Assembly: GCA_023488885.1 (NCBI GenBank)
Contig: JAMDDH010000002.1
Coordinates: forward strand, 62,001-126,000
From: Thermoplasmatota archaeon
GTDB taxonomy: Archaea > Thermoplasmatota > Thermoplasmata > Thermoplasmatales > Thermoplasmataceae
Reading direction: 5' to 3'
Length of the DNA stretch: 64,000 nt
Numbering within the stretch: position 1 is the first letter of the stretch; each line of letters starts with the position of its first letter. The notes under the pieces are model-generated. The model made no database searches. It saw only the letters and a list, made by a program, of their open reading frames with translations, and was not told the origin of the DNA. Both the position numbers and the translations under genes were made by a program. Below are positions 1 through 64,000 of this stretch, in pieces.

Positions 1-516
1 AGACTAGTGACACACTTTTACAATGCAATGAATCCATTTCATCACAGAGAAACTGGGGTGATTGGTTCAGGGATGCTGGATGAACGCATATACATTGAAT
101 TAATATGTGATCTTAAGCATGTTTCCCGGGAAGCCTTGAGGATTGCATTAACCATGAAAACCTTTGACAAGGTGATAACGGTGACTGATTCATCTCCGGC
201 CACTTTATGTCAGGACGGATTTTACAAACTTGGATCGCTTGATGTTGAAAAAAAAGGTGATGAATGCGTTCTCAAAGGGACTGATACCATAGCAGGAAGT
301 GTGGTGACTATGGACAGTGAAATCAGGAACCTCAGAAACCTCGGTTATCCGCTTGAACTTATAATTAAAACTGTCACATCCAATCCGGCAAGATTACTTG
401 GTCTGAAAAACATTGGATTCCTGAAACCGGGATACAATGCAAATGTGGTGCTGTTTGACAGGGAATTGAAGGTGAAATATGTTATTCTGGATGGAGAAGT
501 GCTTGATGTTGCCTAA
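1..516 (+). CDS. nagA: N-acetylglucosamine-6-phosphate deacetylase, C-terminal part (cut by window start)
   Basis: NagA removes the acetyl group from GlcNAc-6-P, giving glucosamine-6-P and acetate in the cytosol. The reading frame is open to the first base, so the N-terminal half lies outside the window. Visible family motifs are THFYNAM followed by an HxxxxG segment (metal and substrate loop), IELICDLKHVS (the usual IxDGxHV region with DG changed to DL), VTDSSPA carrying the catalytic Asp, IAGSVVTMD, and TSNPARLLGL near the end. The final part matches the beta-sandwich lid typical of amidohydrolases. It lies 42 nt upstream of murQ on the same strand, which fits a two-gene unit in which MurQ makes the NagA substrate. 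The family is clear. The DG-to-DL change should be checked against relatives. Confidence 0.88.
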   Translation, partial: RLVTHFYNAMNPFHHRETGVIGSGMLDERIYIELICDLKHVSREALRIALTMKTFDKVITVTDSSPATLCQDGFYKLGSLDVEKKGDECVLKGTDTIAGSVVTMDSEIRNLRNLGYPLELIIKTVTSNPARLLGLKNIGFLKPGYNANVVLFDRELKVKYVILDGEVLDVA

Positions 517-558
517 GTTTGACGGGCGCTCCCGGGTAGATGTGCTGAGGCTGAAAAT

Positions 559-1401
559 TTGACCGGGGAAATAAAGAGGACAGAGGACAACAATCCAGAC
601 AGCAGAGGAATTGCTGGTAAGAATGTCCGGAATATTCTGGAAATTATCCACGCAGAAGACTACAATGCATTTCGGGCCGTAGATGACGCAATGGATCAAT
701 TATCAGTCGCGGTCACGGAAACACACAAAAGACTGGTATTAGGTGGCAGGGTGTTTTACGTAGGTGCCGGCACCAGTGGAAGACTGGCTGCCCAGGATGC
801 TGTAGAACTTGAACCAACATACGGTATCGGAAACGATATGTTTGATTTTATAATGGCAGGCGGTAATAATGCACTCATACGCTCTGTTGAGGGCGCAGAA
901 GATGATACTGATTCCTCAAAGGAAGAATTGAAAAAGCGAAACCTTTGTAAACTTGACACTGTTGTGGGGATATCAGCATCGGGAAGAACCCCATTTGTCC
1001 TAGGTGCTATTGAATACGGAAGAGAGACAGGTGCGCTGACTATCGGTATCGTGAACAATACTGGCTCAATAATCTGCAAAAGATCGGAGATTTGCATTCT
1101 TCTGGAAACCGGGCCGGAAGTGATACAGGGCTCTACGAGGATGAAAGCAGGCACCTCCCAGAAAATAGTATTAAATGCCTACAGCACTGCTCTCGCTATC
1201 CTTCTTGGCAAGACTTATGACAACATCATGTCGCATATGGGCGTGAAATATAATACAAAGCTCAAACAGAGGGCAGTTAACATTCTGATCTCAGAGTTCA
1301 AAATAGGGGCGACAGAGGCTGAAGCATTACTGGTCAAGAATAATTACCGGCTTGACAGAATAATAAATGGCTTGAGGAACGGTGAGGAATCCGGGAAATA
1401 A
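559..1401 (+). CDS. murQ: N-acetylmuramic acid 6-phosphate etherase
   Basis: MurQ cleaves the lactyl ether of MurNAc-6-P to give GlcNAc-6-P and D-lactate, a step needed only to use bacterial peptidoglycan sugar. The 280-residue protein is close to the E. coli length of about 298. A SIS fold is shown by YVGAGTSGRLAAQDAVELEPT (split here as YVGAGTSGR and AVELEPTYG, residues 68-89), SVEGAEDD (109-116), GISASGRTP (137-145) and GSTRMKAGTSQK (191-202). Glu83 and Glu114 fall at the positions of the E. coli catalytic glutamates. The start is TTG at 559, since no ATG or GTG lies nearby in frame. It follows nagA and converges on the AmiE-like gene. An archaeon without murein has no obvious use for it except salvage. 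Confidence 0.93.
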   Translation: MTGEIKRTEDNNPDSRGIAGKNVRNILEIIHAEDYNAFRAVDDAMDQLSVAVTETHKRLVLGGRVFYVGAGTSGRLAAQDAVELEPTYGIGNDMFDFIMAGGNNALIRSVEGAEDDTDSSKEELKKRNLCKLDTVVGISASGRTPFVLGAIEYGRETGALTIGIVNNTGSIICKRSEICILLETGPEVIQGSTRMKAGTSQKIVLNAYSTALAILLGKTYDNIMSHMGVKYNTKLKQRAVNILISEFKIGATEAEALLVKNNYRLDRIINGLRNGEESGK

Positions 1402-1412
1402 ATGGGGTATAT

Positions 1413-2504
1413 CTACAGTTTTTCGTTGAGGAGATCGTGAAAGATCCTGTTGTGTATTATTCTCCTGAATCTGAGTATTTTCAGGTTATCTCTTGTGGGA
1501 TATACTCTGTTTGTAAGGATGATGACCATGATTTCAGTGACCGGATCTATACATACAGAAGTTCCAGTGAAGCCAGTATGTCCATATACTCCAAATGGGG
1601 CGTAATCTCCTACGAATTTCGCATATCCGAAATCCGGGCTGATGATATTTTGTCTGGGAAGATTAATCATCCATCCGAGTCCAAACATACCTCCAATGTA
1701 TTCGTTTGCAGGTCTTGTGGCCATTTCCAGGGTTGTTTTTGAAATGATGCGGCCCGAGACGTAACTCAGGTAAAAATTATGAAGATCATTCAGGTTCGAG
1801 AATAACCCGGCGTGTCCTGCCACCCCTCCCAGATAATATGAGTTCTCATCGTGTACTTTCCCCCATAATAATCCACGATCAGCTGTTACCTCTGTCGGAG
1901 CAATCTCTTTCCTGTCAAAGTCAGGTTGGAATCCCGTAGTTCTGAGATTCAGGGGAGCAGAAATGTATTCCGCAAAAAGTTCCCGTAATGTTTTTCCGCT
2001 AATTCGCTCCAGGAGAAAGCCCAGCAGAATGAAATTCAAGTCACTGTAGTTCTCTTCCGAATAAATTTTCTCAGGCTTGCAGACCTGTTCCATGGCAGTC
2101 AGGTACTTATCCTGTGTTTTTCCCGTTTCGTACATAGGTATGTGAGGCAGAAAACCAGAAGTATGCGTCAGAAGTGATTTCACAGTCAACTTTTCGATGT
2201 TGGTGTATCCTCTAAACACGCCATAGGTCTCAAGGGGGTCTTCAAGGGCTATTTTTCCGGTTTCCAGAAACTTAAGGGCAAGAGTTGCGGTAGATGTTGG
2301 TTTTGTCAGAGATGCAAGATCATAGATTGTTTCATTTGTATAGACAAAAGCCAAATCCCCTATCTTCCCCACAGAATTCTTATAGAGTATCTTCTTCCCC
2401 TTCGCAACGAGGACGCTCATGCCATGTGATACCTGTGGAACGGCCCCGGCTATTAACTCATCAAGATTCTTTTTGAAATTTCCCAGGAAGTCATCATCTA
2501 TCAC
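1413..2504 (-). CDS. AmiE/EstB-like serine hydrolase of the class C beta-lactamase fold
   Basis: The 363-residue protein has the three motifs of penicillin-recognising serine hydrolases: SLTK with Ser65 and Lys68, YSD at 153-155, and HTG at 309-311 in the HTGFTG form. LLTHTSG (111-117) and VAGHAGLFS (228-236) are also typical. Bacillus YbbE/AmiE, encoded beside nagZ, namZ and murQ, belongs to this family and splits MurNAc from L-Ala; other members are D,D-peptidases or esterases. No signal peptide is visible, so it should act in the cytosol. The start is GTG at 2504. It converges with murQ (11 nt apart) and is transcribed divergently from the CocE-like gene. Family membership is sure. Amidase function rests on the neighbourhood and is an inference. 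Confidence 0.82.
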   Translation of the reverse strand: MIDDDFLGNFKKNLDELIAGAVPQVSHGMSVLVAKGKKILYKNSVGKIGDLAFVYTNETIYDLASLTKPTSTATLALKFLETGKIALEDPLETYGVFRGYTNIEKLTVKSLLTHTSGFLPHIPMYETGKTQDKYLTAMEQVCKPEKIYSEENYSDLNFILLGFLLERISGKTLRELFAEYISAPLNLRTTGFQPDFDRKEIAPTEVTADRGLLWGKVHDENSYYLGGVAGHAGLFSNLNDLHNFYLSYVSGRIISKTTLEMATRPANEYIGGMFGLGWMINLPRQNIISPDFGYAKFVGDYAPFGVYGHTGFTGTSVCIDPVTEIMVIILTNRVYPTRDNLKILRFRRIIHNRIFHDLLNEKL

Positions 2505-2616
2505 GCTTCACCAGTTCCTGCGCGTTGATAAGTTCAAATCCTATTAATTTTGGTCTCGATCACCTTGGTCCTTGAACTGAATAAAATAATTATCCTTCCG
2601 GCGATTGTTGACTCCA

Positions 2617-4305
2617 ATGTCTTCATATCCAGTCAGCAACGATAATGTAAGTTGGGGTGCCAGCATTCCGATGAGGGACGGTGTGAATCTGTCATGTGAT
2701 ATCTTCTTCCCTGAACAATCTGGAAAGTTTCAAACTGTATTATTACGTACTCCGTACGGAAAGGGAACAGATGAAATCTATAAGGTTGCTTCCTATTTTT
2801 CGAAAAAAGGTTTTGTGTTTGTTGCTTGCGATGTAAGGGGGAGAGGTGATTCTGAAGGTATTTTCACTCCGTACTTAAGCGAAGCAAGAGACGGATATGA
2901 TGCGATAGAATGGTGTGCAAGGCAAAAGTGGTCCAACGGAAAAGTGATCACACGGGGAGCTTCATATTCGGCCAGGATACAATGGCTCACTGCGCTAACG
3001 AAGCCTCCGCATCTTGCGGCAATGATCAGCACGGTGTCACCATCCGATCCTTTCGTTGAGGACCCTACGTGCATACCAAGTCCCCTTGTGATCTCGTGGC
3101 TTTTCCTGATTTCTGGAAGGATGCTCCAGAACATTAAGAATGTGAACTGGGAGAAAATTTACTGGCATCTGCCTTTGAAGGACATTTCCAGACTCACAGG
3201 AAGAGAAATCCCATTCTGGGATGAATATTTCAAGTACAGGCCCAATGATAAATTCTGGGACCAGCTCAGATATCAGGGGAGATTCAATGAAATAGATGTC
3301 CCTGTACTGCATGTATCGGGCTGGTACGACGATGAGCAGATAGGGACTCCTCTGAATTTTGCTGGAATGAGAAATAATGCTCCGTCGGAAAAGGCAAGAA
3401 TGTCTCAGAGACTTTTAATGGGGCCCTGGCCACACAATGTCAACTCAGCACAAAAACTCGGAGACATTGATTTCGGTCCGGATTCTGTTATCGATCTCCA
3501 AGGTTATGAGGTTGAATGGTTAAATCTAGTGCTTTCGGAAACGGCGACCGATAAGCACATTGAAGATCCTGTAAGGATATTTGTAATGGGCTCAAATGTT
3601 TGGAAAACCTTCAGTGAATGGCCCCCGAAATCAGTCTCTTACAACAGCCTTTATCTTAGCTGTAAAGGTTCCGCAAATAGTAGGTTTGGATCCGGTGTGC
3701 TTATACCAACGGTTCCTGAATACTCAAGCCGATTTGATTCATACGTTTACGACCCGGCTAATCCGGCTCTATTCATAGCTGATGAGAATTTTGCCCAGAT
3801 CGGTGGACCAGACGACTATTCTTCAATAGAAAGGCGAGACGATATTCTTGTCTACAGTACTGGAAAATTATCCTCAGATGTTGAGGTCATCGGGCCCGTA
3901 AGGGCAGACCTTTATGTGTCATCTTCCGCAGTTGACACAGACTTTACGGCTAAATTGCTTGATGTGTGGCCAAACGGGTACGCTCAGAGGTTGTGTGACG
4001 GAATAGTCCGGATGAGGTACAGAGACGGGTATATGGATGAAAAGTATATCGTTCCAGGTAAAATATATCGTGTGACAGTTGATTTATGGAACACCTCGAA
4101 CCTGTTCAGGACAAACCACAGTATTCGAATCGAAGTATCGTCCAGTGCATTTCCGAAGTACGCAAGGAACCTTAACATCCGCGGGAATCCGGGAGAACTG
4201 GAATCATGGGAAACGGCCGTGCAAAAAGTATTTCATGGATCGAGCAATCCTTCCAGGATCATTCTTCCCACCGTTGGATCTCTGGATGGCAGGTTTGAAT
4301 CCTGA
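2617..4305 (+). CDS. CocE/NonD (S15-type) alpha/beta hydrolase
   Basis: This is a hydrolase of the X-Pro dipeptidyl-peptidase/CocE class, about 562 residues, acting on N-terminal dipeptides, amino-acid esters or amides in known members. An N-terminal alpha/beta-hydrolase domain carries DVRGRGDSEG, the nucleophile elbow GASYS (Ser116 from the ATG at 2617), SGWYDD (Asp238 or the next Asp) and GPWPH (His273). A cap region and a C-terminal jelly-roll (about residues 350-562) follow. The ATG at 2617 is preferred over the TTG at 2605 because an A/T-rich box (2583-2595) lies about 27 nt upstream. No signal peptide is seen. It lies between the amidase-like gene and nagZ, so a role in trimming stem peptides is possible. 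The substrate cannot be told from sequence. Confidence 0.8.
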   Translation: MSSYPVSNDNVSWGASIPMRDGVNLSCDIFFPEQSGKFQTVLLRTPYGKGTDEIYKVASYFSKKGFVFVACDVRGRGDSEGIFTPYLSEARDGYDAIEWCARQKWSNGKVITRGASYSARIQWLTALTKPPHLAAMISTVSPSDPFVEDPTCIPSPLVISWLFLISGRMLQNIKNVNWEKIYWHLPLKDISRLTGREIPFWDEYFKYRPNDKFWDQLRYQGRFNEIDVPVLHVSGWYDDEQIGTPLNFAGMRNNAPSEKARMSQRLLMGPWPHNVNSAQKLGDIDFGPDSVIDLQGYEVEWLNLVLSETATDKHIEDPVRIFVMGSNVWKTFSEWPPKSVSYNSLYLSCKGSANSRFGSGVLIPTVPEYSSRFDSYVYDPANPALFIADENFAQIGGPDDYSSIERRDDILVYSTGKLSSDVEVIGPVRADLYVSSSAVDTDFTAKLLDVWPNGYAQRLCDGIVRMRYRDGYMDEKYIVPGKIYRVTVDLWNTSNLFRTNHSIRIEVSSSAFPKYARNLNIRGNPGELESWETAVQKVFHGSSNPSRIILPTVGSLDGRFES

Positions 4306-4315
4306 CACGAACTAA

Positions 4316-4324
4316 TTTATATGC
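4316..4324 (+). promoter_or_regulatory. TATA-like box of nagZ
   Basis: The sequence TTTATATG is centred about 25 nt before the nagZ ATG at 4345 with no Shine-Dalgarno sequence between. This is the spacing expected for a leaderless archaeal transcript, and it gives nagZ its own promoter apart from the upstream hydrolase. Confidence 0.6.
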
Positions 4325-4344
4325 TTTAAATCTAATCACTCTCG

Positions 4345-5745
4345 ATGCGGTCAGGGTTTTTCATACAGACAGGAATAAGGGGTGTTGAAAGGAATCAGGC
4401 CTTGAAAATAATTTCATCCATGCTACCGTCTTCAATCGTATTATTCAAAAGCGATTTCAACAATGAAGCTGAGTTGCAGGGACTCATAAAGGATATCCAG
4501 AAGTTATATGCAATCGAGAAAGGAATAGCTCCTCCTGTTTTCGCCATAGACCAGGAGGGTGGAAACGTTGTAAGGATACCATGGCTGAATTATAACCCAA
4601 GTAATTATTTCCTCGGGCAGGTTAATAACGAAAAACTTACAAATTATATCGGACTTGTCACCGGGAACGATCTTTACCGACTTGGAATAAGATGGAATCT
4701 GGCTCCGGTGCTGGACATACTCAACAATTATAATCAGGTTCTTCTCGAAAGAAGCTTCGGTGAAGATGTTGAAACCGTTGCAGTAAACGGGGCGGCGTAT
4801 ATTTCAGGACTACAGAATCAGGGTGTCGCTGCAACTGCAAAGCATTTTCCGGGCCACGGTGGAGTCCTTGAGGACTCGCATCAGACCTTGCCAAGAGATA
4901 AAAGGTCCATGAACGCATTGCTTAACGATGCCTTTCCATTCAAGGCTGCAATAAAGGCAGGGGTAAGGGCAGTAATGCTTTCTCACGTACTGTATGAAGA
5001 ACTGGACCCCGATAATCCTGCTACATTGTCACAGAAAGCATACGATTTACTGAGAAAAACGTTCCAGTTCAACGGGCTCGTGATAACCGATTCTGTTGAC
5101 ATGAAAGCAGTATCCCAGAACTATTCAACGACGGAAATTGTTTCAAAATCAGTAGGGCTTGAAGCGGATCTGATAGAGTGTGCTGATCTTCAGACATCGA
5201 TTGAACTAAGCGATTCTATACAAGGCATCGATAGCGACAAATTGAAGAAAAAAATCGAAAGAATTTCATCATTCCTCCCGGAAAAAAAGGTTAAGTTCAA
5301 GCCTCCAAGTGAAGTTCTCCAGTCATTTTCAATCATCTCAAACAGGGCATTTAGACAGATCTACATTGATCCCGGCAAACATTTTTATGTTGTGTTGCTG
5401 GATAATACGATTGAAAGCCAGGTCGCGGAGGAACATTCAATAGCCAGCATATTGGCAAAAAGTCTGAAGGAAAACTACTTCGACTTTACGCTAATGGATG
5501 CAGCCGCCTTCAGGGGATTCAACATTTACGGGATACAGATGATTATCGTGGGTCGAAATGAGCACCTTAAAGACAGGATTTCATCAATTACCGAGAAATG
5601 CGGACAAAACAGGTGTGTCTTCATCTCCACAAGTATATCAAAGGATACCGGAATCATTCCGGAAAATATTGGATATATCGCCGCCTATTCAAGCAAGCCT
5701 GAGAATGTCCTTGGGGCTATCTACAGGGCTATGAAGTTCTTCTGA
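4345..5745 (+). CDS. nagZ: beta-N-acetylhexosaminidase (GH3, NagZ type)
   Basis: NagZ removes GlcNAc from the non-reducing end of muropeptides. Motifs of the GH3 hexosaminidase branch are AIDQEGG (67-73), the RSFGED block (136-141), KHFPGHGG (166-173), DSH (177-179, the Asp-His catalytic dyad of NagZ), MLSHVLY (211-217) and ITDSVDM with the nucleophile Asp249. The protein has 466 residues. It exceeds the one-domain proteobacterial NagZ (about 340) by a C-terminal part (about 340-466) of unclear function. It starts without a signal peptide, unlike the secreted Bacillus enzyme, so it should act in the cytosol on imported fragments. It converges with the GNAT gene. Confidence 0.92.
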   Translation: MRSGFFIQTGIRGVERNQALKIISSMLPSSIVLFKSDFNNEAELQGLIKDIQKLYAIEKGIAPPVFAIDQEGGNVVRIPWLNYNPSNYFLGQVNNEKLTNYIGLVTGNDLYRLGIRWNLAPVLDILNNYNQVLLERSFGEDVETVAVNGAAYISGLQNQGVAATAKHFPGHGGVLEDSHQTLPRDKRSMNALLNDAFPFKAAIKAGVRAVMLSHVLYEELDPDNPATLSQKAYDLLRKTFQFNGLVITDSVDMKAVSQNYSTTEIVSKSVGLEADLIECADLQTSIELSDSIQGIDSDKLKKKIERISSFLPEKKVKFKPPSEVLQSFSIISNRAFRQIYIDPGKHFYVVLLDNTIESQVAEEHSIASILAKSLKENYFDFTLMDAAAFRGFNIYGIQMIIVGRNEHLKDRISSITEKCGQNRCVFISTSISKDTGIIPENIGYIAAYSSKPENVLGAIYRAMKFF

Positions 5746-5815
5746 TAGCCGGGTGGGGGAGGGAAACGACGAACCACTTTCCATTACTTTATGCCGTTCA
5801 TTGCGGCACCTTCGC

Positions 5816-6682
5816 TTAGGGAATAAGGCCTGTATTATGATCGGTGAATATTGCCATTGATTCGCTCCTGAATCCCAGGTTTTCGTATAGGCTCTTCGCT
5901 GTGGAATTATCTGACCTTACAAACAGGGACGCATAAGAAGAGAATTTAGCAAGATCTTTCAGGATTCTCCTTATTACGTCGCTAGCATATCCTTTTCCCC
6001 TGTGTTCCCGGGAAGTAAAAAATGCTCCCACTGTTGAAATATCACTATTAATGGACATAATTGCGCCTCTGGAAACAAGCAAGCCGTCGTGAAGGATGCC
6101 GTAAACCAAACGTTCGTTAATAAATCTGGCTTCCCTGGCCAGTACTTCCGCATCAGCAGGTCTCTCCGAATATCCTGCCAGATTGAGTGATCCTTCAGCG
6201 TTGTTCCTGTCAAGTTTCAGGACTCTCTGATCCGTGCTGGTGATTTCCGGAGTATGGTCAAGTTTATTCAACATAAGGTTCTCGCGAAAATGTATCGAAT
6301 CTGGAAAAGCTATTTTCAGGTCTTCTTCAAGTTTAAACGGAGCCTGAATGGTAATCTTCTCATATTTTATGGAACGTAAAAGGGCAGGGGCAGATTCTTC
6401 AGAACCGGTGATCCAGGCTAGCGGATCATGCCATATGTGCGGGTTATAGCCGGAATGGAAGATAATGAGACATCCGGAAATTGAATCATCCTCTCGGACA
6501 ACGAAGGTTTCACATCTTTCGGGAAAAGTAGTCACCGCGTGGATCATGTTAGCAGTGAATGGCAGTTGTGAAGAGAGATATGGATATAATTTCTTCCCAT
6601 ATTCCCCAACGAGCCTTTCAACCATATTTCTATCCGTCACTATTATACTTCCTTCCGAAAACTTTTTCGCACTCCGGCGCAA
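5816..6682 (-). CDS. GNAT-family N-acetyltransferase
   Basis: A protein of up to 288 residues whose C-terminal half (about 170-285) is a GNAT domain. It shows the acetyl-CoA loop SREHRGKGYASDV near residues 223-235, and LYENLGF near the end. The N-terminal half has no motif I recognise, so it may be a FR47-like two-domain acetyltransferase. The start is uncertain: TTG at 6682 has no visible ribosome-binding site, while GTG at 6640 lies 7 nt after a GAAGGAAG stretch. It lies just downstream of the epimerase gene (42 nt gap) within the muropeptide cluster and may be co-transcribed with it. An acceptor such as an amino sugar, amino acid or small peptide is a guess. Confidence 0.75.
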   Translation of the reverse strand: MRRSAKKFSEGSIIVTDRNMVERLVGEYGKKLYPYLSSQLPFTANMIHAVTTFPERCETFVVREDDSISGCLIIFHSGYNPHIWHDPLAWITGSEESAPALLRSIKYEKITIQAPFKLEEDLKIAFPDSIHFRENLMLNKLDHTPEITSTDQRVLKLDRNNAEGSLNLAGYSERPADAEVLAREARFINERLVYGILHDGLLVSRGAIMSINSDISTVGAFFTSREHRGKGYASDVIRRILKDLAKFSSYASLFVRSDNSTAKSLYENLGFRSESMAIFTDHNTGLIP

Positions 6683-6723
6683 GTTGGAATTGAGTTCTGC
6701 GAGACGTTCCCAGATCGGAGTGC

Positions 6724-7791
6724 CTAGGAATATTCTTTTTTCAGGGTCACTCCGAGACCCGCATCTTCATTTGAGGATATGTATCCCTTCCTCAGTTCAA
6801 TTCCTTTTTCAGCAATATCTTTTATTATGCTGCTGTAGCCGTCGAGATCAGTATATTTCACGCCTTTCTTGGCCAATGCAACGACGAGACCCGCTGTATT
6901 GGACAGTCTTGTTTCAATCATGCACCCAATCATCACAGGAGCCCTGAAAGATTCAGCAGTGTTCACCATCTTTACGGAATCAGTTATTCCGCCGGACTTC
7001 ATGAGCTTTATATTGATGCCGTCTGCAGCCTCCATGCTCAGGATAGTAGACACATCTTCAGGGGTAAATATGGCTTCATCCGCCACAACAGGTATTGCGG
7101 TATTGTTTCGAACGAACCTGAGGGCTTTAAGGTCGTTTGCAGGAACAGGTTGTTCCAGGAATTCAATTTCATAGGTTTCCAGTTTGCGCGCAATTTCCAC
7201 AGTTTTCTTTGCAGTGTAAGCCTGGTTAAAGTCCACGTAAACCATCTTCTCCGGTCCGATTACCTCCCTGACCGCCTTGACTCTTTCAAGATCTTCCTTA
7301 ATTCCAGAACCCATTTTTATCTTGAAAACCTGTATGCCTGAATCCAGCAATTCCTTTGCCTGATGCTTTGCTGAATTTCGATCAACAAGGTCAACGGTGT
7401 ACGATGTAAGAATATTATTCCTGTAACCCCCAAGAATTTTCTTCAGGCTAATCCCTGAACGTTTTCCGATTATATCCCATATGGCAGTATCTACTGCATT
7501 TCTGCTGGCTTTAGCGGATTTCATGAGGCTTTTCATTTTCTCATTGATCAATTCCGGGCTTTCATCCATCTTGACAAGGTTTTTTGAAAAAACATTCAGT
7601 TCATGTTCTATAGAACCCATGGTATCGCCGGTTATGAACGGAGTCGGTGTTGCCTCTCCATAACCCACGAATCCATCATCAGAAACTACCTTCACCAAGA
7701 AACCTTCATAAGCATCCGTTGAGCCAAGGGAAATCTTAAAGGGCTTTTTCATCTGGAGTTCCAGTTTTGTGTACGAGATAGACTCAATCAC
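6724..7791 (-). CDS. Enolase-superfamily epimerase, L-Ala-D/L-Glu epimerase type
   Basis: This 355-residue protein is of the muconate-lactonizing subgroup of the enolase superfamily. It has the two-lysine active site of dipeptide epimerases: KIK (Lys157 and Lys159) on one side and NIKLMKSGG (Lys262) on the other. Metal ligands are Asp187 (VDFNQ), Glu213 (EQP) and Asp238 (ADE). The ADE and NIKLMK-GG signature matches L-Ala-D/L-Glu epimerases such as YkfB and YcjG, which convert L-Ala-D-Glu from murein stems to L-Ala-L-Glu for normal peptidases. The start is GTG at 7791, with an AATTATTTAT box about 24 nt upstream. Dipeptide epimerases with other specificities exist, so the substrate relies partly on the surrounding murein genes. 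Confidence 0.85.
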   Translation of the reverse strand: MIESISYTKLELQMKKPFKISLGSTDAYEGFLVKVVSDDGFVGYGEATPTPFITGDTMGSIEHELNVFSKNLVKMDESPELINEKMKSLMKSAKASRNAVDTAIWDIIGKRSGISLKKILGGYRNNILTSYTVDLVDRNSAKHQAKELLDSGIQVFKIKMGSGIKEDLERVKAVREVIGPEKMVYVDFNQAYTAKKTVEIARKLETYEIEFLEQPVPANDLKALRFVRNNTAIPVVADEAIFTPEDVSTILSMEAADGINIKLMKSGGITDSVKMVNTAESFRAPVMIGCMIETRLSNTAGLVVALAKKGVKYTDLDGYSSIIKDIAEKGIELRKGYISSNEDAGLGVTLKKEYS

Positions 7792-7877
7792 CTTATGGTA
7801 TCTTAGCCGGATAAATAATTTTCTTCTAATATCTGGATGAATATGGACATCATTCTGCCTAATCAGCAGAAATTGAA

Positions 7878-8972
7878 TTAGCGATACAGCAGAAAATTCT
7901 CCCTTCTTTCCCGGAATGACTGGAGATCATCCTGCCATGAATTTATAATATCCTGGACGGACGCCTCATCCTCAATCATGGAAACAAGTTTGTTGGATCC
8001 GTACAGCAAGCCAAGCCATCTTTCATTTATCTCAATCTTGCCGTAATTATAAGCCTCAATCATCGTTTCAATTGCAAATTTCAGAGGGTTGTAGGAACCC
8101 CTATCCGTTATGTGCAGGTAGTAACCCTTGACTCTCTGGTTCTTAAAAGGTTCCAGCAATGGTGTGAACTCAGTTCTCCTGAGTGTGAGGCCATCTGCTC
8201 CTTTGAGTTTCATATCCCAAAGAAATGGTGACCCGATCTGGAGAAAAGGGTAGGGAGTTCCTCTTCCAAGACTCATGTTAATCCCTTCCAGCATACACAT
8301 TCCCGAATAGTTTATGGTAGCATTCATGGATGGGAGATTCAGAGACATTGGTATATAATGGGACATAAGGTCATCAAGGTAGGTATTCCTGTTGTAACCA
8401 CTCATCTCAACAACCTTTACATCTGAACCAATTTCTTCGTCAAAAAGTCTGGAAAGCTCGCCTATTGTCATCCCGTATCTGGTCGGTATCTCCTTTATGC
8501 CGATAAAGGATGAAAATTCCCTGAGGAGAACTGGGCCGTCCACGATATCAGATCGAATAGGATTGGGTCGATCAAGCACCACTAGCCTGCCCTTATGTGG
8601 TTTTATGGTTGCCATTACCTTATAAAGGGTAGAAATGTAGGTGTAGTGTCTTACCCCTGCGTCCTGTACATCGAAAATAATGGTGTCGAAATCTTCGAAT
8701 AAAGACCTGTCAGGATCATGAGTATCGGATTTATACAGTGATTTAACTGGAATATGGTTGTAGGTTTCGTCCGGGACTATCTCACCGTTATTGTATGTTC
8801 CATAGAAACCGTGTTCAAGTGAAAAAATGCAATTTAATTTCACGTTCTTCCGCGTAATGTAATCTATATTCTGTTCAATGCTGCTGGTAACTCCGGTCGC
8901 ATTTGTAATTATCCCTACTGAGCCTTCGAGTTCATCTCTTCGTATGTTATCAATTCCAAGCCGGAAAACCAT
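7878..8972 (-). CDS. namZ: Exo-beta-N-acetylmuramidase NamZ (DUF1343, GH171)
   Basis: NamZ releases MurNAc from the non-reducing end of peptidoglycan chains. The 364-residue protein has the full DUF1343 signature: IITNATGV (21-28), SLEHGFYG (51-58), FDVQDAGVRHYTYI (from residue 100), VLDRPNP (132-138), RYGMTIGEL (165-173) and the SLNLPSMNATINYSGMCMLE/GRGTPYPF region (about 205-240). Bacterial NamZ proteins usually carry a signal peptide; this one begins directly with the first strand and should be cytosolic. A TTATAAG box (8992-8998) lies about 23 nt upstream of the ATG. It lies between the kinase gene (upstream, same strand) and the epimerase gene, so sugar release and sugar phosphorylation are encoded side by side. 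Confidence 0.92.
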   Translation of the reverse strand: MVFRLGIDNIRRDELEGSVGIITNATGVTSSIEQNIDYITRKNVKLNCIFSLEHGFYGTYNNGEIVPDETYNHIPVKSLYKSDTHDPDRSLFEDFDTIIFDVQDAGVRHYTYISTLYKVMATIKPHKGRLVVLDRPNPIRSDIVDGPVLLREFSSFIGIKEIPTRYGMTIGELSRLFDEEIGSDVKVVEMSGYNRNTYLDDLMSHYIPMSLNLPSMNATINYSGMCMLEGINMSLGRGTPYPFLQIGSPFLWDMKLKGADGLTLRRTEFTPLLEPFKNQRVKGYYLHITDRGSYNPLKFAIETMIEAYNYGKIEINERWLGLLYGSNKLVSMIEDEASVQDIINSWQDDLQSFRERRENFLLYR

Positions 8973-9085
8973 CTAAGCCATCGATACACTCTTATAACTT
9001 ATTTTTTTTCATAGCTAATACGTCACGAACATCTATGGAGCAAAACGCAGCATGCACGGAGTAATTCGATTCCTAATGATTTACC

Positions 9086-10111
9086 TTAATGCATGAAGAG
9101 GTATTTTTTCCGCTCTTCTGCTGAAAGCAACAGAATCTTCCTGTCTATCTGTTTCACGAGATAATCTATATCTTTTTCTTCAACGCTTATCCCGTTGTTG
9201 ATCAGAGTTAACAATATTGATCCCGATACAGCGTGATATCCGTATATGGCTGGCAAAAATTTTACTTCAGGTACATATTTCCTCACAGTTTCAACCAAGG
9301 AATTCCAGTAAATGTCTCCCGAGCGATATACTCCGCCATAACCACTGACAGTAATTTCTCCCTTTATCTCCAGCCGCTTGTGAAGACTCAGGACACATTT
9401 AGCAGCCTCTTTCGCGGCCTCCCTGATTAAGTCAGTACAAAGGACATCACCAGAATTAGCCATCTCTGAAACTATTGTGGCTAAACTGGCGATCTCCCTG
9501 ATGTTGATTTTTTTGCCATATACTTTATTTACAAGGTCTCTGCCTTTTTCTACATTGAATTTCTTCTTGAGTCTGAGATTCAAGGGACTGGAATACTCAC
9601 TTCGCCCATCTTCCAGCTTTGCGGTTTCCTGTAAAGCGCGTTTGCCGATATAGAATCCTCCACCCTCATCTCCTATAAGCCACCCCCATCCGCTGGATCT
9701 TTCCACTCTTTTCCCGTATCTGCCATAAGCTATCATGCCAGTTCCAGGGGCGGCAATGATGCCGTTTCCATCAAGGAATCTTGAAAAATATCCCGCTTCG
9801 CCGTCATTGAGCAGTTGATACTTCAGCTCCTTCTCTGAACGTTCAACGATTCCCCTTATAATCTCAGTGGAACGATCCGAATCCTTCACTCCCGCTATGG
9901 CGAGGATTATGCTTTTAATTTCATTCCTATCCTTGCCAGATTGTTCAAGAGCGCCCTGTACTGCCTTTTTTATATTTTTAACAGTATTTGGAATTCCGAT
10001 ATTACGATAATTTGAAGGACCTGCAATCCCGAGGCCTTCAATTTCTTTCTGTTCATTGAAAACTGCAGCAACAGTTTTTGTGGCTCCCCCATCAAGAGCA
10101 ATCCATGTCAT
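9086..10111 (-). CDS. BadF/BadG-type amino-sugar kinase (GlcNAc/MurNAc kinase-like)
   Basis: This is an ASKHA-fold kinase of the family that includes N-acetylglucosamine kinase and clostridial MurK, which phosphorylates both GlcNAc and MurNAc at O-6. With the ATG at 10111 it has 341 residues. Motifs are phosphate-1 LDGGATKT (6-13), NDGEAG (102-107, Asp103 as likely base), APGTGMIAYG (121-130) and GDEGGGFYIG (147-156). GPSNYRN (31-37) is typical of the GlcNAc kinase branch. A longer frame to 10222 exists, but the phosphate-1 loop normally starts within the first ten residues and an A/T box (10134-10145) lies about 28 nt before 10111. It would supply MurNAc-6-P to MurQ and GlcNAc-6-P to NagA, a job done by PTS in most bacteria. 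MurNAc use is inferred from context. Confidence 0.85.
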   Translation of the reverse strand: MTWIALDGGATKTVAAVFNEQKEIEGLGIAGPSNYRNIGIPNTVKNIKKAVQGALEQSGKDRNEIKSIILAIAGVKDSDRSTEIIRGIVERSEKELKYQLLNDGEAGYFSRFLDGNGIIAAPGTGMIAYGRYGKRVERSSGWGWLIGDEGGGFYIGKRALQETAKLEDGRSEYSSPLNLRLKKKFNVEKGRDLVNKVYGKKINIREIASLATIVSEMANSGDVLCTDLIREAAKEAAKCVLSLHKRLEIKGEITVSGYGGVYRSGDIYWNSLVETVRKYVPEVKFLPAIYGYHAVSGSILLTLINNGISVEEKDIDYLVKQIDRKILLLSAEERKKYLFMH

Positions 10112-10287
10112 TCTTAATGGGAGCCTAATAGGAATTAAAAATTTAATGCAGGGAGGCAACTCGCCATATATCCAGATCAGGGTAAACATACTACAACAAT
10201 AGGATAATGCATAAGAAATCAAGTTTCTGCATATTCATTTATTGTTCAGGTATACTCCTGTCAAAAGTATCCACAATTGGAATGTTG

Positions 10288-10312
10288 TACGAAATTCGTA
10301 ATGTCATTACGA
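10288..10312. promoter_or_regulatory. Overlapping palindromes, candidate operator of the transporter/kinase divergon
   Basis: Two perfect inverted repeats overlap in the 286-bp space between the divergent kinase and peptide-binding-protein genes. TACGAAATTCGTA (10288-10300) has 6-bp arms about one base. TCGTAATGTCATTACGA (10296-10312) has 8-bp arms about one base. They end about 57 bp before the TATA box of the peptide-binding protein (10369-10376). A position well upstream of TATA suits an activator, or a repressor serving both directions. No regulator gene was recognised nearby. Confidence 0.5.
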
Positions 10313-10366
10313 GTACGTGAATTTATGCCTCAACTTAACAGAATTGGCTATATTGTTCTACAAAGA

Positions 10367-10378
10367 TTTTTATATTAG
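10367..10378 (+). promoter_or_regulatory. TATA-like box of the peptide transporter operon
   Basis: TTTATATT within this stretch is centred about 26 nt upstream of the ATG at 10398. There is no Shine-Dalgarno sequence. This decides for ATG 10398 over the TTG six bases earlier. Confidence 0.6.
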
Positions 10379-10397
10379 ATAACTCATTAGTTTGTCA

Positions 10398-12197
10398 ATG
10401 GTTAGCACTAACCGTAAAATTTTAATCATGAGCGTCGCTGCATTTCTATTTGTAGTGAACTTTGGGGCACTGGCACAAGGGTCCAACACAGCAACACCAA
10501 GTGGGGAATTTATTTTTGGAACCCCTGTTTCAACTTCAGTCAGTGACCTCAATCCGCTCACTGTATCGAACAGCTTAGCTACTATTATAGATCAGGAGAC
10601 GTACGCCAACTCCCTCGGATTTCAGTGGGCTGACGGAACATTCACTCCCTGGCTTGCCAGTTCCTGGTCTATAACATACAGCGGAACCTCAGAGAACATT
10701 ACTTACCACCTGAACCCCAACGCTGATTGGGTACAGGGAAGCAATGTTGTTGGTCAAATCACCGGAAAAGATGTTGCATATACATTCAAGGCAATTCTTG
10801 GCAACAGTTCACTAGACGGGTACAATCTGGCTTCACACCTCACAAGTGTTACATCTTGGGACAACAACAGTGCAGTTTCATTCAACTTCAACTCAACCAG
10901 TGCACTCTGGTTCACATACGTTACATCACAGGTAATCATTCCGTCATCCTGGAGCCAGTATGATAATGGAACACCAGGTAACATTGGAAGCTACCTTAAC
11001 ATGGGACCTTATGCTAAGGAAATAACTGCCGGGCCATTCACACTCTCCAACATATCATCACAGGGCGCAATCCTTGTTGCCAATACACATTTCTGGATGG
11101 GCACACCACACATCGAAACCTTCTATGTTGAAAAGTTCCAATCTACCTCTTCAGCAGTTCTATCATTGGAGGACGGTTCAATTGCTGGTACTTTCCCTGC
11201 ACTAAGTGATTACAACGCACTTAAGGGAACTACAAACATAACAAATGTAAACCAAGCAGAACCTTGGACTTTCTACCTCTGGATGAACGACACACTTCCG
11301 ACATTCGCGAACTACCACTTCAGACAGGGTCTCGCCTATGCAATAAACAAGACACAGATCATGCAGAAGGCTGAGGATGGCCTTGGCTCATGGGGATCCA
11401 ACTTCTCATTCGGTGGCTTGCCAACAGTGATGAAATCACAGTGGGCACCAAACCTGACCCAGTACTCGTTCAATAACACAAAGGCTCTACACCAGTTTGA
11501 ACTTGCAGGATACCACCAGAACATAACTTCGTCTGGGGTTCAGTTAGTTAACAATACAACTAAAAAACAACTCACGTTGACTATCCAGGAACCCCCAGTT
11601 TCTGACTGGCAGGCTGCAGGCACATTCATACAATCAGATCTCAAGGTGCTGGGAATAAATGCTGTATTACTAAGTGTTCCTTTCAGCACATGGGGTGCGG
11701 ACACATTTGGCGCTAACTTTACTACCTTGACCTACTTTGGATATGTCCCAGCGTTCACAAACCCGTACATACAGCTGCAGGCACCATACGATTATAATGG
11801 CGGATTCTGGAATGTTGAGCATTTCTCAAATTCAACATTGAATGGGCTGTTTAACACAACAATTAGCGCGACTGGAACAAACTTTACCAAAGATTTGAAC
11901 CAGATGCAGCAGATTATTGACCAGCAGGTGCCAATAGTACCTATCGGGAATGCAAACAACTTCTATGCATACAACAACAAGATGGTACAGGGTTTCCTTC
12001 CAAATCTGACCATGGACAGCCCATACAATCTGATGCAGATAACCTCCTCTTATACGCCGCCCACAACACCGGCAACTACTTCCAGCAATAACATCCTCTA
12101 TTACCTCGCTGGTGGAGTAGCGGCTGCCATAGTAGTTGGCGGAGTAGTTGGCTACGCTCTTAGAGGAAAAGGAAACAAAGGCAAGGAAGAAAAATAA
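10398..12197 (+). CDS. Peptide ABC transporter substrate-binding protein (SBP family 5), membrane-anchored
   Basis: This 599-residue extracytoplasmic receptor belongs to the Dpp/Opp/Nik family. Residues 1-28 form a signal segment (Lys-Ile-Leu start, hydrophobic core, Ala-rich end). The mature part begins with GEFIFGTP and VSDLNPLT, the usual N-terminal lobe of SBP5 proteins, and contains RQGLAYAINKT (about 305-315), the conserved hinge region. Many Asn-x-Ser/Thr sequons suggest N-glycosylation. A Thr/Ser/Pro linker near residue 555 leads to a C-terminal membrane helix (about 570-588) and a Lys-rich tail, the common archaeal anchor. It is the first gene of the transporter operon; a U-rich stretch follows it. 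Peptide or muropeptide as ligand is inferred from the cluster. Confidence 0.88.
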   Translation: MVSTNRKILIMSVAAFLFVVNFGALAQGSNTATPSGEFIFGTPVSTSVSDLNPLTVSNSLATIIDQETYANSLGFQWADGTFTPWLASSWSITYSGTSENITYHLNPNADWVQGSNVVGQITGKDVAYTFKAILGNSSLDGYNLASHLTSVTSWDNNSAVSFNFNSTSALWFTYVTSQVIIPSSWSQYDNGTPGNIGSYLNMGPYAKEITAGPFTLSNISSQGAILVANTHFWMGTPHIETFYVEKFQSTSSAVLSLEDGSIAGTFPALSDYNALKGTTNITNVNQAEPWTFYLWMNDTLPTFANYHFRQGLAYAINKTQIMQKAEDGLGSWGSNFSFGGLPTVMKSQWAPNLTQYSFNNTKALHQFELAGYHQNITSSGVQLVNNTTKKQLTLTIQEPPVSDWQAAGTFIQSDLKVLGINAVLLSVPFSTWGADTFGANFTTLTYFGYVPAFTNPYIQLQAPYDYNGGFWNVEHFSNSTLNGLFNTTISATGTNFTKDLNQMQQIIDQQVPIVPIGNANNFYAYNNKMVQGFLPNLTMDSPYNLMQITSSYTPPTTPATTSSNNILYYLAGGVAAAIVVGGVVGYALRGKGNKGKEEK

Positions 12198-12218
12198 ACC
12201 TAAACAATTTTAAATCTA

Positions 12219-12236
12219 TTTTTTTTACCCTTTTTT
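12219..12236 (+). terminator. U-rich intra-operon termination signal
   Basis: T8 and T6 tracts separated by an ACCC block directly follow the binding-protein gene, before the permease ATG at 12248. Such tracts terminate archaeal transcription. Partial termination here would give more binding protein than permease, as is common in ABC operons. Confidence 0.4.
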
Positions 12237-12247
12237 GATGTGGTTAA

Positions 12248-13237
12248 ATGATTACTAGAAAATATCTTGTTACACGGACAAGTTATGCCGTATTGACTTC
12301 CGCAATCGCCCTCGTCATTAATTTTTTATTGCCACGGTTGGTTCCGGGCAATCCCGTCTACACAATCTTACTGACAAAGTATCATTATCTTCCACCTAAC
12401 CAGATTAAACTACTTGAATCAGAATTTGGACTTCAGAACCCGAATCTCCTGTACCAGTTTCAACGTTACATTATTGAGTTGTTCCATGGAAATTTGGGAA
12501 TATCTTATTACTACTTCCCAGCAACAGTCACTAACGTCATAGCAACGCATCTCCCATGGACTTTATTTCTTCTAGGAACGGCGACCGCGATCTCATCCCT
12601 GGTCGGAGTCATTATTGGTAAATACATTGGTTGGCATAGTGGAACTAAGGGGGAAACAGCAATCTCTGCCCTGTTTATGGGCCTCACGTCCATCCCCTTC
12701 TTCTGGATTGCAGTGATCTTTCAGCTGATTTTCGCACTTTATATAACTCATCTTCTTCCGATTTCAGGGGCTTATTCGGTCACATTAGTACCATCCTGGA
12801 ATGTGGCCTTTATTCTAAGCGTCCTCCGACACAGCATATTGCCAATTTTCACACTTGTTCTTGTGTCATTTCCGGGTTTTTCCCTTACTATGCGAAATAC
12901 CATGGTCAACCAGAATAAGGAAGATTACCTCACATTGGCAAAAGCTAAAGGAATTCCCGAAAGGCTTATTGTAAAAAATTACGCGGCACGAAATGCAGTA
13001 TTGCCAGTTGCAACTCATATTGTCCTTGCATTCGGCTATGTTGTGGCCGGTGCGTTCTTTGTGGAAGTTGTTTTCTCATATCCTGGAATCGGTTACGCTC
13101 TTTATGTTGCAGTTACATCCCTGGATTACCCACTTGTGGATGGAATATTTTTGGTGATTACGTTGACAGTCATTATAGCTAATTTTTTTGCAGATATCCT
13201 TTATGCATATCTGGATCCGAGAGTGGAGTTGAAGTAA
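12248..13237 (+). CDS. dppB: Peptide ABC transporter permease (DppB-type)
   Basis: This 329-residue membrane protein has the layout of DppB/OppB. A first helix lies near residues 12-30, with the LVPGNPV motif just after it. A long periplasmic-side loop follows, then about five more helices between residues 100 and 320. The cytoplasmic EAA loop that contacts the ATPase is seen around DYLTLAKAKGIPERLI (about 218-233), followed by NYAARNAVLPVATHI. It is the first of two permease genes, four bases before the second. Together with the following genes it makes one importer. Family assignment is firm; the symbol reflects family, not proven dipeptide specificity. Confidence 0.9.
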   Translation: MITRKYLVTRTSYAVLTSAIALVINFLLPRLVPGNPVYTILLTKYHYLPPNQIKLLESEFGLQNPNLLYQFQRYIIELFHGNLGISYYYFPATVTNVIATHLPWTLFLLGTATAISSLVGVIIGKYIGWHSGTKGETAISALFMGLTSIPFFWIAVIFQLIFALYITHLLPISGAYSVTLVPSWNVAFILSVLRHSILPIFTLVLVSFPGFSLTMRNTMVNQNKEDYLTLAKAKGIPERLIVKNYAARNAVLPVATHIVLAFGYVVAGAFFVEVVFSYPGIGYALYVAVTSLDYPLVDGIFLVITLTVIIANFFADILYAYLDPRVELK

Positions 13238-13241
13238 ACAT

Positions 13242-14141
13242 ATGTTACCTGAAGTAGGACCGTTAGAAACCAAGACACTGAAAACAAAGAGTACAACAGG
13301 AGAGGTTAGTTTCCTACGCGGTGCGCTGGGAAACAAGAAATTCTTTTCCGGGTTCATAATACTCCTGGCCTTCACTACCATTGGCATCATTGGCCCCTTT
13401 ATTGCACCTTATAATCCTTACAATACTAGTTTTCCTAGCTGGTTGCCACCTACATCTGCACACCTGATGGGAACTGACTATATCGGCCACGATGTGTTCA
13501 CATGGTTTGTAATTGGCACTGGTACATCACTTTTTGTCGGAGCGGCAGTTTCCCTTATCACGACATTTCTTGGTACAGCCGCGGGCCTTGTATCGGGATA
13601 TTACAGCGGTATGGTGGACAACATTCTAATGAGAACAGTTGATGTTCTTCTGATCATGCCGACATTTCCTTTACTGGTTATCCTGGCTGTCTATTTGCCA
13701 CCCACTAATACGACGACTATCATCATTCTCGGAGTGCTGTCATGGCCATTCATGTCAAGGGTCATCAGATCCCAGGTGTTGACATTGAAGGAAAGACCGT
13801 TTATAAGTGCAGCTAAATTGTCGGGATATTCCGGCAAGAAAATACTTTTCAGTGAAATTTTCCCACATCTGCTGCCACTGATTGTTATAAATGCGGTATA
13901 TATTGTTGTTGGAGCCATTGTGGCCCAGGCAGGGCTTGCCTTCTTTGGTCTTGGTAACCTTGCTTCAGTGAATTGGGGTACATCTCTCTACTGGGCTCAG
14001 TCGTCTGATGCCATAATTTACAATGCATGGTGGTGGATTATACCCCCCGGTCTGTCTATTGCAATAATAGGTATTGCTGCCAATCTGTTTGGTTCCGGGC
14101 TGAATGAATACGTTGGACAGAGATCAGGTGAAGTGAGATGA
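13242..14141 (+). CDS. dppC: Peptide ABC transporter permease (DppC-type)
   Basis: This second permease of the importer has 299 residues. A hydrophilic N-terminus of about 35 residues precedes the first helix, as in DppC. The segment LMGTDYIGHDVFTWFV (about 76-91) is the usual LGTDxxGRDxxS block of this family, with GRD changed to GHD. The EAA loop is PFISAAKLSGYSGKKIL (about 186-202). Five to six helices are visible. Its stop overlaps the start of the next ATPase gene (ATGA), which points to coupled translation. Pairing with DppB-type protein forms the membrane channel. Confidence 0.9.
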   Translation: MLPEVGPLETKTLKTKSTTGEVSFLRGALGNKKFFSGFIILLAFTTIGIIGPFIAPYNPYNTSFPSWLPPTSAHLMGTDYIGHDVFTWFVIGTGTSLFVGAAVSLITTFLGTAAGLVSGYYSGMVDNILMRTVDVLLIMPTFPLLVILAVYLPPTNTTTIIILGVLSWPFMSRVIRSQVLTLKERPFISAAKLSGYSGKKILFSEIFPHLLPLIVINAVYIVVGAIVAQAGLAFFGLGNLASVNWGTSLYWAQSSDAIIYNAWWWIIPPGLSIAIIGIAANLFGSGLNEYVGQRSGEVR

Positions 14142-15136
14142 GCTTTCCCATCCTTTCAATCAAGAAACTGAATACAGTTTTCCACACACCATCAGGAGAT
14201 GTTATGGCATTGAGAAACCTGAGCCTTGAAGTGAACAAGGGTGAAGTTCTTGCAATTGTTGGAGAATCAGGCTCCGGAAAATCCACATTGGGATTTTCTA
14301 TTCTCAGGTTGATTGAAAACCCTGGCGAAATTATCAGTGGCTCTATTGTCTTCCACAGTCCGGAACGTGATGTCCACATACTTGATCTCAGCCTTCCTCA
14401 ACTCAGAGAATTCAGGTGGGTTAACATCTCAATGATTTTCCAATCTGCCATGAACGTTCTTAATCCCATAGCTAGGATAGAAAAACAGTTTATTGACACA
14501 TTTGAGGCACATAATATAGAAGGAGATTATCAGGAGAGAATCAATAAGTATCTTGAAATTGCAGGGTTAGGTAAGCAGGTAAAGAAAATGTTCCCGCACG
14601 AACTGAGTGGGGGAATGAAACAGAGAGTCAATATTGCCCTGGCATTGTCATGTGAACCATCGATCCTGATTGCAGATGAACCCACAACTGCGCTAGACGT
14701 AGTGGTTCAGAAGGAAATACTCTCTTCAATAATGAGAATTAAGGATGAGCTCAATTTGACCGTTATCTTCATAACTCACGACCTCTCCGTTGCATCTTCA
14801 ATAGCTGACAGGCTTGCTATCTTCTATGCGGGAAGACCTGTGGAAGTAGGTTCTGCTGATAAGATCCTCAGATCTCCTCAGCATCCCTATACTACTTTGC
14901 TTCTCTCTTCAGTTATTTCTCTCAACACCAACAGAGAAGCTTCTCTAAAAACCATGGGGGGATCCCCCCCTGATTTGAAAAAACGAATACCTGGATGCAG
15001 TTTTCTGGAGAGATGTCCAATTGGTGAAGAGGCCTGCTCCACCTACGACCTTTTCCCAGCTAAAGTCCACGGCGATGTTTTTGTGGAATGCATCCATCCA
15101 GGTAAGTTGGAGTTCGAGATGGAGGTAAACAAATGA
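14138..15136 (+). CDS. dppD: Peptide ABC transporter ATPase (DppD-type)
   Basis: This 332-residue nucleotide-binding subunit has Walker A GESGSGKST (42-50), the ABC signature LSGGMKQR (about 156-163) and Walker B ending ADEPTTALD (about 179-187). After the ATPase domain there is the Opp/Dpp C-terminal extension with GCSFLERCP and further cysteines, which in related transporters binds an Fe-S cluster or supports dimer contact. The ATG overlaps the dppC stop by four bases. It is one of two non-identical ATPases of the importer. Confidence 0.92.
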   Translation: MSFPILSIKKLNTVFHTPSGDVMALRNLSLEVNKGEVLAIVGESGSGKSTLGFSILRLIENPGEIISGSIVFHSPERDVHILDLSLPQLREFRWVNISMIFQSAMNVLNPIARIEKQFIDTFEAHNIEGDYQERINKYLEIAGLGKQVKKMFPHELSGGMKQRVNIALALSCEPSILIADEPTTALDVVVQKEILSSIMRIKDELNLTVIFITHDLSVASSIADRLAIFYAGRPVEVGSADKILRSPQHPYTTLLLSSVISLNTNREASLKTMGGSPPDLKKRIPGCSFLERCPIGEEACSTYDLFPAKVHGDVFVECIHPGKLEFEMEVNK

Positions 15137-15162
15137 AGAGAATTCCAGGAAAGGTGAATTAA

Positions 15163-16161
15163 TTGCTCACAGGCAGGAGACTTAAAGAAGAGAAATGGTT
15201 GCCTCCATCCAATGAAATAATCTCATTCCGGAATGTTGACAAGGTTTACAAATCCGGACACACTACGAACTATGCGCTGGACAGCATCAATTTTTCCATC
15301 AAAACAGGAAAGACCCTATCGGTGGTAGGGGAAAGCGGAAGTGGGAAGACAACATTCGGCCTTGCATCATTAGGTCTCATAGAACCAACCCGAGGGAAGA
15401 TATACTTCCAGGGGATAGACATCACATCTCTTGACAGGATCCAAAAGAGGAATTTCAGGTCAAAAACACACATGATTTTTCAGGATCCATATTCTTCCCT
15501 GAATCCCTACAACAACATTTTCACCACTGTCTCAGCTCCAATTGAATCTTTCCAGAAAGGCATGAGCAAAGAGGAAAGACGTAACAAGGCCGCTGAAATG
15601 CTGGATAAAGTGGGGTTATCCCCAGGAGCGGATTTCCTTGACATCTATCCTAAGAGTCTTTCGGGGGGACAGAGACAGAGGGTTGCTATTGCAAGATCAT
15701 TGATAAACAAGCCAGAGTTTGTAGTTGCAGACGAGCCCACGTCAATGCTAGATGTTTCAATAACGTCTACTGTCATCAATCTTATGAAATCCCTTAAGGA
15801 CGAGTTGAATTTCACAATGCTATACATCTCCCACGAGATAGCAACATCGAGGTACATTGGGGATGATATGGCTGTAATGAATCTCGGAAGGATTGTTGAG
15901 TATGGAAGCCCCGAGGAGATCACCAAATCACCAAAGCACCCTTATACCGACCTCCTTATCAGGTCCTATCCAAAGCCTGGACAAAAATTAGTGCCGGGAG
16001 AAACAAGACATGGTGATTACAATGTATACAATGGGGGCATCAAAGGATGCACATTTGCTTACGCCTGTCCTTTCAAGATACCAGAATGTGAAAATACCAA
16101 ACCTGAGCTCAGGGAGATATCACAGGGGCACTGGGTAGCCTGTTTCCATCCCATAAATTAG
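15163..16161 (+). CDS. dppF: Peptide ABC transporter ATPase (DppF-type)
   Basis: This second ATPase of the importer has 332 residues. Walker A is GESGSGKTT (about 55-63), the signature is LSGGQRQR (about 166-173), and Walker B ends ADEPTSMLD (about 190-198). The same C-terminal family extension is present with GCTFAYACPF. The start is TTG at 15163 with a GGTGA stretch about 6 nt upstream; no ATG lies close in frame. It is the last gene of the operon and is followed by a T-rich convergent region. All five parts of a peptide importer are therefore present and intact. Confidence 0.91.
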   Translation: MLTGRRLKEEKWLPPSNEIISFRNVDKVYKSGHTTNYALDSINFSIKTGKTLSVVGESGSGKTTFGLASLGLIEPTRGKIYFQGIDITSLDRIQKRNFRSKTHMIFQDPYSSLNPYNNIFTTVSAPIESFQKGMSKEERRNKAAEMLDKVGLSPGADFLDIYPKSLSGGQRQRVAIARSLINKPEFVVADEPTSMLDVSITSTVINLMKSLKDELNFTMLYISHEIATSRYIGDDMAVMNLGRIVEYGSPEEITKSPKHPYTDLLIRSYPKPGQKLVPGETRHGDYNVYNGGIKGCTFAYACPFKIPECENTKPELREISQGHWVACFHPIN

Positions 16162-16193
16162 GAGAAGGATGACGAGTTTTCACACCCGTCTCC

Positions 16194-16222
16194 AACGTAT
16201 TTTTAGTTTCAGTTTTTCTTTT
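16194..16222. terminator. T-rich region between convergent genes
   Basis: Several T4-T5 runs lie directly after the last transporter gene and overlap the end of the short minus-strand gene. They could end transcription of the importer operon. No stem-loop is needed in archaea. Confidence 0.35.
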
Positions 16223-16520
16223 TCATTATTGTTAATGCCACTGCTGCAAACACTGCAATTGAAATGCCTCCAATCAGGCCAATTGTAGCAGGTGTATCAA
16301 GCCCAAGTACTGAAAATGGTTGGCTTCCGACATAAAGTGTGAAATTGTTGTAGGCTGTACCGTTGCTGCCAGATGATTGCACTTCAATGTTGTTTGTACC
16401 ATCGGATGGAGTAAAATAATAGGTTCTTCCCACATTTTTGGGGGTAAACACAATCCCCATAAGTTTGGCAGAGGAACCCATTCTCGGTCGATCCCATAAG
16501 TAGTTGAATACCTTGCTCAC
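16209..16520 (-). CDS. Small surface-anchored protein or C-terminal fragment
   Basis: This 103-residue frame encodes an extracytoplasmic beta-type segment (residues 25-75, with Asn-x-Ser/Thr sites) followed by a membrane helix (about 78-98) and a Met-Lys-Lys-Lys-Asn end. This is the usual C-terminus of anchored surface proteins in these archaea. There is no signal peptide. The same frame is open upstream of the GTG start for about 39 codons, interrupted by one TAA (16536-16538), and the upstream peptide contains ANVTINVSG, which also looks extracellular. I therefore suspect the end of a decayed larger protein. No function is recognised. Confidence 0.45.
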   Translation of the reverse strand: MSKVFNYLWDRPRMGSSAKLMGIVFTPKNVGRTYYFTPSDGTNNIEVQSSGSNGTAYNNFTLYVGSQPFSVLGLDTPATIGLIGGISIAVFAAVALTIMKKKN

Positions 16521-16872
16521 ATTCCTTACTTTTTCTTAAAATCGTCCACTAACATTTATCGTTACATTCGCTTCATTCAACAAGGATCCAAAGAGGAAGT
16601 GTTTGAAAGCAGTAAAAAATGAGGTCTTGAAATCACGATAACCTACTGAATTAGGTTAGTTATTTCATTCCAACATGACACACACCTAAACTATGGATAA
16701 TCTCTTGAGGAGCCTTAATCTCGTGCTCTCAATTGCAAATGAATCAGTAATACTATTTAATCCCCAATATTGTAGGATAAGCCTTGTTTTTTGTTTTGCA
16801 TCTAGCTTAAACGCAGTTTTCGTTGAGCAAATTTAAAGAATATTAAGCATAAAAATGGTTCCCACAGGTTCT
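16521..16872. other. Gene-poor stretch, possibly decayed sequence
   Basis: No intact gene is seen. On the minus strand, codons 16655-16539 are open in the frame of the neighbouring anchored-protein fragment and may be its remnant. The rest is A/T-rich without recognisable motifs. Confidence 0.4.
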
Positions 16873-17604
16873 ATGTGTAGAATGTTCGCTTTTATTGGCA
16901 GTGACAGATATTTTTTAAACCAATTTATGAAGCTCTCCTTGAAGTATCTCAGGACGATCACCCTCTATCTGAGTGTATATCGAAATCTTTCTTGAACTAC
17001 AGGGATGGTTGGGGGCTTGTTGAATACGGCAGTGAGGGCATCAGGCATGAAAGATTTTCCAGTGCAATATTCATGACTCCTGTGCCAGAATTCAAAGGGG
17101 ATTTCATATTAATACATGCTAGGAATGCAGCAAAGGGGCAACCATTCGGGATGCTCGACACCCATCCTCAAATGAGGGCTTCAGAAGAATATGATCTGCA
17201 TCTTGCGCATAATGGTGAAATAGATAAGGCAAGAATTCAACATGGACTATCTGATAAAGAAATTGAAAACAGGGCAGACATCGAGGTGTTCCTTGACCTC
17301 ATGTCATCATTCAAGGGATCGGTTCAGGCGTTCTTTTAAAAGTCAATAAGAGAGGTGTATGAAAATAATGCTCTTGTACTGGATTTAACCTTTTCCTCGT
17401 TTCAGTTGACAGAAATGATTATTCCGAAGGTCGCTGATCTCCAGCTACGCTGTTAACTTCGATGAATATCCCAGGCTATACTATTTTGAAGGAAAGGATT
17501 GGAAATCCATCGTTTTCTCAAGCCTGCCTGTTTCAAAAAAAATTTCCCACAAGGTCCAGAAAAGAAGCACTCCAACCTGGACGTATCTACTCACTGAGCT
17601 CTGA
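16873..17604 (+). pseudogene. Class II glutamine amidotransferase (YafJ-like), broken
   Basis: Three frames must be joined to read a class II amidotransferase-like protein. It begins at 16873 with MCRMFAFIGSDRY, where Cys2 is the family's N-terminal nucleophile. A T6 run at 16911-16916 appears to have lost one T; adding it gives RYF-KPIYEALLEVSQ and joins the frame that runs through NYRDGWG, LIHARNAAKG and HLAHNGEI, all family motifs. An in-frame TAA at 17337-17339 interrupts KGSVQAFF/KSIREVYENN. Another shift near 17440 leads to YAVNFDEYPRLYYF and a stop at 17604. The frameshifts and the nonsense codon make a pseudogene more likely than sequencing error alone. Confidence 0.8.
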
Positions 17605-17665
17605 TTGTCTCGAGGAAGAGCCCATTGTCATCCAAAAAAAGTCTCAATCTGTGTCCAAGTAGAAT

Positions 17666-17675
17666 CTTTTAAGAG
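17666..17675 (+). promoter_or_regulatory. TATA-like box of the D-aminopeptidase gene
   Basis: CTTTTAAGAG is centred about 28 nt upstream of ATG 17699. It supports this start over the GTG at 17684. Confidence 0.45.
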
Positions 17676-17698
17676 TTTCATATGTGTTAGGCAAAGGA

Positions 17699-18517
17699 AT
17701 GAAGATACTCATCTCAATTGATGCCGAAGGACTTCAAGGAGTCACATTTGGAAGACAGGTCAAACCAGATACCACGGAATACCAGGTTTTGAAATCAGCA
17801 ATGAACAAGAGTGCGAACGCGGTTATCTCCGGTGCCTTCAAAGGTGGTGCAGATGAAGTTCTGGTAGTGGATGCGCATGACGGCAACAGGAACCTGGATG
17901 TGGAGGAAATAGACTCAAGATCTCAGGTAATTCTCGGTTGGCCCAAAGAATTGAGCATGGTCCAGGGAGTAGAAGGAAAAGATCAGTTGTTCCTTATCGG
18001 GTACCATACCAGGGCTGGTGCACCAAATGGGGTGCTTAGCCATACATATTCAACAAACGTTCACAGGTTAAGAATCAATGGAAAGGAAGTCGGGGAACTG
18101 TGGCTGAGTGCGGCAGTGGCATCAAGTTACGGTGTTCCGGTAACCCTTGTTGCAGGGGACAGTCAGACCATTGAAGAGGCAAAAGAATTCCTGGAAGACT
18201 GTGAATTTGTAACCCTGAAAGAAGGATTTTCAAGATATTCTGCTCGATCGCTGTCCATGAAGGATGCCCTGGGAAAACTAGAGGAAGGTACTCAAAAGGC
18301 CATAAAGAGGAAGGGAAAATTGCTGGAAGTTGATGTTACCCTGACCATTGAGCTGGAATTCCAGAATGCTGCCATGGCGGACAACTGCCTCATTGTTCCA
18401 GGTGTTGAGAGGCTGAACGGATACACATTGAAAGTCACTGCGCAGGATGTAGTAACCGCATACAAGATATTCAGGGTCCTGGTTGCTCTTTCAGATTTTG
18501 ATCACGGAGGGTACTGA
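17699..18517 (+). CDS. dppA: D-aminopeptidase DppA (peptidase family M55)
   Basis: DppA is a zinc peptidase that releases N-terminal D-amino acids such as D-Ala. The 272-residue length matches the Bacillus enzyme (about 274). Metal-site residues are conserved: Asp8 and Glu10 in SIDAEG, His60 in VDAHDG, His103 in IGYHTRAG, and Glu133 in VGELW. The Bacillus nucleophile Cys115 region reads LSHT here, so the catalytic detail may differ. In Bacillus dppA heads the dpp/ykf operon for murein peptides; here it lies 1.5 kb after the peptide importer, separated by decayed genes. No signal peptide is present, so it should work on imported peptides in the cytosol. Confidence 0.9.
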   Translation: MKILISIDAEGLQGVTFGRQVKPDTTEYQVLKSAMNKSANAVISGAFKGGADEVLVVDAHDGNRNLDVEEIDSRSQVILGWPKELSMVQGVEGKDQLFLIGYHTRAGAPNGVLSHTYSTNVHRLRINGKEVGELWLSAAVASSYGVPVTLVAGDSQTIEEAKEFLEDCEFVTLKEGFSRYSARSLSMKDALGKLEEGTQKAIKRKGKLLEVDVTLTIELEFQNAAMADNCLIVPGVERLNGYTLKVTAQDVVTAYKIFRVLVALSDFDHGGY

Positions 18518-18589
18518 TCGATTGAACTTTACTGTTATATATTCCCCCAAAGATCAAGAGTTTAGGTTGACTTGACTTATAGGCTACTG

Positions 18590-19117
18590 ATGAAAGCGAT
18601 CATTGTCCTAGGTAGCAGGATTCCTAGGAATAATATTCATGAAGAACTGAAAATGAGGTTAGACACTGCAATAAATCTCTTCGATAAAAATTCAATACTT
18701 ATACTGTCAGGTGGATTTACGAACCATAAACACAAGTCTGAGGCAGGATTTATGGAAGAATACTGCATTGGAAAAGGCATTCCACAAGACAGAATCGTAC
18801 TGGAAGAAGAATCTCTCGACACCATTGGGAATGGTTATTTTACTCGTTTGACAGTTGATCAAATCCCTTCAGTCAATATGGTGACGGTTGTAACTTCATG
18901 CTACCATATGGAACGTTCCGAATTCATCTTCAGAGCCTGTTTCGGGAACAAATATCTGCTGGACTTCAGTAACTGTTGCGATTTCCCGCGTGCCACTACT
19001 TTGGAAAATGACTCCATGCAAATGGCTAAGGCTTTCTTCCATGGAATTGGGCCTGGTGATATATCCGCAGTCAGGGAAAAGCTTTATGTGGAGCATTTAC
19101 TCTATAAAGAAGAATAG
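18590..19117 (+). CDS. YdcF/SanA-like protein (DUF218)
   Basis: This protein has about 175 residues. It shows the DUF218 pattern: AIIVLGSR at the start, ILILSGG (about 39-45), SEAGFMEEYCIGKGIP (about 53-68), and LEEESLDTIGNG (about 75-86), followed by VTSCYHMERS. Several bacterial members are linked to cell-envelope or vancomycin-related phenotypes, but the biochemical role is not settled. ATG 18590 gives the usual short N-terminus; a TTG at 18572 is the alternative and would lie nearer the TTATATAT box at 18534-18542. It follows dppA by 72 nt. A role in the muropeptide set is only suggested by position. Confidence 0.75.
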   Translation: MKAIIVLGSRIPRNNIHEELKMRLDTAINLFDKNSILILSGGFTNHKHKSEAGFMEEYCIGKGIPQDRIVLEEESLDTIGNGYFTRLTVDQIPSVNMVTVVTSCYHMERSEFIFRACFGNKYLLDFSNCCDFPRATTLENDSMQMAKAFFHGIGPGDISAVREKLYVEHLLYKEE

Positions 19118-19447
19118 GACGATTTTGCTTATTCATCCTTATTGTCGTGTTTGGAAAGATTTCGATTCGGTGAAAATAGAAGGTAATGCAGTAATTTCAA
19201 GAGAAATTGCGTAAAGCTATGTCTTAATAGTAATTTCTCCAGGCGAAGAGGATGCAAATCCGTCTAGCGTTACACTCAAACATGAAATATCAATTCTAAA
19301 TCAAATTGATATGATTATACACGGGTCAGCGTTTTAGAAAATTGTTCAGTTTTTATTGATTGTAGCTTCTGTAAGTTGTTTCTCCGATGTAATTTTCGAC
19401 ACAATTTTTACAACAAATTTATGACCATGTATATTTATAGCACGGAG
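19118..19447. other. Non-coding stretch
   Basis: No convincing gene is visible. A TATATTTATA stretch near 19431-19440 probably served the decayed binding-protein gene that follows. Confidence 0.4.
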
Positions 19448-19819
19448 ATGAAATGACTTTTTATTGCAGTTCTAGCCGTAACTGCCCTAATGGTCCTCGG
19501 AACATTGGCAGTAGCAACCCCAGCTTCAGTAGACAGGGCGAGTTTTTCTCCCGCAGTGTCTTCCGGAACCGATGGAACTTTTGCTGTGGGCACCCTGCTC
19601 GCTGGAGAAACCGTGAGCAACTTGAATCCTCTGTCGAACAATGGACTTAGTTCAGATGTCTCCGGAAAAATGTATGCTGATTCAATGGGGTATCTCACGG
19701 TCTTGGTCTTCTGCCTACCATCATCGATAATCCGTTCCACTATGGAAGCATATTCTAGTGTACTGGATCCACGCCTCACCCTTGTTACCCGGAGAAGCAC
19801 AATATATCATTGTAAATGA
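19448..19819 (+). pseudogene. Relic of a second SBP family 5 peptide-binding protein
   Basis: From ATG 19448 the frame reads MK, then an in-frame TGA (19454-19456), then a signal-peptide-like segment (LFIAVLAVTALMVLGTLAVA). This is followed by GTFAVGTLL, VSNLNPLS and YADSMGY. These match the N-terminus of the intact binding protein of this window (GEFIFGTPV, VSDLNPLT, YANSLGF). After that the similarity ends, and about 500 residues of the expected protein are missing. It is the leftover of a paralogous receptor, truncated and carrying a nonsense codon. Confidence 0.65.
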
Positions 19820-20189
19820 ATACATTGATGTATGTATCAATAATGTGCACAGATATTAACCGATCCCACTTTCGTAAAACACTATAAAATAATGGAAAAT
19901 TTTATTCCACGCTAATAGGTGTTATGTGGAACTCAAGTTCAAAGAACGAAGTATATATTTTATTACTACTACGGAGATGATTTCATTATGAACTATGATC
20001 GTTGCTACAATGCATTTTCAGAAAAAGCCCAACTTGAAGAGTCTAAATTTTTGAGAACCCGGGAGTTCTTTAACGAGGCAGACATAAATGAACAATGAAA
20101 GATACCCTTGGTTTCAGAAATTCAGATTCCTGACATTCGAGGGGATAAGATTTTGTGAGGAAACCTCACTAAAAAATTAAAGTATGGAT
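19820..20189. other. Mostly non-coding stretch with one possible very small gene
   Basis: A 36-codon frame at 19988-20098 (plus strand, MNYDRCYNAF start) is preceded by an A/T-rich TATATATTTTATT box about 30 nt upstream. Its protein resembles nothing I know. The rest shows no feature apart from A/T-rich sequence downstream of the sugar-transporter ATPase. Confidence 0.3.
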
Positions 20190-21272
20190 TCAATTTCCAA
20201 AAATTTCCGTCTTGGCGTAATCTTCCGCCTTTAGCCTACCACTCGCCTGCCCGTTTTCGTCAAATAGGTAGACTCTGTTTTTCTCCACATAAACAGTCTT
20301 CATTTTTCCCTCGGAAATCTGATCGAAATGTTCCCGACGTACGCTAAAATATAGGCTTTCTCCATTAATTCTCATGAGCACCAGCGCCTCATTGCCAAGG
20401 AGGTTAATTCCCTCAATCCTGCCTGTCAGTTCCACGAATTCTCCGCCTTTAGCGTCGTGATTTACCGCGACTGCACGCGGTCTTACACCTATCGATCCGG
20501 ATTTAGCACCAACTTCCTTCAGTGTTTCGGGAGCACTCAGAATATTCATAGGGGGACTTCCAATGAACGAGGCGACAAAGGAATTGACAGGTTCTTCAAA
20601 GACATTCATGGGGGTCCCCGTCTGTATAAGCTTTCCGCCATTCATCACTGCAATCTTCGTGCCAAGAGTCATTGCTTCAAGCTGGTCATGCGTAACATAG
20701 ACTGTCGTTATCCCCGTTTCATTGTGTATTTTCTTGAGTTCAAATCGGACAGTATCCCTCAACTTCGCATCCAGGTTGCTTAGTGGTTCATCCATCAGGA
20801 GCAGTTTAGGATTTTTCACCAAGGCTCTGGCTATGGCCACTCTTTGTCTTTCACCGCCGGAAATGTTACTGGGTTTCTTGCCGAGTATATGTTCGATCGC
20901 CAGAAAAGAGGAAACTTCCTTCACCTTGTCAATGATGTGCTGGCGATCCTTACGGGCAATTCTAAGCGGGAACGCTATGTTTTCGAAGACAGTCTTGTGA
21001 GGATAAAGTGCGTAGTCCTGGAACACCAGCGACAATTCTCTCTTGCTTGGAGATAGATCATTAATGACCTTACCGTCAACAATGACATCGCCGGAAGTTT
21101 GTTGAACAAGACCGGCAATAATTCTCAATGTAGTAGTTTTTCCGCAACCAGAGGGACCAAGAAAGACAAAGAAATCTTTGCTCTCGATTTTCAGGTTCAG
21201 GTCTTCTATTATGTTCCTATTTCCTATTTTTAAGTTAATGTTTTCAAGTCTAAGTTCTGTCAATAAATACAC
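20190..21272 (-). CDS. Sugar ABC transporter ATPase (MalK/UgpC type)
   Basis: This 360-residue ATPase has Walker A GPSGCGKTT (about 38-46), the signature ISGGERQR (about 138-145) and LLMDEPLSNLDAKLR (about 157-171). It is followed by the C-terminal regulatory/TOBE region (about 235-350) typical of the carbohydrate CUT1 transporters. It is the last gene of a four-gene minus-strand operon, starting 3 nt after the permease stop. CUT1 ATPases can serve several importers, so it might also energise transporters elsewhere. The sugar is unknown; amino sugars would suit the neighbouring cluster. Confidence 0.92.
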   Translation of the reverse strand: MYLLTELRLENINLKIGNRNIIEDLNLKIESKDFFVFLGPSGCGKTTTLRIIAGLVQQTSGDVIVDGKVINDLSPSKRELSLVFQDYALYPHKTVFENIAFPLRIARKDRQHIIDKVKEVSSFLAIEHILGKKPSNISGGERQRVAIARALVKNPKLLLMDEPLSNLDAKLRDTVRFELKKIHNETGITTVYVTHDQLEAMTLGTKIAVMNGGKLIQTGTPMNVFEEPVNSFVASFIGSPPMNILSAPETLKEVGAKSGSIGVRPRAVAVNHDAKGGEFVELTGRIEGINLLGNEALVLMRINGESLYFSVRREHFDQISEGKMKTVYVEKNRVYLFDENGQASGRLKAEDYAKTEIFGN

Positions 21273-21275
21273 CTC

Positions 21276-22094
21276 TCATTTAAGGGCACCTGCAAATACG
21301 TTGCTCTTGAGATACCTCTGAAGCACAAGTACGAGCACGATAACTGGAATTATAAGTATTATGGAAAATGCATCTGCTGCCTGGACTCCACCCACTCCCC
21401 GTGTGATTTCGTAATATATGAGGACTGGTAGGGTAGTGTGAAGTGGGGCTATTATGGAAGCAAGTACGAATTCATCCCAGGAGAAAAGCCAAGCTAGAAT
21501 TACTGCCACATATATGCCAGTTAATGCAAGGGGCAAATCGATATTGTAGAATGCCTGCAGTTTACTGGCACCATCTATCTGAGCAGATTCAGAGAGCCTC
21601 ACTGGAACGCTTTTGAATGTCCCCACTAGAACATAAGTTATCATTGGCAATGCAATCGAAGATTGAGCCAGTGCAATTCCAAAGGCCGTATTATATATCC
21701 CAAGAAGCAACATGGTTTTTGCTATGGGTATGGCAATTACTATCTCAGGCACCATTTGGGTTATGAACAGAAATATAATTATGGAGTAGCCAAGCCGCTT
21801 TGGCATCTTGGAGATGGCATAAGCACCAGGAATGCCAAAAAGCAGGCAAATTCCGGAAACCATGAAGGCTGTCTCCAAGCTGAGAATCAGATGGGGCATG
21901 AAATCGTATACCGCGAATACAAGGAAAAACCTTGAAAATGTAATTGTTGAAGGGATCAACACTGGACTTGAATTGAAAATCTCGCCGGAGGGGGCGAGGG
22001 CTATCATCAAGATCAGATATATGGGGAACAAAACGAAGATTGAAATAATTATCATCGCAATGTACCACAACAAATTCTTACCGATATTATTCAT
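21276..22094 (-). CDS. Sugar ABC transporter permease (MalG type)
   Basis: This 272-residue protein has six predicted helices and the cytoplasmic EAA loop RLSESAQIDGASKLQAF (about 165-181). It ends with a helix and a short QRYLKSNVFAGALK tail, as MalG-type subunits do. It overlaps the MalF-type gene by eight bases, indicating coupled translation. It works with that protein as the channel of the sugar importer. Confidence 0.9.
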   Translation of the reverse strand: MNNIGKNLLWYIAMIIISIFVLFPIYLILMIALAPSGEIFNSSPVLIPSTITFSRFFLVFAVYDFMPHLILSLETAFMVSGICLLFGIPGAYAISKMPKRLGYSIIIFLFITQMVPEIVIAIPIAKTMLLLGIYNTAFGIALAQSSIALPMITYVLVGTFKSVPVRLSESAQIDGASKLQAFYNIDLPLALTGIYVAVILAWLFSWDEFVLASIIAPLHTTLPVLIYYEITRGVGGVQAADAFSIILIIPVIVLVLVLQRYLKSNVFAGALK

Positions 22095-22959
22095 CCGAAC
22101 CTCTCTCCATTAATCTGTTCGATGCGTAAATGTACAAGGCCACAAAAAGCATTACTATCACTAGCAGGATGGTCGCAACAGCATCTGCAAGATTGGCCGA
22201 TCCAAGGGAAAATGAGATATATATGTCGTATGCAAGAGTTCCCAGGAACAGCAGGTTATTGCCAACAAGGATCAGCGGCAATGAAAGTATATTGAATTCA
22301 GAAACTGCCCTGATGATGAGTGCTATCATGATGAAAGGGAACAGGCTGGGTATGGTTACATGACGAAATTGTTGAATCTTGGAAGCACCATCTATAGCTG
22401 CAGCCTCATACAGGCTATCAGGAATGGTCTGCAATCCACCTAGGAGTATGAGCATGATCAATGGAAAAGTTTTCCATGAATCTGCGACAGCAACTGATAG
22501 AAACGCTATTGGCCCCTTGATCCAGTTTATATCTGAATGTATAAGGCCCAATTTCAACAGTATCTCGTTTCCGTACCACCCTGAAGGTGCGAAAATGAAT
22601 GTGAATCCTATGGCGGAAACGACTGTAGCTACGCCATAAGGGAGCATTACAATTGAACGGAAAAATGTTCTTCCTCTAAAATTCCTGTTAAGAAGAAGTG
22701 AAGTCAGCAAGGCCAGAGCGAATTCAATGCTCAGAGCTAGTGCCACGATAATGACTGTATTCATGGTTTTGTTCACTATTGAATAGGTCGGAGTAGCAAG
22801 TTGCTCGTAGTTATAGGTGCTATAATGCCCCAACAACTGAAAACCAAGAAGTACTCCTCTGATAATCGGCAAAACATTAATCCAGGAAATAAAAATTAAA
22901 AGTGGAATAATAAAAATAATTTCTAATAAATTTTTTTTAATTATTTTTGAAACTCTCAT
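22087..22959 (-). CDS. Sugar ABC transporter permease (MalF type)
   Basis: This is the MalF-type permease of the CUT1 importer, 290 residues. Six helices are visible, the first at about residues 10-32 with a Lys-rich cytoplasmic start. The EAA loop is SLYEAAAIDGASKIQQF (about 193-209), and TIPSLFPFIM follows. The gene follows the binding-protein gene by 9 nt in the same direction. No substrate can be read from the permease. Confidence 0.9.
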   Translation of the reverse strand: MRVSKIIKKNLLEIIFIIPLLIFISWINVLPIIRGVLLGFQLLGHYSTYNYEQLATPTYSIVNKTMNTVIIVALALSIEFALALLTSLLLNRNFRGRTFFRSIVMLPYGVATVVSAIGFTFIFAPSGWYGNEILLKLGLIHSDINWIKGPIAFLSVAVADSWKTFPLIMLILLGGLQTIPDSLYEAAAIDGASKIQQFRHVTIPSLFPFIMIALIIRAVSEFNILSLPLILVGNNLLFLGTLAYDIYISFSLGSANLADAVATILLVIVMLFVALYIYASNRLMERGSDE

Positions 22960-22968
22960 AATGTCCCA

Positions 22969-24426
22969 TCACGAAGTGCTTTTCGGTCCCAGATATGCTC
23001 CCGACGGAATAATGGTTCCGTTCTGATATTCTGATGGGTACGCAGTGCCACTGTAGTAGATCTTCAGATAGTGGTACATGCTTGAGTGTGCCTGACTAAG
23101 TGCGGTAGAAACATTCCCTCCGTTCATAATGACTGACCATGCACTGTCGAAGTAGTTGTCCCACTGTGTCATCCAAGGAACAGCAGGTCTGAAGATTCCA
23201 TTGGATTCTTCATACTTGATGAGCTTGAATTGAAGCGACTGTGCAGATGGTGTGCTGTAAGCTGCTTCATTAACCACAGGCCATGTCAGGTTTTGCATCA
23301 ATTGTATCTGTACCTTCTTTGAGTCAAGGAACTGTATCCAGTGTAGCGCTGCCCAGAAGTGAGGGGTATTGTTGACTATTCCAAGTGCATCTCCGCCCAC
23401 AATGAATTGCGCGGTATTATTTGGTCCTTTAAAGACATAGTTGAGTCCAAGCTCCTTTCCAGATGTTACGTTGTGCGGTGCTATGGTGGTGTTGTTCCAT
23501 CCGTTATTTGCAAAGATTGAGGTTACGTAAGGCCACTGGTTAATGTACTGGTAGCTGTTAGACATTAGTCCTTTGTAGGAACCCCAATAGCCGGTCGCAT
23601 TTGACGGGGACATTAAGCCTGATTTTTCCATATTCTGCAGGAAAGTCAATGCTGCAATATCTCCGGTTGTGTTAAATGCCATTGGATTACCGCCAAACTC
23701 AGCCATCCACTGGAATACCTGTGTCGGGGTGCTGGCTCCACCATGTCCCATCATGTTGAATGGATTCGCATAAGGGTGGTGATCATTCGTCGTGTAGTTA
23801 TTCAAATCCCACATGTCTGCTTTGAGGTTCGTTACGTTTGTTGGGGCAGTAACGTTAGAGTAAGTCCCACTTATTGCATTAAGAGCTGACTGGTTGTAAT
23901 AAGCCAACTGCACATTTCCTCTTATGGGAAAGAAATAGAACGTTCCACTGAAATTTCCTTCGTTATAGTACGCAGGAATTATTGATCCGTTTGCAGCAGT
24001 TGCAGTAGCTGAAGAATTCATGGGCTCAAGCTGTGACAGATATGGAGTCAGATTCATAACTAGTCCACTCGAAACAAGCGGCCCGATAAAACCATTGTCT
24101 TGCTGTACGACGTCAATAGTCGGGGTTGGTTCCTGTGCCTGCAGTGTGCTTACGACAGTCGAAGCCGACTGAGTCGTGAACTGTATTGTCACATTGGGGT
24201 ACATCTGCTGGAACTCCGGCTTAAGTGTACTGTTATAATACGCATATTCACTTGGTGCAAGTGATATGTTTACGGTAAGTACCGTTTTGTTCGATTTAGC
24301 TGGCTGATTATTCAGATAGAGGCTGACGCCGGCTGCAATAATGACAATCACTACTATTGCAACGACAATTATTGTCAATGGCGACTTTTTGCCCTGCATT
24401 CCTTGAGGAGTATCTTTTTGCTCCAT
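22969..24426 (-). CDS. Sugar ABC transporter substrate-binding protein (SBP family 1), N-terminally anchored
   Basis: This extracytoplasmic solute receptor of the CUT1 importer has 485 residues from ATG 24426. A short cytoplasmic Lys-rich start precedes a single helix (about 16-38) that anchors the protein. The mature part contains the SBP1 pattern of two lobes (SLAPSEYAYYN, VDVVQQDNGFIGPL) and many N-glycosylation sequons. A TTTTAAAC box at 24449-24456, about 26 nt upstream, supports this start rather than the TTG-type starts up to 24495. It is the first gene of the operon. The ligand is unknown. Confidence 0.86.
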   Translation of the reverse strand: MEQKDTPQGMQGKKSPLTIIVVAIVVIVIIAAGVSLYLNNQPAKSNKTVLTVNISLAPSEYAYYNSTLKPEFQQMYPNVTIQFTTQSASTVVSTLQAQEPTPTIDVVQQDNGFIGPLVSSGLVMNLTPYLSQLEPMNSSATATAANGSIIPAYYNEGNFSGTFYFFPIRGNVQLAYYNQSALNAISGTYSNVTAPTNVTNLKADMWDLNNYTTNDHHPYANPFNMMGHGGASTPTQVFQWMAEFGGNPMAFNTTGDIAALTFLQNMEKSGLMSPSNATGYWGSYKGLMSNSYQYINQWPYVTSIFANNGWNNTTIAPHNVTSGKELGLNYVFKGPNNTAQFIVGGDALGIVNNTPHFWAALHWIQFLDSKKVQIQLMQNLTWPVVNEAAYSTPSAQSLQFKLIKYEESNGIFRPAVPWMTQWDNYFDSAWSVIMNGGNVSTALSQAHSSMYHYLKIYYSGTAYPSEYQNGTIIPSGAYLGPKSTS

Positions 24427-24635
24427 GAAGCGACAATTATAATCATCGTTTAAAAGCATTTCGCAGAGAATATTATAATGGCAACAAAACATCATTAATG
24501 CATCTTGATACTCATTATTGACATGTTTCTTGCATTTTACCCAGAAGTTATCATCAGCTTACCAGTAGCCGTTTTATCCCCTTCCAAGTTATAATTAATA
24601 TCCAACTGCTTTATTTTACGGAAGAGTGTTTGTAA

Positions 24636-25661
24636 ATGTTGAAATCACGGTGCTCCAATTGTGAAGAGTACAGGAAAAATCCTCTCATCGGTCCAAGGTG
24701 TGAATGTGGCGGAATTTTCCTTCCAGAAATTGATTTTAAGTACAGAGAGGGCGACTACGGCTTAAATTACCCCTATCTTGATGATATCATAAGCCTGGGT
24801 GAAGTGGAAACACCGCTGGTTAACCTTGGTGAACTTTCTCTAAAACTTGAATATTATTCACCAACCTTTTCCTATAAAGACAGGGGAACAAAAACAATGA
24901 TCTCATGGCTGCACAAACTGTTGCCTCAAGGCTCAAAAATTAACGAAGATTCATCTGGCAATGCTGGTGCCTCCATATCTGCATACGGAAGGGCTGCGGG
25001 TTTCGACGTCAACATATTCATTCCAGAAAAAACAGTTCAGAGCAAGGTTAGACAGATTAGTGCTTACGGCGCCAAAATTCACAAGATCGCAGGTAGCAGA
25101 GAGGCAGTATCTGAAGCCGCTGAACACGCAGAAGGTTATTTTGCAAGCCATGTTTTGAATCCGGAATTCAGGGACGGTATGAGGCAGATCAGCTACGAAA
25201 TTTTCAGGCAAAATCACCACAAGTTGCCGGATGCAGTTTTCATACCAGTTTCGGCAGGTACCCTGTTGCTTGGCATGATATCCGGTTTTGAGCATCTCGT
25301 GGCATCCGGCGAAGCGCCAAAGGTACCAGAGATTATATCAGTTCAAACAGAGGCAGTTAGCCCGCTGTGCTCCAGATTAAATGGAATACCGTACGATCTG
25401 AATAAAAACATACAGTCCATTGCAGATGCGCTGGTGTCGAGATCTCCCCCACTCCTGCCACAAATGGTGGAAGCTGTATCAAAATATGGAAGATGCATCA
25501 CAGTCTCTGAGGAAGAGATTATTTCTGCCCATGATGAACTAGCAGGCAGGGGATTCCTTGTTGAATACAGCTCGGCTACCGTTTACGGTGCCAGGAAAAA
25601 AATGAATAAAATTGGAAAGTCGGTTCTGATAATGACTGGAAACGGCCTGAAAAATCTCTAG
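24636..25661 (+). CDS. thrC: Threonine synthase
   Basis: This PLP enzyme converts O-phosphohomoserine to threonine. The 341-residue protein starts with a small zinc-ribbon-like segment (Cys-x2-Cys at 6-9 and CECGG at 28-32), common in archaeal ThrC. The PLP lysine lies in FSYKDRG (about 77-83) and the phosphate-binding region in SSGNAGAS (about 105-112). The end MTGNGLKNL is typical of ThrC. Related fold-II enzymes exist, so the assignment is strong but not absolute. It converges with the OsmC gene, sharing four bases at the stops. Confidence 0.88.
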   Translation: MLKSRCSNCEEYRKNPLIGPRCECGGIFLPEIDFKYREGDYGLNYPYLDDIISLGEVETPLVNLGELSLKLEYYSPTFSYKDRGTKTMISWLHKLLPQGSKINEDSSGNAGASISAYGRAAGFDVNIFIPEKTVQSKVRQISAYGAKIHKIAGSREAVSEAAEHAEGYFASHVLNPEFRDGMRQISYEIFRQNHHKLPDAVFIPVSAGTLLLGMISGFEHLVASGEAPKVPEIISVQTEAVSPLCSRLNGIPYDLNKNIQSIADALVSRSPPLLPQMVEAVSKYGRCITVSEEEIISAHDELAGRGFLVEYSSATVYGARKKMNKIGKSVLIMTGNGLKNL

Positions 25662-26122
25662 TTTTCAGGAGCTTCCGCCAGAGCCTGCTCAGGCAATTTA
25701 TCAAAATCATAATTCTTGCCATCAATGGTGAGGGAATACCTTAGATCGGCTCCACCCTGCTTCACGATAATGGAAACGCTGCAGTATTTAGTTAATGAAA
25801 GGTTGATGGCTTTTCTCGCTTTCACAGGACTTATTTTTTCCTTGAAAATGAAGTGTATATTTACATGTGTAAGCGTCTTGGGATTTTCTTCTCTCCTCTC
25901 ACCACTTATCTCACACCGGAATCCAGAAATGGGTTCCTTCATTTTAGTAAGAATATTCAGAATATCGTCACTGGAACATCCGCCCATAGCCAGCAACAGG
26001 TGTTCTGTCGGAGAAAAATGCTTTGTGTTATTCGACAATGAATTTTTCAATATCACTTCAGTTTTGTTTTCCACATCTGTTCTGAATCCATCTTTTTCGT
26101 CATAAGCAAATGAAACTTTCAC
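25658..26122 (-). CDS. OsmC/Ohr-family peroxiredoxin-like protein
   Basis: This 154-residue protein has the OsmC fold signatures. The first reactive cysteine lies in MGGCSSDDIL (about 51-60) and the second in LTKYCSVSIIVK (about 109-120). Family members reduce organic peroxides with these two cysteines in the cytosol. The start is GTG at 26122. It is divergent from rpoL and overlaps the threonine synthase stop tail-to-tail. Confidence 0.87.
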   Translation of the reverse strand: MKVSFAYDEKDGFRTDVENKTEVILKNSLSNNTKHFSPTEHLLLAMGGCSSDDILNILTKMKEPISGFRCEISGERREENPKTLTHVNIHFIFKEKISPVKARKAINLSLTKYCSVSIIVKQGGADLRYSLTIDGKNYDFDKLPEQALAEAPEN

Positions 26123-26246
26123 GTTTCTAAGATTTCAGAACAATATTTTAGGCTTTGGTCTTAGTATGAGAGATATGCTACCAAACGCTTTTTCATTGAT
26201 GCAATTGGAAGTGCAAAAAATATATAGTTATGTTCAATAAGGCGGT

Positions 26247-26546
26247 ATGAACTGCCAACTCAGGGTTATAAACAAGGAAAAGAACTCAATAACCCTTGAA
26301 ATGTTAAATTATGATAACACTATCCTGAGACCTCTTATAGATGAGATACTCAAGGACGATCAGGTTGAGGAGACCAGGTATTACATAAAGCACCCAATCA
26401 TAGACAATCCCGAGATTTACATAAGGGTGAAGACGGGAAAACCACAGGCTGCTGTCAAACGATCCATAAGAAGACTGAGCAAGGTTTTTGAGACTCTTGA
26501 AACCGATTTGATCAAGGAAATCAAAAGACTCGAGGAAAGCAACTGA
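26247..26546 (+). CDS. rpoL: DNA-directed RNA polymerase subunit L (Rpo11)
   Basis: This 99-residue archaeal counterpart of eukaryotic Rpb11 pairs with subunit D in the polymerase assembly platform. The pattern of an initial strand, TILRPLIDEIL, then YYIKHPIIDNPEIYIRVKTG fits the family, where HP and P-x-I-x-I-x-T are conserved. An AAAAAATATATAG box lies about 25 nt upstream of the ATG. The next gene starts four bases after the stop. Confidence 0.93.
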   Translation: MNCQLRVINKEKNSITLEMLNYDNTILRPLIDEILKDDQVEETRYYIKHPIIDNPEIYIRVKTGKPQAAVKRSIRRLSKVFETLETDLIKEIKRLEESN

Positions 26547-26550
26547 CCAG

Positions 26551-27519
26551 ATGCCTGATGTTTTTTTCATAGAGTTAAGCAGGGAAATCGAAGAAGCCTC
26601 TCATTACGAACTGGAGGCATTATCAGAATCAGGTGACTTTTCCATTATCAGATCGGGTAAAAGATTTGCCATAGTTAGTGGCAAAGTTGATTCCCTCACA
26701 AAGGCCGCTTTTATTAACCGGATATCAGCAATCCTCAAATCAGGATCCGATCAATCAATTGCATCGTACATTGAATTACCTGAAGGCAAGTTTCATGTGC
26801 GTTTTATGGACAATGAGGATTGCCATGACGCATTTATTGAACCGGAAATAGGAAACATGCTCAACGGCCAGGGGAGAATAGATTTCAAAAACCCTGATTT
26901 CATAATTCGGGTTTATCATTGGGGAGAATGGTACATATGCAGGGAAATATACCAGAAAAGCCAGAAGGAATTGCAGTCGCGACGTGCTCCTCTGCGTCCT
27001 TTCTTCTCTCCGGTATCCATCCACCCTAAGTTTGCCAGATTCTTTGTTAACATTTCAGGTACCAGACCGGGTGACAACATTCTTGATCCATTCTGTGGCA
27101 CCGGAGGTATACTCATAGAGGCGGGACTTATGGGAAGAAATGTCACTGGAAACGACTGGTCGCTTCAAATGGCTACTGGTGCAAAATTAAATTTGAAATA
27201 TTTCGGCTTAAGGGGTTTCAATATATACAATGAAGATTTCATCAACATGAATTTGATGAATAAATTTCATGCGATAATCACCGACATGCCCTACGGAAAA
27301 AATGCTCCGCTGTCACAAAAGGATCTAAGTGATCTGTATTCCAGGAGTTTCAAGAAATTCCACTCATTACTCCATGAAGGTGGAAGATGCATCGTGGTTA
27401 TCTCAGATATAAGCTACCTTGACAACATAAAATCATTGTTTGATATCAGGAAGGTCATTAGGTATAGGGTGCACAAATCCCTCACAAGATACTTTGTAGC
27501 TCTTCAAAAAATAGGATGA
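26551..27519 (+). CDS. tRNA (guanine-N2)-methyltransferase, Trm-G10 type
   Basis: This 322-residue enzyme has an N-terminal THUMP-like half and a C-terminal Rossmann methyltransferase half. SAM-binding residues are in DPFCGTGGILIEA (about 175-187). The catalytic tetrapeptide is DMPYGK (about 247-252), a variant of the (N/D)PPY motif used for exocyclic amines. Archaeal Trm-G10 makes m2G or m2,2G at tRNA position 10. The gene is four bases behind rpoL. Confidence 0.87.
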   Translation: MPDVFFIELSREIEEASHYELEALSESGDFSIIRSGKRFAIVSGKVDSLTKAAFINRISAILKSGSDQSIASYIELPEGKFHVRFMDNEDCHDAFIEPEIGNMLNGQGRIDFKNPDFIIRVYHWGEWYICREIYQKSQKELQSRRAPLRPFFSPVSIHPKFARFFVNISGTRPGDNILDPFCGTGGILIEAGLMGRNVTGNDWSLQMATGAKLNLKYFGLRGFNIYNEDFINMNLMNKFHAIITDMPYGKNAPLSQKDLSDLYSRSFKKFHSLLHEGGRCIVVISDISYLDNIKSLFDIRKVIRYRVHKSLTRYFVALQKIG

Positions 27520-27535
27520 GATCATGAACCTGCTG

Positions 27536-27545
27536 TATTTATATA
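27536..27545 (+). promoter_or_regulatory. TATA-like box of the grpE-dnaK operon
   Basis: TATTTATATA is centred about 27 nt upstream of the grpE ATG (27568) with no Shine-Dalgarno sequence. This indicates a leaderless archaeal transcript for a gene set of bacterial type. Confidence 0.6.
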
Positions 27546-27567
27546 GAAGAACAAATTTACTTGTAAA

Positions 27568-28113
27568 ATGTCTGCCTCATCATCCTCAAGAGATAGATTA
27601 CGCAATCCTGTGGAGTCGGAAATGAGTTCCAGCAGAGAGAGAGCTTTGAGCAGGACACAGTTGAGGTCTTTGCAGATAGAGAATCAGCTTCGGGAAGCCA
27701 GAGAACAGCTGGATCAATATCGTGATTTATACCTGCGGCAAAGGGCAGATATGGAAAATTACAGCAAAGCTAAGGACAGGGAAATATCGCAGATAATAAA
27801 AAACGCAAGTCGGGAAGTAGTTAAGAACCTTCTTCCTATACTGGATTCACTCGATTCAGCGATTGCAAATTCAAAAGACGGCTCGAACCTGATTCCTGTG
27901 CAGGATCAGACATTCAAGATACTTGGCACCTACGGTTTCAAGATCATAGAAGCCAAGGGCAAAAAATTTGATCCATATCTGCATGAGGTGATTGCTGTGA
28001 ATCAATCAGAAGAGGATGGAATAGTGCTGGAAGAAATCCAGAGGGGCTATAAGCTCAACGACGAGGTCCTCAGGACTTCAAAAGTGATAGTTGGAAAAAA
28101 AGGTGAAGAATAA
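27568..28113 (+). CDS. grpE: Nucleotide exchange factor GrpE
   Basis: GrpE releases ADP from DnaK. The 181-residue protein has a Ser/Arg-rich start, a long coiled-coil helix (about 35-90, including [13 protein letters not shown]), and the C-terminal beta domain with DPYLHEVI and [11 protein letters not shown]. The stop overlaps the dnaK ATG by one base (TAATG), so the two are translated together. Confidence 0.93.
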
Positions 28114-29963
28114 TGTCAAAAATAATAGGAATCGATCTAGGAACAAGTAACTCAGCTGCAGCGGTGGTAATTTCCGGTAAACCTACCGTGATACCCAGTG
28201 CCGAAGGAGTATCTATCGGCGGAAAATCATTCCCAAGCTACGTGGCATTCACAAAGGAAGGCGACCTGCTCGTGGGGGAACCCGCAAAGAGACAGGCACT
28301 CCTTAACCCGGAAGGTACAATTTATGCTGCGAAAAGAAAAATGGGTACGGACTTTAAATTCAAGGTAAGGGGCAAGGAATACACTCCGCAGCAGGTATCC
28401 GCCTTCATTCTTCAGAAGATTAAGAGGGACGCGGAGGCATTTCTCGGAGAAGAAGTGAAGGAAGCAGTCATAACTGTTCCAGCTTACTTCAATGACAACC
28501 AGAGACAGGCAACGAAGGATGCGGGATTGATTGCGGGCCTGGAAGTCAAGAGAATCATCAATGAACCAACAGCAGCATCGCTTGCATACGGTATTGATAA
28601 ACTCAACCAGTCTCAGAAAATCCTTGTTTTCGATCTTGGAGGCGGAACACTGGACGTTACCATAATGGATTTTGGAGAGGGAGTATTCGAGGTCGTTTCC
28701 ACATCTGGAGATACAAGCCTTGGCGGAACCGACATGGATGAAGCCATAATCAAGTTCCTGGTAGACGATTTCAAGGCGAAGGAAGGAGTCGATCTTTCAA
28801 AAGACAAAAATGCATACATAAGGTTGAAGGACGCTGCTGAAAAAGCCAAAATAGAGCTTTCCACAACCATGACGACTGAGATCAACCTGCCATATATTAC
28901 AGCAACTCAGGATGGGCCGAAACACCTCCAGTATAACCTCACAAGATCAAAACTGGAGGAACTGATATTACCAATAGTGAATAGGTGCAAGAGTCCTATT
29001 GACACTGCAATCCAGAGCGGCAAACTCAAGAAAGACGAGGTAGGGAAAATTATACTTGTCGGAGGCCCCACCAGAATCCCGATGGTACGTAAATTCGTAG
29101 AAGACTATTTTGGCAGAAAGGTTGAAGGCGGAGTGGATCCGATGGAGTGTGTGTCTGTTGGAGCAGCCATACAAGGAGCAGTTCTTTCAGGTGACATAAA
29201 GGATATAGTACTCCTTGATGTAACGCCTTTAACTCTTGGCATTGAAACACTGGGAGGAGTCATGACTCCGCTCATTGCCGCAAATACAACGATACCTACA
29301 AAAAAATCACAGATATTCTCAACGGCCGCTGATATGCAGACGGCAGTAACAATCCACGTGGTACAGGGCGAAAGGGCCATGGCGAACGACAACGTATCTC
29401 TTGGAATGTTTAATCTGGTAGGCATCCCGCCAGCTCCGAGAGGCATTCCGCAAATCGAGGTCACCTTTGACATAGATGCAAATGGTATTATCAACGTGTC
29501 AGCTGCCGACAAGGGGTCAGGAAAAAGCCAGAGTATTTCCATAACCGCTTCCAATAAACTGTCCAAGGAAGAAATCGAAAAGATGAAGAATCAGGCAAAA
29601 GAATTCGCGGAACAGGATAAGCAGAAAAAAGAGGAAGTGGAAAAAGCCAACACTGCCGAGACACTTGCGTACACTGTTGAAAAGACGATCAATGAATCCG
29701 GTGACAAGATAGATGAAGCTTCAAAGAATGAAGTGAAGGAACAGGTCAAGGAACTTAGAGAGGCAATAGCGGCAAAGGACTCAAAAAAGATCGAAAGCCT
29801 TTCCGAAACTCTTTCAAAGAAGATACAGGAAATCGGAGCGAAACTCTACCAGAATCCTGGATCCCCTGATCCTGAAGCTGCCACCGGTCAACAACAGTCC
29901 GGTTCCGAACAGCAGCAGGATACTGATGGCAAAACAGTTGACGCAGATTTCAAGGAAAATTAG
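28113..29963 (+). CDS. dnaK: Molecular chaperone DnaK (Hsp70)
   Basis: This is a 616-residue Hsp70. The ATPase domain shows [10 protein letters not shown] at the start, [10 protein letters not shown] (about 130-139), [11 protein letters not shown] (about 149-159), [13 protein letters not shown] and the GGPTRIPMV motif. The interdomain linker is [13 protein letters not shown], and the substrate-binding domain and helical lid follow. The C-terminus is Gln-rich and ends VDADFKEN, like bacterial DnaK. AAGGTGAAG lies 5-10 nt before the ATG as a ribosome-binding site, as expected for an internal operon gene. Confidence 0.96.
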
Positions 29964-29985
29964 GATCCCCCGGATATAGATTCAA

Positions 29986-31086
29986 ATGGTCAAGGACTAC
30001 TACAAGACTCTCGGTGTTGAACGCAACTCCTCTCAGGAGGAAATCAAAAAGGCGTTCAGGAATCTTGCCAGAAAGTACCACCCTGACACAAACCCAGAAA
30101 ATAAGGCTGAGGCTGAGGAAAAATTCAAGGAAGTCAGTGAAGCATACGAAGTGCTGTCCGATGAAAAAAAGAGAAGAATGTACGATCAGACGGGCCACGT
30201 AGACTTTGGTCCGGGAAGATCGGACTTTACATGGCAGGACTTTTCGCATTTTGAAGATTTCAGTGATCTGAGAGACATATTCGGGAGAATCTTTGGTGGT
30301 GGCGGAGGACCAGACTCTTTCTTTTCAGGATTTGGCGGACAGCAGGAAAGTCTTGATCTTCTAACAAATATCAGGATAGGTCTCGAAGACGCTTTCTACG
30401 GAATAACAAAAACAATCAAATACAAGCGTAATGCTCCGTGTAATCAGTGTAAAGGCAGTGGTTCCAGAGACGGCAAGATAAGGACCTGCTCCACTTGCAA
30501 CGGATCAGGACAGCAGAGGATTGTACAGGGACAGGGATTTTTCAAAATGGTAACGGTTACGACCTGCAGAACCTGTCAGGGGAGGGGACGTATTCCCAGC
30601 GAAGTGTGCAATGTATGCAAAGGATCCGGATCCACATCGATCACAGAGAGTCTTGAGATACAGATCCCAAAAGGTTCACAGAATGGTCTGAGATTGAGAG
30701 TCCGTGGAAAAGGGCAATCTAACCTCGGACAAACCGGAGATTTATTCGTTGTCCTCAATGTAGCAGATGAGAATGGAATAACGAGAAATAATGATGACCT
30801 TTACATAATCAATGAGATCAGCTTTCCGGAAGCTGCCCTTGGAACGGTCAAGGAGATCCAGATATTCCGTGAGAAACATGAGTTAAAGATACTTGGAGGC
30901 ACGCAACCCGGTGAGGTTCTCAGGATCAAGGGTGCCGGAATGCCGCACATGAACGGGCATGGGGCAGGCGATTTGCTGGTGGAGATAAAGGTTGTTGTTC
31001 CAAAGCATCTGACGTCTGCGCAGAAAGAACTAATTTCAAAGTTGATGGATGATAATGGAAAAAAACACTCCTGGCTCAAAGGATAG
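29986..31086 (+). CDS. dnaJ: Co-chaperone DnaJ (Hsp40)
   Basis: This 366-residue type I DnaJ has a J domain (1-70) with HPD in KYHPDTN, and a Gly/Phe-rich segment (about 75-115). The zinc domain has four CxxCxGxG repeats ([32 protein letters not shown]), and the C-terminal client domains follow. It follows dnaK by 22 nt and completes the grpE-dnaK-dnaJ unit. Confidence 0.95.
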
Positions 31087-31093
31087 TTTTTTT
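31087..31093 (+). terminator. T-tract after dnaJ
   Basis: A T7 run begins at the dnaJ stop and is followed by the promoter of the next gene. It probably ends the chaperone transcript. Confidence 0.4.
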
Positions 31094-31143
31094 GATGTCG
31101 CCGCTGATCGAAACTTATAAATTTCCCTAAATTAATAGACATT

Positions 31144-31587
31144 ATGAAACTTTTAATTGCTTTCGATAATTCGAGCGTAGCAAAAAAGGCTCTGAAGTTC
31201 GCCCTAGAATTGAAGCCTATTGCTGAGGAATTTATAATATGTTATGTATCGCCGCTTGTTATAGGTGCAGGTCCAAACTTCGATGTATATGTTCCGCCAT
31301 CGCTTTACCAGAAAAATGATGAGACTTCAGACGCGGTTCTGGCTTCTGCCAAGGAACTGATAGAAAATGCCAGCGTAAATGCAACATTCCTCAAACTTGA
31401 CGCACCAGGTGAGCAAATTGCCAGAGCAATGACCAATTCCGCTAAGGAGAGAGGGGTTGATCTTATAATAACCGGAAGCAGGAAATTATCAGGGATAAGC
31501 AAGGTCCTGCTCGGATCAGTCAGTTCCGAAATAGTCAAGTTAAGCAGAATCCCTGTCCTTGTTGTTCCTCCGGACGACAACGCCTAA
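31144..31587 (+). CDS. Universal stress protein (UspA family)
   Basis: A 147-residue single Usp domain. The ATP-binding pattern is seen at the end: ITGSRKLSGISKVLLGSVS followed by IVKLSRIPVLVV, which matches G-x2-G-x9-G-(S/T). The start MKLLIAFDNS is typical of the first strand. A CTTATAAAT box lies about 26 nt upstream. Role in stress response is known only at family level. Confidence 0.88.
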   Translation: MKLLIAFDNSSVAKKALKFALELKPIAEEFIICYVSPLVIGAGPNFDVYVPPSLYQKNDETSDAVLASAKELIENASVNATFLKLDAPGEQIARAMTNSAKERGVDLIITGSRKLSGISKVLLGSVSSEIVKLSRIPVLVVPPDDNA

Positions 31588-31683
31588 TAATATTCCTTTA
31601 GTCCGCATATTCGAGATCCATTCGCTTCCAACGAACTGTCAATACCATAAGGTTTTATAATTACGTGGAATTTCCGTGAACCT

Positions 31684-31914
31684 ATGGGAAGCATAAGACC
31701 ATCAAACATAAAGAGAATTGCTGAGGAATTAGTAGAGAAAAATTCTGGCACATTCAACAACAATTTTGATAAAAACAGGGAAATTCTTAAGGGCTCTTTG
31801 ACCGGGGTATCCAAACGAACCCTCAACCTCATTGCAGGTTATGTAACCAGATATGTTTTGAAAAAACAGTCAAGACTCAAGAAAGAGATTGAAGAAGGCA
31901 CCGTTACCGTATAA
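31684..31914 (+). CDS. rps17e: Ribosomal protein S17e
   Basis: A 76-residue protein of the small ribosomal subunit found in archaea and eukaryotes. IRPSNIKRIAEELV, the central NNNFDKNREIL and IAGYVTRYV are the conserved blocks. A GTTTTATAATT box lies about 28 nt upstream of the ATG. It precedes the thiolase gene but has its own promoter. Confidence 0.9.
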   Translation: MGSIRPSNIKRIAEELVEKNSGTFNNNFDKNREILKGSLTGVSKRTLNLIAGYVTRYVLKKQSRLKKEIEEGTVTV

Positions 31915-31978
31915 CTTTCATTTCCGGTTTCCCGGAATAAACCTATTATTATTGCATGGAATATCCGGTCCGATATTC

Positions 31979-33145
31979 ATGCACAAGGTCTATGTGGTCT
32001 CAGCAAGGAGAACCCCCATTGGTAAATTTGGAAAAAGCCTATCATCTCTCACTGCACCTGAGTTGGGTGCAAAGGTCATATCCCAGATTGTGAAAGAGAC
32101 TGGTGTTACTGTAGAATCTATTCAGGAAGTTATTATGGGCAACGTAATCCAGGCTGGAGTCGGGCAGAACCCGGCTGGGCAGGCATCATCACTTGCAGGC
32201 TTGCCAGACTACGTCGTGAAATATACGGTCAACACTGTTTGTGCTTCGGGAATGCTGTCCGTTGAGAACGCTGCAAGGGAAATTATGCTCGGAGAACGGG
32301 ATCTCATCATTTCCGGCGGCATGGAAAGCATGAGCAACTCCCCACTGCTACTTCCGTCATCTGCAAGGTGGGGAGTACGGCAGCTTTTGGGAAAAGACCT
32401 TAAAATAGGCGACTCCATGTTGAACGACGGCCTTATCGATGCATTTTATCACGAACACATGGGCTTCTCGGCTGAGATTTCAGGAAGGAAATTTGGCCTT
32501 ACCAGGAGAGAGGTTGACGAATTTGCAATGCGAAGCCAGACGCTAGCATCGAACGCATGGAAATCCGGGGAATACCGGAATGAAGTTGTGCAGATGAAAG
32601 AACTCCAGACCGATGAGGGCATAAGAACGACAGATATGGATACACTCTCATCCCTCAAGCCGGCTTTTACGGATAATGGGATTCTTACGGCAGGGAACTC
32701 CTCACAACTAAGTGACGGCGCATCTGCACTTTTGCTGGCATCAGAGAAAGCACTGAAAGAATTTAACCTCAAACCTGTTGCGGAAATAAGTGGTTTCCAG
32801 GCGGCATCATTATCTCCAAGAGATTTCGTGGAGGCACCAATCCCTGCTACCAGGATCCTTCTGGACAGACTCGGGAAAAACATGGACTACTTTGATCTGG
32901 TTGAACACAACGAGGCATTTTCCGTCGCTTCTCTCGTAGTTCAGAGAGAGCTTGGAATTGATGATGCGAAATTCAATGTCAATGGAGGTGCAATTGCCAT
33001 GGGTCATCCTATCGGGAACAGCGGTTCAAGAATTCTTGTGACGTTGATCAACGCATTGAGATCGAGGAAAATGGATCATGGTCTGGCTACTATATGCCAT
33101 GGCGGCGGAGGGGGACACACCATGACTCTGGAGATGATACGATGA
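31979..33145 (+). CDS. Thiolase (acetyl-CoA C-acetyltransferase)
   Basis: This 388-residue thiolase carries the acylated cysteine in TVCASGM (about 84-90), EHNEAF (about 307-312), the GHPIGNSGSR block with the catalytic His (about 341-350), and CHGGGGG with the second Cys near the end. ATG 31979 is the right start because the conserved first strand KVYVVSARRTPIG begins there; longer frames overlap rps17e. Its stop overlaps the dehydrogenase ATG, so the three genes form a fatty-acyl/butyryl-CoA pathway unit. Confidence 0.93.
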   Translation: MHKVYVVSARRTPIGKFGKSLSSLTAPELGAKVISQIVKETGVTVESIQEVIMGNVIQAGVGQNPAGQASSLAGLPDYVVKYTVNTVCASGMLSVENAAREIMLGERDLIISGGMESMSNSPLLLPSSARWGVRQLLGKDLKIGDSMLNDGLIDAFYHEHMGFSAEISGRKFGLTRREVDEFAMRSQTLASNAWKSGEYRNEVVQMKELQTDEGIRTTDMDTLSSLKPAFTDNGILTAGNSSQLSDGASALLLASEKALKEFNLKPVAEISGFQAASLSPRDFVEAPIPATRILLDRLGKNMDYFDLVEHNEAFSVASLVVQRELGIDDAKFNVNGGAIAMGHPIGNSGSRILVTLINALRSRKMDHGLATICHGGGGGHTMTLEMIR

Positions 33146-33978
33146 TAGTGACGGTGATAGGAGCAGGAACCATGGGAAGAGGCATTGCCCAGGCCTTTGC
33201 ACAGACCGGCAATGAAGTGATGCTTACTGACACATATGAGAAAGCTCTTGAGATCGCACCTTTGGAAATTGAAAAATCCATCTCACGTCTCGTAAGGAAA
33301 GGCCTGATCAAGGAAGACCCCAGTGTGATTCTGGGAAGGATACACACAACAATGGACCTGAAAAAAAGCCGGGATTCCGAATTATTCGTGGAAGCAGTCC
33401 TTGAAAAGCTGGAGGTAAAATCTGATCTTTATAAAAATCTGGCTGAAATTGCCAGTCCGGAAGCAATCATAGCATCTAACACCTCATCCATATCAATAAA
33501 CCAACTCTCTTCCTGCGTTTCTTTCCCAGAACGCTTCATAGGCATGCATTTCTTCAACCCGGTTCCTGTGATGAAGCTTGTGGAGATAATAACGTGTGAA
33601 CGCACTTCCAATAAGACGCTGGAAACTGTTCTGAAGATAACAAAAGACCTTGGAAAAGATCCAGTTACTTCACGGGACTTTCCTGGCTTCATATCCAACA
33701 GGATTCTAATGCCTATGATCAGGGAGGCTATACTAGCCCTTGAACAGGGTGTTGCCAACAGAGAGGATATAGATAAAACACTGAAACTTGGAATGAATCA
33801 CCCAATGGGTCCGCTTGAGCTTGCCGATTTTATCGGCCTGGATGTTACATATGACATAATGCAGGTACTATATCATGAATTTGGTGACTCAAGGTTTATG
33901 CCCCCTGTTACACTTAGAAACATGGTAAACGCAAAGAAACTGGGACGAAAGACAGGTGAAGGTTTCTATAAATATTGA
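33142..33978 (+). CDS. 3-hydroxyacyl-CoA dehydrogenase
   Basis: This 278-residue NAD-dependent enzyme oxidises 3-hydroxyacyl-CoA. The NAD loop GAGTMGRGIAQ is at 7-17. NTSSISI (about 113-119) and the catalytic His in GMHFFNPVPVM (about 134-144) follow. The C-terminal dimer domain has NHPMGPLELADFIGLD. The ATG overlaps the thiolase stop (ATGA). It has a single dehydrogenase domain, the length of bacterial Hbd. Confidence 0.94.
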   Translation: MIVTVIGAGTMGRGIAQAFAQTGNEVMLTDTYEKALEIAPLEIEKSISRLVRKGLIKEDPSVILGRIHTTMDLKKSRDSELFVEAVLEKLEVKSDLYKNLAEIASPEAIIASNTSSISINQLSSCVSFPERFIGMHFFNPVPVMKLVEIITCERTSNKTLETVLKITKDLGKDPVTSRDFPGFISNRILMPMIREAILALEQGVANREDIDKTLKLGMNHPMGPLELADFIGLDVTYDIMQVLYHEFGDSRFMPPVTLRNMVNAKKLGRKTGEGFYKY

Positions 33979-33987
33979 GGTGAAAAA

Positions 33988-34737
33988 ATGAGTTATAAGA
34001 ATATACATGTAAAAGATGACGGAGGAGTCAGGATTGTTACAATCAGCAGAACGTCGCCGCTGAATCCGTTGAGTATGGAAACACTGAGAGAGATTAAGGA
34101 CGCTGTCCTGAATTCCGGAAACAGGGTTGTGACGCTGACCGGTGCCAACAAAGCTTTTTCCGCAGGCGCAGACATAAACGGCTTCGTGGGGTTGGATGGT
34201 GCTGCGGCTTTTGCTCTTGCAACAGAGGGACACGATATCATGAACGCGATTGCAGGTTATCCCAGGCCAGTCATAGCCGCAATACATGGTTATGCCTTTG
34301 GCGGGGGGTTTGAACTCGCACTTTCCTGTGATATCAGAATCTCCCATCCGAAGACACTTTTTGCACTTCCCGAAATCAACCTCGGTATTCTCCCGGGTTG
34401 GGGAGGAACTCAGAGACTGCGGCACCTGGTTGGAGAAAATGTTGCCTTTGAGATCATATCAACCGGAAGAAGGTTCAATGCTGAGGAGGCAAAAGAACTC
34501 AGGATCGTGAACAGGGTGACTGAGAACTATCTGGATGAGGCAGTTGCTCTGGCAAAAGAGCTCGCAAAAAAACCGAGAGAATCTCTAAAACTTGTAAAGA
34601 AGCTTGTCAGATATCAGCCAGATGATGTATTCGAGGAAGAAAAAGAAGCCTTCGGACTGGTTTTCAATCATCCTGACATGAAAGAGGGTGTTCAGGCTTT
34701 TCTGGAAAAGAGAGAGCCAAAATTCCTTGACAAATGA
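33988..34737 (+). CDS. Enoyl-CoA hydratase/isomerase
   Basis: This 249-residue crotonase-fold protein has an oxyanion-hole motif FSAGADI (about 55-61), the AFGGGFELAL loop (about 97-106) and LGILPGWGGTQRL (about 131-143) with the acidic substitution region. It hydrates enoyl-CoA in beta-oxidation or its reverse. It starts 9 nt after the dehydrogenase stop with a GAGGTGAAAAA ribosome-binding site, and is the last gene of the unit. Confidence 0.92.
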   Translation: MSYKNIHVKDDGGVRIVTISRTSPLNPLSMETLREIKDAVLNSGNRVVTLTGANKAFSAGADINGFVGLDGAAAFALATEGHDIMNAIAGYPRPVIAAIHGYAFGGGFELALSCDIRISHPKTLFALPEINLGILPGWGGTQRLRHLVGENVAFEIISTGRRFNAEEAKELRIVNRVTENYLDEAVALAKELAKKPRESLKLVKKLVRYQPDDVFEEEKEAFGLVFNHPDMKEGVQAFLEKREPKFLDK

Positions 34738-34760
34738 CCATTTTTTCACTTTCTTTTTTT
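34738..34760 (+). terminator. T-rich tract after the hydratase gene
   Basis: T6 and T8 runs directly follow the stop of the hydratase gene. They fit a U-rich archaeal terminator of the three-gene operon. Confidence 0.45.
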
Positions 34761-34880
34761 CAGTAATCTTTCCACCAACACGATTCTTGTCGGTTCCTTT
34801 GGAATCAAGGTAAGGAAACGCACTGAGCCTTTATTTTCCACTTTTGAGCTTATTCTCTCAACGAGCCGAACGTCAGACAT
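34746..34880 (-). CDS. Possible small basic protein
   Basis: On the minus strand an ATG at 34880 opens a 44-residue frame (MSDVRLVERISSK start, LLKKRK end). It can be extended to TTG 34925 (59 residues). It is basic and regular in composition and is the only sizeable frame in the 324-nt gap before smc. There is no recognised family and no clear promoter, so it may not be a gene. The rest of the gap holds A/T-rich promoter sequence for smc. Confidence 0.3.
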   Translation of the reverse strand: MSDVRLVERISSKVENKGSVRFLTLIPKEPTRIVLVERLLKKRK

Positions 34881-35061
34881 CCATGTTATTTTAACACAGG
34901 GGGTGAATCTCCCTTCCTTGGACAATTTTTATCCGGAAGCAAAATTACGATAAATTGAGGGCATTTATTCATATTTTCAGGGATAAAACAGTTAGAAATA
35001 TAAAAATGATTAAATACGTTCAAGGCGTTAGTGATAAGACAATTGTCGGACAGAGATTAAA

Positions 35062-38000
35062 ATGCTGCTGGAATCTTTGGAGTTAGATAACTTTAAGTCC
35101 TTCGGAAATAAAAAGAAGATATCGTTCAGGAAAGGTTTCACCGTAATAAGCGGGCCGAACGGGAGCGGAAAAAGCAACATAGGAGATTCACTTCTCTTTG
35201 TCCTCGGCACGCGTTCATCTAAAACTGTCAGGGCGGACCGGCTCGCAGACCTTATTCACACACCTTCAAACGAGCGGAAGAAGAGAAATTACTGCAGCGT
35301 TACCGTGACACTCGACAATACTGATTCCGCTGAATCCTCCGAAGACAGGCACATTGTCCTGAAGAGGGAACTTGTAGCTGACGTTGACGGATACAAGTCA
35401 AATTATTATATTAACGGCAAGCGTGTGAGACATACAGACGTCTCAAACCTCCTTGATTCACTTCGCATATATCTGGATTCATACAGTTTCGTCCTGCAGG
35501 GAGATATAAACAACATCGTGAAAATGACCGGCACGGAGAGAAGAAAACTCCTTGAATCAATTTCCGGCATCGAAACGTTTGATGTCCAGATTGAAAAGGC
35601 AAAGGGGGACATAGCCGCAATCAATGAAAACCTGACCAGGCTGGAGGTTCTCACTGAACAGACAAGGCTGAGGAAAGATCAACTGGAAAATGAAAAAGCA
35701 GGTGCGGAGAAATATCTGGAACTTGTGGGACATAATGCTGATTTAAAAAAGACATATCACAGTCTCGAAATAGAAGCGATAAACAGGGAAATGCGTTCAT
35801 ACTCAGGAAGTGCAAACAACCTTCAGCAACAGATTTCTTCCACGGAGAGCAAAATATCAGAGCTGGAAAAGAGTATTGAAGCCAAAAGGCGTAATGAAGA
35901 AGAACTGAAAATGAAACTTGAGGTGTCAGGGAACTCACAGCTTAATGAGATCAGAACTCAGGTCGAGAATAAACGGATAAAGATCGCTGAGCTTGGAATA
36001 AATATAGAAAACACGAAGGACAGAATTGCGAGGATCAAGTCCGAGACCGCTGAAAATTCTGAGGACATAAAGAAGAGTGAAAAAAAGATTCAGTGGTTGC
36101 AGTCAAACAAGGAAGAGAACAGTCAGACCCTTATGGATATAAGAACCGAAATTCAGGGAAAAGTTAACGATTTAAGAATACTGAAGGATAAATCAAGCAA
36201 GAGTAATTCAGAAATACTCCAGAAACAGGAAGAGATAAGGGAAAAAGATCAGGAGATTAAAACCCTTAACTCCCAACTGTTAGAGATACAACGGGAAAAG
36301 GAAGCATTGAATTCACAACGGACACAGACGATTTCCGAACTCGGCAGATTAGAAGAAAAGAAGAAGGACCTGGAATTTCAGGTCCGGGATGCTAACTGGA
36401 GATTGAAGGAAATCGAGAAGGAGGTCGGCGGAAGCAAAAAGAATTACGAAACCCTGAATTTCAAATATTATGAGCTCAAGAATGAACTCGATAAACTACG
36501 CGGCAGGAAAGACGAACTTCAGGTTGAAATGAACCGGATTGGCAGGGAACATGGGCAACTGCAGGCAATGTCTGCCTCAAGATCCGGGTCTCAAAACCGG
36601 GCTGTAACAACAATAATGAATGCAAGGAATCAGGGTAGGATTTCCGGAATACATGGGACCATTAAGGAGTTAATAAAATTCAATGAAGAATTCAGGGCTG
36701 CTATTGAGGCCGCAGCCGGTTCCAGGCTAAATTCAGTAGTGGTCGAGGACGACGGCGTCGCAGAGAAATGCCTGGAAATTCTCAAGCAGGAAAAAACTGG
36801 AAAATTGACGTTCTTACCCATTAACAAAGTTCTCGGAGGAAGGCCAAGAGGTAAGGCTATCACCGTCAGAGGTTCGGAGGGTTCACTCGGCTACGTGTTC
36901 GAGAAAGTGAGCTACGAGAGCAGGTACGAAGGAATCGTCTGGTACGCATTCCAGGACACAGTTATTGTAAAAGACGTAAAAACTGCCAGAAAATACATGG
37001 TCGGCGCCAGGCTGGTCACCACAGACGGCGATATATTCGAGGCTAACGGAGCTATTACTGGCGGTTACCAGGATCGGTCAAGATCTTCTGCAGATACAGA
37101 GCAGAAGATCATTCAGTTGTCTGCCAAAATCCGGGAAATTTCTGCTGAGCTGGAAGAAATAAACTCAGTGATCCCGACTGTTGAATCACAGTTTGAAACT
37201 GTATCTCAACAGCTGAGAGAGGGTTCCAGAGACGAGGGTGCAAGAAACTCCGAAATGCAACAGTTGAAGAAGATCTCTACGGAAGGCAGACCCCAGATAG
37301 AAAATATCCAGGTCACAATAACAGAGATGAGCGATAAGCTGAAAGAACTGGATAATGAAATTAGAAAACTTGAAGAAAAATACGGCCAAATAACACAGTA
37401 TATCTCTGCTGTCGAGTCCGACAAGAATGGGCTGTTTGATAAGATAAAGGAACTTTCGCCAAAGTACGCAGAAAAGGAGGAGAGGCTGGACGACGAAATT
37501 GCATCGTTGAGATCCAAGGAGAGTGAATTCTCCTCGGAAATCACGAAAATCGATTTGGACATATCACATCTGCGAGACAGAGTTTCGGAATCCACAGAAA
37601 AAATCAGTAATATGGCTCAGGAATCAGCTGAACTGACAAAGCAACTCAGGAACACGCAGGATAACCTTCTGATTGAGAACGATGAACTTGCAAAACTCCG
37701 TGCCGTCGAAGCTGATATTTCTCAACGGTCTAAGGAGATCGTCAATGCCCTTAATGAGGTTGGATCTGAAATAAGAAGAATACAGGATTCATTGGATACA
37801 GAGCGCGCAAACCTGTCTACCGGGAGAGGGATGCTTCTCTCCATAGAACTAAAGATAGAGGGTCTTGAGGCAAAGTCCCGCGAGATTACCTCTGAAATGA
37901 GTGCTATCGATGGAAAGATACTCACAGACATGAGGTCTCTAACAGAGATCAAGAGGGAAATGGAAGATTGCAACAGAGAAATCAGCCAACTCGGTCCAGT

Positions 38001-38604
38001 GAACCAGAAGGCCATAGAAGAATATGCTGAAGTTTCAAAAGACCTGGACGACCTTATCCGGGAAGTTGAAGGTCTCAGTTCTGAAAAATTAGAATTGGAA
38101 ATGCTTACAGAAAAACTCAATGAGCAGAAGAAACACGTGCTGCTGGATATGTATAACGCCATAAACGAGAATATGAAACTGATTTATCACGAGATATCCG
38201 GCGGTGGAGAAGCATATCTGGAAATGTCTGATGTGAACAATCCGCTGGAATCAGAGATGCACATCAAGGCAAAACCAAAGGGAACCAATTTCTCAAAGAT
38301 AGAGGCGCTCAGCGGCGGTGAAAAAAGTCTCACGGCCCTCTCATTCATCCTCGCCGTTCAGAGAATCAACCCCTCACCGGTATACTATCTGGACGAGGTT
38401 GACATGTTCCTCGATGGAGCCAACGCTGAGAGAGTTGGGAAAATGTTCAGGGCAAATTCGGATAATTCACAGGTTCTCGCCGTATCCCTGAGGAAGGCAA
38501 TGCTGAAATATGCCGATAATGTCGTGGGAGTTACCAGCTTCGATGACGAGAACACGGAGGTCTTCGAGAAATCCGTAGAATCTGAAATGGGGGTTGTAAA
38601 ATGA
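35062..38604 (+). CDS. smc: Chromosome segregation protein SMC
   Basis: A full-length SMC ATPase of 1180 residues. Walker A is GPNGSGKSN (31-39). Long coiled coils (about 165-500 and 670-1000) flank the hinge (about 520-670, with GIHGTIKELI and VTTDGDIFEANGAITGG). The C-terminal head has the signature LSGGEKSLTAL and Walker B VYYLDEVDMFLD. It organises chromosomal DNA with the kleisin encoded next. The scpA start overlaps its stop (ATGA), indicating coupled production of the complex. Confidence 0.96.
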   Translation: MLLESLELDNFKSFGNKKKISFRKGFTVISGPNGSGKSNIGDSLLFVLGTRSSKTVRADRLADLIHTPSNERKKRNYCSVTVTLDNTDSAESSEDRHIVLKRELVADVDGYKSNYYINGKRVRHTDVSNLLDSLRIYLDSYSFVLQGDINNIVKMTGTERRKLLESISGIETFDVQIEKAKGDIAAINENLTRLEVLTEQTRLRKDQLENEKAGAEKYLELVGHNADLKKTYHSLEIEAINREMRSYSGSANNLQQQISSTESKISELEKSIEAKRRNEEELKMKLEVSGNSQLNEIRTQVENKRIKIAELGINIENTKDRIARIKSETAENSEDIKKSEKKIQWLQSNKEENSQTLMDIRTEIQGKVNDLRILKDKSSKSNSEILQKQEEIREKDQEIKTLNSQLLEIQREKEALNSQRTQTISELGRLEEKKKDLEFQVRDANWRLKEIEKEVGGSKKNYETLNFKYYELKNELDKLRGRKDELQVEMNRIGREHGQLQAMSASRSGSQNRAVTTIMNARNQGRISGIHGTIKELIKFNEEFRAAIEAAAGSRLNSVVVEDDGVAEKCLEILKQEKTGKLTFLPINKVLGGRPRGKAITVRGSEGSLGYVFEKVSYESRYEGIVWYAFQDTVIVKDVKTARKYMVGARLVTTDGDIFEANGAITGGYQDRSRSSADTEQKIIQLSAKIREISAELEEINSVIPTVESQFETVSQQLREGSRDEGARNSEMQQLKKISTEGRPQIENIQVTITEMSDKLKELDNEIRKLEEKYGQITQYISAVESDKNGLFDKIKELSPKYAEKEERLDDEIASLRSKESEFSSEITKIDLDISHLRDRVSESTEKISNMAQESAELTKQLRNTQDNLLIENDELAKLRAVEADISQRSKEIVNALNEVGSEIRRIQDSLDTERANLSTGRGMLLSIELKIEGLEAKSREITSEMSAIDGKILTDMRSLTEIKREMEDCNREISQLGPVNQKAIEEYAEVSKDLDDLIREVEGLSSEKLELEMLTEKLNEQKKHVLLDMYNAINENMKLIYHEISGGGEAYLEMSDVNNPLESEMHIKAKPKGTNFSKIEALSGGEKSLTALSFILAVQRINPSPVYYLDEVDMFLDGANAERVGKMFRANSDNSQVLAVSLRKAMLKYADNVVGVTSFDDENTEVFEKSVESEMGVVK

Positions 38605-39374
38605 ATCAGAGCGAAGTGATGCAGAGCATAGTTGTTCAGGGTACCCTTCTGGAAAGCGATACGAAATATTATGTCGAGTTGCTGGACAGCGATACAATCA
38701 GCGTTGAATATTCAGACCCGGTAAAGAGAACAATTTCATCGGTGTTCAAGATGTGTCTTGACGGTTCTATAGATCCTTGGAATATAGATCTCAAAGCCTT
38801 TGTTGAGATTTTTTCCGGGATGGTCGATGAAAATTTCAGGGACTTCGGCGCAGCCGGTTACCTCATTTACCAGGCATGGAAAATTCTCAACCGGAAATCG
38901 CTGGAATCACTTGAAAAAAGGCTGGTTACGGAAGATTTTGAAGAGGAAAGCCAGGATGCCCCTGAAATTGTCCGCTTTCAGGATCCTCTTGAGATATCTG
39001 TCAGAGAACCCGTAAAGCACCAGGAACAGAGGAAGGTATTCCTTGTAGAACTCCTGGATGCAATGAGAGACGCTTACAGGATTCCCTTTGTACAGAGGAA
39101 AAGGAAGGAGATAGAAGAACCGGAACATCTTTCTACCGTCATAGAGGGTATTGTTCATGAACTTCACGCTGAAGAACCGGAAACAGAAATAAGGCGGGTC
39201 TACGAGATACTCCTCTCTTTGCCCGATTCAGTCTATCTGGAAGACGTATGGAACACAGGAGACTTTTCAAGAGCCGCATTTTTTGTGTACTGCATGTTCC
39301 TGATGAGGGAAAAAAAGATCAGACTCCAGCAGAACGTCCCATATGGCCTGATCAAGATTGAGAAACCGTTGTGA
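38601..39374 (+). CDS. scpA: Segregation and condensation protein A (kleisin)
   Basis: This 257-residue kleisin bridges the SMC heads. The N-terminal SMC-binding block contains the typical DPWNIDL and the following amphipathic helix region. An acidic middle and a C-terminal winged-helix part (about 185-257) follow. It overlaps smc at the start and the next gene at the stop (GTGA), so this is a tightly packed operon. Confidence 0.88.
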   Translation: MNQSEVMQSIVVQGTLLESDTKYYVELLDSDTISVEYSDPVKRTISSVFKMCLDGSIDPWNIDLKAFVEIFSGMVDENFRDFGAAGYLIYQAWKILNRKSLESLEKRLVTEDFEEESQDAPEIVRFQDPLEISVREPVKHQEQRKVFLVELLDAMRDAYRIPFVQRKRKEIEEPEHLSTVIEGIVHELHAEEPETEIRRVYEILLSLPDSVYLEDVWNTGDFSRAAFFVYCMFLMREKKIRLQQNVPYGLIKIEKPL

Positions 39375-39619
39375 TCGATCTGGACAGCAAAGACTATATC
39401 AGCGCTTCCGAGATTTCAACCTACGTCTTCTGTAATGTATCTTGGTACATGGACAGGGAAGGCTACCAGAGATCCTCTTTTTCGGGGGTAAGGATGAAGA
39501 AAGGTTCAAAGTCTCATGCGACACTCAAGTGGCGTTATAATCTCACAAGATTCGCTGCAGCCCTGATACTCCTGGTGATTATTGCTATTACAATATTCAT
39601 CTACTCGAGTCTCCAGTGA
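39371..39619 (+). CDS. N-terminal part of a split Cas4-like protein, with C-terminal membrane helix
   Basis: An 82-residue protein starting at GTG 39371, overlapping scpA. Residues 11-27 read SASEISTYVFCNVSWYM, the pattern S-x-I-x-x-Y-x-x-C-x-x-x-(W/Y) at the N-terminus of Cas4-like nucleases, with Cys21 as the first iron-sulfur ligand. A hydrophobic helix (about 60-80) then ends the protein. The nuclease core and the other three cysteines are in the next gene, one base after this stop in another frame. Either the two polypeptides form one enzyme, or a frameshift has divided a single gene with a membrane hairpin. Confidence 0.65.
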   Translation: MIDLDSKDYISASEISTYVFCNVSWYMDREGYQRSSFSGVRMKKGSKSHATLKWRYNLTRFAAALILLVIIAITIFIYSSLQ

Positions 39620-39620
39620 A

Positions 39621-40145
39621 ATGACAGGACAAACATTTTCTCCGGAATTTTTCATAGTAGTTATACTTCTATTAATAGCATTTTTCCTGTTGAGGAGGTC
39701 TGCGAAAAAATACAGTATTCCCAAGGGAAAGGAAGTGTACGATGATCTAGGTTCCCGTGGGAAGATTCTCAGGTCACAGAAATACGGGCTTACCGGGAAA
39801 CCCGACATGATAGTCAGAAAAGGCAGAAAACTGATTCCGTATGAATACAAAAGCACTGACGCCAGCGTGCCGCGCGAGGGGCACATTTTTCAGATGGTCA
39901 CGTATTTTCTCATACTGGAAGACCTGTACCCGGAATTCACCATTAAATACGGTGTCCTGAAATACAAGAATCAGGCGTTCCGTATTGACAACATTGATGA
40001 GAACAAAAGAAAACTTCTGGACGTGGTGTTTGAAATGAGGAATTCAAGATTTGAGCCGATCAGGAATCATAATAACTCCGGCAGATGCTTCCGATGCTCG
40101 TTCAAGGAGAACTGTCAGCAAAGCTTAATTAGGCAGCACATATAA
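39621..40145 (+). CDS. Cas4/RecB-like PD-(D/E)XK nuclease with N-terminal membrane helix
   Basis: This 174-residue protein starts with a membrane helix (about 9-25) and a basic stop-transfer segment. It continues with a nuclease core: Asp62 in GKPD, Glu75-x-Lys77 in YEYKS, and Gln91-x3-Tyr95, the RecB-type QxxxY motif. Near the end are Cys156, Cys159 and Cys165 in C-x2-C-x5-C spacing, the three C-terminal cluster ligands of Cas4-like nucleases. The first ligand would be Cys21 of the preceding gene. No cas genes are near; the context is smc-scpA and tyrS. A role in DNA processing at the membrane is an inference. Confidence 0.8.
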   Translation: MTGQTFSPEFFIVVILLLIAFFLLRRSAKKYSIPKGKEVYDDLGSRGKILRSQKYGLTGKPDMIVRKGRKLIPYEYKSTDASVPREGHIFQMVTYFLILEDLYPEFTIKYGVLKYKNQAFRIDNIDENKRKLLDVVFEMRNSRFEPIRNHNNSGRCFRCSFKENCQQSLIRQHI

Positions 40146-40157
40146 TCGCATTCTCAG

Positions 40158-41147
40158 ATGTTGTCATTAGATACTCTTTCACGGAACATGCAGGAGATCG
40201 TCACACCGGAAGAATTCAAAAGCCTCGGAGATCGAGAGGTAAAGGCGTACATTGGTTTTGAGCCGTCCGGACTCCCGCACATTGCCACAGGATTCATGTG
40301 GCCAAAAAAAATGGCTGAGATTTATGAAATGGGCATAGAAACTACAATACTTCTTGCAGACTGGCACGCCATGGTTAACGATAAGCTTGACGGAGATCTT
40401 GCAAAGATAAGGCAGAGCGGAGAACTGATAAAGAAGTGCATGCAGGCTGTGGGACTGCCTAAAGAAGTGAAGTTCGTCTGGGCCAATGACGTTGTTTCTG
40501 ATCCGGAGTACTGGAAAACCCTCCTTCTGGTAGCAAAGAATTCCAACCTGGCCAGGGTAAGGCGCGCTCTTCCCATAATGGGGAGGAGTGAGGAGGATGC
40601 TGACAAGGATTTCAGTAAATATATTTACCCCCTGATGCAGGTAACTGACATATTCCACATGGATTTCGATCTGGCATTCGGTGCCATGGATCAGAGACAC
40701 GCACATATGCTGGCAAGGGACATCGCAGACAGGATGGGCAGAAAGAAAGTTATATCTGTTCATGGCCCCCTGCTGAGCAGCTTGAAGGGATCAGGCCGGA
40801 TGGATTCATTCAAGAAGATGTCCAAGAGTGATCCAGACTCGGCGATATTCATGTCAGATTCGAAAGAAGACGTCTCCAGAAAGCTGAAAAGTGCTTTCTG
40901 CCCGATAGGGGAAATACAGGGGAATCCTGTTATGGATATATTCAGACATGTCGTTTATCCTTACCTGGGCCACGAAGTTGAAATTCACAGACCTCCGGGG
41001 AAGGGTGGAGATATAATTGTTTCAACTTACGAAGAACTTGAAAAATTGTACCTAAAGGCGATGATACATCCCATGGATCTGAAATCGGCTGCTGCAGAGA
41101 GTCTCAACGAACTCATGGAACCGTCAAGACATGTTTTCTCGGATTAA
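40158..41147 (+). CDS. tyrS: Tyrosyl-tRNA synthetase (archaeal type)
   Basis: This 329-residue class I synthetase charges tRNA-Tyr. GFEPSG (33-38) and the KMSKS loop (about 222-226) are clear. The HIGH element reads HIAT followed by GF, a variant with Ala in the third place. The tyrosine-binding region YPLMQVTDIFHMDFD also fits. It has the short archaeal form without a C-terminal S4 domain. Confidence 0.92.
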   Translation: MLSLDTLSRNMQEIVTPEEFKSLGDREVKAYIGFEPSGLPHIATGFMWPKKMAEIYEMGIETTILLADWHAMVNDKLDGDLAKIRQSGELIKKCMQAVGLPKEVKFVWANDVVSDPEYWKTLLLVAKNSNLARVRRALPIMGRSEEDADKDFSKYIYPLMQVTDIFHMDFDLAFGAMDQRHAHMLARDIADRMGRKKVISVHGPLLSSLKGSGRMDSFKKMSKSDPDSAIFMSDSKEDVSRKLKSAFCPIGEIQGNPVMDIFRHVVYPYLGHEVEIHRPPGKGGDIIVSTYEELEKLYLKAMIHPMDLKSAAAESLNELMEPSRHVFSD

Positions 41148-41159
41148 TCTTTCAGGAGA

Positions 41160-41327
41160 TTATTCCATCTTTTCCAGATAGACATCTTTGCCGTCGAAAT
41201 AGAATCCGAGGATATCTTCAGGACTTATCTTCAGCCTTTCAGAGACTTTCTTAGGGAGCGTGATTCTCAGTGAACTTCCCCTTTTTGAAACGTGTGACAC
41301 TTCAAGGAGTAGCCTTTTTTGTTCCAA
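41160..41327 (-). CDS. Small AbrB/MazE-like DNA-binding protein
   Basis: A 55-residue protein starting with TTG 41327. VSKRGSSLRITLPKKVSERL followed by DILGFYFDG is the swapped-hairpin AbrB pattern (R-x2-S-x-R-(I/V)-x-(I/L)-P). Such proteins dimerise and bind DNA as transcription factors or antitoxins. An A/T-rich TTTAAATATC stretch lies about 28 nt upstream. No toxin gene is adjacent. It lies between tyrS and fen1, converging with tyrS. Confidence 0.7.
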   Translation of the reverse strand: MEQKRLLLEVSHVSKRGSSLRITLPKKVSERLKISPEDILGFYFDGKDVYLEKME

Positions 41328-41480
41328 CGTAAAAATATATACTTAATTTGATATTTAAACTAATTGTAACATATTAATTTATTACGCACTAAGAAGAAAC
41401 AATGCCTGTGTATCTAGAGGTGCAATGACCTTTTAGGTTCGAACACAGATTTTATGATTGTCTTGGCGTCAGGGGATTCA

Positions 41481-42500
41481 TCAGAAAAACGAATCAAGGT
41501 TCTTTTGAAAATTCTTCTGTACTGACAGGTTCAGTGTCTGAATATACGGCTCTACTCTGTTGGGGGAGAAATCGTGCCGGTTGCAGAGAAAATCTATTAT
41601 CTTGTCCGTATCAGGCCTCTTGAGATCGGTTGAAATTTCAGCCATGTATGGCGGATTCCTGAACAGTTCTATCACCTCATCCAGATTCTCAATTTCCATA
41701 TTCTTGCTGGCAAGAACATTTCCAATGTTTCCATGTTTCTTGATGAGCTTCATTGCTGTCTTGGCTCCAACTCTCTGAATTCCACGATTGAAGTCTGTCC
41801 CCACCATTATCCCTATTTCTATGAGCTGATCCCGATTTATGCCAAGCAGATTCAGGTTTTCCTCAAGATCTATATATTCCGGATTTACGTTGAGGTATAT
41901 GTTTCTTCCCGGGACTTTCCGTCTTCCAAACATGGTGAAATTCCTGAATACTCTTCTAGCTCCAAAAAGAATGCAGTCATAATCCTGTGAGATAACTCCG
42001 TCAACCAGTCCGTTCTTGCACATAACTGAAGCCTGAGCCTCCCCTTCAGACGGAGCGACAACATACGGAACACCCATGTAGTCAAGGAGTTCCATTGCTT
42101 CATTTACCATGTCTCTTGAGAGGTAGTTAATCCTGGATGATAGCGATCTCACTCTTTCTTCGTCCCCAGCCTCTCGCGCCACTTCAAGTTCTATCTTGGC
42201 TTTCTCCTTCACGAGTCTCCTGGCCTCCAGGGTCCTGTTTTTCAAAGAAGAAGGTTTTCCGTCAAAGACATAAACGGGCTTTATTCCCGCGTCAAGGAGG
42301 TTGATTGTTCTGTAAAAAACGCCGGAAAGGTGGGAGGTAACCCTACCCTGTGTATCCGTCAGCGGAGTGCCATCAGGCTGCCTGATACTGCTCAGGAACT
42401 GATACATTATGTTGAAGGCATCTATGCTCACCTTGATCCCTTTCTGTTCCTTCAGTGTCGTCTGGTGCCTCGTCAGTAAATCGGAAATATCTACACCCAT
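41481..42500 (-). CDS. fen: Flap endonuclease 1
   Basis: FEN-1 cuts 5' flaps in Okazaki fragment maturation and repair. The 339-residue protein has metal-binding acidic residues in SIDAFN, VFDGKPS, SEGEAQAS, SQDYDCILFG and GTDFN. The helix-hairpin-helix region around GIQRVGAKTAMKLIKKHG follows. It ends QKNLDSFF, a PCNA-interacting peptide. The gene stands in a minus-strand DNA-repair group with radB. Confidence 0.95.
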   Translation of the reverse strand: MGVDISDLLTRHQTTLKEQKGIKVSIDAFNIMYQFLSSIRQPDGTPLTDTQGRVTSHLSGVFYRTINLLDAGIKPVYVFDGKPSSLKNRTLEARRLVKEKAKIELEVAREAGDEERVRSLSSRINYLSRDMVNEAMELLDYMGVPYVVAPSEGEAQASVMCKNGLVDGVISQDYDCILFGARRVFRNFTMFGRRKVPGRNIYLNVNPEYIDLEENLNLLGINRDQLIEIGIMVGTDFNRGIQRVGAKTAMKLIKKHGNIGNVLASKNMEIENLDEVIELFRNPPYMAEISTDLKRPDTDKIIDFLCNRHDFSPNRVEPYIQTLNLSVQKNFQKNLDSFF

Positions 42501-42659
42501 TCAAACCATAATTCCTTTTCAGAATGAATCTGCATGTTCTACTGCATCAAGTATTGCTATTGCTGGATTATAATTTATTCATTATTTATGTGGCGTCATA
42601 ATCAAAGTGACCGAATCTTAATTAATAAATTCAATTGCCGATACCCTTTGGAGAAAGCC

Positions 42660-43355
42660 TTATTCACAATTCAGCCCAAATTCGGTGATCCTGAACTCTG
42701 CGTATTTGTTCTCTCCTATTGATCTGTGTTTTGCAACGTAGATTCTCCTCTTGCCTGAAGCAGTTTTTTCCAGCCTGTATATGGCCTTCATGACATGGTC
42801 TATCACGAAACCGCCAAATGGATGTAGGCTTCCGGAATCCGGGCTCTGGTATATCTGGTTGGTGATAAGTACGGGAATCCTGAATCTCAATGCGGCAGAT
42901 GCGAGGTTATTTAGCTGTTTCTGAAAACCGGCAGCCCTCGCAGAAGCATCCATTTTTCCTTCCAGTCTGAAATATTCAGTAAAAGAATCAATAACAACCA
43001 GTCCGATGGATCTGGTTTTCTCCATAATCTTCGGAATTTTCAGAATAGCAAGATCCTGGTCTTCAAGTGAAGATATCCTGTAAAGTATCAGGCCGTCCAT
43101 GAGCGCAGCCTGTCCCCCGGAAATCTGGAGGAATCTTTCTGACGAGAAACCCTCGGTATCAAAGTACAGAACAGATTTTCCTGATTTTATGGTTGAAATT
43201 GCATACTGCATGCTAAGGTTCGATTTACCGGAACCTCCTTCTCCGTATATCTCGGTTATTACTTCAGGCTCAATTCCGCCAGAAGTGAGTTCATCAATGC
43301 AGTTTACTCCCAGGGGGATTTTTTCTGGGGGTTTGCTAAGATCGACCTTGTCCAT
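42660..43355 (-). CDS. radB: DNA repair protein RadB
   Basis: A RecA-fold recombinase paralogue of 231 residues lacking the N-terminal DNA-binding domain of RadA, as expected for RadB. Walker A is GEGGSGKSN (about 38-46) and Walker B is GLVVIDSF (about 116-123). TNQIYQSPDSG corresponds to loop 2. It modulates recombination in archaea. It lies between fen1 and the HAD phosphatase gene on the same strand. Confidence 0.9.
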   Translation of the reverse strand: MDKVDLSKPPEKIPLGVNCIDELTSGGIEPEVITEIYGEGGSGKSNLSMQYAISTIKSGKSVLYFDTEGFSSERFLQISGGQAALMDGLILYRISSLEDQDLAILKIPKIMEKTRSIGLVVIDSFTEYFRLEGKMDASARAAGFQKQLNNLASAALRFRIPVLITNQIYQSPDSGSLHPFGGFVIDHVMKAIYRLEKTASGKRRIYVAKHRSIGENKYAEFRITEFGLNCE

Positions 43356-43408
43356 GTGAATCCAAATCGGGTGTGAATATAAATAGACCTGTTACCTCAA
43401 CTAAAAGT

Positions 43409-44068
43409 TCAGTCCGAAAGCAGTTTCAAGATCGCAGTGAGATCGTTTCCGTACATTGTGTAATCCGTCTGCTTTCCCAGTGATCTGTCCACGGGGTTGA
43501 AAGCAACTGATATTCCTGAGTTCCTGAACATTGCGGCATCCTGGAATGTATCACCAATGCTTATGGTTTCATCAGGGCTTATTCCAAGTTTTGCCTGCAC
43601 TGATTTTATGACAATGTCTTTATGTTTCGGCTCAACCATAATTTCACCATCCGGTATTATGAAGTTGCGTGCATCAGTTTTTATCCTGTTTGCGTACACT
43701 TCCCTGAAATCAGCTGTTGCTCCTATTTTCTCAGCGAGCCAGTATATGCCGCCTGAAATTATCACCGATGATATCTGCTGTTCCTTGAGGGCAGAAACGG
43801 TCTCCGCGATGCCATCCCTCAGAGGAATTTCATCCAGTATCTCCCGTATCATCGACGCAGGCACAGTTCCCAGTTTATTCATCCACGCACCCACATCAAG
43901 TCTCAAAAATTCCAGATAGGATATTTTGTCTTCCCTGTATTTCCTCAGATTCTCGCGGTTATCAACTCCGAGGCGTCTGTGTACAAAATCCCAGCTGCTG
44001 GAAGACTGCGTCAGGACGCCATCCATATCGAATACTGCAAGTCTGATCTTTTTCTCTGACATTTTCAT
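43409..44068 (-). CDS. HAD-superfamily phosphatase, SerB-like
   Basis: This 219-residue HAD phosphatase shows motif I FDMDGVL (nucleophile Asp), motif II VIISGG, the motif III lysine in EPKHKD, and motif IV SIGDTFQDAAMF. The cap and overall layout resemble phosphoserine phosphatases, so serine biosynthesis is possible, but other small phosphates cannot be excluded. It starts two bases after the proS stop and is probably co-transcribed with it. Confidence 0.8.
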   Translation of the reverse strand: MKMSEKKIRLAVFDMDGVLTQSSSSWDFVHRRLGVDNRENLRKYREDKISYLEFLRLDVGAWMNKLGTVPASMIREILDEIPLRDGIAETVSALKEQQISSVIISGGIYWLAEKIGATADFREVYANRIKTDARNFIIPDGEIMVEPKHKDIVIKSVQAKLGISPDETISIGDTFQDAAMFRNSGISVAFNPVDRSLGKQTDYTMYGNDLTAILKLLSD

Positions 44069-44070
44069 GC

Positions 44071-45468
44071 TCAGTAAGATTTTGAGAACACCCCAATCCT
44101 GCCTTCAGCATCGCAAATCACACATTTTGTGCTTTCTTTATGGTTCCTGGAAAATCCGAGAGTCCCGAATTCATAGGTTTCCTCAATTTTTTCAGCACAG
44201 GTCTTATTCCCACACCAGCCGGCAAGGACTATGCCGTTTGCTTTTTTGATGTCTTCAACTTTCTTTATATGGTTCTGGAGACCCTTGAATTGGTCGGCAG
44301 ATCTTTTTGTCAGTTCCAGTTTAACTTCAGCAAGTAATTGTGGTACAGCTGTAACAATCTCGGAAAGAGGAATCTTACTTTTTTTCCTGGAGGTTCTCGG
44401 GGAGGCAGTCACAAAATTGTCGTCAACCTCTTTTTCTCCAACCTCCAGTCTCAGGGGAACACCTTTCATTTCCCATTCATTGTACTTGAATCCGGGGGTA
44501 TAGTTCTCCCTCTGATCAATTCTTGCCCTGAATCCCGCTTCCTGCAAACTCTTGACAATGGAAGACGCATATATTCCCGTATCGACCTTCTTTGAAGGTA
44601 TAGGAACAACTATGATCTGCACTGGTGCGATTCCCGGCGGGAAAATTAGGCCCTGGTCATCTCCATGCAGTGCAATGACCGCTGCCAGCAGTCTTTCACT
44701 GAGGCCGAATGTGGTCTGTGATGCATATTCATGCGTGCCGTCATCTTTCAGGTATTTTATATCATAATTCCTGGAGAAATTGGTTCCGTATTCATGGATA
44801 GTGCCGATCTGTAGGCTCCTTCCTCCCGGTACGACAGTGTCGAAAGCAAGGGTATACATGGCTCCGGGGAACTTATCCCACTCAGGTCTTTCATTGACTA
44901 GGTAGGGGAGACAAAGCTCTGAGCTGATTTCTTTCCAGATTTCCAGGTATTGTTCCATCTGGCGTTCTGCATCCTCGTAAGAATCATGCGCAGTGTGCGC
45001 CTCGAAAAAGTGTATTTCTCTTATTCTGATGAACGTACGTGTGTGCTTGGTCTCATACCTGTACACATTCACTATCTGATAGGTCCTGAGGGGAAGATCA
45101 GCGTGAGATCGAACCCACAGGGAAAACATGCCGTACATGGCAGCTTCACTGGTCGGCCTCAGGGCCATCTCCACGTCAAGCTGGTCCATGCCTCCACGCG
45201 TGACCCAGTAAACTTCATTCTCGAACCCTTTAACATGCTCGAATTCCACCGATAGTTGATCCCTTGTTATCAGGACCGGGAAACTCACTTCCTGGAATTC
45301 CCTGGAATCAACGCTCTTACGGATCGTACCGTCAATATTCTGCATTGCCTTTAAGCCATAAGGCAGCCAAACGTTCATTCCTTTTATTGGATATCTCTTA
45401 TCACTGAGGCCGCTTATCTCAACTATTTCGTTGTACCATTCGTTAAAATTCTCTTTCTTGTTCTCCAT
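44071..45468 (-). CDS. proS: Prolyl-tRNA synthetase (archaeal/eukaryotic type)
   Basis: A 465-residue class II synthetase lacking the bacterial editing insertion. Class II motif 2 is in YRYETKHTRTFIRIREIHFFEAHTAH. Motif 3 region GDDQGLIFPPGIAP follows, then an anticodon-binding domain. The C-terminal zinc-type domain has CGNKTC and CVIC and the typical KSY end. A GATTATTTACA box lies about 26 nt upstream of the ATG. It is divergent from the M20 peptidase gene. Confidence 0.95.
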   Translation of the reverse strand: MENKKENFNEWYNEIVEISGLSDKRYPIKGMNVWLPYGLKAMQNIDGTIRKSVDSREFQEVSFPVLITRDQLSVEFEHVKGFENEVYWVTRGGMDQLDVEMALRPTSEAAMYGMFSLWVRSHADLPLRTYQIVNVYRYETKHTRTFIRIREIHFFEAHTAHDSYEDAERQMEQYLEIWKEISSELCLPYLVNERPEWDKFPGAMYTLAFDTVVPGGRSLQIGTIHEYGTNFSRNYDIKYLKDDGTHEYASQTTFGLSERLLAAVIALHGDDQGLIFPPGIAPVQIIVVPIPSKKVDTGIYASSIVKSLQEAGFRARIDQRENYTPGFKYNEWEMKGVPLRLEVGEKEVDDNFVTASPRTSRKKSKIPLSEIVTAVPQLLAEVKLELTKRSADQFKGLQNHIKKVEDIKKANGIVLAGWCGNKTCAEKIEETYEFGTLGFSRNHKESTKCVICDAEGRIGVFSKSY

Positions 45469-45572
45469 TGGCGAAGTTAGAATACTTACGGGTGTAAATA
45501 ATCTTTTCAGGATTTCACTGTCCGATCCCGTTTTGGAAGAAATTATATCGTCTCCAGTTCTAAACCTTTCAT

Positions 45573-46769
45573 ATGTCCACGGAACTCAAGAATCTAAGCG
45601 ATGAGGAATTCATCAAAAGACTGGCTGGCAGGTTGATCTCCATTAAGTCTATCTCTCCGGATTCCGGAGGTGCCGGAGAAAAGGAGAGGGCCGACGAGAT
45701 CTGCAGAATACTCGAAGAACTTGGATATAAAAACTACAGAAGATTCGATGTTACGGATAAGCACGATGTTGTGAGATCGAACATAATTCTGAGGGTCGGG
45801 GAGAAGGAGGAAAGATTGTGGATAGTTCCACACATCGATACTGTTCCGGTTGGTGATCTGTCGCTGTGGTCAAAAGATCCGTTTACCGCAACAGTTGAAG
45901 GGGACAGGATATACGGTCGCGGGACTTCAGACAACGGTCAGGCCATATTTCTGTCATTGCTGCTGCTTAAGAACCTTAATGTCTCAAAAATGAAGTACTC
46001 ACTGGGACTGGCTTTCGTTGCGGATGAGGAATTCGGGAGTAATTATGGAATACAGTTCCTGCTCAAGGAAAATATATTCAAAAAAAGCGATCTCATACTG
46101 GTTCCTGATGCAGGAACCTCGGACGGGTTACAGATAGAGGTTGCTGAAAAAAGCATACTCTGGATCAAATTCAAGGTCAGTGGAAAACAGTACCACGCGA
46201 GTATGCCGTTCATGGCGATAAATGCAAACCGGGAGTCCATGAAATTCTTTACCGGCCTGGATGCAGCTCTTCACGCAAAGTATGATCACACAAATGCCAT
46301 ATTCACGCCACCATCTTCAACATTCGAGCCGACAAAACATGAGAAGAACGTGGATAACATAAACACGATTCCCGGGACCGAAATCCAGTTCCTTGATTCC
46401 AGAATCCTGCCAGAATATGATCTGGACTCAGTTATAGACTTCATAGATGAGGAGATAAGGAGTTTCCAGAGAACAAGCCAGGCCAGGATTACATACGAAA
46501 TAATACAGAAGGAACAGGCTCCTATGCCAACCAGCGAGACAGCCAGGGTGGTTCTGGAACTGAAGAAGGTGATAAAAGAGCTGAGAAACGCTGAACCTTC
46601 GACCGTTGGAATCGGGGGAGGAACATGTGCAGCCTTCTTCAGGAGACTCGGGTATGATGCGATCGTATGGAGCACGACAGTCCCGGAGGTCGCCCATCAG
46701 GCGGATGAATATGTTGTCATTCCGCACATCCTCATGGACCGGGATGTAATTATGAAAATGATTTCATGA
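45573..46769 (+). CDS. M20-family metallopeptidase (ArgE/DapE/dipeptidase type)
   Basis: A 398-residue di-zinc amidohydrolase. Metal ligands are His and Asp in PHIDTVP and RGTSDNGQ, the catalytic Glu and ligand in VADEEFGS, and Asp in LVPDAGTSDG; the last His lies in VAHQADEYV. The dimerisation domain sits between (about 185-300). The family includes dipeptidases, desuccinylases and deacetylases, and the substrate is not evident. An AATTATATC box lies about 27 nt upstream. It is far from the murein cluster and stands among informational genes. Confidence 0.85.
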   Translation: MSTELKNLSDEEFIKRLAGRLISIKSISPDSGGAGEKERADEICRILEELGYKNYRRFDVTDKHDVVRSNIILRVGEKEERLWIVPHIDTVPVGDLSLWSKDPFTATVEGDRIYGRGTSDNGQAIFLSLLLLKNLNVSKMKYSLGLAFVADEEFGSNYGIQFLLKENIFKKSDLILVPDAGTSDGLQIEVAEKSILWIKFKVSGKQYHASMPFMAINANRESMKFFTGLDAALHAKYDHTNAIFTPPSSTFEPTKHEKNVDNINTIPGTEIQFLDSRILPEYDLDSVIDFIDEEIRSFQRTSQARITYEIIQKEQAPMPTSETARVVLELKKVIKELRNAEPSTVGIGGGTCAAFFRRLGYDAIVWSTTVPEVAHQADEYVVIPHILMDRDVIMKMIS

Positions 46770-46770
46770 T

Positions 46771-47298
46771 TCAGATGGAATCTTCGTCGGTTTTGGAGAG
46801 GTCCTGAAGCCTCTTCACGCCGCCTATTTCATCTATTATCTCAAAAACTGTCTTCGGAACATCGTCCTTCCATCCTTTTCCTTCCAGCATTTTCTTTCTT
46901 ATTGTAGTACCGGACCACGATGTCCTGTTTATAAGCTCCATGGATCTCACTTCGTAATTCTTCTCGAAGAAGAGACGCCTGACAAGCGGGTTGTTTGTGT
47001 ATATCTTCCTGAATTTTGGTGTGAGTGACTCCACATGGGCAACCCAGAGGGGATTGGAATTCACGTCCTCAATAGGTACAAGATAAAACTCATAAATCCC
47101 TTCCGCTTCAAGGGAGGAAGAGATCATGAGGTGCCTCTCACCAGCAGTGAATGGATCTTTCAGCGTATGAGAATATTGCGCACTTCCTATTCCTATTATG
47201 ACGGATGAATTTTCTTTGAGTATCTTCCTTATAACCTCAAGATGCCCATTATGGAATGGCTGAAATCTTCCAACAATGAATGCCCTGTCACTTTTCAA
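46771..47298 (-). CDS. nadM: Nicotinamide-nucleotide adenylyltransferase
   Basis: A 175-residue archaeal NMN adenylyltransferase for NAD synthesis. GRFQPFHNGH (10-19) is the nucleotidyltransferase HxGH motif, GIGSAQYSHT and DPFTAGER follow, and WSGTTIRKKM near residue 135 is the (I/S)SSTxxR-like phosphate-binding end. It starts six bases after the ileS stop and converges with the peptidase gene, leaving a single base between the stops. Confidence 0.93.
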   Translation of the reverse strand: MKSDRAFIVGRFQPFHNGHLEVIRKILKENSSVIIGIGSAQYSHTLKDPFTAGERHLMISSSLEAEGIYEFYLVPIEDVNSNPLWVAHVESLTPKFRKIYTNNPLVRRLFFEKNYEVRSMELINRTSWSGTTIRKKMLEGKGWKDDVPKTVFEIIDEIGGVKRLQDLSKTDEDSI

Positions 47299-47304
47299 TG
47301 CAGA

Positions 47305-50300
47305 TTACCTCTTCACGGGTTGAATCGAGATGAAGATCGTGTCACCGTCTATGTCCCATTCTCTGGCGCTCAGATTTTTCTCGAAACTTATATCTCTGGC
47401 AAGGGTTTCGTTCCTTATCCATTCTCCGTGGCTGTCGACTATCCTGTTGAGGTTTGCATCGCCCCACATTGATAAATCTATTTCCTGATCGTATTGCAGG
47501 CTTTGTTCCTTTCTCATTACCTGTATTCTTCTCACAATTTCCCTGGCCATGCCCTCCAGTTGCAGGTCTTCATCTATTTCTGTGTTGAGGAACACCTCCA
47601 GGGAGAGTCTTGAGTCCGTTGCCATCGCGTATTTCTCAACGGGCTCCTCAAGAACCTCGATAAAGTCATCCGTCAATGTCTCGCCGAATAATTCCAGAGA
47701 GTTGTTTTCCTGGAATACAGATAATAGCTTGCCGTCATCTTCCTCCACTGCAATCTTTATTCCGGAGGTCTTCGATTTCAGAACCGGCGCGGCTTTCTGT
47801 ATCACCAGTTTCATTCTTCGTCTCACGGGGCGTTCTTCTGGCTGGATGAATCTTATTTTTCTCGCATTGAGTTCCGAAGACATTGCTTCCAGGAGTTCCG
47901 TCATAAGCCCTTCGTTAGATTTTATGAGAATCTCAGTCACCGGCTGCCTGCCTTTCACTGAGTTTTCCTGCCTCAGCCTTCTTACAAGTTCGAGTATCGA
48001 GGAAGCTATTTTTACCTGCCCTTCTAGAACATCATTCTGAAGTGCGGGGTCGCTTACAGGGTAATGCTGCATATGTACGCTTCCAGATCCAGGATTGAGT
48101 TTGAGGAACAGGTATTCAGTGAAGAATGGAGCTATGGGTGCAAGCAACAGGATGATATTGTTCAATACATAGAACAGTGTTGAGTACGCGTTTTCCTTTT
48201 CCTGGGTAAGAGTTTCCGACCAGAACCGTCTTCTTGAGAGGCGAAGATAAAAGTTGGAAAGATCTTCAATCAAATCCTCTATGTGCCTCAGTGCCACATG
48301 TATATTGTAACTGTCCATGCTCTCAGCTGATCTGGCTATGGTGGAGTTTGTTCTGGACACAATCCATTTATCGAGCAAGTTCTTGGAACCTGAGAACCCT
48401 TTATAAGAGAAACCATCAAGGTTAGCATTCGAAGCGAAGAATGAATATACATTGGCAAGAGTGCCGAAGACCTTTCTCGAGGTTTCTGTTATCAGCTTCT
48501 TGTCTATGGCTTTTGATCTCCACGGTATACCGGTGAAGAAAAAGAGTCTGGCAGCATCCGCCCCGAATTCATTGAGGAAATCAAGGGCATATACTGAATT
48601 TCCCTTGCTTTTGCTCATTTTTCTTCCCTGTTCATCCAGGATATGGTCTATGGAGAGTACATTGGCATAAGCATTCTTATTGAAGAGCAGGGAGCCAATG
48701 ACGTGGAGTGTGTAAAACCATCCCCTGGTCTGGTCTATGGCCTCCGTTATGAATGATATTGGAATATTGAGGTCTGCTTCCTTATTCTCGAATGGATAAT
48801 GCATTGCTGCATACGTAGAACTTCCGGAATCGAACCAGGTATCAATCACATACGGTTCCCTGTGCATCAATTTTTCGCAATTCGGGCAGGGAAAAGTGAT
48901 GGAATCTATGAATGGCCTGTGTAGATCATCCGGAACAGACCCTGATAACCTTTTTAACTCGTCTCTGCTGCCTACTGCTTTCATGTGGTCGTTCTCGCAT
49001 GTCCATACCGGAAGAGGTGTTCCCCAGTAACGGTTCCTGCTCAGCGACCAGTCTTTCGCTTCTGAAAGGAAATTTCCGAATCTCCCTTCTTTCAAATGAT
49101 CTGGAACCCAGTTTATTCTGTCATTATTCTCTTTCAGAAGGTTCCGTATTGTTGAAACTTTTATGAACCAAGCCTGGAGAGGATAATAGATCAGCGGAGT
49201 TCCGCACCTGTAGCAAAAAGGGTAGGAGTGGGTGACTTTATCAGACTTGAAGATCTTGCCTCCTTTTTTTAGCAGTATTATGATCTCTGTATCCGCGTCC
49301 TTGACAAATTTGCCGTTCCAGGGCAGGCGAGGGTCTGCAAATTTTCCTGACTGATTCACCGGGTTTATTATATCGACTCCATATCGCTTGCCAACCTCAA
49401 AGTCTTCAGCACCGAATGCGGGTGCCGTATGCACTATGCCAGTACCTTCCTCAACATTGACATGGTCGCCTGAAACAACCTGCATGGTATTGTCCGGAGC
49501 CGGTATGTACGCGATCAACTGCTCATACAATTTCCCGACAAGTTCCTTTCCTGCCAGTTTTCTGATTACCCTGGCATCCTTCCCGAAAAGTTTTCCTACA
49601 ACGGCATTCGCTACGTAAAACTCCTCTCCTGCAAACTCAACCACAGCGTATTCTATGTTTTCATTTACGGCTATGAATTCATTGGAGGGAAGCGTCCATG
49701 GGGTTGTGGTCCAGGCCAGGAAGTATCTGTTGCTTGTGCCCTTTTCCCTGAATTTTACATAAACCGAAGGATCTTTCACATCATCGTAGCCCTGTGACAG
49801 TTCATGGGAACTCAATGAGGTTTCGCATCTCGGACAGTAAGGGACTATCTTGAAATCTCTTATCAGCATCTCCTTTTCGAATAGTGTCTTAAGGGCCCAC
49901 CACTCACTCTCTATGTAATCGTTCCTCAGCGTCACATAGGCTTTTTCATGGTCTACCCAGAATCCGAGCTTGCGATCTGCCTCCATCCATTCGTCTATGT
50001 AGCGGAATATACTTTCCCTGCAATACTGGTTGAACTTATCTATCCCAAAATCCTCTATTTCTTTCTTTGTCTTGAAACCGAAGTGCTTCTCAGCCTCTAT
50101 TTCCACAGGAAGTCCGTGACAATCCCATCCTCCGGTTCTCCGATGTATTGCATGTCCTGTCATGTACCGATATCTCAGTACGGTGTCTTTTACCGTTCTG
50201 GTCATGGCATGACCTACATGTGGACGGCCGTTTGCAGTAGGCGGGCCTTCAAGAAACGTAAATGGTTTATCTCCGATGCTTGTTGTCAATGATTTCTCAA

Positions 50301-50394
50301 TAATGCCTGCTTTTTTCCAGTAAGACAGAACTTCTTCACTAATCGACTGTAAATCCTTGTTTACCTGAATCTGTTCATAAGCAGGTTTTTTCAT
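47305..50394 (-). CDS. ileS: Isoleucyl-tRNA synthetase
   Basis: A 1029-residue class I synthetase with HIGH as HVGH in PPTANGRPHVGH, the editing domain in the middle, and KMSKS in GRKMSKSKGNS. The VDTWFDSGSS block before KMSKS and the WD/CHGLPVE motif are typical of IleRS. The ATG at 50394 is preferred over the one nine bases earlier because a CTTTAAATT box (about 50415-50423) lies about 25 nt upstream. Confidence 0.96.
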   Translation of the reverse strand: MKKPAYEQIQVNKDLQSISEEVLSYWKKAGIIEKSLTTSIGDKPFTFLEGPPTANGRPHVGHAMTRTVKDTVLRYRYMTGHAIHRRTGGWDCHGLPVEIEAEKHFGFKTKKEIEDFGIDKFNQYCRESIFRYIDEWMEADRKLGFWVDHEKAYVTLRNDYIESEWWALKTLFEKEMLIRDFKIVPYCPRCETSLSSHELSQGYDDVKDPSVYVKFREKGTSNRYFLAWTTTPWTLPSNEFIAVNENIEYAVVEFAGEEFYVANAVVGKLFGKDARVIRKLAGKELVGKLYEQLIAYIPAPDNTMQVVSGDHVNVEEGTGIVHTAPAFGAEDFEVGKRYGVDIINPVNQSGKFADPRLPWNGKFVKDADTEIIILLKKGGKIFKSDKVTHSYPFCYRCGTPLIYYPLQAWFIKVSTIRNLLKENNDRINWVPDHLKEGRFGNFLSEAKDWSLSRNRYWGTPLPVWTCENDHMKAVGSRDELKRLSGSVPDDLHRPFIDSITFPCPNCEKLMHREPYVIDTWFDSGSSTYAAMHYPFENKEADLNIPISFITEAIDQTRGWFYTLHVIGSLLFNKNAYANVLSIDHILDEQGRKMSKSKGNSVYALDFLNEFGADAARLFFFTGIPWRSKAIDKKLITETSRKVFGTLANVYSFFASNANLDGFSYKGFSGSKNLLDKWIVSRTNSTIARSAESMDSYNIHVALRHIEDLIEDLSNFYLRLSRRRFWSETLTQEKENAYSTLFYVLNNIILLLAPIAPFFTEYLFLKLNPGSGSVHMQHYPVSDPALQNDVLEGQVKIASSILELVRRLRQENSVKGRQPVTEILIKSNEGLMTELLEAMSSELNARKIRFIQPEERPVRRRMKLVIQKAAPVLKSKTSGIKIAVEEDDGKLLSVFQENNSLELFGETLTDDFIEVLEEPVEKYAMATDSRLSLEVFLNTEIDEDLQLEGMAREIVRRIQVMRKEQSLQYDQEIDLSMWGDANLNRIVDSHGEWIRNETLARDISFEKNLSAREWDIDGDTIFISIQPVKR

Positions 50395-50459
50395 GTTAAA
50401 CAATTATCGACAATTTAAAGAGATATATTGATTTTAGTATTGAAAATTCAAAATAAGTG

Positions 50460-50705
50460 TTATTGGATTGGATATGGCACAAACCTGTCAAGTCTTGCAG
50501 GCAGAATTATCGTTTCAGGAAGCACTGGCCATTTATCATATTTCCTTATGTATTTCCTGACTAGCTTATTCTCCTTCCTGACGAGCCAGTCCAAGTAATA
50601 ACCGTAAAGTTCAGAATTGTTCTTTCTGAGCTCTTTTATCCCAATTCTCTCTGCATCCAGTCTCCTTATCTCTTCCAATAGCTTGAGTTCGTCAGTTTGT
50701 ATCAT
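50460..50705 (-). CDS. Small charged protein of unknown function
   Basis: An 81-residue protein rich in Lys, Arg and Glu in its first half (likely two helices) and ending with a Pro-rich segment (VLPETIILPARLDRFVPYP). No family is recognised. Support for a real gene comes from an AAATTTAAT box about 25 nt upstream of the ATG, and from an upstream element shared with two other small genes. It lies between ileS and a tiny plus-strand gene. Confidence 0.5.
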   Translation of the reverse strand: MIQTDELKLLEEIRRLDAERIGIKELRKNNSELYGYYLDWLVRKENKLVRKYIRKYDKWPVLPETIILPARLDRFVPYPIQ

Positions 50706-50760
50706 CTTTTATCTGGTGTAAGATTAAATTTCAACATCATAACTTTTTACGTGGTCTTGA

Positions 50761-50776
50761 AAAATGAGCAAATGGT
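50761..50776 (-). promoter_or_regulatory. Shared upstream element, copy A
   Basis: Read on the minus strand, this is ACCATTTGCTCATTTT followed by TCAAGACC. It is 56 nt upstream of the start codon at 50705. It differs by a few bases from the two other copies at 56601 and 59632. Confidence 0.4.
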
Positions 50777-50902
50777 GCATTCCCTAGAGAAAAATACATA
50801 GCGAATCGACAATATGGGTATCAATAACAGAAGTTTTGCGAAATATTTACCAGTAAACATACAAGTAAAAGTATTTAAATAAGCGAATGTAGTTCCATAT
50901 GT

Positions 50903-51040
50903 ATGATCAAGGAGCGTTTCCATAAGATTAGGGACGAATTCCATGATGAAGCAAAAAGAATTAAGGGAATAATAGAAGAGGAATTCTCGGAAATTGAACA
51001 GAAGCAACAATCCCCGAAGGAAAAAGCCGATAAAAACTAA
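50903..51040 (+). CDS. Very small charged protein
   Basis: A 45-residue frame from ATG 50903, very rich in Lys and Glu (MIKERFHKIRDEF start) and likely one long helix. A GTATTTAAATAAG box (about 50869-50881) is centred about 27 nt upstream, the right distance for a leaderless gene. No family is recognised. It lies between two minus-strand genes and ends nine bases before the thiL stop. Confidence 0.45.
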   Translation: MIKERFHKIRDEFHDEAKRIKGIIEEEFSEIEQKQQSPKEKADKN

Positions 51041-51049
51041 TCTCCATTC

Positions 51050-52024
51050 CTAAGCGTATCCTAAATGCGGCTTTGCTGAGAAGTGCTCGTAGCCGGTTTC
51101 ATGTATTGGCGACCAGCGTTTGCCGTCGTAAATCATATTATTTCCTTCCCATGCCTCACCTATGAATGCGACCCTGACTTTTTCAGATTCCATGGAATCC
51201 ATAAAATCCTTGTAATTATTGTTGTCAATGGAGAAAAACAGTTCATAATCCCCACCAAACTGGCATATAATTTCTGTTGCGTTTCTTCCAGAAATTTCTG
51301 AGGCTTTCTTCACATAATTATTCGCGGGGAGTTCGTCTTCAACGATTTTGAATCCAACGCCGTAATCGGATTTCATCTGGTGAATACTTGAGAATAAGCC
51401 ATCCGAGAGGTCCATCATGAATTTTCCACCGTGTTCGCTTATGATCTGGGCTTCACGTATCCTCGGAGTAATATTCATCATCAACTCTATTCCCAGACTC
51501 TGTTTGTACTTCGACTTATAGAAAACGTAACCGGAAGCGCTTTTTCCTAGGTTGTTAGTAACTCCTATAATCTGCCCTTTTGCAATATGCTTCCGTTGTC
51601 TTACCAGTTCTTTTTTCTGGTGACCAAGGACAGTCCCGCTGATAACGAGTTCAGATCCCTCTTTCGTGTCTCCGCCAAGCAAATCTGCATTTTGGGCCTT
51701 AAGGGCACCGGATATCCCTGAAACAACTTCTCTGAAGAAACTTTCATCCGTATCGGGACTGACAAGATAAGAGACGAGCATTCCAGTGGGTTTGCCAGCC
51801 ATGGCAGCAATATCGCTGAGATTAAGGTTGGCAAGGAATCTACCTATCTGTAACGCGGTGGCTCCCTTTGGAATGTGGGTACTTTCCCTGATTATGTCTG
51901 TAGAGAGGAGCAGGTATTCATCCCCGTTTTCTACAAGTGCACAATCATCTTTCTCAGCGGATATACTGAACTCCCTGAACAGATTGTCAATTATTTTTCT
52001 CTCTCCAAGATCTCCCAGCTTCAA
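51050..52024 (-). CDS. thiL: Thiamine-monophosphate kinase
   Basis: This 324-residue kinase makes thiamine diphosphate from the monophosphate. The AIR-synthase-like fold shows DDCALV, STDIIRESTHIP, NLSDIAAMAGKP (about 68-79), LLGGDTKEG (about 116-124) and MDLSDGLFSS (about 204-213). These include the conserved Asp residues that bind magnesium. The start appears to be TTG 52024. Selenophosphate synthetase and PurM share the fold, but these motifs are those of ThiL. Confidence 0.9.
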   Translation of the reverse strand: MKLGDLGERKIIDNLFREFSISAEKDDCALVENGDEYLLLSTDIIRESTHIPKGATALQIGRFLANLNLSDIAAMAGKPTGMLVSYLVSPDTDESFFREVVSGISGALKAQNADLLGGDTKEGSELVISGTVLGHQKKELVRQRKHIAKGQIIGVTNNLGKSASGYVFYKSKYKQSLGIELMMNITPRIREAQIISEHGGKFMMDLSDGLFSSIHQMKSDYGVGFKIVEDELPANNYVKKASEISGRNATEIICQFGGDYELFFSIDNNNYKDFMDSMESEKVRVAFIGEAWEGNNMIYDGKRWSPIHETGYEHFSAKPHLGYA

Positions 52025-52107
52025 GATACTTCAGTAAAGTGATCCGCTTCATACATTCTAATGTTTCACTCAAGTTTTTTTAATTGTGTCTTATCATGTC
52101 TTAGTAG

Positions 52108-52788
52108 ATGTCAAGAAAAGATCAGATTGAAGAGATGTTTCTCGAAATTGTTCAGGGAAAGCCGTACACCGGAAAACCGATACCGCTTAACAGACTCAGC
52201 ATAGGTGGGCTGGCCTATAGCGTGGAGCAGGAAATAAAGAGAAAACTCGGGGAAAAAGAGGAAACACTCAAGGATAAACTGAACATGTTCAGGGGAACTG
52301 CTCTTCACAACCATGTTCAATACCTGGTCAAAAACCAGGGATACATATCAGAGTATAGAATATATTACTCCATTCCACACAGGTGGCATTACATGGGATT
52401 TGAAAACATCAACCTTGTCGGCGTCATTGATCTGCTGCATGAAACGAAAAGAGAGATCATTGAACTGAAGAGTTCAACCTCTTCTGACAGGATTGAAGAT
52501 TATCACAAGATCCAACTGGCTTCTTACATGAAAATGCTTCAGGAAAAGACGGGCCATGAGTACAGCGGTATTGTTGTCAAGTTCGGGGGAACTGCCATAG
52601 CGGCTGAAGAAGTATCAGGAGGAGACATCCCAAACTACTGGGCCACTGTGGTAAGGAGAGCAATCGAGGTTGCTGACAGGCTTGATCAGGTTATGGAAGA
52701 GAGGGATATATCCAACCTCTCAAACGATAAACCTGAAAATGGCGGAAATGCGGGACTTTACGGTTTCGACAACTCAGATCACAACTGA
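52108..52788 (+). CDS. RecB-like PD-(D/E)XK nuclease
   Basis: A 226-residue protein with the Cas4/RecB nuclease pattern: GTALHNHVQ (about 69-77), GVIDLL with the metal-binding Asp (about 110), IIELKSS with Glu-x-Lys (about 121-127), and QLASYMKM as the Q-x3-Y motif. It has no cysteine cluster, unlike the nuclease beside scpA. Its 3' end overlaps the convergent RaSEA-type gene by 15 nt. Specific function is unknown. Confidence 0.8.
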   Translation: MSRKDQIEEMFLEIVQGKPYTGKPIPLNRLSIGGLAYSVEQEIKRKLGEKEETLKDKLNMFRGTALHNHVQYLVKNQGYISEYRIYYSIPHRWHYMGFENINLVGVIDLLHETKREIIELKSSTSSDRIEDYHKIQLASYMKMLQEKTGHEYSGIVVKFGGTAIAAEEVSGGDIPNYWATVVRRAIEVADRLDQVMEERDISNLSNDKPENGGNAGLYGFDNSDHN

Positions 52789-53832
52789 CGCATCAGAGAT
52801 TCTTCCAATCAATTTCTCATAGTCAGGCTGGAAAAGATTCACTTTTTCAGCATCCAGAATTTCGAAATAATTACTCTTGTCAGCGGCGTTATAATATTGT
52901 TCCAGGCCGGAGAAATCCTGGTTCAATGAACCATCGTAAATTAGCTGTAGGAGTTCAGGGTCCGGACGGTTGTTATGTATACCTCTCTCTTTATTTCCAC
53001 CTGTAGGGTAGGAAACAACCTGATGCCCGTATTTCCTCGCTTCAAGAAGAATCCTTGCAAGGCTCCAGAGTCTCGGAAGCCTGTATAATCCCTTCTTCCA
53101 CAGGTGTTCAACCATGGTGTTTCTCTGGATATTCATCGGATTCACCGATATATCCGTTGAATATTTTCCGCTCTTTTCTATGGAATCAAGGGTGTCGGCA
53201 ATTGATGCTTCCTCGGAGAGAAACAGGGGCTTGAAGAGCAGGTATGTTCTCAGTTCGTAATTCAATTTCTTTATTATCTCGGCCGATGAAACAAACTTTG
53301 CAAAAGTGCTTCCCTTGTTGATAGAATCTTTCATTATCCGGTCATTGGCACTCTCCAGGCCAATGGCAATTCTTATGGGAATACCGTAGTCGCGAAGGTA
53401 TCCGATATTGCTTTCCGTGATATACTCCGTCCGCGATTCGATCAGGAGTTTATCTACCCTCCCCTTCAACGTGGAAAAGAAGTAATTCCTTGCATCCAGC
53501 GGAAACTCAATTGGGTCAAGGAAGCTTCCGGAGGTAAAGACTTTCAGGACCCTGACGTCATCAAGCGTCGAGGAAAGAGCGTCGATCTGTTTCTTCAGGT
53601 TATCTGATCTTATGTCTTTCGACACGTCGTTGAAATATCCGCACATCGAACAAGAAGAGAAGCCGTACCATGAACACCCTGTCGTCTTGAATATAACCAC
53701 CATGGTGGTTTCCGGGTATCCTCTCAGTCTGTCCTTTTCCCGCCACATGGATACTGGCACATCAGGATCAGAACTTCTCTGTTCTCTGGGCATCAATTTT
53801 TTAATGGAACTGGCGAACTCTCTATTTATCAT
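52774..53832 (-). CDS. Radical SAM protein, archaeosine synthase subunit RaSEA type
   Basis: A 352-residue radical SAM protein. The cluster cysteines lie in the unusual spacing TTGCSWYGFSSCSMCGY (C-x7-C-x2-C, about residues 52-66), which is the signature of the Elp3-related group containing RaSEA. IESRTEYIT and IGLES follow. RaSEA works with ArcS to make archaeosine at tRNA position 15. ATG 53832 is preferred, with a GTTAAACTG box about 24 nt upstream. It is divergent from the aminotransferase gene, sharing a 76-bp promoter region. Confidence 0.85.
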   Translation of the reverse strand: MINREFASSIKKLMPREQRSSDPDVPVSMWREKDRLRGYPETTMVVIFKTTGCSWYGFSSCSMCGYFNDVSKDIRSDNLKKQIDALSSTLDDVRVLKVFTSGSFLDPIEFPLDARNYFFSTLKGRVDKLLIESRTEYITESNIGYLRDYGIPIRIAIGLESANDRIMKDSINKGSTFAKFVSSAEIIKKLNYELRTYLLFKPLFLSEEASIADTLDSIEKSGKYSTDISVNPMNIQRNTMVEHLWKKGLYRLPRLWSLARILLEARKYGHQVVSYPTGGNKERGIHNNRPDPELLQLIYDGSLNQDFSGLEQYYNAADKSNYFEILDAEKVNLFQPDYEKLIGRISDASVVI

Positions 53833-53908
53833 CAAACAATTTCTCCGCGATCAGTTTAACGGATTTCGAATTGATAAAAATATATTTGCAAGTGACATAA
53901 GTGACGGA

Positions 53909-55060
53909 ATGTTATCTTCGAGATTATCTGCAATTTCTGAATCAAAGAGTGTAGCAGCCAGTAATAAGGCCGCTGAACTTGTAAAAGCCGGGAAAAGGAT
54001 TTACAATTTTGGAATAGGGGAGCCGGATTTTACCACACCAGAACACATCATCAATGCAGGTTTCGAGGCGGCCAAAAAGGGAAAAACCCATTACACTTCG
54101 TCTCTGGGGATTATAGAGCTGCGGGAAGCCGTTGCAAAGAAGATGAAGACCTTCAACAATGTTGACGCAAAGACAGCGAATGTTATTATTACACCGAGCA
54201 AGTTTTCCATAAACCTCGCTGTTATGACACTAATGAATCCGGGTGATGAAGCGATTATACCGGAGCCATATTACCTGTCTTATCCAGATATCGTAAGGTT
54301 GCATGGTGGGAAACCTCTCACGTGCAAAACCGATTCAAATTACGATTTCGATTTCGATGAAATGAGGAAGATCGTTACACCAAGGACAAAACTGTTCATA
54401 TTGAACAGTCCCACAAACCCGACGGGAAAGGTTTACTCGGAAAAGGTACTGAGGGAGCTCTCAGATTTCATAATCGAAAATGATATGTATCTGCTCAGCG
54501 ACGAGATATATGAGGATTTGATCTACGAGGGGAAAAGGTTTTCACCAGCTTCGATACCGGAAATGTTTCCGAGGACGCTGACTATGGGTGGCTATTCCAA
54601 GAGTTATGCAATGACGGGATGGAGAATTGGATATATGATTGCGGAAGAGTCCATAATAAAGGCATGTAACAAGATTCAACAGCAAACCATCACATGTGCT
54701 GCGTCCGTCTCACAATATGCCGCACTTGCCGCAATGGAAGACAGGGAAACTCCAAAGAAATTCAGGGAGGCATTTCTGAAAAGGAGAAATATGGTAAACG
54801 ATCTGATTTCGGGCACTCCCGGTCTGTCAATGAGAAAGCCGGAAGGTGCTTTTTACGCCTTCGTACACTATGATTCCACTATGAAGAGTGAAGATTTTGT
54901 GGAGAAGATTCTCGACGAGAAGCTCGTGGTTGTCACACCTGGTTCGGCATTTGGAGACCAGGGTGAGTACCATTTCCGGCTGTCATTTGCCACAGACGAT
55001 GAAACCATCAGGACAGGAATAGAGAAAATCGGGGAATTTGTCAATGGCTTGGATAAATAA
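53909..55060 (+). CDS. Class I/II aminotransferase (aspartate aminotransferase-like)
   Basis: A 383-residue PLP enzyme. The fold-type I motifs are NFGIGEPDF (substrate arm), NSPTNPTGKVY (Asn for the PLP ring), SDEIYEDL (Asp for the PLP nitrogen), SKSYAMTGWRIGY with the Schiff-base Lys, and FRLSFA with the Arg for the carboxylate. ATG 53909 fits the family start, and an AAATATATTTG box lies about 26 nt upstream; a longer frame to 53612 would run over the divergent gene. Aspartate or aromatic amino acids are possible substrates. Confidence 0.9.
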   Translation: MLSSRLSAISESKSVAASNKAAELVKAGKRIYNFGIGEPDFTTPEHIINAGFEAAKKGKTHYTSSLGIIELREAVAKKMKTFNNVDAKTANVIITPSKFSINLAVMTLMNPGDEAIIPEPYYLSYPDIVRLHGGKPLTCKTDSNYDFDFDEMRKIVTPRTKLFILNSPTNPTGKVYSEKVLRELSDFIIENDMYLLSDEIYEDLIYEGKRFSPASIPEMFPRTLTMGGYSKSYAMTGWRIGYMIAEESIIKACNKIQQQTITCAASVSQYAALAAMEDRETPKKFREAFLKRRNMVNDLISGTPGLSMRKPEGAFYAFVHYDSTMKSEDFVEKILDEKLVVVTPGSAFGDQGEYHFRLSFATDDETIRTGIEKIGEFVNGLDK

Positions 55061-55304
55061 TTATGGTTCTTCAGACAATATCGTGGAATAAATATAATCC
55101 ACTGTCATGAAGCATTCCTTTTATTTTTGTTCGGGATCAAGTTGAAACCTTCTTCAATGAACGTATACTGCAGTTTTCAGGTCTTCAATATAGCGGGAAC
55201 CATAATCCATCTTCTGAACAGTTACACCCCCGGAGTTTAATCCCTCGGCTATTGCATTTGAAATACTATAATCATGTTTAAATATGAAGGTGATTTCGCA
55301 TTTT

Positions 55305-55640
55305 ATGCAGGATCATGTAGAAATAGTAACCAAAGACGATGTTCTGAAACACATAAAGAACGGCGATGCGGTAATTGTTAACGTCTTGGCTAAAAGCGCG
55401 TACGACGACGTGCACATCCGGGGATCCATATCAATACCTTTTGATCAAATAGAGGGCGATGGTTGGAAACAACTTGATCGAAGAAAGAAAGTAATAACTT
55501 ATTGTGCCAGTTCCTCCTGCAATGCCTCAAAGAAAGCCGCTGCTATTCTGATTGAAAGAGGACTGAACGCTGCCGCCTACGAAGGTGGGATAAAGGAGTG
55601 GGTTGAATCCAGACTTCCGACAGATGGGATAAAACGTTAA
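55305..55640 (+). CDS. Rhodanese-like sulfurtransferase
   Basis: A single rhodanese domain of 111 residues from ATG 55305. The redox/sulfur-carrying Cys is in TYCASSSCNASKKAA, the Y-C-x5-C-x2-S-x2-A type found in small rhodaneses. HIRGSISIPFDQI is the usual HIxGAxNIP block. The ATG at 55284 is possible, but a TTTAAATA box is about 25 nt upstream of 55305. The 240 nt between the aminotransferase and this gene show no other feature. Confidence 0.82.
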   Translation: MQDHVEIVTKDDVLKHIKNGDAVIVNVLAKSAYDDVHIRGSISIPFDQIEGDGWKQLDRRKKVITYCASSSCNASKKAAAILIERGLNAAAYEGGIKEWVESRLPTDGIKR

Positions 55641-55772
55641 GCAAGGCGACGGGTAGAGTTCACTGATCCAGTAAATGATTGAGAACTTCATGCGCAAACT
55701 ATTCTGTATTCCCGAATTTGACATGGAAAGATTGATAAGTTATCTAGGATGAAACGATAGGATCGGTAGAAG

Positions 55773-56327
55773 ATGGCAGAAACAGGCATAACAAAAAACC
55801 AGATCAATTTTATAAAGAAGCTTCAGGAAAGTAGTGAACTGAGGGAAGAAAAATTACAGGTTTTCCTGAAAAGCAAGGGTAAAGCGAATGTCGACGAACT
55901 GACTCTCCGTGAAGCGTCGGAGGCCATTGACTCGATGAAGAAGATAGAAGTCAAGGGTGAAAAATCAAGTTCCCCGGAGGCTACGGGAAAGCAGATCAAC
56001 TTCATTAGTAAAATGCAGGATTCCGAGGAAAGAGTGGAATCAACCTCGAAGTATCTTTCCAGTCACGGGAAGAGTTCCATCAACCATCTTACAATGTCCG
56101 AGGCTTCGGAACTGATCGATAGCTTGACGAAAATTAGGGGTGATCCCGTTGCAAATGCCACCGTAACTCACGCCACAAAGAAGCAGATACAGTTCATCAA
56201 GAACCTTCAGGACACTGATGTTCGCTTGGAGACTGCCAAGAACTTCCTTTCTGGAATCAAAAAGAAAAGTTTTGATGAGTTGACTATCAAGGAAGCAAGC
56301 GAATTGATTGAGCGACTCAAAGGATAG
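55773..56327 (+). CDS. Protein of three tandem repeats, unknown function
   Basis: The 184 residues consist of three copies of a module of about 58-65 residues. Each begins T-K-x-Q-I-x-F-I-x-x-(L/M)-Q-(D/E)-(S/T) and ends L-T-(L/M/I)-x-E-A-S-(E)-(A/L)-I-(D/E)-x-(L/M). The copies start at about residues 6, 68 and 129. The module resembles short helical units found singly at the ends of some bacterial and phage proteins, but I cannot name a function. It is highly charged, soluble and without cysteine. It stands alone between the rhodanese gene and a small minus-strand gene. Confidence 0.7.
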   Translation: MAETGITKNQINFIKKLQESSELREEKLQVFLKSKGKANVDELTLREASEAIDSMKKIEVKGEKSSSPEATGKQINFISKMQDSEERVESTSKYLSSHGKSSINHLTMSEASELIDSLTKIRGDPVANATVTHATKKQIQFIKNLQDTDVRLETAKNFLSGIKKKSFDELTIKEASELIERLKG

Positions 56328-56350
56328 AAATTCCAGTAAGCCAGATCACT

Positions 56351-56554
56351 TTAGAACCATGTTCTCGTGTCTACCTTCCTTATTTCATCACGCAAGAGCT
56401 GCTTGAAGTCTTCAAAATTCTCACTTCTGAACGCTACTCCGCGTATCATCTCCACATCTTGCTCAAGTTGCTCCTTTCTTCCCTTGTTATAGGCCTCTAA
56501 ATATGTCGATTCCGGGGTTTCACCATATATTGTACCGTTATACTCTATTACCAT
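56351..56554 (-). CDS. Small acidic protein of unknown function
   Basis: A 67-residue protein (start MVIEYNGTIYGE) rich in Glu with a predicted helical second half. No family is recognised. It is supported by an ATG start and by the upstream element at 56601-56616, shared with two other small minus-strand genes at nearly the same distance. It converges with the repeat-protein gene. Confidence 0.5.
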   Translation of the reverse strand: MVIEYNGTIYGETPESTYLEAYNKGRKEQLEQDVEMIRGVAFRSENFEDFKQLLRDEIRKVDTRTWF

Positions 56555-56600
56555 GACACTTCATTCATCAAATGGTATCTCAGTCTTGCGGTCACATTGA

Positions 56601-56616
56601 AAAATGAGAAAATGAG
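56601..56616 (-). promoter_or_regulatory. Shared upstream element, copy B
   Basis: On the minus strand this reads CTCATTTTCTCATTTT followed by TCAA, two copies of CTCATTTT in tandem. It lies 47 nt upstream of the start at 56554. The 16 bases are identical to the copy at 59632-59647, and GAGATA occurs at -27 in both. Confidence 0.5.
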
Positions 56617-56779
56617 GTGAACAACGTAATTACACCTTCAGATACGATCTCTTGTTCGGCAATATCGTTTCATCAATCCAATCGGTCTTCAGAGCATAAT
56701 TTTATCATCGTTTCCTCGGATTCACCCAGCTCCTCAAATAGAGAACTTTAAGCCAGAGATAAAATCGAGTAATCAAAAG

Positions 56780-57991
56780 ATGGGTTCCCGAAAAATTCAG
56801 GGTATACCGATATACCTGCAGATGATGATTCTGCAAGCAGCAGGCAGTTTCAATATATCATCATATGCACCATTAAATATCTTCTTGAAAGCCAATTTTC
56901 TACTGAACGCAGCGCAGGTTGGTCTCATCACCAGTTTTACATTTATCGGTACGATCTGCACATCTTTCCTTTCCGGGATACTCGTAGATCGGATTGGGGC
57001 CAGAAAAACTCTGGCAATATCTTTCGCATCTTTTGTAATTGCATCTTTCACCGCCTTCTTCGCGAGCAGTTATTATATGATTCTGCTGGCATACGTCATA
57101 CTCGGGGCGGGGTACGGCATGGTCACACCCTCCACCAACACCTCGATCATGTATAATTATTCACCAAATCACGTGAGGGCAATGGGAATCAAGCAGACCG
57201 GTGTTCCCGTGGGTGCGATATTTTCCGCTATTTTACTTCCGTTTGTTGCAACTCATTTCTCTGTTGGAGCATCTTACCTCGTTATTTTGATCGTATCCAT
57301 GGTTGCATTATTCTCCATGATCTTCAGAAGAGATTCCAATCCTCAGCCAACAGTTAAATCAGTAATCTCCAGGGAAGAACTGAAAAACGTATTTCACAAC
57401 AGAACACTAATAGCTATCAGCGTTGCTGCTGCATTTCTTGCGTGGAGTCAACAGACAGTGCTTTCATATTATGTTATTTTCAATGAAACCCAAGGAATAA
57501 GCGTTCCAGTCGCTGAAATCATGCTAGCGACACTCCTATTCGGTTCAATAACCGGCAGAATAATGTGGACATTCTCAAATAAATGGATACTTGGGGGGAA
57601 CCTGATTAGAATATTCTCCCTGATAGTGTTCCTTTCAGGAGTGTTCGTGACGCTGATCCCGCTGTCAGCCGATAACATATACTTGGCGATTCCTCTTGCA
57701 CTTTTGCTGGGAATGACTACTGTGGCGTGGAACAGTACATATGTAACGATAATATCTGAGGTGGCACCAAAGGGGAAAGTGGGAATTTTCAGCGGTCTCA
57801 GCCTTACTATATTGTACACTGGGGCCATAGTCGGAACTCCCCTGGCGGGATTTATTGCGGATTTCAGCAGTTCATTTGTGCAAATGTGGCTCGTTGTAGG
57901 AATAGTCTTGCTTATTCTAAGTATGATTCTAGCCCTGGCTGAAAAACACCTTAGACAAGATTATCAGGCTGAAACGGTTTTCAAAATATAA
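56780..57991 (+). CDS. MFS transporter
   Basis: A 403-residue major facilitator with 12 predicted helices. The loop between helices 2 and 3 has GILVDRIGARKTL, the conserved MFS motif G-x3-D-R-x-G-x-R. A central cytoplasmic loop lies around residues 190-210 (RRDSNPQPTVKSV). Polar residues in helix 5 (GIKQTGVPVG) suggest a nitrate/cyanate or organic-anion-like subgroup, but the substrate is unknown. The 225 nt before it contain only copy B of the shared element and a probable promoter. Confidence 0.88.
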   Translation: MGSRKIQGIPIYLQMMILQAAGSFNISSYAPLNIFLKANFLLNAAQVGLITSFTFIGTICTSFLSGILVDRIGARKTLAISFASFVIASFTAFFASSYYMILLAYVILGAGYGMVTPSTNTSIMYNYSPNHVRAMGIKQTGVPVGAIFSAILLPFVATHFSVGASYLVILIVSMVALFSMIFRRDSNPQPTVKSVISREELKNVFHNRTLIAISVAAAFLAWSQQTVLSYYVIFNETQGISVPVAEIMLATLLFGSITGRIMWTFSNKWILGGNLIRIFSLIVFLSGVFVTLIPLSADNIYLAIPLALLLGMTTVAWNSTYVTIISEVAPKGKVGIFSGLSLTILYTGAIVGTPLAGFIADFSSSFVQMWLVVGIVLLILSMILALAEKHLRQDYQAETVFKI

Positions 57992-58074
57992 TATCCAATA
58001 AAATATAAAATTGTGGCTGGAAGGTATTCAGGGAGGTCTAAGGTACCTACCTGCCTCCAATCACGCAACTAAAT

Positions 58075-58533
58075 TTAGCTGTGGTACAACGCCTTATTTA
58101 TTGTGACTTTTGTGACTGGTCTGTCGTTGCGATCCCTTTTCACTTTACTTATAGAATCAGCGATTTCCATCCCTTCGGTAACTTTCCCAAAGACCGGGTG
58201 CTTTGTGTCGAGAAAATTGTTATCTACCACATTAATGAAAAATTGGCTGCCTCCGGTGTTCGGTCCTGCATTGGCCATTGAAATAGTCCCTCTGGAATTC
58301 TTGTTGTTTTTTGTGAATTCATCCTTTATGGAATAACCTGGTCCTCCCATTCCCGTGCCTGTTGGATCTCCCCCTTGAATCATAAAGCCGGGTATGACTC
58401 TGTGGAATATGACGCCGTTATAGAAGCCCTGTTCAGCCAATTTCCTGAAATTACCTGCAGTCACTGGCATTTCCTTTTCGAAAAGTTCAATTTTTATGTT
58501 ACCCATGCTTGTTTCTAACACAACATACGACAT
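58075..58533 (-). CDS. Peptidyl-prolyl cis-trans isomerase (cyclophilin type)
   Basis: A 152-residue cyclophilin. Active-site residues appear in FHRVIPGFMIQGGDPTGTG (Arg, Phe and Gln of the catalytic groove), SMANAGPNTGGSQFFI and HPVFGKVTEGM. There is no signal peptide, so it acts on cytosolic proteins. ATG 58533 fits the fold start and has a CTAAATTAG box about 25 nt upstream. Confidence 0.93.
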   Translation of the reverse strand: MSYVVLETSMGNIKIELFEKEMPVTAGNFRKLAEQGFYNGVIFHRVIPGFMIQGGDPTGTGMGGPGYSIKDEFTKNNKNSRGTISMANAGPNTGGSQFFINVVDNNFLDTKHPVFGKVTEGMEIADSISKVKRDRNDRPVTKVTINKALYHS

Positions 58534-58727
58534 CGAAATCAAAAGCAGATTCTAATTTAGTATCTAAAAGCTAGTATTTCCGTGATATTAGTGGTCACTT
58601 ACTGCAATTTTGAGGAAATAGTTAGCTCCCACACCGTCAACGTCGTTTCAGTCTATTTTTCTTCATCATTCCACAATTTCTAAGGACTAGGGTAAAATTC
58701 CAAATATGTTGGAGGAATAAATCAGAT

Positions 58728-59201
58728 ATGGTATTATTAGTACCAATGAATGATCAGGAGTTTTCAGCGTATATCCGGTCAAGCATTGAAAACTATGCTT
58801 CTGAAAAAGTGAAATCAGGAAACTGGAAACAGGAAAATGCACTCAATTTAGCAAAGGAGGAGTTTCACAGGTTGCTTCCGGACGGCATTAGAACAAAAGA
58901 CCAATATTTGTTAAACATTTTCGATGAAAAAACTGAAAATAATGTGGGAATATTGTGGGTTGGGACTTCCCCAAGAGGTAATTTTCTGGGAGCATTCATC
59001 TGGGATTTCCTGATCCATGAAAAGTTCAGAAGGAAAGGATTTGCAACACAGGCTCTGAAAGAACTGGAAAAATTTCTCAAGACAATGGAAATAAAACAGG
59101 TCTCCCTACACGTATTCGGGCATAACCACGAGGCAATAGCATTGTACCAAAAAGCAGGTTACAAGGTGACAAATATGAATATGTCCCGGCAAATTGACTG
59201 A
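58728..59201 (+). CDS. GNAT-family N-acetyltransferase
   Basis: A 157-residue acetyltransferase. The acetyl-CoA loop is RRKGFATQAL (about 103-112), and NHEAIALYQKAGYKV (about 133-147) is the usual helix and strand near the end. A GGAGGA stretch lies 12 nt before ATG 58728; ATG 58746 is an alternative. Substrate unknown. Confidence 0.83.
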   Translation: MVLLVPMNDQEFSAYIRSSIENYASEKVKSGNWKQENALNLAKEEFHRLLPDGIRTKDQYLLNIFDEKTENNVGILWVGTSPRGNFLGAFIWDFLIHEKFRRKGFATQALKELEKFLKTMEIKQVSLHVFGHNHEAIALYQKAGYKVTNMNMSRQID

Positions 59202-59418
59202 GTTCTCTTCCGTACGGAATGAATAAGGTCTTAATTCAAAGGAGGATTACATCGGCGATGTACTTCCTTATCCAGGATTTCCGCTAACATCATGTTAACT
59301 TTTGGGGTGCGTTAACAAAGGATCAGGGCTTTCTGATTTTTTCAGCAATTGGAGTGTATAGAAAATAAAGTTCATGTTACGGAGGAACAGGGGAAAAATG
59401 GTTTATGGAATGTTGATT

Positions 59419-59586
59419 TTACTGGTTTGACCATCTCTTCTCAAGAGTCAACTTCGCTCTCTCGATGCGATCCTTCCTCTGTAGCGTTACTATAACCGTG
59501 TCTCCTTCGCATAGCTCATCAAACTCACGAATGTATTTTGGTATCTGGATTACATACTTTTTTCCGATCCTGGTTGGAAATTCCAT
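59419..59586 (-). CDS. Small AbrB/MazE-like protein
   Basis: A 55-residue protein whose first 36 residues (TRIGKKYVIQIPKYIREF and EGDTVIVTL) have the swapped-hairpin AbrB pattern. A basic helical tail (DRIERAKLTLEKRW) follows. It may be a DNA-binding regulator or an orphan antitoxin. The shared upstream element copy C lies 46 nt before its start. No toxin gene is recognised next to it. Confidence 0.6.
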   Translation of the reverse strand: MEFPTRIGKKYVIQIPKYIREFDELCEGDTVIVTLQRKDRIERAKLTLEKRWSNQ

Positions 59587-59900
59587 AAATATGCAGAATT
59601 TTTCAGAATATCTCGTTTTTGGTTCTTTTGCAAAATGAGAAAATGAGCTTGAAATTGTGATTATGGTTATTTGACAGTCTCAGAAAAACCAGAGATTCAG
59701 GTCTCGGGCTGAATACAATTATATTCTGAAGGCAGGGTAATCAACGATGATAGCGATAGGTTGTCAAGGGAATACGACTACCATAATGATCTCACGGTCA
59801 TGTCAGAACTGAACAAATTGGTGAGACCAACATCATTCAGAGAACAGAAAACATGGGTAAAAAATAAGATTAAGTAAAGGATGATTTAGTGTAAAATCAA
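59587..59900. other. Gene-poor stretch before the methyltransferase
   Basis: It contains copy C of the shared element and, at 59743-59877, an open plus-strand frame without a proper start (ending in VKNKIK) that may be a gene remnant. A GATTAAGTAAAG stretch near 59868 may be the methyltransferase promoter. Confidence 0.4.
59632..59647 (-). promoter_or_regulatory. Shared upstream element, copy C
   Basis: On the minus strand this reads CTCATTTTCTCATTTT followed by GCAA. It is identical over 16 bases to copy B and lies 46 nt upstream of the AbrB-like start at 59586. Confidence 0.5.
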
Positions 59901-60791
59901 ATGACCTATTTGAGACTGATGAAATATCCGGGTGCCAAGACTATTCTAATTCCTGAAATCAGGAATATACTCAGGAATTCCAATCAGCACTTCTTGTTGG
60001 ATGTATTCGGTGGCTCAGGGCTGGTGGCCCTTAATCTGCATGCTAGGCGTACTGTATATAATGACATTGAAGACGAATTGGTCAATATTTTCAGAGTCAT
60101 ACAGGAAAGGCCAGAAAGTTTGTATCGTATGCTAGAAAACCTACTGAAATCAACCGGACAAAAACGAGGCAGGTTAACCAAGGAATTTTCAGGCTCCTTT
60201 ACACACAATGGGGCGATGAACACAGTGAAGAACGGAATTTCATCCAAGAATGAAAAATATAGAATGATCGACGCCCACCAGTTACAGAAGAACGATCAAC
60301 GTGAAAGTTCAGAGAAAATGAGCAGGGAGGAAAGGGCATATCTTAGCCTTTATCGCCTCAGCACGAGTTTTGGTGGAATGGGAAACACCTATGCTACTGC
60401 CAATGAGAAATCAACGTTCAGGTATATTAGCAAAACATTTGATGAATTCCCAAGAATTGCTGAAACTGTTAAAAAATGGAAAATCGAGAATATGGATTTT
60501 CGAGAACTTATACAAAAATATGATTCCCGCGATGCCTTTTTTTACCTCGACCCGCCATATCCGGGAAAGGGATGGTACAACCATAATTTTGATGCAGGGG
60601 ATTTTAGAGATCTCAGGACTATTCTAGATTCCTTAAAGGGCAAATATCTGATGAATCTTAATGCAGAAGACACCAACCTCGCTCAAATATTTGGCAAACC
60701 GACATTTGTGAAAAGTTACCTAAACCAGAATGGTGGGCAAAATGCGAAGCAAGAAACCCTGCGACTTAAGGCGTTTTATACAAATGTATAG
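59901..60791 (+). CDS. D12-class DNA adenine-N6 methyltransferase (Dam-like), orphan
   Basis: A 296-residue alpha-class adenine methyltransferase. The N-terminal MKYPGAK is the usual (K/R)xxGxK start of D12 enzymes. DVFGGSGLVAL (about 34-44) is the SAM motif FxGxG, YNDIED is the acidic ribose contact, and DPPYPGKG (about 218-225) is the catalytic DPPY. The target-recognition part lies between (about 75-205). No restriction endonuclease gene is next to it. The frame continues after its stop into a surface-protein-like fragment, which suggests insertion or recombination at this point. Confidence 0.9.
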   Translation: MTYLRLMKYPGAKTILIPEIRNILRNSNQHFLLDVFGGSGLVALNLHARRTVYNDIEDELVNIFRVIQERPESLYRMLENLLKSTGQKRGRLTKEFSGSFTHNGAMNTVKNGISSKNEKYRMIDAHQLQKNDQRESSEKMSREERAYLSLYRLSTSFGGMGNTYATANEKSTFRYISKTFDEFPRIAETVKKWKIENMDFRELIQKYDSRDAFFYLDPPYPGKGWYNHNFDAGDFRDLRTILDSLKGKYLMNLNAEDTNLAQIFGKPTFVKSYLNQNGGQNAKQETLRLKAFYTNV

Positions 60792-60977
60792 GCTAATTCA
60801 ACCCAAAAACTCACAGGTGCATACGGAGAGTTGGGGGTTTATGCCAGTTCAGGATATTACGGTGGAACATACCATGGCTATTCCCTTTATTATCCCGCCA
60901 TAACAACAGGGGGATTCAATACGTATATCCCGCATACGTCACCTTGGAATCCAAACGATGGGCCTCCGTGGGGATAG
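60792..60977 (+). pseudogene. C-terminal fragment of a Tyr/Gly/Pro-rich surface-type protein
   Basis: Directly after the methyltransferase stop, in the same frame, 61 codons encode a Gly/Tyr/Ser-rich sequence (GVYASSGYYGGTYHGYSLYY) ending NPNDGPPWG and a stop. There is no start codon, and the composition differs strongly from the methyltransferase. It looks like the tail of a secreted or surface protein whose body is gone. Read-through would join it to the methyltransferase, which is less likely. Confidence 0.5.
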
Positions 60978-61023
60978 ACCTATACACGTAAATAACGGGG
61001 AAATATAACTGAGGCAATAAGTT

Positions 61024-61566
61024 ATGAACTTGACGGTCTTGAAGAATCATGGCTATCTGATTACCGCAATTGCATTCGTGGCAGGATTAGCGTTGATTCT
61101 TTCGGTCCCATTTACTATTGATTCGCACGCCATATTTTCAAATGAAATAAAGAGCTTCGGAAATGGGGTGTATGGGTCTAAACTCATTCAATTCAATTCC
61201 AGCGGGGGAACCATTGTTGTATTCGGCGCTCCTCCGGAGAATAGATCTGGTTTAATTAACAGCAATCAGATTGGTGAAGCGAATTCTACCAATATTCCCA
61301 CATTGTCCATAAAACCACACCTGGTCTCCATAAGTGGCAATAGAACGGATATATCATACTATTACGAAAACCTGCCTCCAGGAGAATATTACTTTGTTTT
61401 TTCGGGAAATCATTCCAATAATCTTGAATTCTATTGGACCTATGCTTCCCCTTCGCTAAACTATAATCTCTACGGTGGGTGGGGCATGGTTCTCGCATCT
61501 CCGGTCATAGGAATAGCAACTTATCTCATCAGAAAGAAATCTCTAAAAAGCCCTGAGATCAAGTGA
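61024..61566 (+). CDS. Membrane protein with an extracytoplasmic domain, unknown function
   Basis: A 180-residue protein with a first helix (about 11-32), an external domain of about 110 residues with several Asn-x-Ser/Thr sites, and a second helix (about 150-168) followed by a Lys-rich cytoplasmic end. ENLPPGEYYFVFSG in the external part resembles a beta-sandwich edge. No family is recognised. Topology is both ends inside. Confidence 0.6.
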   Translation: MNLTVLKNHGYLITAIAFVAGLALILSVPFTIDSHAIFSNEIKSFGNGVYGSKLIQFNSSGGTIVVFGAPPENRSGLINSNQIGEANSTNIPTLSIKPHLVSISGNRTDISYYYENLPPGEYYFVFSGNHSNNLEFYWTYASPSLNYNLYGGWGMVLASPVIGIATYLIRKKSLKSPEIK

Positions 61567-61909
61567 TAGCTGCATTAGTTATAAACAAGTGATCTACTTT
61601 ATACCATGAGAAAAATCCGAAGTGTTCATCCATAACACCGTCATGAAATAGCGCTAATGGCTGGTTACAAATCTGCTTCTGCAGACATCCATCATCGTTT
61701 TATCAGGAAAGAACACTCCGCATAATGTTCAGGTACAATAGCGTCAAGATCCATAACCGATCTGTTCAAGGCACTGGAGAGCAAAGGTTACAGGCTTAGA
61801 GATATTATTCTGGAATCTATCAGGAATCCATACACATTGACAATAGTCAGATCGGTGGTTAAATCGCGAAGCTGCAGTACATTATTATATTCAAGCCACA
61901 TAATATTTG
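61567..61909. other. Gene-poor stretch with a possible gene fragment
   Basis: A plus-strand frame from about 61724 to 61920 is open without a proper start and encodes a plausible helical peptide (SITDLFKALESKGYRLRDII). It may be the remnant of a gene. The end contains the ATTATTATATTC promoter of the following transporter. Confidence 0.35.
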
Positions 61910-63118
61910 ATGACCGGTGAAGGCGGATCATTAAAACTTGGATATCTCTTTTACAGGTTCCTTGTTTCAAAATCTGTTTTTACAGTTTCTTGGACGCTGT
62001 TTGAAATATTCTTCCTATGGTCCATAATTGAACAATACCATTCTGTATTTCTCACTGCTCTTATTCCAACGATATCTATGGCTGTCCAGTTACTTGCAAC
62101 TATTCCAGTGGGACATGTCATAGATCAGTTGAACAAAACTGTTCTGAATTTCCTTGCCTCTGTTATTTTTCTCGGTGGAATAACGCTTCTTTTCCTTGGC
62201 CAGCATGTCTTTATTATCTACATAATAGTTGCAATTTCGAGCTTTGCCAATACCTTGAAGGGCGACACATTCTTCTCGCTGATTAAGGAACGAGTGAGAA
62301 ATGAGGGAATCAACAAAGCTAACTCATTCAACCAAATGTCTGTCAGCCTATCCAGTCTCATAGGAATAGGATTCGCTGGCATATCATTAATATTATTGAG
62401 TCATTACATAGTCCTGTTCCTGCTGATATTATCTGCAGTATCTATTTTTACTTCCATTCCGGTAAAATCCAAGATTCAAGCTTTCAAGACACACGAAAGG
62501 GGAAGGTACAGGGACATCTGGGCAATTTTCAACCAGATAAAGGGCTTTGTTGCATTCGGGCTTGTAGTGAACGGGATGTTTGTAGCCATAACAGTTTATG
62601 CGGCAGGTCTCTTGAAGTTGTATGTCCACTCCGGCCCGCTGGAATACACCTTATTTGAATTTTCTTTCCCGCTCGGCATGCTGTTTGGTTCTTTGCTGAG
62701 CCTTTCCATAATAAAGAACATTGACAGTTACCTTGTCGTCGGAGGTTTAGTCTTTTTCTACGCTCCACTAATACTGGTTCTCGGATTGAATCGAATAGCG
62801 TGGATAGATATTCTCACGGCTTTCTTGATCGGGTTATTGAATCCTTTGATAAATATTCCTCTGATGTCGAGATTCACCAAAGTAGTACCGCTAAATATTT
62901 TTGGAAGAGTTTCTGCATTTTTAAGAATATTCCTTTCAAGTTCAACCCCGGTAATGGCGGCTTTATTAGCTTTTATATCACTGTACTACGAGGTAAATGT
63001 GATTCTCACAGTCATCGGCTTGTTCATGATCCCATTCTCTCTGCTCGGGCTTAAGGTAGTGCGGAATTTCTACAAGCTGGAATCAAGCGAAAGCAGCATT
63101 TCTAGTGATCAAATATAA
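61910..63118 (+). CDS. MFS transporter
   Basis: A 402-residue protein with about 12 helices and the major facilitator layout. Conserved charges are weak: the helix 2-3 loop reads GHVIDQLNKTVL rather than the usual basic motif. A central cytoplasmic loop at about 190-210 (KTHERGRYRD) splits it into two halves. ATG 61910 is preferred over TTG 61907 because the TATA-like box is about 24 nt upstream. Substrate unknown; a drug-efflux-like role is possible. Confidence 0.82.
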   Translation: MTGEGGSLKLGYLFYRFLVSKSVFTVSWTLFEIFFLWSIIEQYHSVFLTALIPTISMAVQLLATIPVGHVIDQLNKTVLNFLASVIFLGGITLLFLGQHVFIIYIIVAISSFANTLKGDTFFSLIKERVRNEGINKANSFNQMSVSLSSLIGIGFAGISLILLSHYIVLFLLILSAVSIFTSIPVKSKIQAFKTHERGRYRDIWAIFNQIKGFVAFGLVVNGMFVAITVYAAGLLKLYVHSGPLEYTLFEFSFPLGMLFGSLLSLSIIKNIDSYLVVGGLVFFYAPLILVLGLNRIAWIDILTAFLIGLLNPLINIPLMSRFTKVVPLNIFGRVSAFLRIFLSSSTPVMAALLAFISLYYEVNVILTVIGLFMIPFSLLGLKVVRNFYKLESSESSISSDQI

Positions 63119-63351
63119 TTCCATTGGCTATTTGTAATAATGGAGGTCAAACTGTATAATTCGTAAGATACATGTTATCCGAAGTTGTGTAAAACAGAAA
63201 TGCAAACAACACCTGAAATAAGCATCAAAAATTGGGAATAACTGTTTCCACTCGCAGCGGTCAGAAGTCTTATCTCGTAAACTTGTAGATTTTTCTTTAC
63301 TTTGCTTCTCATTGGCGAGTTTTTGCTTCAATGTTTTAGAAAACAAGAAAG

Positions 63352-64000
63352 TTACAATGAAAGTTTTCCAGCGACAACATCTTTCCGGAAGAAGAACGCA
63401 AGCAATATAGCACCTAGCATTGTGAAAAGGGCAGAAATCTCAAATAAACTTATAAACGCGTTGACAGCCGATCCACTGAACACGAGAAAAATCATTCCCA
63501 GCAGTGCAGGCGAGATTGCAGTGGCGCCTCCAACAGAAAGGTTGAAAAATGACATGTACCTTCCCGCATCCCCCCTCGGAACAAGGTCCCCGGCAAGGGC
63601 GAGGGAAACGCTGAAGAAAACGCCAAAAGCTCCCCCATATATGGACCCGAGAATCAGGAAATTCTGAAATGTTCTGAATATCGGAATAAAAGCGATGCTG
63701 ATCGAAGCAACAATTGTTGCAGCTATGAGAATCCGGCGCCTTCCGAATCTATCTGAATAATGACCAAAAATAACGGTAGACACTCCGGAAACAGTGAGTA
63801 TTAAAACTCCAGCCACTGCAAGAGAGTATGCGGGATTGTGAAGCAGTAGCACGTCCTTGAAATAGTAGAACTCAAAAAAGGTCAGTCCTGTTGCTCCCAT
63901 AAAAACAAGGAAGCAACCCAAAAGGAGCCTTGTGAACCTCTTCAGGTTACGAACCTCATGTATTGTTCTCCTCAACTTTTCTCTCGAAAACTTTACGCCT
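63352..64000 (-). CDS. MFS transporter, partial (cut by window end)
   Basis: At least 215 codons with six predicted helices; the frame is open through the last base of the window, so the N-terminal part is missing. GHYSDRFGRRRIL is the MFS loop motif between the second and third helix of a six-helix half, and GDLVPRGDAGRYM is a further typical loop. This is probably the C-terminal half of a metabolite:proton or drug transporter. The 233 nt between this gene and the previous transporter contain no recognisable feature. Confidence 0.85.
   Translation of the reverse strand, partial: GVKFSREKLRRTIHEVRNLKRFTRLLLGCFLVFMGATGLTFFEFYYFKDVLLLHNPAYSLAVAGVLILTVSGVSTVIFGHYSDRFGRRRILIAATIVASISIAFIPIFRTFQNFLILGSIYGGAFGVFFSVSLALAGDLVPRGDAGRYMSFFNLSVGGATAISPALLGMIFLVFSGSAVNAFISLFEISALFTMLGAILLAFFFRKDVVAGKLSL

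Follow-up and report, generated by a model that had tools for sequence, protein, structure and literature searches.

A chromosomal gene island of a Thermoplasmatota archaeon (GCA_023488885.1, contig JAMDDH010000002.1) is interpreted here as a catabolic system for foreign peptidoglycan, with a probability of about 0.86: (anhydro)muropeptides would be imported and dismantled in the cytosol. The gene content points to archaea that feed on the walls of neighbouring bacteria and, because the host lacks MurNAc synthesis, to nutrition rather than recycling. The window (the whole stretch of DNA analysed) comprised 64,000 nt, positions 62,001 to 126,000 of the forward strand. Genome-wide statements were derived from family searches, and the genomes compared were mostly draft assemblies.

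Gene content and archaeal setting

The initial annotation had placed a set of salvage genes within 18.5 kb, and every one of them was recovered, most by family profile match (Table 1). The set was incomplete: AnmK, a YkfC-type peptidase, LysA and the predicted surface hydrolase Amd6 also belong to the island, which spans ~27 kb (contig 17, about 54.4-80.5 kb). Approximately 7 kb lie to the left of the window and carry NagA (whole gene), a GlmS-type glucosamine-6-P deaminase, an NlpC/P60 protein (YkfC type), AnmK, Amd6, an S13 D,D-carboxypeptidase and LysA. On the left, the island borders immediately on archaeal EF-1a and EF-2, with 55 bp between its end and EF-2; archaeal genes are also found on the right (both flanks together: aEF-2, EF-1a, archaeal FEN1, RadB, archaeal NMN adenylyltransferase and SMC_prok_A). 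The earlier attribution to an archaeal host was thereby upheld. This host is presumably wall-less, to judge from its group: Thermoplasmatales were reported to be without a paracrystalline S-layer (PMC12448462).

Table 1. Genes of the island in the window (coordinates relative to the window)
Feature	Position	Strand	Evidence and remarks
NagA, GlcNAc-6-P deacetylase, 3' part	1..516	+	Whole gene L002:16341-17516 = contig 17 61341-62516; TIGR00221 271 bits > cut-off 226
MurQ, MurNAc-6-P etherase	559..1401	+	NF003915 303>168, NF009222 264>255; TIGR00274 259, under its 302
AmiE-type serine hydrolase, without signal peptide	1413..2504	-	PF00144 166 bits, 2e-48
S15 CocE/NonD hydrolase	2605..4305	+	TIGR00976 357>66; inside island of 11 genomes
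NagZ-type GH3 beta-N-acetylglucosaminidase, predicted cytosolic	4345..5745	+	PF00933 198 bits, 2.5e-58; NF003740 168, under cut-off 207
GNAT acetyltransferase	5816..6682	-	PF08445 and PF00583; in or near island in some relatives
L-Ala-D/L-Glu (dipeptide) epimerase, YkfB type	6724..7791	-	MR_MLE N and C
NamZ (DUF1343) exo-beta-N-acetylmuramidase, predicted cytosolic	7878..8972	-	NamZ_N 206 bits, 5e-61; NamZ_C 121 bits, 8.5e-35
BadF-type putative MurNAc/GlcNAc kinase, MurK-like	9086..10222	-	PF01869 133 bits, 2e-38
OppA, family 5 solute-binding protein, N-terminal hydrophobic signal	10392..12197	+	PF00496 6e-39
OppB permease	12248..13237	+	ORF list and adjacency; conserved with island
OppC permease	13242..14141	+	ORF list and adjacency; conserved with island
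OppD ATPase	14138..15136	+	NF007010 OppD 264 bits
OppF ATPase	15163..16161	+	Conserved with island
DppA-type D-aminopeptidase (M55)	17684..18517	+	PF04951 289 bits, 5e-86
DUF218 protein	18572..19117	+	PF02698 5e-24; inside island of 12 genomes

Enzymes, importer and proposed route

On the sugar side, MurQ matched the MurQ structures 4lzj and 1nri (E 9e-56), and its E83 and G(A/S)GTSGR loop were conserved in 17/17 archaeal copies aligned. The GH3 enzyme carries the KHFPGHG, DSH and TDxxxM motifs and has NagZ proteins as PDB relatives; the NamZ profile matched PDB 4k05 and 4jja. AnmK was assigned with PF03702 (2e-70) and was closer to AnmK than to levoglucosan kinase in the PDB (4e-44 vs 3e-31), with a score under the NCBIfam equivalog cut-off (NF007148, 310<387). 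The BadF-type protein is a putative MurNAc/GlcNAc kinase whose sugar specificity is not decidable from sequence: hexokinase 2e2n (5e-29) scored higher than the N-acetylmuramic acid/N-acetylglucosamine kinase 8zo3 (2e-23). The catalytic motifs of NagA are conserved among relatives, and the deaminase is a SIS protein of the GlmS/GlmD type that reached neither the GlmD nor the NagB-II cut-off. The AmiE-type protein has a beta-lactamase fold, with SxxK/YxN/HxG motifs in nearly all relatives, and is often encoded beside MurQ or NagZ. A PDB search with this protein returned no match at E<=1e-20, and its substrate was therefore taken from gene context; it would be a MurNAc-L-Ala amidase, an activity not separable by this means from those of other members of the fold. 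FAD-linked D-lactate dehydrogenase-type genes were present in 16/18 MurQ carriers tested, in several of them within or adjoining the island. The catalytic motifs of the island enzymes are intact in most copies.

The dppA-ykf type peptide set is present in full in the island of the window genome: a YkfC-type NlpC/P60 protein, an L-Ala-D/L-Glu epimerase and the D-aminopeptidase DppA. The epimerase matched best to dipeptide epimerase 3jva (5e-61), followed by L-Ala-D/L-Glu epimerase 1jpm/1tkk (5e-55), and DppA matched DppA 1hi9 (3e-36) with conserved metal-ligand motifs; both scored under the NCBIfam equivalog cut-offs (NF041118, 210<500, and NF058634, 187<430, respectively). DppA is limited to the window genome and two relatives.

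Among the enzymes and the binding protein, signal-like N-termini were limited to OppA (hydrophobic in the window copy and in 10/10 relatives tested) and Amd6. NagZ, NamZ, AmiE and NlpC look cytosolic, and the glycosidases would therefore act after import. Opp-type genes are present in most islands of relatives and occur beside MurQ in two settings: the main island, and MurQ2-Opp islands apart from it, those of family f14 with MupG in addition. Muropeptides are the putative substrate of this Opp-type ABC importer.

Amd6 is a candidate Cys/His hydrolase, predicted to be membrane-anchored and surface-exposed. Its profile matches were weak (Amidase_6 sub-threshold in 9/9, best 0.0015; NLPC_P60 in 6/9) and the AlphaFold models were poor (mean pLDDT 52 and 46); the SEDC and GH motifs are invariant, and the catalytic part is 58-72% conserved outside the genus. 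The extracellular glycan cleavers GH25 and SLT were absent from 18 carrier genomes (family search), and fragment release through these two families is therefore unsupported.

The proposed route is as follows: soluble muropeptides and anhydromuropeptides that bacteria shed, or that are set free from them, would reach the archaeal cell surface, where membrane-anchored Amd6 may trim them. The Opp-type importer and its binding protein (family 5) would take the fragments in with the sugar-peptide bond intact, as the topology suggests. In the cytosol, GlcNAc would be removed by NagZ and MurNAc by NamZ, to judge from family membership, and AmiE would detach the peptide from MurNAc. MurNAc-6-P would be formed by the BadF-type kinase and AnmK and converted by MurQ to D-lactate and GlcNAc-6-P, prior to deacetylation by NagA and conversion to fructose-6-P by the GlmS-type deaminase. 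For the peptide, D-Ala would be removed by the S13 carboxypeptidase, gamma-D-Glu-DAP cut by the NlpC/P60 enzyme, L-Ala-L-Glu produced by the epimerase, D-amino-acid dipeptides handled by DppA and DAP converted to lysine by LysA. The end products would be fructose-6-P, D-lactate, amino acids and lysine.

Distribution and alternative readings

Roughly 20 further genomes of the order carry the island in rearranged gene order, on single contigs in G074 and G048, and it is also found in a second family of the class. MurQ was found in 22/117 genomes and accompanied 20/21 NamZ genomes (co-occurrence p = 3e-19 over 117 genomes, a statistic that ignores relatedness), 11/11 AnmK genomes and 14/15 Amd6 genomes; in the exception (G081), Amd6 lies beside Opp and NlpC genes. 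Since the same set recurs together in many genomes, it is not a chance grouping. The search for MurQ and NamZ homologues in Thermoplasmata proposed in the initial annotation thus found both, conserved across genera and families. In a tree of the kind proposed there, MurQ of the order formed one clade (support 100), distinct from the bacterial sequences sampled, and this quick tree gave no clear bacterial sister group by which a single donor could be identified.

The island could be chiefly antibacterial or defensive, with Amd6 attacking bacteria and the remaining genes only clearing the products. The predicted exposure and anchoring of Amd6, its high conservation and its tie to the island favour this reading, and bacteria-killing archaeal murein hydrolases are known (PMC12352652). 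However, most of the island encodes cytosolic catabolism and an importer, and Amd6 was not detected in 8/22 MurQ genomes; as the chief role, defence is unlikely, at roughly one chance in a handful. Antibacterial and feeding roles are compatible.

It is much less probable that recruitment was for a different amino-sugar polymer (chitin, the host's own glycoprotein glycans or pseudomurein-like material) and that the enzymes are inactive on murein. GlcNAc from chitin or glycans could also be handled by NagZ, NagA, the deaminase and the BadF kinase; in the PDB, the GH3 enzyme matched a GH3 beta-N-acetylglucosaminidase best, and the kinase is hexokinase-like. Against this, the MurQ, NamZ and AnmK families act on the lactyl ether or on MurNAc; the epimerase, NlpC/P60, S13 and LysA proteins suit the murein stem peptide; and the murein-type genes cluster and co-occur with MurQ, with catalytic motifs kept.

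A bacterial contaminant joined to the archaeal contig by assembly error, the refutation foreseen in the initial annotation, has next to no probability. All the enzymes are bacterial in type, and codon usage departs slightly from that of the neighbouring genes (RSCU r 0.92, lower than in any of 200 random splits; GC3 0.44 vs 0.48), but the GC content equals that of the remaining window. Contamination was excluded because the island sits between archaeal housekeeping genes and recurs in relatives in shuffled order; the separate MurQ clade also argues against it.

Equally negligible is a murein-like polymer built and recycled by the archaeon itself: bacterial recycling pathways use the same enzymes, but the pathway ends with NagB-type and LysA steps, i.e. 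catabolism. MurB is required for MurNAc synthesis, and MurB_C was absent from 116/117 genomes of the order and from every MurQ carrier (family search). This reading was rejected, and the earlier statement that archaea do not make MurNAc agrees with these counts, the single MurB genome being without MurQ.

Relation to known systems and biological meaning

The murQ-amiE-nagZ-namZ and dppABCDE-ykfABCD loci of Bacillus subtilis encode the same families as the island (MurQ, AmiE-type, NagZ, NamZ, DppA, YkfB-type epimerase and YkfC-type NlpC/P60), and both include a dipeptide-type ABC importer. Bacillus exports its NagZ and NamZ and takes up MurNAc through a PTS. The archaeal glycosidases and AmiE, by contrast, look cytosolic, and a BadF kinase replaces the PTS; the island further contains AnmK and Amd6, in a host that does not make murein. 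The likeness to Bacillus drawn initially therefore holds for the enzyme families and not for the layout, which is nearer to a Clostridium-type cytosolic pathway plus a dpp/ykf peptide part. Clostridium acetobutylicum has a cytosolic MurK/MurQ/NagZ/AmiE muropeptide pathway for recycling; shared features are the BadF-type MurNAc/GlcNAc kinase (8zo3 match) and the processing of imported fragments in the cytosol, whereas the archaeal island would serve nutrition and unites NamZ, AnmK and stem-peptide enzymes. In Agrobacterium, the peptide-type ABC importer YejBEF-YepA carries whole (anhydro)muropeptides (PMC9790009), a function determined experimentally there and suggested in the archaeon for Opp-type genes inside the island.

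Known archaeal peptidoglycan hydrolases are Woldo and Danwoldo of Halogranum and a GH25 of Aciduliprofundum, identified in a screen restricted to proteins with murein-binding domains (PMC12352652, PMC12356512). These are likewise directed at bacterial murein, but are secreted killers, whereas the island would mainly serve intracellular salvage, which is not described there (the text mentions neither MurQ nor NagZ, and neither muropeptides nor recycling). The authors of the 2025 report asked whether bacteria are a resource (PMC12352652). Our search of the open-access literature found no precedent for an archaeal murein salvage system, in line with the initial annotation; only secreted archaeal murein hydrolases were described (PMC12352652).

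If the nutritional reading is true, carrier strains would take up labelled muropeptides and yield D-lactate and lysine, and carrier abundance would follow bacterial necromass in communities. More tentatively, and with the odds somewhat against it, a Thermoplasmata lineage may long ago have inherited a complete murein-feeding system, coupled to its own wall-opening Amd6, as consumers or predators of bacteria. Peptidoglycan is a vast carbon and nitrogen pool, the turnover of which is credited to bacteria (and eukaryotic hosts). An archaeal salvage route that is complete and conserved, in organisms unable to make peptidoglycan, would, if true, be a new trophic link between two domains, and would bear on the question left by the 2025 hydrolase report, whether bacteria are rivals or food (PMC12352652).

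Extent and gene content of the island

A muropeptide salvage system had been placed by the initial annotation in the first 18.5 kb of the window (contig 17, 62001-126000). Every gene that it named (MurQ, the AmiE-type and NagZ-type enzymes, NamZ, the BadF kinase, the epimerase, the importer and the DppA-type enzyme) was found there, but the extent was too small: 17 kb to the left of the window were read and scanned by profile, and the island was found to continue beyond the window edge with further genes, totalling ~26-27 kb (contig 17, 54.4-80.5 kb). The source genome (1.86 Mb, 66 contigs) is 92.5% complete, with 1.2% contamination.

Genes passing archaeal or matching equivalog cut-offs lie on both flanks: EF-1a and aEF-2 (1126>738) on the left, with the aEF-2 gene only 55 bp from the end of LysA, the left island border, and FEN1, RadB, the archaeal NMN adenylyltransferase and SMC_prok_A on the right. 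The host is thus an archaeon, as had been proposed.

Features of the island and of related loci (genes left of the window are listed in order towards it; G, genome; L, stretch of genomic DNA; L002 starts left of the window on the same contig)
Feature	Location	Strand	Remarks
RRXRR-like start, HNH nuclease motif	L002:568-1992, left of the EF genes	-	IscB type by eye
LysA	left of window		TIGR01048, 347>298
S13 peptidase	left of window		TIGR00666, 108.8>107.8, barely over cut-off
Amd6, 408 aa	left of window		N-terminal signal, C-terminal membrane helix
AnmK	left of window		PF03702, 238 bits
NlpC/P60 protein with SH3 domain	left of window		PDB matches include dipeptidyl-peptidase VI and 3h41 (NlpC/P60 protein, Bacillus YkfC)
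GlmS-type SIS protein	left of window
NagA	3' end at window left edge		whole gene above equivalog cut-off
MurQ	first 18.5 kb
AmiE-type hydrolase	first 18.5 kb		beta-lactamase fold
NagZ-type enzyme	first 18.5 kb		GH3
Dipeptide epimerase	first 18.5 kb
NamZ	first 18.5 kb		both domains present
BadF-type kinase	first 18.5 kb		sequence does not single out MurNAc as substrate
Opp-type importer	first 18.5 kb
M55 D-aminopeptidase	first 18.5 kb
CocE/NonD S15 hydrolase	2605-4305	+	retained in cluster of 11 genomes
Amd6-like remnant	16209-16520	-	matches last 65 residues (C-terminal) of Amd6, E 1.4e-9
Short ORF	16992-17339	+	by eye resembles class-II glutamine amidotransferase
244-aa protein, N-terminus MCRMF	e.g. 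L065:16716-17450		near cluster in 7 genomes
Second MurQ	L032, L033, L070 (G113, G053)		f14-like, immediately behind Opp genes
MupG of f14	L116:9643-10743; L117:13435-14526; L120; L123		adjoins second MurQ type and Opp genes
MurB match	G024:C127:2674-2970 (L208)		single match of order

Several island proteins fell below their equivalog cut-offs, as would be expected of distant archaeal forms. In regular-expression counts, where some divergent copies failed to match, the active-site Glu and GTSGR loop are kept in all MurQ copies, and catalytic motifs are kept in S13, NagZ, AmiE, AnmK, DppA and the majority of NlpC copies. Every island enzyme family is already known from bacteria, and the pathway, as predicted from sequence, follows the logic of bacterial muropeptide salvage. 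The CocE/NonD hydrolase is not known to take part in murein breakdown. The short ORF and the full-length 244-aa proteins (without Pfam match), which are possibly related, could represent an amidase for amidated stem peptides.

Distribution and history

Island proteins were mapped onto 20-kb stretches of relatives, in which the same gene set recurs clustered, with its order shuffled. Among the 117 genomes of the order, MurQ exceeded its cut-off in 22 and NamZ was present in 21, both occurring together in 20 (p 3e-19, uncorrected for kinship); all 11 genomes with AnmK carry MurQ. Two single-contig genomes hold 18/20 (G074) and 13/20 (G048) of the island genes. In some relatives an S66 LD-carboxypeptidase, an M19 dipeptidase, a NagB-type deaminase or MupG joins the island. 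The island is also carried by f14, another family of the class, and MurQ by two more families of the phylum.

In a quick tree, MurQ of the order grouped in a single clade (SH-aLRT 100), whose link to the main f14 copy was weak (81). Elsewhere among bacterial sequences lay the copies of families f51 and f68 and a second MurQ type, which f14 shares with two genomes of the order. We read this as an old acquisition that most lineages then lost, with one or more further transfers; the second MurQ of G113 and G053 would have been transferred separately from the main island. This second type adjoins Opp genes and, in f14, MupG, a 6-phospho-N-acetylmuramidase that normally acts after a PTS.

The putative surface hydrolase Amd6

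Amd6, a putative surface-anchored Cys/His hydrolase, contains the invariant stretches SEDC(A/S)HFVS and GH. Sub-threshold matches to Amidase_6 were obtained in 9/9 members and to NLPC_P60 in 6/9, with PKD/Ig-like matches in the second half of some; predicted structure models were of too poor quality for a fold test. Outside the genus, carriers share 58-72% identity over the catalytic part, more than for MurQ (~50%). MurQ is present in 14 of the 15 Amd6 genomes, and in the remaining one (G081) Amd6 adjoins Opp and NlpC genes. If the carriers have an enzyme that attacks murein at the cell surface, Amd6 is its strongest candidate. The remnant in the window looks like a decayed Amd6 paralogue; a different Amd6 fragment lies beside the Opp genes of G082 (same genus).

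Import and use of murein fragments

By a simple hydropathy test of the window gene and its relatives, signal-like N-termini were found only in OppA (2.2-3.0) and Amd6 (2.7-3.5), and not in NagZ, NamZ, AmiE, NlpC, S13, AnmK or the kinase. With glycosidases, AmiE and peptidases predicted to lack signals, disaccharide-peptides would have to be imported whole before breakdown. The sole importer tied to the island is of the Opp type; uptake of whole muropeptides is proven for a peptide ABC importer of Agrobacterium (PMC9790009). Secreted archaeal murein hydrolases that kill bacteria have been reported (PMC12352652), in a text that does not mention MurQ, NagZ, muropeptides or recycling; the island, in contrast, would by predicted topology serve mostly intracellular salvage. 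No archaeal muropeptide salvage system was found in the open-access papers searched, in line with the initial annotation.

GH25 and SLT enzymes were absent from the 18 carriers searched, and soluble fragments may come from bacterial shedding, Amd6 or other enzyme families. FAD-oxidase_C proteins, present in 16/18 carriers and adjoining the island in several, are candidates for oxidising the D-lactate that MurQ would release as a by-product. MurB_C was detected in 1/117 genomes of the order, a 260-contig assembly without MurQ (G024), where the match is probably contamination. Recycling for an own wall is ruled out as far as family searches go, MurB_C being absent from all MurQ carriers, which leaves murein catabolism as the remaining predicted use of the island.

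Follow-up and report, generated by a model that had tools for sequence, protein, structure and literature searches.

The window, i.e. the whole 64,000-nucleotide stretch of DNA that was analysed, originates from a Thermoplasmatota archaeon and harbours two small genes, termed here the N half and the C half, which are located between smc and an scpA-like gene on one side and tyrS on the other (Table 1). The N half starts with a GTG codon at 39371 that overlaps the stop codon of the scpA-like gene (GTGA) and ends with TGA at 39617–39619; the C half starts one base past this stop with ATG at 39621, and its own stop codon ends at 40145. The close packing with the condensin genes noted in the initial annotation is evident from this overlap and from the single base between the two halves. 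The coordinates given there and the composition proposed for the two products were also found to be correct: an 82-aa protein with an N-terminal cysteine motif and a C-terminal membrane helix is followed by a 174-aa protein with an N-terminal membrane helix, D..ExK..QxxxY residues and a C-x2-C-x5-C cluster. The motif I histidine of the N half had been overlooked. A search of the scpA-like gene against Pfam and NCBIfam profiles returned nothing above threshold.

Table 1. Genes and sequence features of the locus (window coordinates; TM, transmembrane).
Feature	Position	Strand	Evidence or remark
smc	35062..38604	+	TIGR02169, 891.7 bits
scpA-like gene	38601..39374	+	adjoins smc; conserved in relatives; overlaps start of N half
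N half, 82 aa	39371..39619	+	Cas4 N-terminal helices (Cys21, GxxxH49) and C-terminal TM helix
Cys21 (N half), first of four Fe-S cysteines	39431..39433	+	in all scored loci having the N part
His49 (N half), motif I metal ligand of PD-(D/E)XK site	39515..39517	+	lost only together with ExK
TM helix of N half, approximate	39551..39607	+	hydropathy; one TM helix in 38/38 relatives
C half, 174 aa	39621..40145	+	TM helix, PD-(D/E)XK core and three cysteines; profiles, fold of a relative
TM helix of C half, approximate	39648..39692	+	hydropathy; one TM helix in 37/38 relatives
Catalytic core D62 (of GKPD) to K77 (E75-Y-K77), C half	39804..39851	+	conserved motif
Q91xxxY95 motif, C half	39891..39905	+	conserved motif
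C156-x2-C159-x5-C165, remaining three Fe-S cysteines, C half	40086..40115	+	conserved motif
tyrS, directly downstream of C half	40158..41147	+	NF006330, 403 bits

Conservation of the two-gene arrangement

Out of 40 named contigs that were fetched, one carried a bacterial Cas4, one (L051) began at a contig end past the N gene, and 38 contained both halves. In all 38 of these Thermoplasmatales loci the genes follow the order scpA-N-C-tyrS, with the end of smc upstream. The frame of the C half relative to the N half is +2 in 19 loci, +1 in 15 and 0 in four, and the start of the C half lies mostly between −7 and +4 nt from the N stop, a few automatically chosen starts outside this range falling inside or upstream of the gene. 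Most C halves start with ATG, GTG or TTG, and the TGA-x-ATG junction is identical in the four same-genus assemblies having the gene. Both ORFs are under purifying selection, with pairwise dN/dS, where measurable, of 0–0.25 for the N half and 0.03–0.11 for the C half (one C comparison was saturated). Eleven diagnostic residues are identical in all scored loci, with the exception of two catalytically degenerate lineages and one cut locus lacking the N half.

Judging from these comparisons, the split into two genes is genuine. Since separate ORFs are present in 38 named loci and their frame relation varies, a sequencing error is excluded, and the same variation argues against a programmed frameshift shared by the relatives; the junction looks like one of ordinary translational coupling. 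It is very improbable that a single fused protein arises by programmed frameshifting or read-through, or that the split is an assembly error. The tightness of the junctions, the single stop codon that separates the halves in the four in-frame loci and the absence of a standard initiation codon around the beginning of the C half in the E-plasma type genus would fit such a reading; however, all three frame relations occur among relatives from many independent assemblies, most of them with an ordinary start codon, and sequencing error, frameshift and read-through were dropped on account of this variable frame relation and the number of assemblies. In the case of the E-plasma type genus (L054, L057, L069), no ATG, GTG or TTG is found near the expected start of the C half and the N stop overlaps a CTG (CTGA), which suggests either a CTG start or a frameshift in this genus.

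Fold, active site and membrane topology

The C half exceeds the cut-off of the PF01930 profile (33.5 bits, cut-off 22.7) and scores 60.2 bits against TIGR00372 (cut-off 65). The N half alone matches columns 1–43 of 180 of TIGR00372 (E 0.04) and columns 2–44 of 168 of the PADLOC Cas4 model (E 0.0012); weak as they are, these matches cover the start of the Cas4 models and are complementary to the C half. In hhalign comparisons with a fused relative containing four TM helices, the profile of the N half aligned with columns 5–54 (E 6.6e-10) and that of the C half with columns 187–331 (E 5.6e-40), the TM block of the fused protein falling exactly between the two. When N and C were read through as one artificial chain, the scores against TIGR00372 (cut-off 65) were 85.2 bits for L046, 69.6 for L058 and 62.9 for L049.

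L046, a relative in which the two halves are in frame and separated by TGA, was used for modelling, with the stop codon translated as Trp. The AlphaFold2 model of this artificial read-through chain, calculated without a membrane and from an alignment in which some N-only rows are misaligned in the TM stretch, reached a pLDDT of 87.6 and a pTM of 0.79. The best match in a structure search was Cas4 of 7mi4_A (Z 18.9, rmsd 2.5, 172 residues, model residues 2–254), and the best-matching solved structures were Cas4 subunits of Cas4-Cas1-Cas2 complexes (7mi4 and 8d3l, Z 17.7–18.9). AdnA, EXO5, SSO0001, Dna2 and AddB followed at lower similarity, with Z of about 9–13.5 for the nuclease domains of AddB, AdnA, Dna2 and EXO5. 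Matches to transporters and kinases with Z of about 6 span the helix hairpin only and are taken as a common helix arrangement. According to the profiles and this model, N and C together make one Cas4 fold that is interrupted by a membrane hairpin. As profile match, catalytic residues, four cysteines (one plus three) and fold are all present, the pair falls within the broad Cas4 nuclease family.

Both hydrophobic stretches are contained in two long helices of the L046 model (33–83 and 87–114), which we read as a membrane hairpin inserted into the Cas4 fold. In all 37 scored loci K and R are more common on the side of the TM helices that bears the nuclease parts, in agreement with the positive-inside rule; the far side, on which each chain terminates after a few residues, is almost free of positive charges. 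The soluble parts of both N and C should therefore lie on the cytosolic face, and the hairpin with both halves in the cytosol that had been suggested earlier is thus supported as a prediction.

The catalytic set is divided, with the motif I His in the N half and D, E, K, Q and Y in the C half. The four Cas4-type cysteines are, as had been claimed, distributed over the two proteins, one in N and three in C, and all four are present in every scored locus with two halves. Homologues lacking catalytic residues, which the initial annotation regarded as an argument against its reading, do occur, but in two lineages only, the other scored loci being intact. In these two groups (G036, represented by L023/L107, and L070/L071/L114) the His of the N chain and the E and K of the C chain have been lost and the four cysteines retained. 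Among the scored loci the His and the E/K were never lost singly, and in the tree the two groups are separated, with intact relatives next to each of them. The chance of such coinciding losses is about 1 in 91 by our own estimate, in which some 12 intact genus-level lineages and the two degenerate ones are treated as independent. The joint loss with retention of the cysteines ties N and C to one active site.

For L070 and L071, dN/dS is near 0.055 in both genes, and hence the degenerate version is still maintained in this lineage, the one of the two in which selection was measured. As the pair is kept without catalytic residues in both lineages, a non-catalytic function must exist at least there, which suggests a second use of the scaffold. 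It is unlikely that the pair serves mainly as an Fe-S, DNA-binding or redox scaffold, with nuclease activity being secondary: the cysteines preserved in both degenerate lineages and the selection acting on one of them are consistent with this explanation, but the full catalytic set is found in all other scored loci, including relatives as distant as those of families f3 and f4 (f and g numbers are labels of the genome search).

Relatives and genomic context

When 300 genomes of the class were searched, 73 of 91 genera proved to contain relatives of the C half. Among the matches listed outside f1, the family of the window (assigned to Thermoplasmatales by the named contigs), most are single open frames of about 325–345 codons. 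The 17 fused forms examined have four predicted TM helices between the same two end blocks (eight in L130), with one extra weak hydrophobic segment in two of them; the equivalent of Cys21 is invariant, and all five fused forms tested exceed the cut-off of the NCBI cas4 model TIGR00372. The fused version anticipated by the initial annotation thus exists, but with four TM helices instead of a two-helix hairpin. Split forms are also present in f3, f4, f14 and f15, in some cases with a fused paralogue next to them. Tree comparison neither favoured nor rejected a split that arose only once (p-AU 0.20).

Individual fused forms deserve mention. The protein with eight predicted TM helices (L130:4755-6431, + strand) looks as if the four-helix block had been duplicated. 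Another (L122:4826-5800, − strand) carries a D to N (GKPNYV) and a Q to K substitution and is possibly a further catalytically dead member. In several families the fused gene is preceded by a co-oriented gene for a lamin-tail and phospholipase-D-like (LTD-PLD) protein (L120, L135–L137, L141, L145, L148 and L154; downstream in L115 and L116), which, given its N-terminal hydrophobic segment, is possibly exported. At other loci, which represent many families (L118, L122–L125, L139, L142, L144, L152 and L153), a co-oriented gene with a TPD domain (PF14811) lies directly upstream, mostly accompanied by a convergent downstream gene that we read from its sequence as glmS-like. The LTD-PLD and TPD neighbours were looked for in f1 and not found there as such. 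A PLD-only protein of about 290–320 aa is encoded by the f1 members G010, G014, G022, G028 and G030, which lack the pair, and is absent from most pair-bearing genomes tested.

According to the initial annotation, the pair would be a membrane nuclease working with SMC-ScpA. The co-directional, overlapping and immediate arrangement smc-scpA-N-C-tyrS in every assessable f1 locus speaks for such a partnership, whether as membrane anchor or as nuclease partner of the condensin. However, this adjacency is confined to f1: among the loci examined, no split or fused relative outside the family was found near smc or scpA. Furthermore, all eight near-complete f1 genomes tested in which no pair was detected retain smc-scpA, and in g5 tyrS comes straight after scpA. 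The latter gene, which has no SMC link, is equally close to the pair and, in four of five f15 loci (L175, L176, L177 and L179), shares an 11.5–12 kb stretch with the split pair, within several kb of it; smc and scpA were not detected in these stretches. Hence, apart from the linkage within f1, neither the co-occurrence nor the conserved linkage expected of an SMC-ScpA component was observed, and the claim was not supported; a role in condensin appears improbable and was set aside as based on a lineage-specific linkage. The adjacency is probably incidental, and the vicinity of tyrS may be where the pair was located earlier. Because smc-scpA persists without the pair, the adjacency occurs only in f1 and g5 joins scpA to tyrS directly, we read smc-scpA-N-C-tyrS as a lineage-specific operon of housekeeping genes, not as a machine.

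The earlier statement that the pair lies away from any CRISPR locus agrees with the failure to find Cas1 in its own genome (92.5% complete). It is even less probable than a condensin role, and about as improbable as a fused product, that a CRISPR adaptation Cas4 has been displaced from its locus: the likeness in profile and fold to Cas4 of Cas4-Cas1-Cas2 complexes would favour such an origin, but in several genomes the pair occurs without Cas1 or Cas1 without the pair, the pair contains the membrane insertion, and the CRISPR-type Cas4 sequences cluster separately in the tree. As no link to, or dependence on, cas1/cas2 was found, a CRISPR role was set aside. One scan of IMG/VR, based on sequence patterns that may miss distant relatives, confirmed no viral relative.

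Proposed activity and comparison with known nucleases

The reading preferred here, with a probability of roughly 0.7, is that N and C form an assembled, split and membrane-tethered Cas4-family nuclease. The two translationally coupled small membrane proteins would assemble with the N half supplying the first helices, Cys21 and the metal-binding His49, and the C half the beta core with D62, E75, K77, Q91, Y95 and Cys156/159/165. Each chain would contribute one TM helix to a hairpin, with the chain ends meeting at the outer face, so that both cytosolic halves complete one PD-(D/E)XK site with a shared iron-sulfur cluster as its cap. This proposal builds on the conserved split, the complementary halves, the topology signals, the joint loss of catalytic residues and the selection, all seen by sequence comparison and modelling, from which we infer the physical assembly of the chains, the Fe-S cluster, the nuclease activity and cutting at the inner membrane face.

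The pair would act, like Cas4, as an exonuclease that trims or degrades DNA reaching the inner face of the membrane or tethered to it, independently of CRISPR, with incoming phage, plasmid or transforming DNA as possible substrates. That the pair acts on incoming DNA is a tentative guess by analogy, since in Synechococcus an incoming plasmid is transferred or maintained less well in the presence of a solo Cas4-like nuclease (PMC10653904). Several complete f1 genomes lack the pair.

The pair is filed here with solo-Cas4, neither with CRISPR Cas4 nor as an SMC subunit. Solo-Cas4 proteins (SSO0001, Pcal_0546) share with it the PD-(D/E)XK core, the QxxxY motif, the four cysteines and a location outside CRISPR loci, as well as a largely vertical inheritance (PMC5704561). 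In contrast to the pair, with its TM hairpin, two chains and two catalytically dead lineages, the known solo-Cas4 are single chains, none of them described as membrane-bound. The Cas4 subunits of 7mi4 and 8d3l have the same fold over both halves, whereas the pair lacks a Cas1/Cas2 partner and carries a membrane segment inserted between its motif I and its core. The fused Thermoplasmata protein shares the two end blocks and the HRNH/RNH preceding the first C-terminal Cys, but differs in its single chain, its four (in L130 eight) TM helices and its other gene neighbours. The nuclease domains of AddB, AdnA, Dna2 and EXO5, which are stapled by Fe-S clusters, are related PD-(D/E)XK folds of lower similarity without membrane helices. 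In AddB, AdnA and Dna2 the nuclease is joined to a helicase, unlike in the pair: no helicase profile, as expected of an AddB/Dna2-type helicase-nuclease, was found in N or C.

Cas4 proteins have hitherto been described as single-chain and probably always active nucleases; Hudaiberdiev et al. 2017 suggest in their survey (PMC5704561) that every Cas4 is active, and a term search of that survey gave no mention of a membrane-bound or split Cas4. No paper describing either was found in a full-text search of a partial literature library. From its sequence, the pair looks like an unrecognised membrane-anchored Cas4-family nuclease unconnected to CRISPR. A wider reading, doubtful as a whole, would join the fused four-TM and the split one-plus-one-TM forms in a dedicated membrane-embedded Cas4 branch of Thermoplasmata that receives and processes DNA on its way across the membrane, in several lineages with the nuclease-like, possibly exported LTD-PLD protein; the split pair would form one Fe-S nuclease site from its two membrane proteins and in some lineages serve as a non-catalytic Fe-S DNA-binding anchor. 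Such a class-wide branch, with an active and Fe-S site made by two membrane proteins and catalytically dead members that keep their cysteines, would allow the role of the cluster to be told apart from that of catalysis and would suggest that DNA is processed at the membrane of archaea.

A further ORF of the window (52108-52788, + strand, 226 aa) gives a weak Cas4 profile match (17.6 bits) and has neither a membrane helix nor the cysteine cluster; it is a candidate for another stand-alone PD-(D/E)XK-like protein.
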